This document shows, one piece after another, positions 1-64,000 of a stretch of DNA of 64,000 nt. The DNA lies in contig OZ020265.1 of NCBI GenBank assembly GCA_963971285.1, forward strand, positions 4,132,270 through 4,196,269, in the 5' to 3' direction. The DNA is from Astropecten irregularis. Its lineage: Eukaryota; Echinodermata; Asteroidea; Paxillosida; Astropectinidae. The translations under genes were made by a program, and so were the position numbers. The notes under the pieces are model-generated. The model made no database searches. It was not told the DNA's origin and saw nothing but the letters and a program-made list of their open reading frames with translations. The number at the start of each line of letters is the position of its first letter. The stretch's first letter is position 1.

Positions 1-1104
1 ATGTTTCTACCAGCACCATCTTCATGCCCTGAAAGTTATACGTAAATCTGTGAACTTTTTTGTTTTGGTTTGTTACCAATGTTGTACATGCCCTTCAAAT
101 ACTGTTAACCATTACTAAATCTTATAACATTTCTGCTCCAGTTTGGTTTTACAATCATCTGATCATAAACATGATAAATGCATTATAATCCTACAATGCA
201 TCCAACCTATGCTTTAACCTAAGGTCTTTGATATCACAACTCCTAGTCTATTGGACCGGCGCTTTCTTCAACAACATTCTTTGTCTTATTTAGAGTAAAA
301 CCAATGACCGAAAACAATTTTAGTGTTCAAAAGTGAAATACTTTTTAAAATACTAACTGAGAGAGTTTTCACTGTATTCCCCAAAATTTGACACCGTATG
401 TGACAGGGAATTTCACAGATGACTGTTATTGTATCCTTTTTATATTTTTTGCCCATGAATTTGTATTTCTTTGACAAAAACCAAAGTATGATATGACCTT
501 TAATACATAGATATTTGTCTTCATCAGGCATGCTGGATTGTGTATCCTCCACGGTCTCTTAAGGAGATGTACTCGATGGACATGATGAGGCTGAGATAAT
601 GATGACAGGAGATGAGCAGTTGAGTTGCCCAACATGGTTGCTATCCTATCAGTGATGCCCAAGTTCATTCAGACAGATGAGGTAAGAAGCTTACTTTTCT
701 GTTCTCTTTGAGTTTCTGATCTTCCTGGTAGAACAACTCTTACAAAACATGACATAACATTGCCATCTACAGACCCAATACATTCTAAATCATATGCTTT
801 GCCTCATGCACTCATGAGATAGCCATTTTGAAGCCGTCTGGGCGCAGTCATTTTGAATTTGAGTTCGTGTCTGTGAAACAAGAACACTTTGAATGGAATG
901 CCTTTCGAAGAGAGTTCTCTATGCACGCTCAAGTATGCGCGAACGGTACCTAACGCGTCTTGATGATGCTTGCAATCATTGCGTGACTGAAGTGCAGAGC
1001 GTGTGCACGCACGGTCCTAAATGAAACGCGCATTAACCGAGAGTGCTTCGGATTTTCGGGCGTATTTGGCTTCGATGACGCACCCGTATAGAACACAATG
1101 CAGT

Positions 1105-1112
1105 ATGCAAAT
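1105..1112 (+). promoter_or_regulatory. Octamer-type motif ATGCAAAT (representative copy)
   Basis: Perfect match to the octamer recognised by POU/Oct homeodomain proteins, present in B of most units. A few B copies change it (TATGCATATG in units 16, 21 and 24; TATCCAAATG in units 54, 55 and 58). An 8-mer can occur by chance and then be copied with the array, so function is unproven. Confidence 0.25.
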
Positions 1113-1152
1113 GAACGTACAAAAAACGTACAAAATTGTGGGCTTTCCATAG

Positions 1153-1166
1153 GTTTGTGCACAAAC
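1153..1166. other. 14-bp perfect palindrome in B (representative copy)
   Basis: GTTTGTGCACAAAC reads the same on both strands and recurs in most B segments. It is altered in units 2, 3, 33 and 41 and deleted in unit 58. A dimeric protein site is possible but not shown. Confidence 0.5.
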
Positions 1167-1620
1167 ATGGATGCGCCCACCAGGCATCACTTTCTACACG
1201 GAGCTAGCACTCTAGTAATTTTAATATAGCTCTATGGTATGAATATATCTGCATGTGAATAGATCTGCATATGAATTGATCTGCATATGAATAGATCTGC
1301 ATGTGAATAGATCTGCATGTGAATAGATCTGCATATATGAATAGATCTGCATATGAATTGATCTGCATATGAATAGATCTGCATGTGAATAAATCTGCAT
1401 GTGAATAGATCTGCATGTGAATAGATCTGCATGTGAATAGATCTGCATGTGAATAGATCTGCATGTGAATAGATCTGCATATGAATAGATCTGCATTTGA
1501 ATAAATCTGCATGTGAATAGATCTGGATGTGAATAGATCTGCATGTGAATAGATCTGCATATGAATAGATCTGCATTTGAATAAATCTGCATGTGAATAG
1601 ATCTGCATGTGAATAGATCT

Positions 1621-3224
1621 ACTCGTTCTGGATAAATACACCATTTCAGACGAAATTATTTTAATGATATGTTTCTACCAGCACCATCTTCATGCCCTGA
1701 AAGTTATACGTAAATCTGTGAACTTTTTTGTTTTGGTTTGTTACCAATGTTGTACATGCCCTTCAAATACTGTTAACCATTACTAAATCTTATAACATTT
1801 CTGCTCCAGTTTGGTTTTACAATCATCTGATCATAAACATGATAAATGCATTATAATCCTACAATGCATCCAACCTATGCTTTAACCTAAGGTCTTTGAT
1901 ATCACAACTCATAGTCTATTGGACCGGCGCTTTCTTCAACAACATTCTTTGTCTTATTTAGAGTAAAACCAATGACCGAAAATAATTTTGGTGTTCAGAA
2001 GTGAAGTACTTTTTAAAATACTTTTACTGAGACAGTTTTTCACTGTATTCCCAAAAATGTGACACCGTATGTGACAGGGAATATCACAGATGAGTGTTAC
2101 TGTATCTTTTTTTATATTTTTTGCCCATGAATTTGTATTTCTTTGACAAAAACCAAAGTATGATATGACCTTTAATACATAGATATTTGTCTTCATCAGG
2201 CATGCTGGATTGTGTATCCTCCACGGTCTCTTAAGGAGATGTACTCGATGGACATGATGAGGCTGAGATAATGATGACAGGAGATGAGCAGTTGAGTTGC
2301 CCAACATGGTTGCTATCCTATCAGTGATGCCCAAGTTCATTCAGACAGATGAGGTAAGAAGCTTACTTTTCTGTTCTCTTTGAGTATCTGATCTTCCTGG
2401 TAGAACAACTCTTACAAAACATGACATAACATTGCCATCTACAGACCCAATACATTCTAAATCATATGCTTTGCCTCATGCACTCATGAGATAGCCATTT
2501 TGAAGCCGTCTGGGCGCAGTCATTTTGAATTTGAGTTTGTGTCTGTGAAACAAGAACACTTTGAATGGAATGCCTTTCGAAGAGAGTTCTCTATGCAACG
2601 CTCAAGTATGCGCGAACGGTACCTAACGCGTCTTGATGATGCTTGCAATCATTGCGTGACTGAAGTGCAGAGCGTGTGCAGGCACGGTCCTAAATGAAAC
2701 GCGCATTTACCGAGGGTGCGCCGGGTCTCGGGCGTATTTGGCTTCGATGACGCACCCGTATAAAACACAATGCAGTATGCAAATGAACATACAAAAAACG
2801 TACAAAATTGTGGGCTTTCCATAGGTTTTTGCACAAACATGGATGCCCACCAGGCATCACTTTCTACACGGAGCTAGCGCTCTAGTAATTTTAATATAGC
2901 TCTATGGTATGAATAGATCTGCATGTGAATAGATCTGCATATGAATTGATCTGCATATGAATAGATCTGCATGTGAATAGATCTGCATGTGAATAGATCT
3001 GCATATGAATAGATCTGCATATGAATTGATCTGCATATGAATAGATCTGCATATGAATTGATCTGCATATGAATAGATCTGCATGTGAATAGATCTGCAT
3101 GTGAATAGATCTGCATATGAATAGATCTGCATTTGAATAAATCTGCATGTGAATAGATCTGCATGTGAATAGATCTGCATGTGAATAAATCTGCATGTGA
3201 ATAGATCTGCATGTGAATAGATCT
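1621..3224 (+). repeat. Array unit 2, full length
   Basis: A+B occupy 1621-2910 (1290 bp) and M 2911-3224 (314 bp, about 20 repeats). A+B looks identical to unit 3 at an offset of 1604 bp, which is exactly the length of this unit, so units 2 and 3 are a recent tandem duplication. The B palindrome is altered here (GGTTTTTGCACAAAC). Confidence 0.95.
2200..2353 (+). other. Exon-like island in A (representative copy)
   Basis: A 154-bp stretch is bounded by TTTGTCTTCATCAG on the left, a polypyrimidine-CAG acceptor-like signal, and by GAG followed by GTAAGA on the right, a strong donor-like match. The arrangement is kept in every copy that retains this part of A, though donor-flanking GATGAGG becomes GATGCGG in a few. 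All three + frames contain stops, so it is not a working coding exon. It may be a captured and decayed exon fragment, a non-coding exon, or chance. No product recognised. Confidence 0.3.
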
Positions 3225-4892
3225 ACTCGTTCTGGATAAATACACCATTTCAGACGAAATTATTTTAATGATATGTTTCTACCAGCACCATCTTCATGCC
3301 CTGAAAGTTATACGTAAATCTGTGAACTTTTTTGTTTTGGTTTGTTACCAATGTTGTACATGCCCTTCAAATACTGTTAACCATTACTAAATCTTATAAC
3401 ATTTCTGCTCCAGTTTGGTTTTACAATCATCTGATCATAAACATGATAAATGCATTATAATCCTACAATGCATCCAACCTATGCTTTAACCTAAGGTCTT
3501 TGATATCACAACTCATAGTCTATTGGACCGGCGCTTTCTTCAACAACATTCTTTGTCTTATTTAGAGTAAAACCAATGACCGAAAATAATTTTGGTGTTC
3601 AGAAGTGAAGTACTTTTTAAAATACTTTTACTGAGACAGTTTTTCACTGTATTCCCAAAAATGTGACACCGTATGTGACAGGGAATATCACAGATGAGTG
3701 TTACTGTATCTTTTTTTATATTTTTTGCCCATGAATTTGTATTTCTTTGACAAAAACCAAAGTATGATATGACCTTTAATACATAGATATTTGTCTTCAT
3801 CAGGCATGCTGGATTGTGTATCCTCCACGGTCTCTTAAGGAGATGTACTCGATGGACATGATGAGGCTGAGATAATGATGACAGGAGATGAGCAGTTGAG
3901 TTGCCCAACATGGTTGCTATCCTATCAGTGATGCCCAAGTTCATTCAGACAGATGAGGTAAGAAGCTTACTTTTCTGTTCTCTTTGAGTATCTGATCTTC
4001 CTGGTAGAACAACTCTTACAAAACATGACATAACATTGCCATCTACAGACCCAATACATTCTAAATCATATGCTTTGCCTCATGCACTCATGAGATAGCC
4101 ATTTTGAAGCCGTCTGGGCGCAGTCATTTTGAATTTGAGTTTGTGTCTGTGAAACAAGAACACTTTGAATGGAATGCCTTTCGAAGAGAGTTCTCTATGC
4201 AACGCTCAAGTATGCGCGAACGGTACCTAACGCGTCTTGATGATGCTTGCAATCATTGCGTGACTGAAGTGCAGAGCGTGTGCAGGCACGGTCCTAAATG
4301 AAACGCGCATTTACCGAGGGTGCGCCGGGTCTCGGGCGTATTTGGCTTCGATGACGCACCCGTATAAAACACAATGCAGTATGCAAATGAACATACAAAA
4401 AACGTACAAAATTGTGGGCTTTCCATAGGTTTTTGCACAAACATGGATGCCCACCAGGCATCACTTTCTACACGGAGCTAGCGCTCTAGTAATTTTAATA
4501 TAGCTCTATGGTATGAATAGATCTGCATGTGAATAGATCTGCATATGAATTGATCTGCATATGAATAGATCTGCATGTGAATAGATCTGCATGTGAATAG
4601 ATCTGCATATGAATAGATCTGCATATGAATTGATCTGCATATGAATAGATCTGCATATGAATTGATCTGCATATGAATAGATCTGCATGTGAATATATCT
4701 GCATGTGAATAGATCTGCATGTGAATAGATCTGCATATGAATAGATCCGCATTTGAATAAATCTGCATGTGAATAGATCTGCATGTGAATAGATCTGCAT
4801 GTGAATAAATCTGCATGTGAATAGATCTGCATGTGAATAGATCTGCATGTGAATAAATCTGCATGTGAATAGATCTGCATGTGAATAGATCT
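3225..4892 (+). repeat. Array unit 3, full length
   Basis: A+B occupy 3225-4514 (1290 bp), the near-perfect copy of unit 2. M is 4515-4892 (378 bp), 64 bp or four 16-mers longer than M of unit 2, so the minisatellite changed length after the unit duplicated. Confidence 0.95.
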
Positions 4893-6531
4893 ACTCGTTC
4901 TGGATAAATACACCATTTCAGACGAAATTATTTTAATGATATGTTTCTACCAGCACCATCTTCATGCCCTGAAAGTTATACGTAAATCTGTGAACTTTTT
5001 TGTTTTGGTTTGTTTCCAATGTTGTACATGCCCTTCAAATACTGTTAACCATTACTAAATCTTATAACATTTCTGCTCCAGTTTGGTTTTACAATCATCT
5101 GATCATAAACATGATAAATGCATTATAATCCTACAATGCATCCAACCTATGCTTTAACCTAAGGTCTTTGATATCACAACTCATAGTCTATTGGACCGGC
5201 GCTTTCTTCAACAACATTCTTTGTCTTATTTAGAGTAAAACCAATGACCGAAAACAATTTTGGTGTTCAGAAGTGAAGTACTTTTTAAAATATTTTTACT
5301 GAGACAGTTTTTCACTGTATTCCCAAAAATTTGACACCGTATGTTAAAGGGAATTTCACAGATGACTGTTACTGTATCTTTTTTGATATTTTTTGCCCAT
5401 GAATTTGTATTTCTTTGACAAAAACCAAAGTATGATATGACCTTTAATACATAGATATTTGTCTTCATCAGGCATGCTGGATTGTGTATCCTCCACGGTC
5501 TCTTAAGGAGATGTACTCGATGGACATGATGAGGCTGAGATAATGATGACAGGAGATGAGCAGTTGAGTTGCCCAACATGGTTGCTATCCTATCAGTGAT
5601 GCCCAAGTTCATTCAGACAGATGAGGTAAGAAGCTTACTTTTCTGTTCTCTTTGAGTTTCTGATCTTCCTGGTAGAACAACTCTTACAAAACATTACATA
5701 ACATTGCCATCTACAGACCCAATACATTCTAAATCATATGCTTTGCCTCATGCACTCATGAGATAGCCATTTTGAAGCCGTCTGGGCGCAGTCATTTTGA
5801 ATTTGAGTTCGTGTCTGTGAAACAAGAACACTTTGAATGGAATGCCTTTCGAAGAGAGTTCTCTATGCACGCTCAAGTATGCGCGAACGGTACCTAACGC
5901 GTCTTGATGATGCTTCCAATCATTGCGTGACTGAAGTGCAGAGCGTGTGCACGCACGGTCCTAAATGAAACGCGCATTTACCGAGGGTGCGTCGGATTTC
6001 GGGCGTATTTGGCTTCGATGACGCACCCGTATAGAACACAATGCAGTATGCAAATGAACGTACAAAAAACGTACAAAATTGTGGGCTTTCCATAGGTTTG
6101 TGCACAAACATGGATGCGCCCACCAGGCATCACTTTCTACACGGAGCTAGCACTCTAGTAATTTTAATATAGCTCTATGGTATGAATAGATCTGCATGTG
6201 AATAGATCTGCATATGAATTGATCTGCATATGAATAGATCTGCATGTGAATAGATCTGCATGTGAATAGATCTGCATATATGAATAGATCTGCATATGAA
6301 TTGATCTGCATATGAATAGATCTGCATGTGAATATATCTGCATGTGAATAAATCTGCATGTGAAGAGATCTGCATGTGAATAGATCTGCATGTAAATAGA
6401 TCTGCATGTGAATAGATCTGCATATGAATAGATCTGCATTTGAATAAATCTGCATGTGAATAGATCTGCATGTGAATAGATCTGCATGTGAATAAATCTG
6501 CATGTGAATAGATCTGGATGTGAATAAATCT
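4893..6531 (+). repeat. Array unit 4, full length
   Basis: A+B occupy 4893-6183 (1291 bp) and M 6184-6531 (348 bp, about 22 repeats, one 18-bp variant). A ends near 5822 at the GTGAA used as the breakpoint in short units. This copy carries the intact B stem (5985-5993 with 6020-6028). Confidence 0.95.
5985..6028 (+). other. Inverted repeat with 9-bp perfect stem in B (representative copy)
   Basis: GGGTGCGTC (5985-5993) pairs with GACGCACCC (6020-6028) around a 26-nt loop. The stem is intact in several units (4, 6, 7, 35, 39, 41) but broken in others (GGGTGAGTC or GGGTGCTTC on the left arm), without matching changes on the right arm. Confidence 0.45.
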
Positions 6532-8058
6532 ACTCGTTCTGGATAAATACACCATTTCAGACGAAACTATTTTAATGATATGTTTCTACCAGCACCATCT
6601 TCATGCCCTGAAAGTTATACGTAAATCTGTGAACTTTTTTGTTTTGGTTTGTTTCCAATGTTGTACATGCCCTTCAAATACTGTTAACCATTACTAAATC
6701 TTATAACATTTCTGCTCCAGTTTGGTTTTACAATCATCTGATCATAAACATGATAAATGCATTATAATCCTACAATGCATCCAACCTATGCTTTAACCTA
6801 AGGTCTTTGATATCACAACTCATAGTCTATTGGACCGGCGCTTTCTTCAACAACATTCTTTGTCTTATTTAGAGTAAAACCAATGACCGAAAACAATTTT
6901 GGTGTTCAGAAGTGAAGTACTTTTTAAAATACTTTTACTGAGACAGTTTTTCACTGTATTCCCAAAAATTTGACACCGTATGTTAAAGGGAATTTCACAG
7001 ATGACTGTTACTGTATCTTTTTTGATATTTTTTGCCCATGAATTTGTATTTCTTTGACAAAAACCAAAGTATGATATGACCTTTAATACATAGATATTTG
7101 TCTTCATCAGGCATGCTGGATTGTGTATCCTCCACGGTCTCTTAAGGAGATGTACTCGATGGACATGATGAGGCTGAGATAATGATGACAGGAGATGAGC
7201 AGTTGAGTTGCCCAACATGGTTGCTATCCTATCAGTGAAGCCCAAGTTCATTCAGACAGATGAGGTAAGAAGCTTACTTTTCTGTTCTCTTTGAGTTTCT
7301 GATCTTCCTGGTAGAACAACTCTTACAAAACATGACATAACATTGCCATCTACAGACCCAATACATTCTAAATCATATGCTTTGCCTCATGCACTCATGA
7401 GATAGCCATTTTGAAGCCGTCTGGGCGCAGTCATTTTGAATTTGAGTTCGTGTCTGTGAAACAAGAACACTTTGAATGGAATGCCTTTCGAAGAGAGTTC
7501 TCTATGCACGCTCAAGTACGCGAATGGTACCTAACGCGTCTTGATGATGCTTCCAATCATTGCGTGACTGAAGTGCAGAGCGTGTGCACGCACGGTCCTA
7601 AATGAAACGCGCATTTACCGAGGGTGCGTAGGATTTCGGGCGTATTTGGCTTCGATGACGCACCCGTATAGAACACAATGCAGCATGCAAATGAACGTAC
7701 AAAAAACGTACAAAATTGTGGGCTTTCCATAGGTTTGTGCACAAACATGGATGCGCCCACCAGGCATCACTTTCTACACGGAGCTAGCACTCTAGTAATT
7801 TTAATATAGCCCTATGGTATGAATAGATCTGCATGTGAATAGATCTGCATATGAATTGATCTGCATATGAATAGATCTGCATGTGAATAGATCTGCATAT
7901 ATGAATAGATCTGCATGTGAATAGATATGCATGTGAATAGATCTGAATTTGAAAAGATCTGAATTTGAATAGATCTGAATATGAATAGATCTGCATATAT
8001 GAATAGATCTGCATGTGAATAGATCTGCATGTGAATAGTTCTGCATGTGAATAGATAT
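6532..8058 (+). repeat. Array unit 5, full length
   Basis: A+B occupy 6532-7820 (1289 bp) and M 7821-8058 (238 bp, about 15 repeats). M contains the first AGATCTGAATTTGAA-type repeats seen from the left, so a second M flavour starts here. Confidence 0.95.
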
Positions 8059-9893
8059 ACTCGTTCTGGATAAATGCACCATTTCAGACGAAATTATTTT
8101 AATGATATGTTTCTACCTGCACTATCTTCATGCCCTGAAAGTTATACGTAAATCTGTGAACTTTTTTGTTTTGGTTTGTTACCAATGTTGTACATGCCCT
8201 TCAAATACTGTTAACCATTACTAAATCTTATAACATTTCTGCTCCAGTTTGGTTAAATTACAATTATCTGATCATAAACATGATAAATGCATTATAATCC
8301 TACAATGCATCCAACCTATGCTCTAACCTAAGGTCTTTGATATCACAACTCATAGTCTATTGGACCAGCGCTTTCTTCAACACCATTCTTTGTCTTATTT
8401 AGAGTAAAACCAATGACCGAAAACAATTTTGGTGTTCAAAAGTGAAATACTTTTTAAAATACTAACTGAGACAGTTTTTCACTGTATTCCCAAAAATTTG
8501 ACACCGTATGTTAAAGGGAATTTCACAGATGACTGTTACTGTATCTTTTTTGATATTTTTTGCCCATGAATTTGCATTTCTTTGACAAAAACCAAAGTAT
8601 GATATGACCTTTAATACATAGATATTTGTCTTCATCAGGCATGCTGGATTGTGTATCCTCCACGGTCTCTTAAGGAGATGTACTCGATGGACATGATGAG
8701 GCTGAGATAATGATGACAGGAGATGAGCAGTTGAGTTGCCCAACATGGTTGCTGTACTATCAGTGATGCCCAAGTTCATTCAGACAGATGAGGTAAGAAG
8801 CTTATTTTTCTGTTCTCTTTGAGTTTCTGATCTTCCTGGTAGAGCAACTCTTACAAAACATGACATAAGATTGCCATCTACAGACCCAATACATTCTAAA
8901 TCATATGCTTTGCCTCATGCACTCATGAGATAGCCATTTTGAAGCTGTCTGGGCGCAGTCATTTTGAATTTGAGTTCGTGTCTGTGAAACAAGAACACTT
9001 TGAATGGAATGCCTTTCGAAGAGAGTTCTCTATGCAACGCTCAAGTATGCGCGAACGGTACCTAACGCGTCTTGACGATGCTTGCAATCATTGCGTGACT
9101 GAAGTGCAGAGCGTGTGCACGCACGGTCCTACATGAAACGCGCATTTACCGAGGGTGCGTCGGGTTTCGGGCGTATTTGGCTTCGATGACGCACCCGTAT
9201 AGAACACAATGCAGTATGCAAATGAACGTACAAAAAACGTACAAAATTGTGGGCTTTCCATAGGTTTGTGCACAAACATGGATGCGCCCACCAGTCATCA
9301 CTTTCTACACGGAGCTAGCACTCTAGTAATTTTAATATAGCTCTATGGTATGAATAGATCTGCATGTGAATAGATCTGCATATGAATTGATCTGCATATG
9401 AATAGATCTGCACGTGAATATATCTGCATGTGAATAGATCTGCATATGAATTGATCTGCATATGAATTGATATGCATATGAATTGATCTGCATGTGAATA
9501 GATCTGCATTTGAACAGATCTGCATGTGAATATATCTGCATGTGAATAGATCTGCATGTGAATAGATCTGCATATGAATAGATCTGCATTTGAATAGATC
9601 TGCATGTGAATAGATCTGCATGTGAATAGATCTGCATGTGAATAAATCTGCATGTGAATAGATCTGCATGTGAATAGATCTGCATATGAAAAGATCTCCA
9701 TGTGAATATATCTACATGTGAATAGATCTGCATATATGAATAGATCTGCATGTGAATAGATCCGCATGTGAATAGATCTGAATTTGAAAAGATCTGAATT
9801 TGAATAGATCTGAATATGAATAGATCTGCATATATGAATAGATCTGCATGTGAATAGATCTGCATGTGAATAGTTCTGAATGTGAATAGATAT
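8059..9893 (+). repeat. Array unit 6, full length with long M
   Basis: A+B occupy 8059-9351 (1293 bp). M is 9352-9893 (542 bp, about 34 repeats) and mixes CATGTG-, CATATG- and GAATTTGAA-type repeats; its right end matches M of unit 5, including the ATATACTCGTT junction. Confidence 0.95.
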
Positions 9894-11525
9894 ACTCGTT
9901 CTGGATAAATGCACCATTTCAGACGAAATTATTTTAATGATATGTTTCTACCAGCACTATCTTCATGCCCTGAAAGTTATACGTAAATCTGTGAACTTTT
10001 TTTGTTTTGGTTTGTTACCAATGTTGTACATGCCCTTCAAATACTGTTAACCATTACTAAATCTTATAACATTTCTGCTCCAGTTTGGTTTTACAATCAT
10101 CTGATCATAAACATGATAAATGCATTATAATCCTACAATGCATCCAACCTATGCTTTAACCTTAGGTCTTTGATATCACAACTCATAGTCTATTGGACCG
10201 GCGCTTTCTTCAACACCATTCTTTGTCTTATTTAGAGTAAAACCAATGACCAAAAACAATTTTGGTGTTCAAAAGTGAAATACTTTTTAAAATACTAACT
10301 GAGACAGTTTTTCACTGTATTCCCAAAAATTTGACACCGTATGTTAAAGGGAATTTCACAGATGACTGTTAATGTATCTTTTTTGATATTTTTTGCCCAT
10401 GAATTTGCATTTCTTTGACAAAAACCAAAGTATGATATGACCTTTAATACATAGATATTTGTCTTCATCAGGCATGCTGGATTGTGTATCCTCCACGGTC
10501 TCTTAAGGAGATGTACTCGATGGACATGATGAGGCTGAGATAATGATGACAGGAGATGAGCAGTTGAGTTGCCCAACATGGTTGCTGTACTATCAGTGAT
10601 GCCCAAGTTCATTCAGACAGATGAGGTAAGAAGCTTATTTTTCTGTTCTCTTTGAGTTTCTGATCTTCCTGGTAGAACAACTCTTACAAAACATGACATA
10701 AGATTGCCATCTACAGACCCAATACATTCTAAATCATATGCTTTGCCTCATGCACTCATGAGATAGCCATTTTGAAGCCGTCTGGGCGCAGTCATTTTGA
10801 ATTTGAGTTCGTGTCTGTGAAACAAGAACACTTTGAATGGAATGCCTTTCGAAGAGAGTTCTCTATGCAACGCTCAAGTATGCGCGAACGGTACCTAACG
10901 CGTCTTGATGATGCTTGCAATCATTGCGTGACTGAAGTGCAGAGCGTGTGCACGCACGGTCCTACATGAAACGCGCATTTACCGAGGGTGCGTCGGGTTT
11001 CGGGCGTATTTGGCTTCGATGACGCACCCGTATAGAACACAATGCAGTATGCAAATGAACGTACAAAAAACGTACAAAATTGTGGGCTTTCCATAGGTTT
11101 GTGCACAAACATGGATGCGCCCACCAGGCATCACTTTCTACACGGAGCTAGCACTCTAGTAATTTTAATATAGCTCTATGGTATGAATAGATCTGCATGT
11201 GAATAGATCTGCATATGAATTGATCTGCATATGAATAGATCTGCACGTGAATATATCTGCATGTGAATAGATCTGCATATGAATTGATCTGCATATGAAT
11301 TGATATGCATATGAATTGATCTGCATATGAGTATATCTGCATGTGAATATATCTGCATATGAATAGATCTGCATGTGAATAGATCTGCATGAGAATCTAT
11401 CTGTATATGAATAGATCTCAATTAGAATAGATCTGCATATGAATTGATCTACATATGAATAGATCTGCATGTGAATATATCTGCATATATTAATAGATCT
11501 GCATGTGAATAGATCTGCATGTGAA
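9894..11525 (+). repeat. Array unit 7, full length; M ends at the short-unit junction
   Basis: A+B occupy 9894-11184 (1291 bp) and M 11185-11525 (341 bp). This M is the first of the type containing CATGAGAATCTATCTG followed by TCTCAATTAGAATAG, and it leads directly into B at GCATGTGAAACAAG instead of the usual ACTCGTTCTGG start of A. Confidence 0.95.
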
Positions 11526-12665
11526 ACAAGAACACTTTGAATGGAATGCCTTTCGAAGAGAGTTCTCTATGCAACGCTCAAGTATGCGCGAACGGTACCT
11601 AACGCGTCTTGATGATGCTTGCAATCATTGCGTGACTGAAGTGCAGAGCATGTGCGCGCACGGTCCTAAATGAAACGCGCATTTACCGAGGGTGAGTCGG
11701 ATTTCGGGCGTATTTGACTTCGATATCGCACCTGTATAGAGCGCAATGCAGTATGCAAATGAACATACAAAAAACGTACAAAATTGTGGGCTTTCCATAG
11801 GTTTGTGCACAAACATGGATGCGCCCACCAGGAATCACTTTCTACACGGAGCTAGCGCTCTAGTAATTTTAATATATCTCTATTATATGGTATGAATAGA
11901 TCTGCATGTGAATAGATCTGCATATGAATTTATCTGCATATGAATAGATCTGCATGTGAATAGATCTGCATGTGAATAGATCTGCATATATGAATAGATC
12001 TGCATGTGAATAGATCTGCATGTGAATATATCTGCATGTGAATAGATCTGCATGTGAATAGATCTGCATGTGAATAGAGCTGCATTTGAATAGATCTGCA
12101 TGTGAATAGATCTGCATATATGAATAGATCTGCATGTGAATAGATCTGCATGTGAATAGATCTGCATGTGAATAGATCTGCATGTGAATAGATCTGCATG
12201 TGAATAGATCTGCATGTGAATAGATCTGCATATATGAATAGATCTGCATGTGAATAGATCTGCATGTGAATATATCTGCATGTGAATAGATCTGCATGTG
12301 AATAGATCTGCATGTGAATAGAGCTGCATTTGAATAGATCTGCATGTGAATAGATCTGCATATATGAATAGATCTGCATGTGAATAGATCTGCATGTGAA
12401 TAGATCTGCATGTGAATAGATCTGCATGTGAATAGATCTGCATGTGAATAGATCTGCATGTGAATAGATCTGCATGTGAATAGATCTGCATATGAATAGA
12501 TCTGCATATATGAATAGATCTGCATGTGAATAGATCTGCATGTGAATAGATCTGCATGTGAATAGATCTGCATGTGAATAGATCTGTATGTGAATAGATC
12601 TGCATGTGAATAGAGCTGCATGTGAATAGAGCTGCATGTGAATAGATCTGCATTTGAATAGATCT
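11526..12665 (+). repeat. Array unit 8, short (B only) with the longest M
   Basis: B is 11526-11893 (368-bp subtype). M is 11894-12665 (772 bp, about 48 repeats), the longest block in the window. M has its own internal tandem period of 244 bp: a TATATC variant recurs at 12027 and 12271 and a GAGCTGCATTTG variant at 12077 and 12321. Confidence 0.95.
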
Positions 12666-14255
12666 ACTCGTTCTGGATAAATACACCATTTCAGACAAAA
12701 TTATTTTAATGATATGTTTCTACCAGCACTATCTTCATGCCCTGAATGTTATACGTAAATCTGTGAACTTTTTTGTTTTGGTTTGTTACCAATGTTGTTC
12801 ATGCCCTTCAAATACTGTTAACCATTACTTAATCTTTTAACATTTCTGCTCCAGTTTGGTTTTACAATTATCTGATCATAAACATGATAAATGCATTATA
12901 ATCCTACAATGCATCCAACCTATGCTCTAACCTAAGGTCTTTGATATCACAACTCATAGTCTATTGGACCAGCGCTTTCTTCAACACCATTCTTTGTCTT
13001 ATTTAGAGTAAAACCAATGACCGAAAACAATTTTGGTGTTCAAAAGTGAAATACTTTTTAAAATACTAACTGAGACAGTTTTTCACTGTATTGCCATAAA
13101 TTTGACTCCGTATGTGACAGGGAATTTCACAGATGACTGTTACTGTATCTTTTTTGATATTTTTTGCCCATGAATTTGCATTTCTTTGACAAAAACCAAA
13201 GTATGATATGACCTTTAATACATAGATATTTGTCTTCATCAGGCATGCTGGATTGTGTATCCTCCACGGTCACTTAAGGAGATGTACTCGATGGACATGA
13301 TGAGGCTGAGATAATGATGCCAAACATGGTTGCTATACTATCAGTGATGCCCAAGTTCATTCAGACAGATGAGGTAAGAAGCTTACTTTTCTGTTCTCTT
13401 TGAGTTTCTGATCTTCCTGGTAGAACAACTCTTACAAAACATGACATAAGATTGCCACTTACAGACCCAATACATTCTAAATCATATGCTTTGCCTCATG
13501 CACTCATGAGATAGCCATTTTAAAGGCCGTCTGGGCGCAGTCATTTTGAATTTGAGTTCGTGTCTGTGAAAGAAGAACACTTTGAATGGAATGCCTTTCG
13601 AAGAGAGTTCTCTATGCAACGCTCAATTATGCGCGAACGGTACCTAACGCATCTTGATGATGCTTGCAATCATTGCGTGACTGAAGTGCAGAGCGTGTGC
13701 ACGCACGGTCCTAAATGAAACGCGCATTTACCGAGGGTGCTTCGGATTTCGGGCGTATTTGGCTTCGATGACGCACCCGTATAGAACACAATGCAGTATG
13801 CAAATGAAAGTACAAAAAACGTACAAAATTGTGGGCTTTCCATAGGTTTGTGCACAAACATGGATGCGCCCACCAGGCATCACTTTCTACGCGGAGCTAG
13901 CACTCTAGTAATTTTAATATAGCTCTATGGTATGAATAGATCTGTATTTGAATAGATCTGAATTTGAATAGATCTGAATTTGAATAGATCTGCATTATAG
14001 ATCTGCATTTGAATAAATATGCATATGAATAGATCTGCATATGAATATATCTGCATATGAATATATCTGCATGTGAATATATCTGCATATGAATAGTTCT
14101 GCATGTGAATAGATCTGCATGAGAATCTATCTGTATATGAATAGATCTCAATTAGAATAGATCTGCATATGAATTGATCTACATATGAATAGATCTGCAT
14201 GTGAATAGATCTGCATATATTAATATATCTGCATGTGAATAGATCTGCATGTGAA
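12666..14255 (+). repeat. Array unit 9, full length with 23-bp deletion
   Basis: A+B occupy 12666-13933 (1268 bp); a 23-bp stretch is missing near 13318, inside the exon-like island. M is 13934-14255 (322 bp), contains the GCATTATAGATCTGC variant and ends at the GTGAAACAAG junction. Confidence 0.94.
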
Positions 14256-14729
14256 ACAAGAACACTTTGAATGGAATGCCTTTCGAAGAGAGTTCTCTAT
14301 GCAACGCTCAAGTATGCGCGAACGGTACCTAACGCGTCTTGATGATGCTTGCAATCATTGCGTGACTGAAGTGCAGAGCATGTGCGCGCACGGTCCTAAA
14401 TGAAACGCGCATTTACCGAGGGTGAGTCGGATTTTGGGCGTATTTGACTTCGATATCGCACCTGTATAGAGCGCAATGCAGTATGCAAATGAACGTACAA
14501 AAAACGTACAAAATTGTGGGCTTTCCATAGGTTTGTGCACAAACATGGATGCGCCCACCAGGAATCACTTTCTACACGGAGCTAGCGCTCTAGTAATTTT
14601 AATATATCTCTATTATATGGTATGAATAGATCTGCATGTGAATAGATCTGCATGTGAATAGATCTGCATGTGAATAGAGCTGCATTTGAATAGATCTGCA
14701 TGTGAATAGATCTGCATGTGAATAGATCT
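14256..14729 (+). repeat. Array unit 10, short with minimal M
   Basis: B 14256-14623 (368-bp subtype) plus M 14624-14729 (106 bp, six to seven repeats). The exit into A reads ACTTGTTCTGG rather than ACTCGTTCTGG. It recurs as units 13, 18 and 26. Confidence 0.95.
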
Positions 14730-16403
14730 ACTTGTTCTGGATAAATACACAATTTCAGACGAAATTATTTTAATGATATGTTTCTACCAGCACTATCTTC
14801 ATGCCCTGAAAGTTATACGTAAATCTGTGAACTTTTTTGTTTTGGTTTGTTACCAATGTTGTACATTCCCTTCCAGTACTGTTAACCATTACTAAATCTT
14901 ATAACATTCCAGTTTGGTTTTACAATCATCTGATCATAAACATGATAAATGCATTATAATCCTACAATGCATCCAACCTATGCTTTAACCTAAGGTCTTT
15001 GATATCACATCTCATAGTCTATTGGACTGGCGCTTTCTTCAACACCATATCTTTGTCTTATTTAGAGTAAAACCAATGACCGAAAACAATTTTGGTGTTC
15101 AAAAGAGAAATACTTTTTAAAATACTAATTGAGAGAGTTTTTCACTGCATTCACAAAAATTTGACACCGTATGTGACAGGGACTTTCACAGATGACTGTT
15201 AATGTATCTTTTTTGATATTTTTTGCCCATGAATTTGCATTTCTTTGACAAAAACCAAAGTATGATATGACCTTTAATACATAGATATTTGTCTTCATCA
15301 GGCATGCTGGATTGTGTATCCTCCACGGTCTCTTAAGGAGATGTACTCGATGAGGCTGAGATAATGATGACAGGAGATGAGCAGTTGAGTTGCCCAACAT
15401 GGTTGCTATACTATCAGTGATGCCCAAGTTCATTCAGACAGATGCGGTAAGAAGCTTACTTTTCTGTTCTCTTTGAGTTTCTGATCTTCCTGGTAGAACA
15501 ACTCTTACAAAACATGACATAACATTGCCATCTACAGACCCAATACATTCTAAATCATATGCTTTCCCTCATGCACTCATGAGATAGTCATTTTGAAGCC
15601 GTCTGGGCGCAGTCATTTTGAATTTGAGTTCGTGTCTGTGAAACAAGAACACTTTGAATGGAATGCCTTTCGAAGAGAGTTCTCTATGCACGCTCAAGTA
15701 TGCGCGAACGGTACCTAACGCGTCTTGATGATGCTTGCAATCATTTCGTGACTGAAGTGCAGAGCGTGTGCGCGCACGGTCCTAAATGAAACGCGCATTT
15801 ACCGAGGGTGAGTCGGATTTCGGGCGTATTTGGCTTCGATGACGCACCTGTATAGAACACAATGCAGTATGCAAATGAACGTACAAAAAACGTACAAAAT
15901 TGTGGGCTTTCCATAGGTTTGTGCACAAACATGGATACGCCCACCAGGCATCACTTTCTACACGGAGCTAGCGCTCTAGTAATTTTAATATAGCTCTATG
16001 GTATGAATAGGTCTGCATGTGAATAGATCTGCATATGAATTGATCTGCATATGAAAATATCTGCATGTGAATATATCTGCATGTGAATAGATCTGCATAT
16101 TATGAATAGATCTGCATGTGAATAGATCTGTATGTGAATAGATCTGCATGTGAATAGATCTGCATGTGAATAGATCTGCATGTGAATAGATCTGCATATG
16201 AAAAGATCTGCATGTGAATAGATCTGCATGTGAATAGATCTGCATATATGAATAGATCTGCATGTGAATAGATCTGTATGTGAATAGATCTGCATGTGAA
16301 TAGATCTGCATGTGAATAGATCTGCATGTGAATAGATCTGCATGTGAATAGATCTGCATGTGAATAGATCTGCATGTAAATAGATCTGCATGTGAATAGA
16401 TCT
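14730..16403 (+). repeat. Array unit 11, full length
   Basis: A+B occupy 14730-16004 (1275 bp). Small A deletions are visible: TCTGCT is missing before CCAGTTTGG near 14909, and 9 bp are missing from the GATGGACATGATGAGG stretch near 15350. M is 16005-16403 (399 bp). Unit 14 is its near-identical copy 3761 bp to the right. Confidence 0.95.
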
Positions 16404-18016
16404 ACTCGTTCTCGATAAATGCACCATTTCAGACGAAATTATTTGAATGATATGTTTCTACCAGCACTATCTTCATGCCCTGAATGTTATACGTAAATCT
16501 GTGAACTTTTTTGTTTTGGTTTGTTACCAATGTTGTACATGCCCTTCAAATACTGTTAACCATTACTAAATCTTTTAACATTTCTGCTCCAGTTTGGTTT
16601 TACAATTATCTGATCATAAACATGATAAATGCATTATAATCCTACAATGCATCCAACCTATGCTCTAACCTAAGGTCTTTGATATCACAACTCATAGTCT
16701 ATTGGACCAGCGCTTTCTTCAACACCATTCTTTGTCTTATTTAGAGTAAAACCAATGACCGAAAACAATTTTGGTTTTCAAAAGTGAAATACTTTTTAAA
16801 ATACTAACTGAGACAGTTTTTCACTGTATTGCCATAAATTTGACTCCGTATGTGACAGGGAATTTCACAGATGACTGTTACTGTATCTTTTTTGATATTT
16901 TTTGCCCATGAATTTGCATTTCTTTGACAAAAACCAAAGTATGATATGACCTTTAATACATAGATATTTGTCTTCATCAGGCATGCTAGATTGTGTATCC
17001 TCCACGGTCTCTTAAGGAGATGTACTCGATGGACATGATGAGGCTGAGATAATGATGACAGGAGATGAGCAGTTGAGTTGCCCAACATGGTTGCTATACT
17101 ATCAGTGATGCCCAAGTTCATTCAGACAGATGAGGTAAGAAGCTTACTTTTCTGTTCTCTTTGAGTTTCTGATCTTCCTGGTAGAACAACTCTTACAAAA
17201 CATGACATAAGATTGCCACTTACAGACCCAATACATTCTAAATCATATGCTTTGCCTCATGCACTCATGAGATAGCCATTTTAAAGGCCGTCTGGGCGCA
17301 GTCATTTTGAATTTGAGTTCGTGTCTGTGAAAGAAGAACACTTTGAATGGAATGCCTTTCGAAGAGAGTTCTCTATGCAACGCTCAATTATGCGCGAACG
17401 GTACCTAACGCATCTTGATGATGCTTGCAATCATTGCGTGACTGAAGTGCAGAGCGTGTGCACGCACGGTCCTAAATGAAACGCGCATTTACCGAGGGTG
17501 CTTCGGATTTCGGGCGTATTTGGCTTCGATGACGCACCCGTATAGAACACAATGCAGTATGCAAATGAAAGTACAAAAAACGTACAAAATTGTGGGCTTT
17601 CCATAGGTTTGTGCACAAACATGGATGCGCCCACCAGGCATCACTTTCTACGCGGAGCTAGCACTCTAGTAATTTTAATATAGCTCTATGGTATGAATAG
17701 ATCTGTATTTGAATAGATCTGAATTTGAATAGATCTGAATTTGAATAGATCTGCATTATAGATCTGCATTTGAATAAATATGCATATGAATAGATCTGCA
17801 TATGAATATATCTGCATATGAATATATCTGCATGTGAATATATCTGCATATGAATAGTTCTGCATGTGAATAGATCTGCATGAGAATCTATCTGTATATG
17901 AATAGATCTCAATTAGAATAGATCTGCATATGAATTGATCTACATATGAATAGATCTGCATGTGAATAGATCTGCATATATTAATATATCTGCATGTGAA
18001 TAGATCTGCATGTGAA
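16404..18016 (+). repeat. Array unit 12, full length
   Basis: A+B occupy 16404-17694 (1291 bp) and M 17695-18016 (322 bp). B and M match unit 9 and A matches unit 15, so this unit spans the boundary between the two copies of the 3761-bp repeat. Confidence 0.95.
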
Positions 18017-18490
18017 ACAAGAACACTTTGAATGGAATGCCTTTCGAAGAGAGTTCTCTATGCAACGCTCAAGTATGCGCGAACGGTACCTAACGCGTCT
18101 TGATGATGCTTGCAATCATTGCGTGACTGAAGTGCAGAGCATGTGCGCGCACGGTCCTAAATGAAACGCGCATTTACCGAGGGTGAGTCGGATTTTGGGC
18201 GTATTTGACTTCGATATCGCACCTGTATAGAGCGCAATGCAGTATGCAAATGAACGTACAAAAAACGTACAAAATTGTGGGCTTTCCATAGGTTTGTGCA
18301 CAAACATGGATGCGCCCACCAGGAATCACTTTCTACACGGAGCTAGCGCTCTAGTAATTTTAATATATCTCTATTATATGGTATGAATAGATCTGCATGT
18401 GAATAGATCTGCATGTGAATAGATCTGCATGTGAATAGAGCTGCATTTGAATAGATCTGCATGTGAATAGATCTGCATGTGAATAGATCT
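18017..18490 (+). repeat. Array unit 13, short
   Basis: B 18017-18384 (368 bp) and M 18385-18490 (106 bp). Copy of unit 10 at an offset of 3761 bp. Confidence 0.95.
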
Positions 18491-20164
18491 ACTTGTTCTG
18501 GATAAATACACAATTTCAGACGAAATTATTTTAATGATATGTTTCTACCAGCACTATCTTCATGCCCTGAAAGTTATACGTAAATCTGTGAACTTTTTTG
18601 TTTTGGTTTGTTACCAATGTTGTACATTCCCTTCCAGTACTGTTAACCATTACTAAATCTTATAACATTCCAGTTTGGTTTTACAATCATCTGATCATAA
18701 ACATGATAAATGCATTATAATCCTACAATGCATCCAACCTATGCTTTAACCTAAGGTCTTTGATATCACATCTCATAGTCTATTGGACTGGCGCTTTCTT
18801 CAACACCATATCTTTGTCTTATTTAGAGTAAAACCAATGACCGAAAACAATTTTGGTGTTCAAAAGAGAAATACTTTTTAAAATACTAATTGAGAGAGTT
18901 TTTCACTGCATTCACAAAAATTTGACACCGTATGTGACAGGGACTTTCACAGATGACTGTTAATGTATCTTTTTTGATATTTTTTGCCCATGAATTTGCA
19001 TTTCTTTGACAAAAACCAAAGTATGATATGACCTTTAATACATAGATATTTGTCTTCATCAGGCATGCTGGATTGTGTATCCTCCACGGTCTCTTAAGGA
19101 GATGTACTCGATGAGGCTGAGATAATGATGACAGGAGATGAGCAGTTGAGTTGCCCAACATGGTTGCTATACTATCAGTGATGCCCAAGTTCATTCAGAC
19201 AGATGCGGTAAGAAGCTTACTTTTCTGTTCTCTTTGAGTTTCTGATCTTCCTGGTAGAACAACTCTTACAAAACATGACATAACATTGCCATCTACAGAC
19301 CCAATACATTCTAAATCATATGCTTTCCCTCATGCACTCATGAGATAGTCATTTTGAAGCCGTCTGGGCGCAGTCATTTTGAATTTGAGTTCGTGTCTGT
19401 GAAACAAGAACACTTTGAATGGAATGCCTTTCGAAGAGAGTTCTCTATGCACGCTCAAGTATGCGCGAACGGTACCTAACGCGTCTTGATGATGCTTGCA
19501 ATCATTTCGTGACTGAAGTGCAGAGCGTGTGCGCGCACGGTCCTAAATGAAACGCGCATTTACCGAGGGTGAGTCGGATTTCGGGCGTATTTGGCTTCGA
19601 TGACGCACCTGTATAGAACACAATGCAGTATGCAAATGAACGTACAAAAAACGTACAAAATTGTGGGCTTTCCATAGGTTTGTGCACAAACATGGATACG
19701 CCCACCAGGCATCACTTTCTACACGGAGCTAGCGCTCTAGTAATTTTAATATAGCTCTATGGTATGAATAGGTCTGCATGTGAATAGATCTGCATATGAA
19801 TTGATCTGCATATGAAAATATCTGCATGTGAATATATCTGCATGTGAATAGATCTGCATATTATGAATAGATCTGCATGTGAATAGATCTGTATGTGAAT
19901 AGATCTGCATGTGAATAGATCTGCATGTGAATAGATCTGCATGTGAATAGATCTGCATATGAAAAGATCTGCATGTGAATAGATCTGCATGTGAATAGAT
20001 CTGCATATATGAATAGATCTGCATGTGAATAGATCTGTATGTGAATAGATCTGCATGTGAATAGATCTGCATGTGAATAGATCTGCATGTGAATAGATCT
20101 GCATGTGAATAGATCTGCATGTGAATAGATCTGCATGTAAATAGATCTGCATGTGAATAGATCT
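18491..20164 (+). repeat. Array unit 14, full length
   Basis: A+B 18491-19765 (1275 bp) and M 19766-20164 (399 bp). Copy of unit 11, sharing its private A deletions and the GCATATTATGAATAG variant in M. Confidence 0.95.
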
Positions 20165-21792
20165 ACTCGTTCTCGATAAATGCACCATTTCAGACGAAAT
20201 TATTTGAATGATATGTTTCTACCAGCACTATCTTCATGCCCTGAATGTTATACGTAAATCTGTGAACTTTTTTGTTTTGGTTTGTTACCAATGTTGTACA
20301 TGCCCTTCAAATACTGTTAACCATTACTAAATCTTTTAACATTTCTGCTCCAGTTTGGTTTTACAATTATCTGATCATAAACATGATAAATGCATTATAA
20401 TCCTACAATGCATCCAACCTATGCTCTAACCTAAGGTCTTTGATATCACAACTCATAGTCTATTGGACCAGCGCTTTCTTCAACACCATTCTTTGTCTTA
20501 TTTAGAGTAAAACCAATGACCGAAAACAATTTTGGTTTTCAAAAGTGAAATACTTTTTAAAATACTAACTGAGACAGTTTTTCACTGTATTGCCATAAAT
20601 TTGACTCCGTATGTGACAGGGAATTTCACAGATGACTGTTACTGTATCTTTTTTGATATTTTTTGCCCATGAATTTGCATTTCTTTGACAAAAACCAAAG
20701 TATGATATGACCTTTAATACATAGATATTTGTCTTCATCAGGCATGCTAGATTGTGTATCCTCCACGGTCTCTTAAGGAGATGTACTCGATGGACATGAT
20801 GAGGCTGAGATAATGATGACAGGAGATGAGCAGTTGAGTTGCCCAACATGGTTGCTATACTATCAGTGATGCCCAAGTTCATTCAGACAGATGAGGTAAG
20901 AAGCTTACTTTTCTGTTCTCTTTGAGTTTCTGATCTTCCTGGTAGAACAACTCTTACAAAACATGACATAAGATTGCCACTTACAGACCCAATACATTCT
21001 AAATCATATGCTTTGCCTCATGCACTCATGAGATAGCCATTTTAAAGGCCGTCTGGGCGCAGTCATTTTGAATTTGAGTTCGTGTCTGTGAAAGAAGAAC
21101 ACTTTGAATGGAATGCCTTTCGAAGAGAGTTCTCTATGCAACGCTCAATTATGCGCGAACGGTACCTAACGCATCTTGATGATGCTTGCAATCATTGCGT
21201 GACTGAAGTGCAGAGCGTGTGCACGCACGGTCCTAAATGAAATGCGCATTTACCGAGGGTGCTTCGGATTTCGGGCGTATTTGGCTTCGATGACGCACCC
21301 GTATAGAACACAATGCAGTATGCAAATGAAAGTACAAAAAACGTACAAAATTGTGGGCTTTCCATAGGTTTGTGCACAAACATGGATGCGCCCACCAGGC
21401 ATCACTTTCTACGCGGAGCTAGCACTCTAGTAATTTTAATATAGCTCTATGGTATGAATAGATCTGTATGTGAATAGATCTGTATTTGAATAGATCTGAA
21501 TTTGATAGATCTGAATTTGAATAGATCTGCATTATAGATCTGCATATGAATAAATATGCATATGAATATATCTGCATATGAATATATCTGCATATGAATA
21601 GATCTGCATGTGAATATATCTGCATATGAATAGATCTGCATGTGAATAGATCTGCATGAGAATCTATCTGTATATGAATAGATCTCAATTAGAATAGATC
21701 TGCATATGAATTGATCTACATATGAATAGATCTGCATGTGAATAGATCTGCATATATTAATAGATCTGCATGTGAATAGATCTGCATGTGAA
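20165..21792 (+). repeat. Array unit 15, full length
   Basis: A+B 20165-21455 (1291 bp) and M 21456-21792 (337 bp). Matches unit 12 up to about 21240. From there it carries an AAATGCGCATTT variant and a different M (with GAATTTGATAGATCT), both shared with units 20 and 23. Confidence 0.95.
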
Positions 21793-22396
21793 ACAAGAAC
21801 ACTTTGAATGGAATGCCTTTCGAAGAGAGTTCTCTATGCAACGCTCAAGTATGCGCGAACGGTACCTAACGCGTCTTGATGATGCTTGCAATCATTGCGT
21901 GACTGAAGTGCAGAGCATGTGCGCGCACGGTCCTAAATGAAACGCGCATTTACCGAGGGTGAGTCGGATTTCGGGCGTATTTGACTTCGATATCGCACCT
22001 GTATAGAGCACAATGCAGTATGCATATGAACGTACAAAAAACGTACAAAATTGTGGGCTTTCCATAGGTTTGTGCACAAACATGGATGCGCCCACCAGGA
22101 ATCACTTTCTACACGGAGCTAGCGCTCTAGTAATTTTAATATATCTCTATTATATGGTATGAATATATCTGCATGTGAATAGATCTGCATATGAATTAAT
22201 CTGCATATGAATAGATCTGCATGTGAATAGATCTGCATGTGAATAGATCTGCATATATGAATAGATCTGCATGTGAATAGATCTGCATGTGAATAGATCT
22301 GCATGTGAATAGATCTGCATGTGAATAGATCTGCATGTGAATAGAGCTGCATGTGAATAGATCTGCATGTGAATAGATCTGCATGTGAATAGATCT
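21793..22396 (+). repeat. Array unit 16, short
   Basis: B 21793-22160 (368-bp subtype, with TATGCATATG replacing the usual TATGCAAATG) and M 22161-22396 (236 bp). Near-identical copies are units 21 and 24. Confidence 0.95.
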
Positions 22397-24018
22397 ACTC
22401 GTTCTGGATAAATGCACCATTTCAGACAAAATTATTTTAATGATATGTTTCTACCAGCACTATCTTCATGCCCTGAATGTTATACGTAAATCTGTGAACT
22501 TTTTTGTTTTGGTTTGTTACCAATGTTGTTCATGCCCTTCAAATACTGTTAACCATTACTAAATCTTTTAACATTTCTGCTCCAGTTTGGTTTTACAATT
22601 ATCTGATCATAAACATGATAAATGCATTATAATCCTACAATGCATCCAACCTATGCTCTAACCTAAGGTCTTTGATATCACAACTCATAGTCTATTGGAC
22701 CAGCGCTTTCTTCAACACCATTCTTTGTCTTATTTAGAGTAAAACCAATGACCGAAAACAATTTTGGTGTTCAAAAGTGAAATACTTTTTAAAATACTAA
22801 CTGAGACAGTTTTTCACTGTATTGCCATAAATTTGACTCCGTATGTGACAGGGAATTTCACAGATGACTGTTACTGTATCTTTTTTGATATTTTTTGCCC
22901 ATGAATTTGCATTTCTTTGACAAAAACCAAAGTATGATATGACCTTTAATACATAGATATTTGTCTTCATCAGGCATGCTGGATTGTGTATCCTCCACGG
23001 TCACTTAAGGAGATGTACTCGATGGACATGATGAGGCTGAGATAATGATGCCCAACATGGTTGCTATACTATCAGTGATGCCCAAGTTCATTCAGACAGA
23101 TGAGGTAAGAAGCTTACTTTTCTGTTCTCTTTGAGTTTCTGATCTTCCTGGTAGAACAACTCTTACAAAACATGACATAACATTGCCATCTACAGACCCA
23201 ATACATTCTAAATCATATGCTTTGCCTCATGCACTCATGAGATAGCCATTTTAAAGGCCGTCTGGGCGCAGTCATTTTGAATTTGAGTTCGTGTCTGTGA
23301 AAGAAGAACACTTTGAATGGAATGCCTTTCGAAGAGAGTTCTCTATGCAACGCTCAATTATGAGCGAACGGTACCTAACGCATCTTGATGATGCTTGCAA
23401 TCATTGCGTGACTGAAGTGCAGAGCATGTGCACGCACGGTCCTAAATGAAACGCGCATTTACCGAGGGTGCTTCGGATTTCGGGCGTATTTGGCTTCGAT
23501 GACGCACCCGTATAGAACACAATGCAGTATGCAAATGAAAGTACAAAAAACGTACAAAATTGTGGGCTTTCCATAGGTTTGTGCACAAACATGGATGCGC
23601 CCACCAGGCATCACTTTCTACGCGGAGCTAGCACTCTAGTAATTTTAATATAGCTCTATGGTATGAATAGATCTGTATGTGAATAGATCTGTATTTGAAT
23701 AGATCTGAATTTGAATAGATCTGAATTTGAATAGATCTGAATTTGAATAGATCTGCATTATAGATCTGCATATGAATAAATATGCATATGAATAGATCTG
23801 CATATGAATATATCTGCATATGAATAGATCTGCATGTGAATATATCTGCATATGAATAGTTCTGCATGTGAATAGATATGCATGAGAATCTATCTGTATA
23901 TGAATAGATCTCAATTAGAATAGATCTGCATATGAATTGATCTACATATGAATAGATCTGCATGTGAATAGATCTGCATATATTAATATATCTGCATGTG
24001 AATAGATCTGCATGTGAA
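22397..24018 (+). repeat. Array unit 17, full length with 23-bp deletion
   Basis: A+B 22397-23664 (1268 bp), with the same kind of 23-bp loss in the exon-like island as units 9 and 25. M 23665-24018 (354 bp). Unit 25 is its copy at +7951 bp. Confidence 0.95.
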
Positions 24019-24492
24019 ACAAGAACACTTTGAATGGAATGCCTTTCGAAGAGAGTTCTCTATGCAACGCTCAAGTATGCGCGAACGGTACCTAACGCGT
24101 CTTGATGATGCTTGCAATCATTGCGTGACTGAAGTGCAGAGCATGTGCGCGCACGGTCCTAAATGAAACGCGCATTTACCGAGGGTGAGTCGGATTTCGG
24201 GCGTATTTGTTTTCGATATCGCACCTGTATAGAGCGCAATGCAGTATGCAAATGAACGTACAAAAAACGTACAAAATTGTGGGCTTTCCATAGGTTTGTG
24301 CACAAACATGGATGCGCCCACCAGGAATCACTTTCTACACGGAGCTAGCGCTCTAGTAATTTTAATATATCTCTATTATATGGTATGAATAGATCTGCAT
24401 GTGAATAGATCTGCATGTGAATAGATCTGCATGTGAATAGAGCTGCATTTGAATAGATCTGCATGTGAATAGATCTGCATGTGAATAGATCT
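24019..24492 (+). repeat. Array unit 18, short with minimal M
   Basis: B 24019-24386 (368 bp) and M 24387-24492 (106 bp). Belongs to the unit 10/13/18/26 set; B has GTATTTGTTTTCG in place of GTATTTGACTTCG, shared only with unit 26. Confidence 0.95.
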
Positions 24493-26110
24493 ACTTGTTC
24501 TGGATAAATACACAATTTCAGACGAAATTATTTTAATGATATGTTTCTACCAGCACTATCTTCATGCCCTGAAAGTTATATGTAAATCTGTGAACTTTTT
24601 TGTTTTGGTTTGTTACCAATGTTGTACATTCCCTTCCAGTACTGTTAACCATTACTAAATCTTATAACATTCCAGTTTGGTTTTACAATCATCTGATCAT
24701 AAACATGATAAATGCATTATAATCCTACAATGCATCCAACCTATGCTTTAACCTAAGGTCTTTGATATCACATCTCATAGTCTATTGGACTGGCGCTTTC
24801 TTCAACACCATATCTTTGTCTTATTTAGAGTAAAACCAATGACCGAAAACAATTTTGGTGTTCAAAAGAGAAATACTTTTTAAAATACTAATTGAGAGAG
24901 TTTTTCACTGCATTCACAAAAATTTGACACCGTATGTGACAGGGACTTTCACAGATGACTGTTAATGTATCTTTTTTGATATTTTTTGCCCATGAATTTG
25001 CATTTCTTTGACAAAAACCAAAGTATGATATGACCTTTAATACATAGATATTTGTCTTCATCAGGCATGCTGGATTGTGTATCCTCCACGGTCTCTTAAG
25101 GAGATGTACTCGATGAGGCTGAGATAATGATGACAGGAGATGAGCAGTTGAGTTGCCCAACATGGTTGCTATACTATCAGTGATGCCCAAGTTCATTCAG
25201 ACAGATGAGGTAAGAAGCTTACTTTTCTGTTCTCTTTGAGTTTCTGATCTTCCTGGTAGAACAACTCTTACAAAACATGACATAAGATTGCCACTTACAG
25301 ACCCAATACATTCTAAATCATATGCTTTGCCTCATGCACTCATGAGATAGCCATTTTAAAGGCCGTCTGGGCGCAGTCATTTTGAATTTGAGTTCGTGTC
25401 TGTGAAAGAAGAACACTTTGAATGGAATGCCTTTCGAAGAGAGTTCTCTATGCAACGCTCAATTATGCGCGAACGGTACCTAACGCATCTTGATGATGCT
25501 TGCAATCATTGCGTGACTGAAGTGCAGAGCGTGTGCGCGCACGGTCCTAAATGAAACGCGCATTTACCGAGGGTGAGTCGGATTTCGGGCGTATTTGGCT
25601 TCGATGACGCACCTGTATAGAACACAATGCAGTATGCAAATGAACGTACAAAAAACGTACAAAATTGTGGGCTTTCCATAGGTTTGTGCACAAACATGGA
25701 TACGCCCACCAGGCATCACTTTCTACACGGAGCTAGCGCTCTAGTAATTTTAATATAGCTCTATGGTATGAATAGGTCTGCATGTGAATAGATCTGCATA
25801 TGAATTGATCTGCATATGAAAATATCTGCATGTGAATATATCTGCATGTGAATAGATCTGCATATGAATAAATATGCATATGAATATATCTGCATATGAA
25901 TATATATGCATATGAATAGATCTGCATGTGAATATATCTGCATATGAATAGATCTGCATGTGAATAGATCTGCATGAGAATATATCTGTATATGAATAGA
26001 TCTCAATTAGAATAGATCTGCATATGAATTGATCTACATATGAATAGATCTGCATGTGAATAGATCTGCATATATTAATAGATCTGCATGTGAATAGATC
26101 TGCATGTGAA
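24493..26110 (+). repeat. Array unit 19, full length
   Basis: A+B 24493-25769 (1277 bp) and M 25770-26110 (341 bp). A resembles units 11/14 but the A-B border carries the TTTTAAAGGCC and GTGAAAGAAG variants of units 12/15, so the unit looks like a recombinant of two A lineages. Confidence 0.93.
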
Positions 26111-26810
26111 ACAAGAACACTTTGAATGGAATGCCTTTCGAAGAGAGTTCTCTATGCAACGCTCAATTATGCGCGAACGGTACCTAACGCATCTTGATGA
26201 TGCTTGCAATCATTGCGTGACTGAAGTGCAGAGCGTGTGCACGCACGGTCCTAAATGAAATGCGCATTTACCGAGGGTGCTTCGGATTTCGGGCGTATTT
26301 GGCTTCGATGACGCACCCGTATAGAACACAATGCAGTATGCAAATGAAAGTACAAAAAACGTACAAAATTGTGGGCTTTCCATAGGTTTGTGCACAAACA
26401 TGGATGCGCCCACCAGGCATCACTTTCTACGCGGAGCTAGCACTCTAGTAATTTTAATATAGCTCTATGGTATGAATAGATCTGTATGTGAATAGATCTG
26501 TATTTGAATAGATCTGAATTTGATAGATCTGAATTTGAATAGATCTGCATTATAGATCTGCATATGAATAAATATGCATATGAATATATCTGCATATGAA
26601 TATATCTGCATATGAATAGATCTGCATGTGAATATATCTGCATATGAATAGATCTGCATGTGAATAGATCTGCATGAGAATCTATCTGTATATGAATAGA
26701 TCTCAATTAGAATAGATCTGCATATGAATTGATCTACATATGAATAGATCTGCATGTGAATAGATCTGCATATATTAATAGATCTGCATGTGAATAGATC
26801 TGCATGTGAA
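26111..26810 (+). repeat. Array unit 20, short
   Basis: B 26111-26473 (363-bp subtype) and M 26474-26810 (337 bp). B and M equal those of unit 15 at +5018 bp, but A is missing. Copy of unit 23. Confidence 0.95.
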
Positions 26811-27414
26811 ACAAGAACACTTTGAATGGAATGCCTTTCGAAGAGAGTTCTCTATGCAACGCTCAAGTATGCGCGAACGGTACCTAACGCGTCTTGATGA
26901 TGCTTGCAATCATTGCGTGACTGAAGTGCAGAGCATGTGCGCGCACGGTCCTAAATGAAACGCGCATTTACCGAGGGTGAGTCGGATTTCGGGCGTATTT
27001 GACTTCGATATCGCACCTGTATAGAGCACAATGCAGTATGCATATGAACGTACAAAAAACGTACAAAATTGTGGGCTTTCCATAGGTTTGTGCACAAACA
27101 TGGATGCGCCCACCAGGAATCACTTTCTACACGGAGCTAGCGCTCTAGTAATTTTAATATATCTCTATTATATGGTATGAATATATCTGCATGTGAATAG
27201 ATCTGCATATGAATTTATCTGCATATGAATAGATCTGCATGTGAATAGATCTGCATGTGAATAGATCTGCATATATGAATAGATCTGCATGTGAATAGAT
27301 CTGCATGTGAATAGATCTGCATGTGAATAGATCTGCATGTGAATAGATCTGCATGTGAATAGAGCTGCATGTGAATAGATCTGCATGTGAATAGATCTGC
27401 ATGTGAATAGATCT
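26811..27414 (+). repeat. Array unit 21, short
   Basis: B 26811-27178 (368 bp) and M 27179-27414 (236 bp). Copy of unit 16 (+5018) and unit 24 (-2933). Confidence 0.95.
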
Positions 27415-29043
27415 ACTCGTTCTGGATAAATGCACCATTTCAGACAAAATTATTTTAATGATATGTTTCTACCAGCACTATCTTCATGCCCTGAATGTTA
27501 TACGTAAATCTGTGAACTTTTTTGTTTTGGTTTGTTACCAATGTTGTACATGCCCTTCAAATACTGTTAACCATTACTAAATCTTTTAACATTTCTGCTC
27601 CAGTTTGGTTTTACAATTATCTGATCATAAACATGATAAATGCATTATAATCCTACAATGCATCCAACCTATTCTCTAACCTAAGGTCTTTGATATCACA
27701 ACTCATAGTCTATTGGACCAGCGCTTTCTTCAACACCATTCTTTGTCTTATTTAGAGTAAAACCAATGACCGAAAACAATTTTGGTGTTCAAAAGTGAAA
27801 TACTTTTTAAAATACTAACTGAGACAGTTTTTCACTGTATTGCCATAAATTTGACTCCGTATGTGACAGGGAATTTCACAGATGACTGTTACTGTATCTT
27901 TTTTGATATTTTTTGCCCATGAATTTGCATTTCTTTGACAAAAACCAAAGTATGATATGACCTTTAATACATAGATATTTGTCTTCATCAGGCATGCTGG
28001 ATTGTGTATCCTCCACGGTCTCTTAAGGAGATGTACTCGATGGACATGATGAGGCTGAGATAATGATGACAGGAGATGAGCAGTTGAGTTGCCCAACATG
28101 GTTGCTATACTATCAGTGATGCCCAAGTTCATTCAGACAGATGAGGTAAGAAGCTTACTTTTCTGTTCTCTTTGAGTTTCTGATCTTCCTGGTAGAACAA
28201 CTCTTACAAAACATGACATAAGATTGCCACTTACAGACCCAATACATTCTAAATCATATGCTTTGCCTCATGCACTCATGAGATAGCCATTTTAAAGGCC
28301 GTCTGGGCGCAGTCATTTTGAATTTGAGTTCGTGTCTGTGAAAGAAGAACACTTTGAATGGAATGCCTTTCGAAGAGAGTTCTCTATGCAACGCTCAATT
28401 ATGCGCGAACGGTACCTACCGCATCTTGATGATGCTTGCAATCATTGCGTGACTGAAGTGCAGAGCGTGTGCACGCACGGTCCTAAATGAAATGCGCATT
28501 TACCGAGGGTGCTTCGGATTTCGGGCGTATTTGGCTTCGATGACGCACCCGTATAGAACACAATGCAGTATGCAAATGAAAGTACAAAAAACGTACAAAA
28601 TTGTGGACTTTCCATAGGTTTGTGCACAAACATGGATGCGCCCACCAGGCATCACTTTCTACGCGGAGCTAGCACTCTAGTAATTTTAATATAGCTCTAT
28701 GGTATGAATAGATCTGTATGTGAATAGATCTGTATTTGAATAGATCTGAATTTGAATAGATCTGAATTTGAATAGATCTGCATTATAGATCTGCATATGA
28801 ATAAATATGCATATGAATATATCTGCATATGAATATATATGCATATGAATAGATCTGCATGTGAATATATCTGCATATGAATAGATCTGCATGTGAATAG
28901 ATCTGCATGAGAATATATCTGTATATGAATAGATCTCAATTAGAATAGATCTGCATATGAATTGATCTACATATGAATAGATCTGCATGTGAATAGATCT
29001 GCATATATTAATAGATCTGCATGTGAATAGATCTGCATGTGAA
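27415..29043 (+). repeat. Array unit 22, full length
   Basis: A+B 27415-28705 (1291 bp) and M 28706-29043 (338 bp). Copy of units 28 (+6737) and 30. A private change is TGTGGACTTTCC for TGTGGGCTTTCC near 28605. Confidence 0.95.
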
Positions 29044-29743
29044 ACAAGAACACTTTGAATGGAATGCCTTTCGAAGAGAGTTCTCTATGCAACGCTCAAT
29101 TATGCGCGAACGGTACCTAACGCATCTTGATGATGCTTGCAATCATTGCGTGACTGAAGTGCAGAGCGTGTGCACGCACGGTCCTAAATGAAATGCGCAT
29201 TTACCGAGGGTGCTTCGGATTTCGGGCGTATTTGGCTTCGATGACGCACCCGTATAGAACACAATGCAGTATGCAAATGAAAGTACAAAAAACGTACAAA
29301 ATTGTGGGCTTTCCATAGGTTTGTGCACAAACATGGATGCGCCCACCAGGCATCACTTTCTACGCGGAGCTAGCACTCTAGTAATTTTAATATAGCTCTA
29401 TGGTATGAATAGATCTGTATGTGAATAGATCTGTATTTGAATAGATCTGAATTTGATAGATCTGAATTTGAATAGATCTGCATTATAGATCTGCATATGA
29501 ATAAATATGCATATGAATATATCTGCATATGAATATATCTGCATATGAATAGATCTGCATGTGAATATATCTGCATATGAATAGATCTGCATGTGAATAG
29601 ATCTGCATGAGAATCTATCTGTATATGAATAGATCTCAATTAGAATAGATCTGCATATGAATTGATCTACATATGAATAGATCTGCATGTGAATAGATCT
29701 GCATATATTAATAGATCTGCATGTGAATAGATCTGCATGTGAA
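29044..29743 (+). repeat. Array unit 23, short
   Basis: B 29044-29406 (363 bp) and M 29407-29743 (337 bp). Copy of unit 20 at +2933 bp. Confidence 0.95.
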
Positions 29744-30347
29744 ACAAGAACACTTTGAATGGAATGCCTTTCGAAGAGAGTTCTCTATGCAACGCTCAAG
29801 TATGCGCGAACGGTACCTAACGCGTCTTGATGATGCTTGCAATCATTGCGTGACTGAAGTGCAGAGCATGTGCGCGCACGGTCCTAAATGAAACGCGCAT
29901 TTACCGAGGGTGAGTCGGATTTCGGGCGTATTTGACTTCGATATCGCACCTGTATAGAGCACAATGCAGTATGCATATGAACGTACAAAAAACGTACAAA
30001 ATTGTGGGCTTTCCATAGGTTTGTGCACAAACATGGATGCGCCCACCAGGAATCACTTTCTACACGGAGCTAGCGCTCTAGTAATTTTAATATATCTCTA
30101 TTATATGGTATGAATATATCTGCATGTGAATAGATCTGCATATGAATTTATCTGCATATGAATAGATCTGCATGTGAATAGATCTGCATGTGAATAGATC
30201 TGCATATATGAATAGATCTGCATGTGAATAGATCTGCATGTGAATAGATCTGCATGTGAATAGATCTGCATGTGAATAGATCTGCATGTGAATAGAGCTG
30301 CATGTGAATAGATCTGCATGTGAATAGATCTGCATGTGAATAGATCT
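29744..30347 (+). repeat. Array unit 24, short
   Basis: B 29744-30111 (368 bp) and M 30112-30347 (236 bp). Third copy of the unit 16/21 type. Confidence 0.95.
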
Positions 30348-31969
30348 ACTCGTTCTGGATAAATGCACCATTTCAGACAAAATTATTTTAATGATATGTT
30401 TCTACCAGCACTATCTTCATGCCCTGAATGTTATACGTAAATCTGTGAACTTTTTTGTTTTGGTTTGTTACCAATGTTGTTCATGCCCTTCAAATACTGT
30501 TAACCATTACTAAATCTTTTAACATTTCTGCTCCAGTTTGGTTTTACAATTATCTGATCATAAACATGATAAATGCATTATAATCCTACAATGCATCCAA
30601 CCTATGCTCTAACCTAAGGTCTTTGATATCACAACTCATAGTCTATTGGACCAGCGCTTTCTTCAACACCATTCTTTGTCTTATTTAGAGTAAAACCAAT
30701 GACCGAAAACAATTTTGGTGTTCAAAAGTGAAATACTTTTTAAAATACTAACTGAGACAGTTTTTCACTGTATTGCCATAAATTTGACTCCGTATGTGAC
30801 AGGGAATTTCACAGATGACTGTTACTGTATCTTTTTTGATATTTTTTGCCCATGAATTTGCATTTCTTTGACAAAAACCAAAGTATGATATGACCTTTAA
30901 TACATAGATATTTGTCTTCATCAGGCATGCTGGATTGTGTATCCTCCACGGTCACTTAAGGAGATGTACTCGATGGACATGATGAGGCTGAGATAATGAT
31001 GCCCAACATGGTTGCTATACTATCAGTGATGCCCAAGTTCATTCAGACAGATGAGGTAAGAAGCTTACTTTTCTGTTCTCTTTGAGTTTCTGATCTTCCT
31101 GGTAGAACAACTCTTACAAAACATGACATAACATTGCCATCTACAGACCCAATACATTCTAAATCATATGCTTTGCCTCATGCACTCATGAGATAGCCAT
31201 TTTAAAGGCCGTCTGGGCGCAGTCATTTTGAATTTGAGTTCGTGTCTGTGAAAGAAGAACACTTTGAATGGAATGCCTTTCGAAGAGAGTTCTCTATGCA
31301 ACGCTCAATTATGAGCGAACGGTACCTAACGCATCTTGATGATGCTTGCAATCATTGCGTGACTGAAGTGCAGAGCATGTGCACGCACGGTCCGAAATGA
31401 AACGCGCATTTACCGAGGGTGCTTCGGATTTCGGGCGTATTTGGCTTCGATGACGCACCCGTATAGAACACAATGCAGTATGCAAATGAAAGTACAAAAA
31501 ACGTACAAAATTGTGGGCTTTCCATAGGTTTGTGCACAAACATGGATGCGCCCACCAGGCATCACTTTCTACGCGGAGCTAGCACTCTAGTAATTTTAAT
31601 ATAGCTCTATGGTATGAATAGATCTGTATGTGAATAGATCTGTATTTGAATAGATCTGAATTTGAATAGATCTGAATTTGAATAGATCTGAATTTGAATA
31701 GATCTGCATTATAGATCTGCATATGAATAAATATGCATATGAATAGATGTGCATATGAATATATCTGCATATGAATAGATCTGCATGTGAATATATCTGC
31801 ATATGAATAGTTCTGCATGTGAATAGATATGCATGAGAATCTATCTGTATATGAATAGATCTCAATTAGAATAGATCTGCATATGAATTGATCTACATAT
31901 GAATAGATCTGCATGTGAATAGATCTGCATATATTAATATATCTGCATGTGAATAGATCTGCATGTGAA
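30348..31969 (+). repeat. Array unit 25, full length with 23-bp deletion
   Basis: A+B 30348-31615 (1268 bp) and M 31616-31969 (354 bp). Copy of unit 17 at +7951 bp; differences include GTCCGAAATG for GTCCTAAATG and one GATGTGCAT repeat in M. Confidence 0.95.
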
Positions 31970-32443
31970 ACAAGAACACTTTGAATGGAATGCCTTTCGA
32001 AGAGAGTTCTCTATGCAACGCTCAAGTATGCGCGAACGGTACCTAACGCGTCTTGATGATGCTTGCAATCATTGCGTGACTGAAGTGCAGAGCATGTGCG
32101 CGCACGGTCCTAAATGAAACGCGCATTTACCGAGGGTGAGTCGGATTTCGGGCGTATTTGTTTTCGATATCGCACCTGTATAGAGCGCAATGCAGTATGC
32201 AAATGAACGTACAAAAAACGTACAAAATTGTGGGCTTTCCATAGGTTTGTGCACAAACATGGATGCGCCCACCAGGAATCACTTTCTACACGGAGCTAGC
32301 GCTCTAGTAATTTTAATATATCTCTATTATATGGTATGAATAGATCTGCATGTGAATAGATCTGCATGTGAATAGATCTGCATGTGAATAGAGCTGCATT
32401 TGAATAGATCTGCATGTGAATAGATCTGCATGTGAATAGATCT
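31970..32443 (+). repeat. Array unit 26, short with minimal M
   Basis: B 31970-32337 (368 bp) and M 32338-32443 (106 bp). Copy of unit 18. Confidence 0.95.
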
Positions 32444-34151
32444 ACTTGTTCTGGATAAATACACAATTTCAGACGAAATTATTTTAATGATATGTTTCTA
32501 CCAGCACTATCTTCATGCCCTGAAAGTTATATGTAAATCTGTGAACTTTTTTGTTTTGGTTTGTTACCAATGTTGTACATTCCCTTCCAGTACTGTTAAC
32601 CATTACTAAATCTTATAACATTCCAGTTTGGTTTTACAATCATCTGATCATAAACATGATAAATGCATTATAATCCTACAATGCATCCAACCTATGCTTT
32701 AACCTAAGGTCTTTGATATCACATCTCATAGTCTATTGGACTGGCGCTTTCTTCAACACCATATCTTTGTCTTATTTAGAGTAAAACCAATGACCGAAAA
32801 CAATTTTGGTGTTCAAAAGAGAAATACTTTTTAAAATACTAATTGAGAGAGTTTTTCACTGCATTCACAAAAATTTGACACCGTATGTGACAGGGACTTT
32901 CACAGATGACTGTTAATGTATCTTTTTTGATATTTTTTGCCCATGAATTTGCATTTCTTTGACAAAAACCAAAGTATGATATGACCTTTAATACATAGAT
33001 ATTTGTCTTCATCAGGCATGCTGGATTGTGTATCCTCCACGGTCTCTTAAGGAGATGTACTCGATGAGGCTGAGATAATGATGACAGGAGATGAGCAGTT
33101 GAGTTGCCCAACATGGTTGCTATACTATCAGTGATGCCCAAGTTCATTCAGACAGATGAGGTAAGAAGCTTACTTTTCTGTTCTCTTTGAGTTTCTGATC
33201 TTCCTGGTAGAACAACTCTTACAAAACATGACATAAGATTGCCACTTACAGACCCAATACATTCTAAATCATATGCTTTGCCTCATGCACTCATGAGATA
33301 GCCATTTTAAAGGCCGTCTGGGCGCAGTCATTTTGAATTTGAGTTCGTGTCTGTGAAAGAAGAACACTTTGAATGGAATGCCTTTCGAAGAGAGTTCTCT
33401 ATGCAACGCTCAATTATGCGCGAACGGTACCTAACGCATCTTGATGATGCTTGCAATCATTGCGTGACTGAAGTGCAGAGCGTGTGCGCGCACGGTCCTA
33501 AATGAAACGCGCATTTACCGAGGGTGAGTCGGATTTCGGGCGTATTTGGCTTCGATGACGCACCTGTATAGAACACAATGCAGTATGCAAATGAACGTAC
33601 AAAAAACGTACAAAATTGTGGGCTTTCCATAGGTTTGTGCACAAACATGGATACGCCCACCAGGCATCACTTTCTACACGGAGCTAGCGCTCTAGTAATT
33701 TTAATATAGCTCTATGGTATGAATAGGTCTGCATGTGAATAGATCTGCATATGAATTGATCTGCATATGAAAATATCTGCATGTGAATATATCTGCATGT
33801 GAATAGATCTGCATATTATGAATAGATCTGCATGTGAATAGATCTGTATGTGAATAGATCTGCATGTGAATAGATCTGCATGTGAATAGATCTGCATGTG
33901 AATAGATCTGCATATGAAAAGATCTGCATGTGAATAGATCTGCATGTGAATAGATCTGCATATATGAATAGATCTGCATTTGAATAGATCTGTATGTGAA
34001 TAGATCTGCATGTGAATAGATCTGCATGTGAATAGATCTGCATGTGAATAGATCTGCATGTGAATAGATCTGCATGTGAATAGATCTGCATGTGAATAGA
34101 TCTGCATGTAAATAGATCTGCATGTGAATAGATCTGCATGTGAATAGATCT
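32444..34151 (+). repeat. Array unit 27, full length
   Basis: A+B 32444-33720 (1277 bp) equal unit 19, but M 33721-34151 (431 bp) follows the unit 11/14 pattern after about 33816 and returns to A at ACTCGTTCTGG. The switch lies inside M, as expected for unequal exchange between minisatellite blocks. Confidence 0.95.
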
Positions 34152-35780
34152 ACTCGTTCTGGATAAATGCACCATTTCAGACGAAATTATTTGAATGATA
34201 TGTTTCTACCAGCACTATCTTCATGCCCTGAATGTTATACGTAAATCTGTGAACTTTTTTGTTTTGGTTTGTTACCAATGTTGTACATGCCCTTCAAATA
34301 CTGTTAACCATTACTAAATCTTTTAACATTTCTGCTCCAGTTTGGTTTTACAATTATCTGATCATAAACATGATAAATGCATTATAATCCTACAATGCAT
34401 CCAACCTATTCTCTAACCTAAGGTCTTTGATATCACAACTCATAGTCTATTGGACCAGCGCTTTCTTCAACACCATTCTTTGTCTTATTTAGAGTAAAAC
34501 CAATGACCGAAAACAATTTTGGTGTTCAAAAGTGAAATACTTTTTAAAATACTAACTGAGACAGTTTTTCACTGTATTGCCATAAATTTGACTCCGTATG
34601 TGACAGGGAATTTCACAGATGACTGTTACTGTATCTTTTTTGATATTTTTTGCCCATGAATTTGCATTTCTTTGACAAAAACCAAAGTATGATATGACCT
34701 TTAATACATAGATATTTGTCTTCATCAGGCATGCTGGATTGTGTATCCTCCACGGTCTCTTAAGGAGATGTACTCGATGGACATGATGAGGCTGAGATAA
34801 TGATGACAGGAGATGAGCAGTTGAGTTGCCCAACATGGTTGCTATACTATCAGTGATGCCCAAGTTCATTCAGACAGATGAGGTAAGAAGCTTACTTTTC
34901 TGTTCTCTTTGAGTTTCTGATCTTCCTGGTAGAACAACTCTTACAAAACATGACATAAGATTGCCACTTACAGACCCAATACATTCTAAATCATATGCTT
35001 TGCCTCATGCACTCATGAGATAGCCATTTTAAAGGCCGTCTGGGCGCAGTCATTTTGAATTTGAGTTCGTGTCTGTGAAAGAAGAACACTTTGAATGGAA
35101 TGCCTTTCGAAGAGAGTTCTCTATGCAACGCTCAATTATGCGCGAACGGTACCTAACGCATCTTGATGATGCTTGCAATCATTGCGTGACTGAAGTGCAG
35201 AGCGTGTGCACGCACGGTCCTAAATGAAATGCGCATTTACCGAGGGTGCTTCGGATTTCGGGCGTATTTGGCTTCGATGACGCACCCGTATAGAACACAA
35301 TGCAGTATGCAAATGAAAGTACAAAAAACGTACAAAATTGTGGGCTTTCCATAGGTTTGTGCACAAACATGGATGCGCCCACCAGGCATCACTTTCTACG
35401 CGGAGCTAGCACTCTAGTAATTTTAATATAGCTCTATGGTATGAATAGATCTGTATGTGAATAGATCTGTATTTGAATAGATCTGAATTTGAATAGATCT
35501 GAATTTGAATAGATCTGCATTATAGATCTGCATATGAATAAATATGCATATGAATATATCTGCATATGAATATATATGCATATGAATAGATCTGCATGTG
35601 AATATATCTGCATATGAATAGATCTGCATGTGAATAGATCTGCATGAGAATATATCTGTATATGAATAGATCTCAATTAGAATAGATCTGCATATGAATT
35701 GATCTACATATGAATAGATCTGCATGTGAATAGATCTGCATATATTAATAGATCTGCATGTGAATAGATCTGCATGTGAA
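34152..35780 (+). repeat. Array unit 28, full length
   Basis: A+B 34152-35442 (1291 bp) and M 35443-35780 (338 bp). First half of a 2216-bp dimer repeated as units 30-31. Confidence 0.95.
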
Positions 35781-36367
35781 ACAAGAACACTTTGAATGGA
35801 ATGCCTTTCAAAGAGAGTTCTCTATGCACGCTCAAGTATGCGCGAACGGTACCTAACGCGTCTTGATGATGCTTGCAATCATTGCGTGACTGAAGTGCAG
35901 AGCATGTGCGCGCACGGTCCTAAATGAAACGCGCATTTACCGAGGGTGAGTCGGATTTCGGGCGTATTTGACTTCGATATCGCACCTGTATAGAGCGCAA
36001 TGCAGTATGCAAATGAACGTACAAAAAACGTACAAAATTGTGGGCTTTCCATAGGTTTGTGCACAAACATGGATGCGCCCACCAGGAATCACTTTCTACA
36101 CGGAGCTAGCGCTCTAGTAATTTTAATATATCTCTATTATATGGTATGAATATATCTGCATGTGAATAGATCTGCATATGAATTTATCTGCATATGAATA
36201 GATCTGCATGTGAATAGATCTGCATATATGAATAGATCTGCATGTGAATAGATCTGCATGTGAATAGATCTGCATGTGAATAGATCTGCATGTGAATAGA
36301 TCTGCATGTGAATAGAGCTGCATTTGAATAGATCTGCATGTGAATAGATCTGCATGTGAATAGATCT
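35781..36367 (+). repeat. Array unit 29, short
   Basis: B 35781-36147 (367 bp; CTATGCACGC lacks one A, and CTTTCAAAGAG replaces CTTTCGAAGAG) and M 36148-36367 (220 bp). Confidence 0.95.
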
Positions 36368-37995
36368 ACTTGTTCTGGATAAATACACAATTTCAGACGA
36401 AATTATTTGAATGATATGTTTCTACCAGCACTATCTTCATGCCCTGAATGTTATACGTAAATCTGTGAATTTTTTTGTTTTGGTTTGTTACCAATGTTGT
36501 ACATGCCCTTCAAATACTGTTAACCATTACTAAATCTTTTAACATTTCTGCTCCAGTTTGGTTTTACAATTATCTGATCATAAACATGATAAATGCATTA
36601 TAATCCTACAATGCATCCAACCTATTCTCTAACCTAAGGTCTTTGATATCACAACTCATAGTCTATTGGACCAGCGCTTTCTTCAACACCATTCTTTGTC
36701 TTATTTAGAGTAAAACCAATGACCGAAAACAATTTGGTGTTCAAAAGTGAAATACTTTTTAAAATACTAACTGAGACAGTTTTTCACTGTATTGCCATAA
36801 ATTTGACTCCGTATGTGACAGGGAATTTCACAGATGACTGTTACTGTATCTTTTTTGATATTTTTTGCCCATGAATTTGCATTTCTTTGACAAAAACCAA
36901 AGTATGATATGACCTTTAATACATAGATATTTGTCTTCATCAGGCATGCTGGATTGTGTATCCTCCACGGTCTCTTAAGGAGATGTACTCGATGGACATG
37001 ATGAGGCTGAGATAATGATGACAGGAGATGAGCAGTTGAGTTGCCCAACATGGTTGCTATACTATCAGTGATGCCCAAGTTCATTCAGACAGATGAGGTA
37101 AGAAGCTTACTTTTCTGTTCTCTTTGAGTTTCTGATCTTCCTGGTAGAACAACTCTTACAAAACATGACATAAGATTGCCACTTACAGACCCAATACATT
37201 CTAAATCATATGCTTTGCCTCATGCACTCATGAGATAGCCATTTTAAAGGCCGTCTGGGCGCAGTCATTTTGAATTTGAGTTCGTGTCTGTGAAAGAAGA
37301 ACACTTTGAATGGAATGCCTTTCGAAGAGAGTTCTCTATGCAACGCTCAATTATGCGCGAACGGTACCTAACGCATCTTGATGATGCTTGCAATCATTGC
37401 GTGACTGAAGTGCAGAGCGTGTGCACGCACGGTCCTAAATGAAATGCGCATTTACCGAGGGTGCTTCGGATTTCGGGCGTATTTGGCTTCGATGACGCAC
37501 CCGTATAGAACACAATGCAGTATGCAAATGAAAGTACAAAAAACGTACAAAATTGTGGGCTTTCCATAGGTTTGTGCACAAACATGGATGCGCCCACCAG
37601 GCATCACTTTCTACGCGGAGCTAGCACTCTAGTAATTTTAATATAGCTCTATGGTATGAATAGATCTGTATGTGAATAGATCTGTATTTGAATAGATCTG
37701 AATTTGAATAGATCTGAATTTGAATAGATCTGCATTATAGATCTGCATATGAATAAATATGCATATGAATATATCTGCATATGAATATATATGCATATGA
37801 ATAGATCTGCATGTGAATATATCTGCATATGAATAGATCTGCATGTGAATAGATCTGCATGAGAATATATCTGTATATGAATAGATCTCAATTAGAATAG
37901 ATCTGCATATGAATTGATCTACATATGAATAGATCTGCATGTGAATAGATCTGCATATATTAATAGATCTGCATGTGAATAGATCTGCATGTGAA
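36368..37995 (+). repeat. Array unit 30, full length
   Basis: A+B 36368-37657 (1290 bp; AACAATTTGG lacks one T relative to unit 28) and M 37658-37995 (338 bp). Confidence 0.95.
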
Positions 37996-38583
37996 ACAAG
38001 AACACTTTGAATGGAATGCCTTTCGAAGAGAGTTCTCTATGCAACGCTCAAGTATGCGCGAACGGTACCTAACGCGTCTTGATGATGCTTGCAATCATTG
38101 CGTGACTGAAGTGCAGAGCATGTGCGCGCACGGTCCTAAATGAAACGCGCATTTACCGAGGGTGAGTCGGATTTCGGGCGTATTTGACTTCGATATCGCA
38201 CCTGTATAGAGCGCAATGCAGTATGCAAATGAACGTACAAAAAACGTACAAAATTGTGGGCTTTCCATAGGTTTGTGCACAAACATGGATGCGCCCACCA
38301 GGAATCACTTTCTACACGGAGCTAGCGCTCTAGTAATTTTAATATATCTCTATTATATGGTATGAATATATCTGCATGTGAATAGATCTGCATATGAATT
38401 TATCTGCATATGAATAGATCTGCATGTGAATAGATCTGCATATATGAATAGATCTGCATGTGAATAGATCTGCATGTGAATAGATCTGCATGTGAATAGA
38501 TCTGCATGTGAATAGATCTGCATGTGAATAGAGCTGCATTTGAATAGATCTGCATGTGAATAGATCTGCATGTGAATAGATCT
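37996..38583 (+). repeat. Array unit 31, short
   Basis: B 37996-38363 (368 bp) and M 38364-38583 (220 bp). Copy of unit 29; closes the second 2216-bp dimer. Confidence 0.95.
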
Positions 38584-40325
38584 ACTTGTTCTGGATAAAT
38601 ACACAATTTCAGACGAAATTATTTTAATGATATGTTTCTACCAGCACTATCTTCATGCCCTGAAAGTTATACGTAAATCTGTGAACTTTTTTGTTTTGGT
38701 TGGTTACCAATGTTGTACATGCCCTTCCAGTACTGTTAACCATTACTAAATCTTATAACATTTCTGCTCCAGTTTGGTTTTACAATCATCTGATCATAAA
38801 CATGATAAATGCATTATAATCCTACAATGCATCCAACCTTTGCTTTAACCTAAGGTCTTTGATATCACAACTCATAGTCTATTGGACTGGCGCTTTCTTC
38901 AACACCATTCTTTGTCTTATTTAGAGTAAAACCAATGACCGAAAACAATTTTGGTGTTCAAAAGAGAAATACTTTTTAAAATACTAATTGAGAGAGTTTT
39001 TCACTGTATTCACAAAAATTTGACACCGTATGTGACAGGGACTTTCACAGATGACTGTTAATGTATCTTTTTTGATATTTTTTGCCCATGAATTTGCATT
39101 TCTTTGACAAAAACCAAAGTATGATATGACCTTTAATACATAGATATTTGTCTTCATTAGGCATGCGCGATTGTGTATCCTCCACGGTCTCTTAAGGAGA
39201 TGTACTCGATGGACATGATGAGGCTGAGATAATGATGACAGGAGATGAGCAGTTGAGTTGCCCAACATGGTTGCTATACTATCAGTGATGCCCAAGTTCA
39301 TTCAGACAGATGCGGTAAGAAGCTTACTTTTCTGTTCTCTTTGAGTTTCTGATCTTCCTGGTAGAACAACTCTTACAAAACATGACATAACATTGCCATC
39401 TACAGACCCAATACATTCTAAATCATATGCTTTGCCTCATGCACTCATGAGATAGTCATTTTAAAGCCGTCTGGGCGCAGTCATTTTGAATTTGAGTTCG
39501 TGTCTGTGAAACAAGAACACTTTGAATGGAATGCCTTTCGAAGAGAGTTCTTTATGCACGCTCAAGTATGCGCGAACGGTACCTAACGCGTCTTGATGAT
39601 GCTTGCAATCATTGCGTGACTGAAGTGCAGAGCGTGTGCGCGCACGGTCCTAAATGAAACGCGCATTTACCGAGGGTGAGTCGGATTTCGGGCGTATTTG
39701 GCTTCGATGACGCACCTGTATAGAACACAATGCAGTATGCAAATGAATGCGCGCACGGTCCTAAATGAAACGCGCATTAACCGAGGGTGAGTCGGATTTC
39801 GGGCGTATTTGGCCTGATGACGCACCTGTATAGAACACAATGCAGTATGCAAATTAACGTACAAAAAACGTACAAAATTGTGGGCTTTCCATAGGTTTGT
39901 GCACAAACATGGATGCGCCCACCAGGCATCACTTTCTACACGGAGCTAGCGCTCTAGTAATTTTAATATAGCTCTATGGTATGAATAGGTCTGCATGTGA
40001 ATAGATCTGCATATGAATTGATCTGCATATGAAAATATCTGCATGTGAATATATCTGCATGTGAATAGATCTGCATATATGAATAGATCTGCATGTGAAT
40101 AGATCTGTATGTGAATAGATCTGCATGTGAATAGATCTGCATGTGAATATATCTGCATATGAATAGATCTGCATGTGAATAGATCTGCATGAGAATATAT
40201 CTGTATATGAATAGATCTCAATTAGAATAGATCTGCATATGAATTGATCTACATATGAATAGATCTGCATGTGAATAGATCTGCATATATTAATAGATCT
40301 GCATGTGAATAGATCTGCATGTGAA
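38584..40325 (+). repeat. Array unit 32, full length with duplicated B segment
   Basis: A+B 38584-39982 (1399 bp). About 110 bp of B is tandemly duplicated: the stretch starting TGCGCGCACGG occurs at 39637 and again at 39748. M is 39983-40325 (343 bp). Confidence 0.95.
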
Positions 40326-40911
40326 ACAAGAACACTTTGAATGGAATGCCTTTCGAAGAGAGTTCTCTATGCAACGCTCAAGTATGCACGAACGGTACCT
40401 AACGCGTCTTGATGATGCTTGCAATCATTGCGTGACTGAAGTGCAGAGCATGTGCGCGCACGGTCCTAAATGAAACGCACATTTACCGAGGGTGAGTCGG
40501 ATTTCGGGCGTATTTAACTTCGATATCGCACCTGTATAGAGCGCAATGCAGTATGCAAATGAACGTACAAAAAACGTACAAAATTTTGGGCTTTCCATAG
40601 GTTGGTGCACAAACATGGATGCGCCCACCAGGAATCACTTTCTACACGGAGCTAGCGCTCTAGTAATTTTAATATATCTCTATTATATGGTATAAATAGA
40701 TCTGCATGTGAATAGATCTGCATATGAATTTATCTGCATATGAATAGATCTGCATGTGAATAGATCTGCATGTGAATAAATCTGCATGTGAATAGATCTG
40801 CATGTGAATAGATCTGCATGTGAATAGATCTGCATGTGAATAGATCTGCATGTGAATAGAGCTGCATTTGAATAGAGCTGCATTTGAATAGATCTGCATA
40901 TGAATAGATCT
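40326..40911 (+). repeat. Array unit 33, short
   Basis: B 40326-40693 (368 bp) and M 40694-40911 (218 bp), with two GAGCTGCATTTG repeats in a row. Last unit with a 368-bp B. Confidence 0.95.
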
Positions 40912-42125
40912 ACTTGTTCTGGATAAATACACAATTTCAGACGAAATTATTTGAATGATATGTTTCTACCAGCACTATCTTAATGCCCTGAAAGTTATAC
41001 GTAAATCTGTGAACTTTTTCGTTTTGGTTTGTTACCAATGTTGTACATGCCCTTCCAGTACTGTTAACCATTACTAAATCTTATAACATTTCTGCTCAAG
41101 TTTGGTTTTACAATCATCTGATCATAAACATGATAAATGCATTATAATCCTACAATGCATCCAACCTATGCTTTAACCTAAGGTCTTTGATATCACAACT
41201 CATAGTCTATTGGACTGGCGCTTTCTTCAACACCATTCTTTGTCTTATTTAGAGTAAAACCAATGACCGAAAACAATTTTGGTGTTCAAAAGTGAAATAC
41301 TTTTTAAAATACTAATTGAGAGAGTTTTTCACTGTATTCACAAAAATTTGACACCGTATGTGACAGGGACTTTCACAGATGACTGTTACTGTATCTTTTT
41401 TGATATTTTTTGCCCATGAATTTGCATTTCTTTGACAAAAACCAAAGTATGATATGACCTTTAATACATAGATATTTGTCTTCATCAGGCATGCTGGATT
41501 GTGTATCCTCCACGGTCACTTAAGGAGATGTACTCGATGGACATGATGAGGCTGAGATAATGATGACAGGAGATGAGCAGTTGAGTTGCCCAACATGGTT
41601 GCTATACTATCAGTGATGCCCAAGTTCATTCAGACAGATGCGGTAAGAAGCTTACTTTTCTGTTCTCTTTGAGTTTCTGATCTTCCTGGTAGAACAACTC
41701 TTACAAAACATGACATAACATTGCCATCTACAGACCCAATACATTCTAAATCATATGCTTTGCCTCATGCACTGCATGTGAATATATCTGCATGTGAATA
41801 GATCTGCATGTGAATAGATCTGCATATGAATAGATCTGCATTTGAATAAATCTGCATGTGAATAGATCTGCATGTGAATAGATCTGCATGTGAATAAATA
41901 TGCATGTGAATAGATCTGCATGTGAATAAATATGCATGTGAATATATCTGCATGTGAATAGATCTGCATGTGAATAGATCTGCATATGAATAGATCTGCA
42001 TTTGAATAAATCTGCATGTGAATAGATCTGCATGTGAATAGATCTGCATGTGAATAAATATGCATGTGAATAGATCTGCATGTGAATAGATCTGCATGTG
42101 AATAGATCTGCATGTGCATAGATCT
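40912..42125 (+). repeat. Array unit 34, A joined directly to M (B absent)
   Basis: A 40912-41772 (861 bp) stops at CCTCATGCACT and continues as GCATGTGAAT repeats. M is 41773-42125 (353 bp) with an internal 160-bp duplication (ten 16-mers; variant landmarks at 41780 and 41940). Confidence 0.94.
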
Positions 42126-43779
42126 ACTCGTTCTGGATAAATACACCATTTCAGACGAAATTATTTTAATGATATGTTTCTACCAGCACCATCTTCATGC
42201 CCTGAAAGTTATACGTTAATCTGTGAACTTTTTTGTTTTGGTTTGTTACCAATGTTGTACATGCCCTTCAAATACTGTTAACCATTACTAAATCTTATAA
42301 CATTTCTGCTCCAGTTTGGTTTTACAATCATCTGATCATAAACATGATAAATGCATTATAATCCTACAATGCATCCAACCTATGCTTTAACCTAAGGTCT
42401 TTGATACCACAACTCATAGTCTATTGGACCGGCGCTTTCTTCAACAACATTCTTTGTCTTATTTAGAGTAAAACCAATGACCGAAAACAATTTTGGTGTT
42501 CAAAAGTGAAGTACTTTTTAAAATACTTTTACTGAGACAGTTTTTCACTGTATTCCCAAAAATTTGACACCGTATGTGACAGGGAATTTCACAGATGAGT
42601 GTTACTGTATCTTTTTTTATATTTTTTGCCCATGAATTTGCATTTCTTTGACAAAAACCAAAGTATGATATGACCTTTAATACATAGATATTTGTCTTCA
42701 TCAGGCATGCTGGATTGTGTATCCTCCACGGTCACTTAAGGAGATGTACTCGATGGACATGATGAGGCTGAGATAATGATGACAGGAGATGAGCAGTTGA
42801 GTTGCCCAACATGGTTGCTATCCTATCAGTGATGCCCAAGTTCATTCAGACAGATGAGGTAAGAAGCTTACTTTTCTGTTCTCTTTGAGTTTCTGATCTT
42901 CCTGGTAGAACAACTCTTACAAAACATGACATAACATTGCCATCTACAGACCCAATACATTCTAAATCATATGCTTTGCCTCATGCACTCATGAGATAGC
43001 CATTTGAAGCCGTCTGGGCGCAGTCATTTTGAATTTGAGTTTGTGTCTGTGAAACAAGAACACTTTGAATGGAATGCCTTTCGAAGAGAGTTCTCTATGC
43101 ACGCTCAAGTATGCGCGAACGGTACCTAACGCGTCTTGATGATGCTTGCAATCATTGCGTGACTGAAGTGCAGAGCGTGTGCACGCACGGTCCTAAATGA
43201 AACGCGCTTTTACCGAGGGTGCGTCGGATTTCGGGCGTATTTGGCTTCGATGACGCACCCGTATAGAACACAATGCAGTATGCAAATGAACGTACAAAAA
43301 ATGTACAAAATTGTGGGCTTTCCATAGGTTTGTGCACAAACATGGATGCGCCCACCAGGCATCACTTTCTACACGGAGCTAGCACTCTAGTAATTTTAAT
43401 ATAGCTCTATGGTATGAATAGATCTGCATGTGAATAGATCTGCATATGAATTGATCTGCATATGAATAGATCTGCATGTGAATAGATCTGTATGTGAATA
43501 GATCTGCATATATGAATAGATCTGCATATGAATTGATCTGCATATGAATAGATCTGCATGTGAATATATCTGCATGTGAATAAATCTGCATGTGAATAGA
43601 TCTGCATGTGAATAGATCTGCATGTGAATAGATCTGCATGTGAATAGATCTGCATATGAATAGATCTGCATTTGAATAAATCTGCATGTGAATAGATCTG
43701 CATGTGAATAGATCTGCATGTGAATAAATCTGCATGTGAATAGATCTGCATGTGAATAGATCTGCATGTGAATAGATCT
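42126..43779 (+). repeat. Array unit 35, full length
   Basis: A+B 42126-43415 (1290 bp) and M 43416-43779 (364 bp). B resembles unit 39 (+4071), sharing CGCGCTTTTACC and AAAAAATGTAC variants. Confidence 0.95.
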
Positions 43780-44906
43780 ACTCGTTCTGGATAAATACAC
43801 CATTTCAGACGAAATTATTTTAATGATATGTTTCTACCAGCACCATCTTCATGCCCTGAAAGTTATACGTAAATCTGTGAACTTTTTTGTTTTGGTTTGT
43901 TACCAATGTTGTACATGCCCTTTAAATACTGTTAACCATTACTAAATCTTATAACATTTCTGCTCCAGTTTGGTTTTACAATCATCTGATCATAAACATG
44001 ATAAATGCATTATAATCCTACAATGCATCCAACCTATGCTTTAACCTAAGGTCTTTGATATCACAACTCATAGTCTATTGGACCGGCGCTTTCTTCAACA
44101 CCATTCTTTGTCTTATTTAGAGTAAAACCAATGACCGAAAACAATTTTGGTGTTCAAAAGTGAAATACTTTTTAAAATACTAACTGAGAGAGTTTTTCAC
44201 TGTATTCCCCAAAAATTTGACACCGTATGTGACAGGGAATTTCACAGATGACTGTTACTGTATCTTTTTTGATATTTTTTGCCCATGAATTGCAATCATT
44301 GCGTGACTGAAGTGCAGAGCGTGTGCACGCACGGTCCTAAATGAAACGCGCATTTACCGAGGGTGCGTCGGATTTCGGGCGTATTTGGCTTCGATGACGC
44401 ACCCGTATAGAACACAATGCAGTATGCAAATGAACGTACAAAAAACGTACAAAATTGTGGGCTTTCCATAGGTTTGTGCACAAACGTGGATGCGCCCACC
44501 AGGCATCACTTTCTACACGGAGCTAGCACTCTAGTAATTTTAATAAAGCTCTATGGTATGAATAGATCTGCATGTGAATAGATCTGCATATATGAATAGA
44601 TCTCATATGAATAGATCTGCATGTGAATAGATCTGCATGTGAATAGATCTTCATGTGAATAGATCTGCATGTGAATAGATCTGCATGTGAATAGATCTGC
44701 ATATGAATATATCTGCATATGAATATATCTGCATTTGAATAAATCTGCATGTGAATAGATCTGCATGTGAATAGATCTGCATGTGAATAGATCTGTATTT
44801 GAATAAATCTGCATGTGAATAGATCTGTATGTGAATAGATCTGCATGTTAATAGATCTGCATGTGAATAGATCTGCATGTGAATAGATCTGCATGTGAAT
44901 AGATCT
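43780..44906 (+). repeat. Array unit 36, internal A-B fusion
   Basis: Segment 43780-44559 (780 bp): A runs to GCCCATGAATT near 44290, then continues inside B at GCAATCATTGCG, removing about 510 bp and the exon-like island. The breakpoint shares TTGCA. M is 44560-44906 (347 bp). Confidence 0.94.
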
Positions 44907-45489
44907 ACTCGTTCTGGATAAATGCACCATTTCAGACGAAATTATTTGAATGATATGTTTCTACCAGCACTATCTTCATGCCCTGAAAGTTATATGTAAA
45001 TCTGTGAACTTTTTTGTTAAGACTAAATGAAACGCGCATTTACCGAGGGTGCGTCGGATTTCGGCCGTATTTTCTCTTCGATGACGCACCCGTATAGAAC
45101 ACAATGCAGTATGCAAATGAACGTACAAAAAACGTACAAAATTGTGGGGTTTCCATAGGTTTGTGCACAAACATGGATGCGCCCACCAGGCATCACTTTC
45201 TACACGGAGCTAGCACTCTAGTAATTGTAATATAGCTCTATGGTATGAATAGATCTGTATGTGAATAGATCTGTATTTGAATAGATCTGAATTTGAATAG
45301 ATCTGAATTTGAATAGATCTGCATATGAATAGATCTGCATATGAATAGATCTGCATATGAATAGATCTGCATGTGAATAGATCTGCATATGAATAGATAT
45401 CAATTCGAATAGATCTGCATATGAATAGATCTGCATATGAAGTGATCTACATATGAATAGATCTGCATGTGAATAGATCTGCATGTGAA
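44907..45489 (+). repeat. Array unit 37, A-start/B-end fusion
   Basis: Segment 44907-45246 (340 bp): the first about 110 bp of A (to TTTTTTGTT near 45018), a few filler bases, then B from CTAAATGAAACG. B has a private GGCCGTATTTTCTCTTCG variant. M 45247-45489 (243 bp). Same junction as units 42 and 44. Confidence 0.94.
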
Positions 45490-46186
45490 ACAAGAACACT
45501 TTGAATGGAATGCCTTTCGAAGAGAGTTCTCTATGCAACGCTCAAGTATGCGCGAACGGTACCTAACGCGTCTTGATGATGCTTGCAATCATTGCGTGAC
45601 TGAAGTGCAGAGCGTGTGCGCGCACGGTCCTAAATGAAACGCGCATTTACCGAGGGTGAGTCGGATTTCGGGCCTATTTGGCTTCGATATTGCACCTGTA
45701 TAGAACACAATGCAGTATGCAAATGAACGTACAAAAAACGTACAAAATTGTGGGCTTTCCATAGGTTTGTGCACAAACATGGATGCGCCCACCATGCATC
45801 ACTTTCTACACGGAGCTTGCACTCTGGTAATTTTAATATAGCTCTATGGTATGAATAGATCTGCATGTGAATAGATCTGCATATGAATTGATCTGCATAT
45901 GAATAGATCTGCATGTTAATAGATCTGCATATATGAATAGATCTGCATATGAATTGATCTGCATATGAATAGATCTGTATGTGAATAGATCTGCATGTGA
46001 ATAGATCTGCATATATGAATAGATCTGCATGTGAATAGATCTGCATGTATATAGATCTGCATATGAATAGATCTGCATTTGAATAAATCTGCATGTGAAT
46101 AGATATGCATGTGAATAGATCTGCATGTGAATAAATCTGCATGTGAATAGATCTGCATGTGAATAGATCTGCATGTGAATAGATCT
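45490..46186 (+). repeat. Array unit 38, short
   Basis: B 45490-45852 (363 bp) and M 45853-46186 (334 bp). The exit into A reads ACTAGTTCTGG. Confidence 0.95.
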
Positions 46187-47850
46187 ACTAGTTCTGGATA
46201 AATACACCATTTCAGACGAAATTATTTTAATGATATGTTTCTACCAGCACCATCTTCATGCCCTGAAAGTTATACGTAAATCTGTGAACTTTTTTGTTTT
46301 GGTTTGTTACCAATGTTGTACATGCCCTTCAAATACTGTTAACCATTAGTCCATTACTAAATCTTATAACATTTCTGCTCCAGTTTGGTTTTACAATCAT
46401 CTGATCATAAACATGATAAATGCATTATAATCCTACAATGCATCCAACCTATGCTTTAACCTAAGGTCTTTGATATCACAACTCATAGTCTATTGGACCG
46501 GCGCTTTCTTCAACAACATTCTTTGTCTTATTTAGAGTAAAACCAATGACCGAAAACAATTTTGGTGTTCAGAAGTGAAGTACTTTTTAAAATACTTTTA
46601 CTGAGACAGTTTTTTCACTGTATTCCCCAAAATTTGACACCGTATGTGACAGGGAATTTCACAGATGAGTGTTACTGTATCTTTTTTTATATTTTTTGCC
46701 CATGAATTTGTATTTCTTTGACAAAAACCAAAGTATGATATGACCTTTAATACATAGATATTTGTCTTCATCAGGCATCCTGGATTGTGTATCCTCCACG
46801 GTCTCTAAAGGATATGTACTCGATGGACATGATGAGGCTGAGATAATGATGACAGGAGATGAGCAGTTGAGTTGCCCAACATGTTTGCTATCCTATCAGT
46901 GATGCCCAAGTTCATTCAGACAGATGAGGTAAGAAGCTTACTTTTCTGTTCTCTTTGAGTTTCTGATCTTCCTGGTAGAACAACTCTTACAAAACATGAC
47001 ATAACATTGCCATCTACAGACCCAATACATTCTAAATCATATGCTTTGCCTCATGCACTCATGAGATAGCCATTTTGAAGCCGTCTGGGCGCAGTCATTT
47101 TGAATTTGAATTTGTGTCTGTGAAACAAGAACACTTTGAATGGAATGCCTTTCGAAGAGAGTTCTCTATGCACGCTCAAGTATGCGCGAACGGTACCTAA
47201 CGCGTCTTGATGATGCTTGCAATCATTGCGTGACTGAAGTGCAGAGCGTGTGCACGCACGGTCCTAAATGAAACGCGCTTTTACCGAGGGTGCGTCGGAT
47301 TTCGGGCGTATTTGGCTTCGATGACGCACCCGTATAGAACACAATGCAGTATGCAAATGAACGTACAAAAAATGTACAAAATTGTGGGCTTTCCATAGGT
47401 TTGTGCACAAACATGGATGCGCCCACCAGGCATCACTTTCTACACGGAGCTAGCACTCTAGTAATTTTAATATAGCTCTATGGTATGAATAGATCTGCAT
47501 TTGAATAGATCTGCATATGAATTGATCTGCATATGAATAGATCTGCATGTGAATAGATCTGTATGTGAATAGATCTGCATATATGAATAGATCTGCATAT
47601 GAATTGATCTGCATATGAATAGATCTGCATGTGAATATATCTGCATGTGAATAAATCTGCATGTGAATAGATCTGCATGTGAATAGATCTGCATGTGAAT
47701 AGATCTGCATGTGAATAGATCTGCATATGAATAGATCTGCATTTGAATAAATCTGCATGTGAATAGATCTGCATGTGAATAGATCTGCATGTGAATAAAT
47801 CTGCATGTGAATAGATCTGCATGTGAATAGATCTGCATGTGAATAGATCT
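46187..47850 (+). repeat. Array unit 39, full length
   Basis: A+B 46187-47486 (1300 bp, with a small local repeat CCATTAGTCCATTAC near 46344) and M 47487-47850 (364 bp). Close relative of unit 35. Confidence 0.95.
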
Positions 47851-49053
47851 ACTAGTTCTGGATAAATACACCATTTCAGACGAAATTATTTTAATGATAT
47901 GTTTCTACCAGCACCATCTTCATGCCCTGAAAGTTATACGTAAATCTGTGAACTTTTTGGTTTTGGTTTGTTACCAATGTTGTACATGCCCTTCAAATAC
48001 TGTTAACCATTACTAAATCTTATAACATTTCTGCTCCAGTTTGGTTTTACAATCATCTGATCATAAACATGATAAATGCATTATAATCCTACAATGCATC
48101 CAACCTATGCTTTAACCTAAGGTCTTTGATATCACAACTCATAGTCTATTGGACCGGCGCTTTCTTCAACAACATTCTTTGTCTTATTTAGAGTAAAACC
48201 AATGACCGAAAACAATTTTGGTGTTCAGAAGTGAAGTACTTTTTAAAATACTTTTACTGAGACAGTTTTTTCACTGTATTCCCCAAAATTTGACACCGTA
48301 TGTGACAGGGAATTTCACAGATGAGTGTTACTGTATCTTTTTTTATATTTTTTGCCCATGAATTTGTATTTCTTTGACAAAAACCAAAGTATGATATGAC
48401 CTTTAATACATAGATATTTGTCTTCATCAGGCATGCTGGATTGTGTATCCTCCACGGTCTCTTAAGGAGATGTACTCGATGGACATGATGAGGCTGAGAT
48501 AATGATGACAGGAGATGAGCAGTTGAGTTGCCCAACATGGTTGCTATCCTATCAGTGATGCCCAAGTTCATTCAGACAGATGAGGTAAGAAGCTTACTTT
48601 TCTGTTCTCTTTGAGTTTCTGATCTTCCTGGTAGAACAACTCTTACAAAACATGACATAACATTGCCATCTACAGACCCAATACATTCTAAATCATATGC
48701 TTTGCCTCATGCACTCATGAGATAGCCATTTTGAAGCCGTCTGGGCGCAGTCATTTTGAATTTGAATTTGTGTCTGTGAAACAAGAACACTTTGAATGGA
48801 ATGCCTTTCGAAGAGAGTTCTCTATGCACGCTCAAGTATGCGCGAACGGTACCTAACGCGTCTTGATGATGCTTGCAATTATGCGTGACTGAAGTGCAGA
48901 GCGTGTGCACACATCTATGTGAATAGATCTGCATATATGAATAGATCTGCATATGAATTGATCTGCATATGAATAGATCTGCATGTGAATATATCTGCAT
49001 GTGAATAAATCTGCATGTGAATAGATCTGCATGTGAATAGATCTGCATGTGAA
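47851..49053 (+). repeat. Array unit 40, A plus truncated B
   Basis: Segment 47851-48911 (1061 bp) carries A and the first part of B up to GCGTGTGCACA, then joins M at ATCTATGTGAATAG. M is 48912-49053 (142 bp), ending at the GTGAAACAAG junction. Confidence 0.93.
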
Positions 49054-49795
49054 ACAAGAACACTTTGAATGGAATGCCTTTCGAAGAGAGTTCTCTATGC
49101 AACGCTCAAGTATGCGCGAACGGTACCTAACGCGTCTTGATGATGCTTGCAATCATTGCGTGACTGAAGTGCAGAGCGTGTGCACGCACGGTCCTAAATG
49201 AAACGCGCATTTACCGAGGGTGCGTCGGATTTCGGACGTATTTGGCTTTGATGACGCACCCGTATAGAACACAATGCAGTATGCAAATGAACGTACAAAA
49301 AACGTACAAAATTGTGGGCTTTCCATATTTTTGTGCACAAACATGGATGCGCCCACCAGGCATCACTTTATACATGGAGCTAGCACTCTAGTAATTTTAA
49401 TATAGCTCTATGGTATGAATAGATCTGCATGTGAATAGATCTGTATATGAATTGATCTGCATGTGAATAGATATGCATGTGAATAGATCTGCATGTGAAT
49501 AGATCTGCATATATGAATAGATCTGCATGTGAATAGATCTGCATGTGAATAGATCTGCATGTGAATAGATCTGCATGTGAATAGATCGGCATGTGAATAG
49601 ATCTGCATGTGAATAGATCTGCATATGAATATATCTGCATATGAATATATCTGCATTTGAATAATCTGCATGTGAATAGATCTGCATGTGAATAGATCTG
49701 CATGTGAATAGATCTGTATTTGAATAAATCTGCATGTGAATAGATCTGTATGTGAATAGATCTGCATGTGAATAGATCTGCATGTGAATAGATCT
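49054..49795 (+). repeat. Array unit 41, short
   Basis: B 49054-49416 (363 bp; GGTTTGTGC is changed to ATTTTTGTGC near 49327, damaging the palindrome) and M 49417-49795 (379 bp). Confidence 0.95.
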
Positions 49796-50375
49796 ACTCG
49801 TTCTGGATAAATGCACCATTTCAGACGAAATTATTTGAATGATATGTTTCTACCAGCACTATCTTCATGCCCTGAAAGTTTTACGTAAATCTGTGAACTT
49901 TTTTGTTAAGACTAAATGAAACGCGCATTTACCGAGGGTGCGTCAGATTTCGGCCGTATTTTCTCTTCGATGACGCACCCGTATAGAACACAATGCAGTA
50001 TGCAAATGAACGTACAAAAAACGTACAAAATTGTGGGGTTTCCATAGGTTTGTGCACAAACATGGATGCGCCCACCAGGCATCACTTTCTACACGGAGCT
50101 AGCACTCTAGTAATTGTAATATAGCTCTATGGTATGAATAGATCTGTATGTGAATAGATCTGTATTTGAATAGATCTGAATTTGAATAGATCTGAATTTG
50201 AATAGATCTGCATTATAGATCTGCATATGAATAGATCTGCATGTGAATAGATCTGCATATGAATAGATATCAATTCGAATAGATCTGCATATGAATAGAT
50301 CTGCATATGAATAGATCTGCATATGAAGTGATCTACATATGAATAGATCTGCATGTGAATAGATCTGCATGTGAA
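49796..50375 (+). repeat. Array unit 42, A-start/B-end fusion
   Basis: Segment 49796-50135 (340 bp) and M 50136-50375 (240 bp). Copy of unit 37 at +4889 bp with the same junction. Confidence 0.94.
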
Positions 50376-51424
50376 ACAAGAACACTTTGAATGGAATGCC
50401 TTTCGAAGAGAGTTCTCTATGCAACGCTCAAGTATGCGCGAACGGTACCTAACGCGTCTTGATGATGCTTGCAATCATTGCGTGACTGAAGTGCAGAGCG
50501 TGTGCGCGCACGGTCCTAAATGAAACGCGCATTTACCGAGGGTGAGTCGGATTTCGGGCCTATTTGGCTTCGATATCGCACCTGTATAGAACACAATGCA
50601 GTATGCAAATGAACGTACAAAAAACATACAAAATTGTGGGCTTTCCATAGGTTTGTGCACAAACATGGATGCGCCCACCAAGCATCACTTTCTACACGGA
50701 GCTAGCACTCTGGTAATTTTAATATAGCTCTATGGTATGAATAGATCTGCATGTGAATAGATCTGCATATGAATTGATCTGCATATGAATAGATCTGCAT
50801 GTGAATATATCTGCATATATGAATAGATCTGCATGTAAATAGATATGCATGTTAACATATCTGCATGTGAACATATCTGCATGTGAATAGATCTGTATGT
50901 GAATAGATCTGCATGTGAATAGATCTGCATGTGAATAGATCTGCATATATGAATAGATCTGCATATGAATAGATCTGCATGTGAATAGATCTGCATGTGA
51001 ATAGATCTGCATGTGAATAGATCTGCATGTGAATAGATCTGCATGTGAATAGATCTGTATGTGAATAGATCTGCATGTGAATAGATCTGCATGTGAATAG
51101 ATCTGCATATGAATATATCTGCATTTGAATAAATCTGCATGTGAATAAATCTGCATGTGAATAAATCTGCATGTGAATAGATCTGTATGTGAATAGATCT
51201 GCATGTGAATAGATCTGCATGTGAATAGATCTGTATGTGAATAGATCTGCATGTGAATAGATCTGCATGTGAATAGATCTGCATGTGAATAGATCTGCAT
51301 GTGAATAGATCTGCATGTGAATAGATCTGCATGTGAATAGATCTGTATGTGAATAGATCTGCATGTGAATAGATCTGCATGTGAATAGATCTGTATGTGA
51401 ATAGATCTGCATGTGAATAGATCT
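50376..51424 (+). repeat. Array unit 43, short with long M
   Basis: B 50376-50738 (363 bp) and M 50739-51424 (686 bp, about 43 repeats, second longest). M includes CATGTGAACATATC repeats also seen in units 45, 47 and 49. Confidence 0.95.
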
Positions 51425-52030
51425 ACTCGTTCTGGATAAATACACCATTTCAGACGAAATTATTTGAATGATATGTTTCTACCAGCACTATCTTCATGCC
51501 CTGAAAGTTATACGTAAATCTGTGAACTTTTTTGTTAAGACTAAATGAAACGCGCATCTACCGAGGGTGCGTCGGATTACGGCCGTATTTTCTCTTCGAT
51601 GACGCACCCGTATAGAACACAATGCAGTATGCAAATGAACGTACAAAATTTTGGGGTTTCCATAGGTTTGTGCACAAACATGGATGCGCCCACCAGGCAT
51701 CACTTCCTACACGGAGCTAGCACTCTAGTAATTGTAATATAGCTCTATGGTATGAATAGATCTGTATGTGAATAGATCTGTATTTGAATAGATCTGAATT
51801 TGAATAGATCTGAATTTCAATAGATCTGCATTATAGATCTGCATATGAATAGATCTGCATATGAAGTGATGTGATCTACATATGAATAGATCTGCATGTG
51901 AATATATCTGCATGTGAATAGATCTGCATATGAATAGATGTCAATTCGAATAGATCTGCATATGAATAGATCTGCATATGAAGTGATCTACATATGAATA
52001 GATCTGCATGTGAATAGATCTGCATGTGAA
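51425..52030 (+). repeat. Array unit 44, A-start/B-end fusion
   Basis: Segment 51425-51753 (329 bp) with the unit 37/42 junction and a further small loss where the AAAAAACGTACAAAA stretch is normally found (near 51645). M 51754-52030 (277 bp). Confidence 0.93.
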
Positions 52031-52662
52031 ACAAGAACACTTTGAATGGAATGCCTTTCGAAGAGAGTTCTCTATGCAACGCTCAAGTATGCGCGAACGG
52101 TACCTAACGCGTCTTGATGATGCTCGCAATCATTGCGTGACTGAAGTGCAAGAGCGTGTGCGCGCACGGTCCTAAATGAAACCCGCATTTACCGAGGGTG
52201 AGTCGGATTTCGGGCCTATTTGGCTTCGATATCGCACCTGTATAGAACACAATGCAGTATGCAAATGAACGTACAAAAAACGTACAAAATTGTGGGCTTT
52301 CCATAGGTTTGTGCACAAACATGGATGCGCCCACCATGCATCACTTTCTACACGGAGCTAGCACTCTGGTAATTTTAATATAGCTCTATGGTATGAATAG
52401 ATCTGCATGTGAATAGATCTGCATATGAATTGATCTGCATATGAATAGATCTGCATGTGAATATATCTGCATATATGAATAGATCTGCATGTAAATAGAT
52501 ATGCATGTGAACATATCTGCATGTGAACATATCTGCATGTGAATAGATCTGTATGTGAATAGATCTGCATGTGAATAGATCTGCATGTGAATAGATCTGC
52601 ATGTGAATAAATCTGCATGTGAATAGATCTGCATGTGAATAGATCTGCATGTGAATAGATCT
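52031..52662 (+). repeat. Array unit 45, short
   Basis: B 52031-52394 (364 bp; one extra base in GTGCAAGAGCG near 52146) and M 52395-52662 (268 bp). Confidence 0.95.
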
Positions 52663-53482
52663 ACTCGTTCTGGATAAATACACCATTTCAGACGAAATTA
52701 TTTGAATGATATGTTTCTACCAGCACTATCTTCATGCCCTGAAAGTTATACGTAAATCTGTGAACTTTTTTGTTATGGTTTGTTACCAATGTTGTACATG
52801 CCCTTCAAAAACTGTTAACCATTACTAAATCTTATAACATTTCTGCTCCAGTTTGGTTTTACAATCATCTGATCATAAACATGATAAATGCATTATAATC
52901 CTATAATGCATCCAACCTATGCTTTAACCTAGGGTCTTTGATATCACAACTCATAGTCTATTGGACCGGCGCTTTCTTCAACAACATTCTTTGTCTTATT
53001 TAGAGTAAAACCAATGACCGAAAACAATTTTGGTGTTCAGAAGTGAAGTACTTTTTAAAATACTTTTACTGAGACAGTTTTTTCACTGTATTCCCCAAAA
53101 TTTGACACCGTATGTGACAGGGAATTTCACAGATGAGTGTTACTGTATCTTTTTATATATTTTTTGCCCATGAATTTGTATTTCTTTGACAAAAACCAAA
53201 GTATGATATGACTTTTAATACATAGATACAAAATAGATCTGTATGTGAATAGATCTGTATTTGAATAGATCTGAATTTGAATAGATCTGAATTTGAATAG
53301 ATCTGCATTATAGATCTGCATATGAATAGATCTGCATATGAATAGATCTGCATATGAATAGATCTGCATGTGAATAGATCTGCATATGAATATCAATTCG
53401 AATAGATCTGCATATGAATAGATCTGCATATGAAGTTATCTACATATGAATAGATCTGCATGTGAATAGATCTGCATGTGAA
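52663..53482 (+). repeat. Array unit 46, truncated A joined to M
   Basis: A 52663-53231 (569 bp) stops at AATACATAGATA, just before the polypyrimidine acceptor-like stretch, and continues ACAAAATAGATCTG into M (53232-53482, 251 bp). B is absent. Confidence 0.93.
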
Positions 53483-54049
53483 ACAAGAACACTTTGAATG
53501 GAATGCCTTTCGAAGAGAGTTCTCTATGCAACGCTCAAGTATGCGCGAACGGTACCTAACGCGTCTTGATGATGCTTGCAATCATTGCGTGACTGAAGTG
53601 CAGAGCGTATGCGCGCAGGGTCCTAAATGAAACGCGCATTTACCGAGGGTGAGTCGGATTTCGGGCCTATTTGGCTTCGATATCGCACCTGTATAGAACA
53701 CAATGCAGTATGCAAATGAACGTACAAAAAACGTACAAAATTGTGGGCTTTCCATAGGTTTGTGCACAAACATGGATGCGCCCACCATGCATCACTTTCT
53801 ACACGGAGCTAGCACTCTGGTAATTTTAATATAGCTCTATGGTATGAATAGATCTGCATGTGAATAGATCTGCATATGAATTGATCTGCATATGAATAGA
53901 TCTGCATGTGAATATATCTGCATATATGAATAGATCTGCATGTAAATAGATATGCATGTGAACATATCTGCATGTGAACATATCTGCATGTGAATAGATC
54001 TGTGTGTGAATAGATCTACATGTGAATAGATCTGCATTTGAATAGATCT
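53483..54049 (+). repeat. Array unit 47, short
   Basis: B 53483-53845 (363 bp) and M 53846-54049 (204 bp). Confidence 0.95.
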
Positions 54050-54873
54050 ACTCGTTCTGGATAAATACACCATTTCAGACGAAATTATTTGAATGATATG
54101 TTTCTACCAGCACTATCTTCATGCCCTGAAAGTTATACGTAAATCTGTGAACTTTTTTGTTTTGGTTTGTTACCAATGTTGTACATGCCCTTCAAAAACT
54201 GTTAACCATTACTAAATCTTATAACATTTCTGCTCCAGTTTGGTTTTACAATCATCTGATCATAAACATGATAAATGCATTATAATCCTATAATGCATCC
54301 AACCTATGCTTTAACCTAAGGTCTTTGATATCACAACTCATAGTCTATTGGACCGGCGCTTTCTTCAACAACATTCTTTGTCTTATTTAGAGTAAAACCA
54401 ATGACCGAAAACAATTTTTGTGTTCAGAAGTGAAGTACTTTTTAAAATACTTTTACTGAGACAGTTTTTTCACTGTATTCCCCAAAATTTGACACCGTTT
54501 GGGACAGGGAATTTCACAGATGAGTGTTACTGTATCTTTTTTTATATTTTTTGCCCATGAATTTGTATTTCTTTGACAAAAACCAAAGTATGATATGACC
54601 TTTAATACATAGATACAAAATAGATCTGTATGTGAATAGATCTGTATTTGAATAGATCTGAATTTGAATAGATCTGAATTTGAATAGATCTGCATTATAG
54701 ATCTGCATATGAATAGATCTACATATGAATAGATCTGCATATGAATAGATCTGCATGTGAATAGATCTGCATATGAATAGATGTCAATTCGAATAGATCT
54801 GCATATGAATAGATCTGCATATGAAGTGATCTACATATGAATAGATCTGCATGTGAATAGATCTGCATGTGAA
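54050..54873 (+). repeat. Array unit 48, truncated A joined to M
   Basis: A 54050-54619 (570 bp) with the same ACAAAATAGATCTG junction as unit 46; M 54620-54873 (254 bp). Units 46-47 and 48-49 form a tandem dimer of about 1.4 kb. Confidence 0.93.
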
Positions 54874-55472
54874 ACAAGAACACTTTGAATGGAATGCCTT
54901 TCGAAGAGAGTTCTCTATGCAACGCTCAAGTATGCGCGAACGGTACCTAACGCGTCTTGATGATGCTCGCAATCATTGCGTGACTGAAGTGCAGAGCGTG
55001 TGCGCGCACGGTCCTAAATGAAACGCGCATTTACCGAGGGTGAGTCGGATTTCGGGCCTATTTGGCTTCGATATCGCACCTGTATAGAACACAATGCAGT
55101 ATGCAAATGAACGTACAAAAAACGTACAAAATTGTGGGCTTTCCATAGGTTTGTGCACAAACATGGATGCGCCCACCATGCATCACTTTCTACACGGAGC
55201 TAGCACTCTGGTAATTTTAATATAGCTCTATGGTATGAATAGATCTGCATGTGAATAGATCTGCATATGAATTGATCTGCATATGAATAGATCTGCATGT
55301 GAATATATCTGCATATATGAATAGATCTGCATGTAAATAGATATGCATGTGAACATATCTGCATGAGAACATATCTGCATGTGAATAGATCTGTATGTGA
55401 ATAGATCTGCATGTGAATAGAGCTGCATGTGAATAGATCTGCATGTGAATAGATCTGCATGTGAATAGATCT
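54874..55472 (+). repeat. Array unit 49, short
   Basis: B 54874-55236 (363 bp) and M 55237-55472 (236 bp). Confidence 0.95.
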
Positions 55473-57477
55473 ACTCGTTCTGGATAAATACACCATTTCA
55501 GACGAAATTATTTGAATGATATGTTTCTACCAGCACCATCTTCATGCCCTGAAAGTTATACGTTAATCTGTGAACTTTTTTGTTTTGGTTTGTTACCAAT
55601 GTTGTACATGCCCTTCAAATACTGTTAACCATTACCAAATCTTATAACATTTCTGCTCCAGTTTGGTTTTACAATCATCTGATCATAAACATGATAAATG
55701 CATTATAATCCTACAATGCATCCAACCTATGCTTTAACCTAAGGTCTTTGATATCACAACTCATAGGGCGTTTTCGAAACGGAGGCTCAGGCTCCGTTTC
55801 AGGCTCCGGCTCCATTTCGTGAATCCATTCTAATACAATGGGCATCAAAATAGAGACTTTTGGCTGCGGTTCTGAAGTAGATTCTCTAGTATGAAAAGGA
55901 AAATAGAGCTTCAGCTTCAATGAAAAACCACAACCTATATTTTCAGCATATGGATGTCAGCGCTGAAGCCTGAGCCTGAGCCTAAGCCTCTGTTTCGAAA
56001 AGGCCCATAGTCTATTGGACCGGCGCTTTCTTCAACAACATTCTTTGTTTTATTTAGAGTAAAACCAATGACCGAAAACAATTTTGGTGTTCAAAAGTGA
56101 AGTACTTTTTAAAATACTTTTACTGAGACAGTTTTTCACTGTATTCCCAAAAATTTGACACCGTATGTGACAGGGAATTTCACAGATGAGTGTTACTGTA
56201 TCTTTTTTTATATATTTTGCCCATGAATTTGCATTTCTTTGACAAAAACCAAAGTATGATATGACCTTTAATACATAGATATTTGTCTTCATCAGGCAAG
56301 CTGGATTGTGTATCCTCCACGGTCTCTTAAGGAGATGTACTCGATGGACATGATGAGGTTGAGAAAATGATGACAGGAGATGAGCAGTTGAGTTTCCCAA
56401 CATGGTTGCTATACTATCAGTGATGCCCAAGTTCATTCAGACAGATGAGGTAAGAAGCTTACTTTTCTGTTCTCTTTGAGTTTCTGATCTTCCTGGTAGA
56501 ACAACTCTTACAAAACATGACATAACATTGCCATCTACAGACCCAATACATTCTAAATCATATGCTTTGCCTCATGCACTCATGAGATAGCCATTTTGAA
56601 GCCATCTGGGTGCAGTCATTTTGAATTTGAGTTCGTGTCTGTGAAACAAGAACACTTTGAATGGAATCCCTTTCGAAGAGAGTTCTCTATGCACGCTCAA
56701 GTATGCCCGAACGGTACCTATAGAACACAATGCAGTATGCAAATGAACGTACAAAAAACGTACAAAATTGTGGGCTTTCCATAGGTTTGTGCACAAACAT
56801 GGATGCGCCCACCAGGCATCACTTTCTACACGGAGCTAGCACTCTAGTAATTTTAATATAGCTCTATGTTATGAATATTTCTGTATGTGAATAGATATGT
56901 ATTTGAATAGATCTGAATTTGAATAGATCTGAATTTGAATAGATCTGCATATGAATAGATCTGCATGTGAATAGATCTGCATATGAATATGTCTGCATGT
57001 GAATAGATCTGCATGTGAATCTATCTGTATATGAATAGATCTCAATTTGAATAGATCTACATATGAATAGATCTCCATGTGAATAGATCTGCATGTGAAT
57101 TGATCTGCATATATGAATAGATCTGCATGTGAATAGATCTGCATGTGAATAGATCTGCATATATGAATAGATCTGCATGTGAATAGATCTGCATGTGAAT
57201 AGATCTGCATATATGAATAGATCTGCATGTGAATAGATCTGCATGTGAATAGATCTGCATATGAATATGTCTGCATGTGAATAGATCTGCATGTGAATCT
57301 ATCTGTATATGAATAGATCTCAATTTGAATAGATCTACATATGAATAGATCTCCATGTGAATAGATCTGCATGTGAATTGATCTGCATATATGAATAGAT
57401 CTGCATGTGAATAGATCTGCATGTGAATAGATCTGCATATATGAATAGATCTGCATGTGAATAGATCTGCATGTGAA
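55473..57477 (+). repeat. Array unit 50, with MITE-like insertion and B deletion
   Basis: Segment 55473-56872: A is interrupted by a 241-bp insertion at 55766-56006, and B lacks about 134 bp between GGTACC and TATAGAACAC at 56720. M is 56873-57477 (605 bp) with an internal 278-bp duplication (ATGAATATGTCTG at 56983 and 57261). Confidence 0.94.
55766..56006. mobile_element. MITE-like non-autonomous DNA transposon, 241 bp
   Basis: This sequence occurs once in the window and splits A at a site that reads CTCATAGTCTATTGG, uninterrupted, in the other units that carry this part of A. The ends are imperfect terminal inverted repeats of about 31 bp: the left end starts GGGCGTTTTCGAAAC, and the right end read on the other strand starts GGGCCTTTTCGAAAC, with about four mismatches. 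The insertion is flanked by ATA on both sides (55763-55765 and 56007-56009); an alternative reading is a 5-bp CATAG duplication with ends one base further in. Subterminal GGCTC-rich direct repeats occur on both sides. It encodes no transposase. Family is not assigned; a 3-bp duplication would fit PIF/Harbinger-like elements, but that is inference. Confidence 0.85.
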
Positions 57478-57774
57478 ACAAGAACACTTTGAATGGAATG
57501 CCTTTCGAAGAGAGTTCTCTATGCAACGCACAAGTATGCGAGAACGGTACCTAACGCGTCTTTGGTATGAATAGAACACAATGCAGTATGCAAATGAACG
57601 TACAAAAAACGTACAAAATTGTGGGCTTTCCATAGGTTTGTGCACAAACATGGCATCACTTTCTACATGGAGCTAGTGCTGTAGTAATTTTAATATAGCT
57701 CTATGGTATGAATAGATCTGCATGTGAATAGATCTGCATATGAATTGATCTGCGTATGAATATATCTGCATGTG
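57478..57774 (+). repeat. Array unit 51, strongly deleted
   Basis: B remnant 57478-57709 (232 bp): after GCGTCTTTGG it jumps to TATGAATAGAACACAATG, and ACATGGCATCAC lacks the ATGCGCCCACCAGG stretch. M is only 57710-57774 (65 bp, four repeats). Confidence 0.92.
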
Positions 57775-58689
57775 TTTTTCACTGTATTCCCAAAAATTTG
57801 ACACCGTATGTGACAGGGAATTTCACAGATGACTGTTACTGTATCTTTTTTGATATTTTTTGCCAATAAATTTGCATTTCTTTGACAAAAACCAAAGTAT
57901 GATATGACCTTTAATACATAGATATTTGTCTTCATCAGGCATGCTGGATTGTGTTTCCTCCACGGTCACTTAAGAAGATGTACTCGATGGACATGATGAG
58001 GCTGAGATAATGATGACAGGAGATGAGCAGTTGAGTTGCCCAACATGGTTGCTATCCTATCAGTGATGCCCAAGTTCATTCAGACAGATGAGGTAAGAAG
58101 CTTACTTTTCTGTTCTCTTTGAGTTTCTGATCTTCCTGGTAGAACAACTCTTACAAAACATGACATAACATTGCCATCTACAGACCCAATACATTCTAAA
58201 TCATATGCTTTGCCTCATGCACTCATGAGATAGCCATTTTGAAGCCGTCTGGGCGCAGTCATTTTGAATTTGAGTTCGTGTCTGTGAAACAAGAACACTT
58301 CGAATGGAATGCCTTTCGAAGAGAGTTCTCTATGCACGCTCAAGTATGCGCGAACGGTACCTAACGCGTCTTGATGATGCTTCCAATCATTGCGTGACTG
58401 AAGTGCAGAGCGTGTGCACGCACGGTCCTAAATTAAACGCGCATTTACCGAGGGTGAGTCGGATTTCGGGCGTATTTGGCTTCGATGACGCACCCGTATA
58501 GAACACAATGCAGTATGCAAATGAACATACAAAAAACGTACAAAATGGTGGGCTTTCCTTAGGTTTGTGCACAAACATGGATGCGCCCACCAGGCATCAC
58601 ATATGAATAGATCTGCATGTGAATAGATCTGCATGTGAATAGATCTGCATATATGAATAGATCTGCATGTGAATAGATCTGCATGTGAA
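57775..58689 (+). repeat. Array unit 52, A 3' part plus B, minimal M
   Basis: M of unit 51 joins A at TTTTTCACTGTATTCCC, so the first about 430 bp of A are missing. A/B run 57775-58599, and B ends at GGCATCAC without its usual ACGGAGCTAGC tail. M is 58600-58689 (90 bp). Confidence 0.92.
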
Positions 58690-59377
58690 ACAAGAACACT
58701 TTGAATGGAATGCCTTTCGAAGAGAGTTCTCTATGCAACGCTCAAGTATGCGCGAACGGTACCTAACGCGTCTTGATGATGCTTGCAATCATTGCGTGAC
58801 TGAAGTGCAGAGCATGTGCACACACGGTCCTAAATGAAACGCGCATTTACCGAGGGTGCGTCGGATTTCGGGCGTATTTGGCTTCGATGACGCATCCGTA
58901 TAGAACACAATGGAGTATGCAATGGAACGTACAAAAAACGTACAAAATTGTGGGCTTTCCATAGGTTTGTGCACAAACATGGATGCGCCCACCAGGCATC
59001 ACTTTCTACACGGAGCTAGCACTCTAGTAATTTTAATATAGCTCTATGGTATGAATAGATCTGTATGTGAATATATTTGTATTTGAATAGATCTGAATTT
59101 GAAAAGATCTGAATTTGAATATATCTGCATATGAATTGATCTGCATATGAATATATCTGCATATGAATAGATCCGCATGTGAATATATCTGCATATGAAT
59201 AGATCTGCATGTGAATAGATCTGCATGTGAATCTATCTGTATATGAATAGATCTCAATTTGAATAGATCTGCATATGAATTGATCTACATATGAATAGAT
59301 CTGCATGTGAATATATCTGCATGTGAATATATCTGCATATATGAATAGATCTGCATGTGAATAGATCTGCATGTGAA
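58690..59377 (+). repeat. Array unit 53, short
   Basis: B 58690-59052 (363 bp) and M 59053-59377 (325 bp, GAATTTGAA-rich at its left end). Confidence 0.95.
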
Positions 59378-59907
59378 ACAAGAATGGAATGCCTTTCGAA
59401 GAGAGTTCTCTATGCAACGGTCAAGTATGCGCGAACGGTACGTAACGCGTCTTGATGATGCTTGCAATCATTGCGTGACTGAAGTGCAGAGCGTGTGCGC
59501 GCACGGTCCTAAATGAAACGCGCATTTAACGAGGGTGAGTCGGATTTCGGGCGTATTTGGCTTCGATATCGCACCTGTATAGAACACAATGCAGTATCCA
59601 AATGAACGTACAAAAAACGTACAAAATTTTGGGCTTTCCATAGGTTTGTGCACAAACATGGATGCGCCCACCAGGCATCACTTTCTACACGGAGCTAGCA
59701 CTCTAGTAATTTTAATATAGCTCTATGGTATGAATAGATCTGTATGTGAATAGATCTGAATTTGAATAGATCTGAATTTGAATAGATCTGCATTATAGAT
59801 CTGCATATGAATAGATCTGCATATGAATAGATCTGCATGTGAATAGATCTGCATATGAATAGATCTGCATGTGAATAGATCTGCATGTGAATAGAGCTGC
59901 ATGTGAA
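59378..59907 (+). repeat. Array unit 54, short
   Basis: B 59378-59731 (354 bp; 9 bp lost between two GAA at its start, giving ACAAGAATGG) and M 59732-59907 (176 bp). Confidence 0.94.
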
Positions 59908-60558
59908 ACAAGAACACTTTGAATGGAATGCCTTTCGAAGAGAGTTCTCTATGCAACGCTCAAGTATGCACGAACGGTACCTAACGCGTCTTGATGATGC
60001 TTGCAATCATTGCGTGACTGAAGTGCAGAGCATGTGCACGCACGGTCCTAAATGAAACGCGCATTTACCGAGGGTGCGTCGGATTTCGGGCGTATTTGGC
60101 TTCGATATCGCACCTGTATAGAACACAATGCAGTATCCAAATGAACGTACAAAAAACATACAAAATTGTGGGCTTTCCATAGGTTTGTGCACAAACATGG
60201 ATGCGCCCACCAGGCATCACTTTCTACACGGAGCTAGCACTCTAGTAATTTTAATATAGCTTTATGGTATGAATAGATCTGTATGTGAATAGATCTGTAT
60301 GTGAATAGATCTGTATTTGAATAGATCTGAATTTGAATAGATCTGAATTTGAATAGATCTGAATTTGAATAGATCTGCATTATAGATCTGCATATGAATA
60401 GATCTGCATGTGAATATATCTGCATATGAATAGATCTGCATGTGAATAGATCTGTATGTGAATCTATCTGTATATGAATAGATCTCAATTTGAATAGATC
60501 TGCATATGAATAGATCTGAACGCGCATAGATCTGCATGTGAATAGAGCTGCATGTGAA
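59908..60558 (+). repeat. Array unit 55, short
   Basis: B 59908-60270 (363 bp) and M 60271-60558 (288 bp). The end of M contains an irregular GAACGCGCATAG repeat. Confidence 0.95.
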
Positions 60559-61049
60559 ACAAGAACACTTTGAATGGAATGCCTTTCGAAGAGAGTTCTC
60601 TATGCAACGCTCAAGTATGCGCGAACGGTACCTAACGCGTCTTGATGATACTTGCAATCATTGCATGACTGAAGTGCAGAGCGTGTGCACGCACGGTCCT
60701 AAATGAAACGCGCACTCTAGTAATTTTAATATAGCTCTATGGTATGAATAGATCTGTATGTGAATAGATCTGTATTTGAATAGATCTGAATTTGAATAGA
60801 TCTGCATTATAGATCTGCATAAGAATAGATCTGCATGTGAATATATCTGCATATGAATAGATCTGCATGTGAATAGATCTGCATGTGAATCTATCTGTAT
60901 ATGAATAGATCTCAATTTGAATAGATCTGCATATGAATAGATCTGCATATGAATTGATCTACATATGAATAGATCTGCATGTGAATAGATCTGCATGTGA
61001 ATAGATCTGCATGTGAATATATCTGCATGTGAATAGAGCTGCATGTGAA
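60559..61049 (+). repeat. Array unit 56, short with B deletion
   Basis: B 60559-60745 (187 bp) lacks 176 bp: AACGCGCA joins CTCTAGTAATT at 60715 with GCA shared by both breakpoints. M 60746-61049 (304 bp). Confidence 0.94.
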
Positions 61050-61753
61050 ACAAGAACACTTTGAATGGAATGCCTTTCGAAGAGAGTTCTCTATGCAATG
61101 CTCAAGTATGCGCGAACGGTACCTAACGCGTCTTGATGATGCTTGCAATCATTGCGTGACTGAAGTGCAGAGCATGTGCACGCACGGTCCTAAATGAAAC
61201 GCGCATTTACCGAGGGTGCGTCGGATTTCGGGCGTATTTGGCTTCGATGACGCACCCGTATAGAACACAATGCAGTATACAAATGAACGTACAAAAAACA
61301 TACAAAATTGTGGGCTTTCCATAGGTTTGTGCACAAACATGGATGCGCCCACCAGGCATCACTTTCTACACGGAGCTAGCACTCTAGTAATTTTAATATA
61401 GCTCTATGGTAGGAATAGATCTGTATGTGAATAGATTTGTATTTGAATAGATCTGCATTTGAATAGATCTGAATTTGAATAGATCTGCATATGAATAGAT
61501 CTGTATATGAATATATCTGCATATGAATAGATCTGCATATGAATAGATCTGCATGTGAATAGATCTGCATGTGAATAGATCTGCATGTGAATCTATCTGC
61601 ATGTGAATCTATCTGTATATGAATAGATCTCAATTTGAATAGATCTGCATATGAATTGATCTACATATGAATAGATCTACATGTGAATATATCTGCATGT
61701 GAATAGATCTGCATTTATGAATAGATCTGCATGTGAATAGATCTGCATGTGAA
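61050..61753 (+). repeat. Array unit 57, short
   Basis: B 61050-61412 (363 bp) and M 61413-61753 (341 bp). Confidence 0.95.
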
Positions 61754-62347
61754 ACAAGAACAGTTTGAATGGAATGCCTTTCGAAGAGAGTTCTCTATGC
61801 AACGCTCAAGTATGCGCGAACGGTACCTAACGCGTCTTGATGATGCTTGCAATCATTGCGTGACTGAAGTGCAGAGCGTGTGCCCGCACGGTCCTAAATT
61901 AAACGCGCATTTAACGAGGGTGAGTCGGATTTCGGGCGTATTTGGCTTCGATATCGCACCTGTATAGAACACAATGCAGTATCCAAATGAACGTACAAAA
62001 AACGTACAAAATTGTGGACAAAACATGGATGCACCCACCAGGCATCACTTTCTGCACGGAGCTAGCGCTCTAGTAATTTTAATATAGCTCTATGGTATGA
62101 ATAGATCTGCATGTGAATAGATCTGCATATGAATTGATCTGCATGTGAATTGATCTGCATGTGAATAGATCTGCATATGAATTGATATGCATATGAATAG
62201 ATCTGCATGTGAATAGATCTGCATGTGAATAGATCTGCATGTATGAATAGATCTGGATGTGAATAGATCTGCATGTGAATAGATCTGCATGTGAATATAT
62301 CTGCATGTGAATAGATCTGCATGTGAATAGATGTGCGTGTGAATAGA
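61754..62347 (+). repeat. Array unit 58, last unit of the array
   Basis: B 61754-62098 (345 bp; 18 bp including the palindrome are lost near 62018, giving GTGGACAAAACATGG) and M 62099-62347 (about 16 repeats). The final repeats decay (GATGTGCGTGTGAATAGA) before unrelated sequence begins. Confidence 0.93.
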
Positions 62348-62400
62348 CCTTTGCCACGCACTAGATGCAGAAAAAATGCATGGAACAACATTGCGACCTC
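62348..62400. other. Non-array flank between satellite and retrotransposon
   Basis: 53 bp unlike A, B or M. It holds a short ATGCA/TGCAT inverted repeat around an A-rich spacer. This is the only visible sample of host sequence outside the array and the retrotransposon. Confidence 0.7.
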
Positions 62401-62420
62401 TATTATTATTATTATTATTA
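62401..62420 (-). repeat. (TAA)n tail of the retrotransposon
   Basis: About seven TTA/TAT triplets on the + strand, read as (TAA)n on the minus strand directly after the element's 3' untranslated region. An AATAAA lies just before it on the minus strand. Short tandem tails instead of poly(A) are known from several non-LTR clades such as the I group. Confidence 0.8.
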
Positions 62421-62421
62421 T

Positions 62422-62706
62422 TTATTTGACCAACAAACAAGCATACAATACAAGAGAAACAGTACTAACAAAAACACAGAATAATAAATGACAACCAAAA
62501 TAAACGTTAGCGGGGACCGAGAACAGAAATCCGAATACATAACAGGACCAGTGACAGTATTATGTGCGTCAGGAACCGCAAAAGTAAAATAAATTACTAT
62601 TACCCGCAGGTATGCAGTCCCGCACATAATGTAAACAAAGACAGGTTACAATACAGAAAACAGTAAACGAAAAGCGGCCCCTGAGTAGAGGTGATCAAAA
62701 TGGCAG
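62422..62706 (-). other. 3' untranslated region of the retrotransposon
   Basis: About 285 bp between the TGA and the (TAA)n tail, AT-rich, with no frame of note. In non-LTR elements this region usually carries the signal recognised by the reverse transcriptase; here that is inferred from position only. Confidence 0.75.
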
Positions 62707-64000
62707 TCAACAAAGAGTAAAGTTATGTGTTAGTAGCTCTATATGGTCTGATAACAACGCCTGCTTGAGGGCCTTAAGAAATTGAGGAAGGGAGTCCAGA
62801 ACCGCAGAGTCTTTAATCCGTTGTGGAACGGAATTCCATATTCTTGGGAAACTGCGGGTAGGTGAATGAAACAATGCTTGTGTGCCGGATGGAAGATGGT
62901 GGAATGTCAGCGAATCAAGGTGGCGTGGATTGACAAAAACATTATTACTGATTACCTCACAATTACATACACCAGATAAACATTTAAACACAAATGAGCA
63001 AAGTAAGTATTGTCTTCGGGAAGACAAAGAGGACCAGTTAAGCCGGTCAAGCCTGTCCTCATATGCCATCTCTCCTCGCCGTTGTTTGAGGGCAATACGG
63101 GTTGCTGAACGTTGCACACGCTCAATCAGCTGTTCTTGTGAAAGGGTGTGCAGGCCCCAGCAAGGGATGCCATATTCCAGGACAGGCAAGACAAGCGACT
63201 TGTACAAAGTGAAAAATGCACGTGAGGATGAACCTCCAGCAACTAAACGAATAAAACCTAGAAGACGATTGGCACGAGAAACAATGGCGTTAACATGAGA
63301 ATTCCAAGTGAGATCTGAGCTAATGGTGATTCCTAAGTACTGAACAGACGAGGAGGCTGCTAATGGAGAATTCCCAAGACTGTAAGTAGGAGGATGGATA
63401 TTTCTGCTACGAGTTATGTGCATAACCTTAGTTTTTGAAGGATTGAAAATCATATGATTACGCAGTGACCAATCTAAAACCTTATTAAGATCAGTCTGGA
63501 GATGATGCTCGTCTATCTGTGAATATATTACACGAAAGAGCAGCGCATCATCGGCAAACATAACACAACTAGAAGAAACATTGGAAGAGATATCATTAAC
63601 AAATAAGTTGAACAAAGTAGGACCTAAGACACTCCCTTGTGGGACACCAGAGGAAACATCTGCCCAAGACGAGGCACTACCCTGGAATATCACACGCTGC
63701 TTACGGTTTGTTAAGAAAGATCTGAACCAATGCCACACGGTACCTCGGATGTTAAAACTTGAAGCCAGTTTCTCAAGCAGGGCACCGTGCGGCATCCTGT
63801 CAAACGCCTTGGACATGTCCAAGAAAACAGCGTCGATACGGGGAGGGCGCGGTCGGTCAAGGACAGATGCCCACTGGTGTAAAACGTTAACAAGTTGAGT
63901 TACACAGCTACGATGTTTTGTAAAGCCATGTTGATTGCTGTTTAATAGGCCAAACATACTTGTGTGATCGGTTATGGCCGATGCGACAACTTGCTCTAGA
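62707..64000 (-). CDS. Non-LTR retrotransposon reverse transcriptase, partial (N-terminus outside window)
   Basis: RNA-directed DNA polymerase that would copy the element's own RNA at a nicked target. The frame is open to the window edge: 14 codons precede the first visible Met (63957) with no stop, so that Met is internal. Numbering from it over 416 residues: QHGFTKHRSCVTQL at 9-22; motif A VFLDMSKAFD at 44-53 with catalytic Asp47; GVPQGSVLGPTLFNLF at 104-119; motif C FADD at 134-137, the two catalytic Asp preceded by Phe-Ala instead of the commoner Tyr-Ala; NPSKTKVMHI at 172-181; YLGITI at 207-212; C-terminal LEYGIPCW at 260-267 and RVQRSATRI at 280-288. The stop is TGA at 62707-62709. No frameshift or internal stop is seen, so this part is recently active or young. 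Shorter frames on the + strand here are antisense shadows. Confidence 0.95.
   Translation of the reverse strand, partial: LEQVVASAITDHTSMFGLLNSNQHGFTKHRSCVTQLVNVLHQWASVLDRPRPPRIDAVFLDMSKAFDRMPHGALLEKLASSFNIRGTVWHWFRSFLTNRKQRVIFQGSASSWADVSSGVPQGSVLGPTLFNLFVNDISSNVSSSCVMFADDALLFRVIYSQIDEHHLQTDLNKVLDWSLRNHMIFNPSKTKVMHITRSRNIHPPTYSLGNSPLAASSSVQYLGITISSDLTWNSHVNAIVSRANRLLGFIRLVAGGSSSRAFFTLYKSLVLPVLEYGIPCWGLHTLSQEQLIERVQRSATRIALKQRRGEMAYEDRLDRLNWSSLSSRRQYLLCSFVFKCLSGVCNCEVISNNVFVNPRHLDSLTFHHLPSGTQALFHSPTRSFPRIWNSVPQRIKDSAVLDSLPQFLKALKQALLSDHIELLTHNFTLC

Follow-up and report, generated by a model that had tools for sequence, protein, structure and literature searches.

The stretch of 64 kb of DNA that was analysed here, referred to as the window, is filled from position 1 to 62347 by a tandem array that runs in one direction on the plus strand. 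Since the array opens within a copy of spacer A at base 1, it extends to the left beyond the window. The array was decomposed by blastn, using as queries the 926-bp spacer A (1620–2545) and the 364-bp spacer B (2546–2909) of unit 2, both on the plus strand. This yielded 32 A blocks, 55 B blocks and 58 blocks of a 16-bp minisatellite (M), all in the same direction. The M blocks lie between 1240 and 62347, comprise 17,832 bp in total and are 65 to 781 bp long each; for instance, the block M02 (2910–3223, plus strand) contains 20 repeats. TRF detected the 16-mer TGAATAGATCTGCATG all along the array, with scores of the 16-bp arrays (102 to 1316) that are far above chance. Moreover, blastn found no minus-strand self-matches (E <= 1e-3, words of 11 bases), a search that short inverted repeats would escape. 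Near full length was found for 25 of the 32 A blocks, among them one that is cut by the window start and one with an insertion, and the remaining seven are truncated, while 45 of the 55 B blocks are 340–380 bp long. The units span about 0.5–2.1 kb, with about 1.4–2.1 kb for those composed of A, B and M and mostly about 0.7 kb for those composed of B and M alone, and the majority is shorter than 2 kb. The mean pairwise divergence is 2.6% among 25 A copies and 3.5% among 45 B copies. The decomposition and the self-comparison of the window bear out what had been read from the sequence alone, namely a satellite of large units with an internal minisatellite, whose length changes at both scales. The range given for M in that reading (65–772 bp) also agrees with ours apart from the block boundaries.

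The two spacers differ in base composition, B being rich in CpG (observed/expected 1.25) and A being poor (0.40), and they may have had different origins or different methylation. Variable sites are enriched at CpG (34 of 72 bases, compared to 140 of 1218 other bases; Fisher p = 6e-13) and 25 of the 34 are transitions, which suggests CpG methylation in the germline. Taken together with the reverse transcriptase frame described below, this points to DNA of an animal. No tRNA and no tmRNA was found in the window, and Rfam revealed no family at gathering score in the 64 kb, the best weak match being located in unit 2 (E = 0.89). The consensus of M is free of stops in all three frames of the minus strand, which explains the long minus-strand open reading frames in M. 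A zf-CCHH match in the translation of M reached 36.9 bits at a cut-off of 22.7 bits, yet no single stretch passes, and the match was rejected as a repeat artefact. A 30-base pattern of M had 0 exact matches in viral contigs.

To the right of the array, a minus-strand frame for a reverse transcriptase (62707–63999; Pfam RVT_1, E = 1.5e-29), which is open at the window end, comes after some 50 bp of different sequence and a stretch rich in ATT (62401–62422). By its look, the element at 62400–63999 would be a non-LTR retrotransposon, of which the ATT-rich stretch may be the 3' tail. The reverse transcriptase had no match in the PDB at E <= 0.001, and reverse-transcriptase patterns matched 11 stretches in viral contigs, none of which was confirmed. 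Within the array, one A copy carries an insertion of about 241 bp (55766–56006), for which inverted ends (GGGCGTTTTCGAAAC and GTTTCGAAAAGGCCC) were recognised by eye, as well as what may be a target duplication (ATA). The insertion has the look of a small non-autonomous DNA transposon.

Two classes of units

The sequence-only reading had described an A-B-M unit that is repeated 58 times in one orientation. The 58 M blocks and the single direction were recovered, but the array is composed of 32 A-type units and 26 B-M units without A. In line with these numbers, A follows 31 of the M blocks, B directly follows 26 and one M block marks the array end. The two classes are zoned. All seven units to the left of 11.2 kb are of the A-type, and 14 A-type and 13 B-M units are located between 11.2 and 41.8 kb. 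From 41.8 up to 57.7 kb, there are ten A-type and six B-M units, and the right edge comprises one A-type and seven B-M units. The terminal part (58686–62347, plus strand) consists exclusively of B-M units, some of which have a truncated B. The B-M right edge could either be ancestral or the product of loss.

The junctions between the blocks are highly uniform. M is joined to the same point of A in 30 of 31 cases. Likewise, 25 of the 26 M-to-B junctions fall at the same point, 22 of them being identical to the letter and three having one changed base in the last M repeat; at the remaining junction, the first 17 bp of B are absent. Because 25 of 26 junctions share one point, the B-M units are probably of single origin, and one origin followed by spreading is the simplest reading. 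The end of M (GCATG|TGAA) and the end of A (GTCTG|TGAA) have TGTGAA in common, and this motif could have been the joining point. Most likely, the B-M class would go back to a single illegitimate event, in which an M repeat was fused at TGTGAA to the boundary between A and B, and the B-M units would then have spread through block duplication.

The seven truncated A copies are all located between 43.7 and 58.3 kb. An identical deletion from A113 to B145 with an AAGA filler is present in three units (45019, 49908 and 51537), and a junction of A566 to M occurs twice (53229 and 54616). The deletions that are shared by units are single deletions that were spread by duplication. One B copy contains an internal tandem duplication of 111 bp (39637–39854), the two parts of which are 97% alike.

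Block duplication and length change in the minisatellite

When the window was compared with itself by blastn, 16 repeats of 600 bp or more proved to be exact. Of these, the longest (4159 bp, offset 3761) is a tandem duplication of several units on the plus strand (13323–21242), in which the stretch 13323–17481 is identical to 17084–21242. Further exact repeats have offsets of, for example, 7951, 2933, 1604 and 2215. Moreover, near-exact blocks of up to 6.9 kb are 97.7% identical, and the majority of the block copies is inexact, with 0.7–3.6% differences. The array changes at three levels, which are the multi-unit blocks, M and substitutions. The two-level picture that had been proposed from the sequence is incomplete in this respect, as it contained neither the two unit classes nor the copying of blocks that comprise one unit or several. 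Homology-based duplication and deletion of blocks, either by unequal crossing-over or by template switching in replication or repair, would be the main mode of change, and the breakpoints may fall at any place in the unit, including M. Unequal exchange is the agent that we infer from this pattern, and gene conversion could imitate part of the exchanges. The array would be kept up neutrally rather than by a function.

It had also been claimed that M varies over its whole length range among units with nearly identical A and B. For units 2 and 3, the observation is correct. Their A and B are identical (1290 bp), and M03 (4514–4891, plus strand; 24 repeats, 378 bp) exceeds M02 (314 bp) by 64 bp, which correspond to four 16-mers. 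As a general statement, however, the claim does not hold for close pairs. M usually travels with the blocks: of 18 pairs of the same class with flanks (2 × 350 bp) that are less than 0.4% apart, 15 agree in the length of M to within 2 bp, and 64 bp is the maximum difference. Altogether, 790 same-class pairs, which are not independent of each other, were compared, and the 760 pairs with a flank divergence below 10% were binned, the rest being dropped. M of equal length was found in 10 of 11 pairs (<0.15%), 5 of 7 (0.15–0.4%), 8 of 31 (0.4–1%), 2 of 55 (1–2%), 8 of 95 (2–3%), 5 of 314 (3–4.5%) and 5 of 247 (4.5–10%). The wide length range of M sits mostly between more diverged units. An exception in favour of the claim is the longest block M08 (11884–12664, plus strand; 781 bp), which is 33 repeats apart from M16 (245 bp) with only six substitutions in 2 × 500 bp of flank. 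This contrast, which speaks against a merely moderate rate, indicates that single large jumps in M do happen quickly.

The density of indels is higher in M than in the flanks in six of seven bins, in most of them about two- to threefold. From the bin below 0.15% up to 3–4.5%, the values for M and the flanks are 0.63 and 0.26, 2.35 and 0.00, 3.90 and 1.20, 6.44 and 2.91, 9.17 and 4.00, and 14.97 and 6.98 indels/kb, respectively. The relation is reversed in the 4.5–10% bin (16.07 indels/kb in M and 38.91 in the flanks), probably because aligned truncated spacers inflate the count of the flanks. M has its own extra mutability, which is real but moderate, and the hypervariability that had been claimed is not supported. 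Along 30 nearest-relative edges, 21 indels were identified in M, of which five comprise one repeat, five comprise two repeats and 11 comprise 4 to 33 repeats. With about half of the indels being at least four repeats long, simple slippage is insufficient as an explanation. Furthermore, exact internal repeats are present in M08 (291 bp, offset 244), M34 (147 bp) and M50 (244 bp). Block copying of the same kind as at the unit level, beyond single-step slippage alone, shapes M. Further changes within M, in which one to about thirty 16-mers are duplicated or deleted, would build up at a moderate rate.

The variant maps of 1132 repeats revealed M lineages that are tied to what comes next, as well as recombinants. 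The cleanest recombinant is M19 (25769–26106, plus strand). On its left side, 1970 bp of flank and 97 bp of M match exactly to the M27 locus, and on its right side, 255 bp of M and 1441 bp of flank match exactly to the M22 locus. The two parental matches overlap by 14 bp, which places the breakpoint in 25852–25865. M07 and M32 are also recombinant within M, albeit less clean than M19, and a second clean template switch lies inside a spacer A (27457–27547, plus strand). The levels interact, as exchange also passes through M. Of the two processes that had been proposed for M, slippage or exchange, the latter is supported and the former is not supported as the main process. The clean separation of unit-level and 16-mer-level change is contradicted by template switches that occur within M as well as within A and B.

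Alternative explanations

Two alternative explanations concern the nature of the unit. A contains an exon-like piece of 131–154 bp, which is preceded by AG and followed by GTAAGA in 26 of 26 copies, and the diversity in and near this piece is below that of parts of A. Judged from these signals, A might be a spliced exon and the array a tandemly copied piece of a gene or a transcribed locus. However, all 26 copies of the piece are interrupted by stops in each of the three frames, two A peptides had no match in Pfam and the match of an antisense open reading frame of A (PapG_C, E = 0.029) stays under the cut-off. Moreover, only 89 of 924 sites of A are variable among 24 copies, and the invariance of the splice-like signals is therefore weak evidence. 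It is thus very unlikely that A is such an exon, and the same is true for the variant in which A harbours a working non-coding exon, each copied A unit of the transcribed array adding an exon and M serving as a variable linker. It is just as hard to believe that the unit derives from a Helitron- or foldback-like mobile element that contained the minisatellite and was amplified in tandem. Such elements do bear short tandem arrays, and their connection to satellites has been described in oyster and Drosophila (PMC7492417), but inspection of the boundaries of A and B by eye revealed neither terminal inverted repeats nor Helitron-type ends, and the A peptides that were tried showed no protein family in Pfam.

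The other two alternatives concern the pattern of duplication and exchange. The main uncertainty is whether all exact block copies are true or some of them stem from errors of the assembly, in which a repeat graph was looped or collapsed. In favour of such errors, the exact overlap of 4159 bp and others of 1–2 kb stand amid copies that are usually 2.6% (A) to 3.5% (B) apart. Indirect evidence against them is that most block copies differ by 0.7–3.6%, as expected of older duplications, and that the recombinants are all distinct from one another. A partial artefact is improbable. M could also be a recombination hotspot that provokes the exchange at the unit level, in which case both levels would have one cause. 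For this speak the recombinants M19, M07 and M32 and the painting of the array with a copying model, in which template switches are denser in M than in A or B at both jump costs. At a jump cost of 40, there are 77 switches (42 in M, 22 in A and 13 in B; 2.36, 0.86 and 0.69 per kb), and at a cost of 24, there are 89 (46, 29 and 14; 2.58, 1.13 and 0.74 per kb), the excess of M over A and B being about 3.0-fold and 2.7-fold, respectively. However, when six arrays were simulated with uniform breakpoints, the ratio of M to spacer was 2.77, 7.29, 3.59, 3.94, 1.97 and 1.10, and it was 5.41, 5.98 and 7.60 in three arrays simulated with a fourfold hotspot; the rates in these simulations were guesses, a single unit class without truncations was modelled, and the hotspot-free arrays had 26–46 switches compared to 77 in the real array. 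As the observed ratio of about 3.0 falls inside the hotspot-free range (1.10–7.29), the excess can be explained by detection bias together with the indels of M itself. Moreover, nearest templates disagree in 10 of 37 cases across M and in 17 of 108 across five spacer comparisons, in which units were reused (p = 0.145), and in the homogenised core (11.2–41.8 kb), a hand count assigned 5 of 15 switches to M, which makes up about 27% of the stretch. With an A alignment lacking the insertion-bearing copy, Mantel r is 0.26 across M before A and 0.63 across M before B, and it ranges from -0.06 to 0.57 for five spacer comparisons about 200–300 bp apart. For the 62-kb array, a hotspot in M is supported neither by Mantel linkage and nearest-template agreement nor by painting and simulation, and we regard it as unlikely.

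Relation to known tandem repeats

In view of this evidence, the window probably holds a non-coding macrosatellite array, probably of an animal, with two interleaved classes of units, each closed by the 16-bp minisatellite, which changes mainly by block duplication and deletion. The array is ordinary in kind, as it is another macrosatellite with an internal variable repeat and no new kind of system. According to PMC3491370, macrosatellites mostly have units over 2 kb, and the 3.8–5.7 kb units of mouse Dxz4 differ through an internal repeat, which is about 900 bp in size and present in one to three copies. Mouse Dxz4 is a published precedent for a macrosatellite with an internal variable repeat. 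Both arrays have large units in tandem, whose length varies by an internal tandem repeat and whose divergence amounts to a few percent. By contrast, the array described here has a 16-bp minisatellite of 5–49 repeats and two unit classes. The length of its units follows M (65–781 bp) and is also altered by loss of the whole spacer A. Furthermore, its units are longer than 500 bp, are arranged head to tail in one direction and are alike along the array, and PMC12692304 likewise reports a composite structure and monomers that exceed 500 bp for composite and macrosatellite DNA. Only the variant maps of M, which make the history readable, set the array apart from macrosatellites in general.

Subrepeats within a larger tandem unit are also found in the spacers of rDNA, where unequal crossing-over and conversion homogenise them (PMC2590618). 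However, no ribosomal RNA was detected here by Rfam at gathering score in the 64 kb, which speaks against an rDNA spacer. The more distant parallels are the oyster Helentron elements and the amphioxus mirage minisatellites. In the former, a short tandem array is enclosed by two non-repeated flanks, but they are dispersed mobile elements (PMC7492417), and element ends were not seen by eye in the present array. The latter share splice-like signals in repeats and length change but are short and located at intron-exon boundaries in genes (PMC3087553), whereas a gene was not found in the 62-kb array. Among the papers listed in literature searches, no report of the array was found.

The apparent hotspot in the minisatellite calls for caution, because it may stem from detection bias, which was reproduced by simulation. 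The array provides a legible record of nested tandem-repeat change within 62 kb, in which one can read block duplications of various ages and a recombinant minisatellite, as well as a class of units seemingly derived from one junction. Moreover, the change of the minisatellite can be timed against the substitutions in the flanking spacers.
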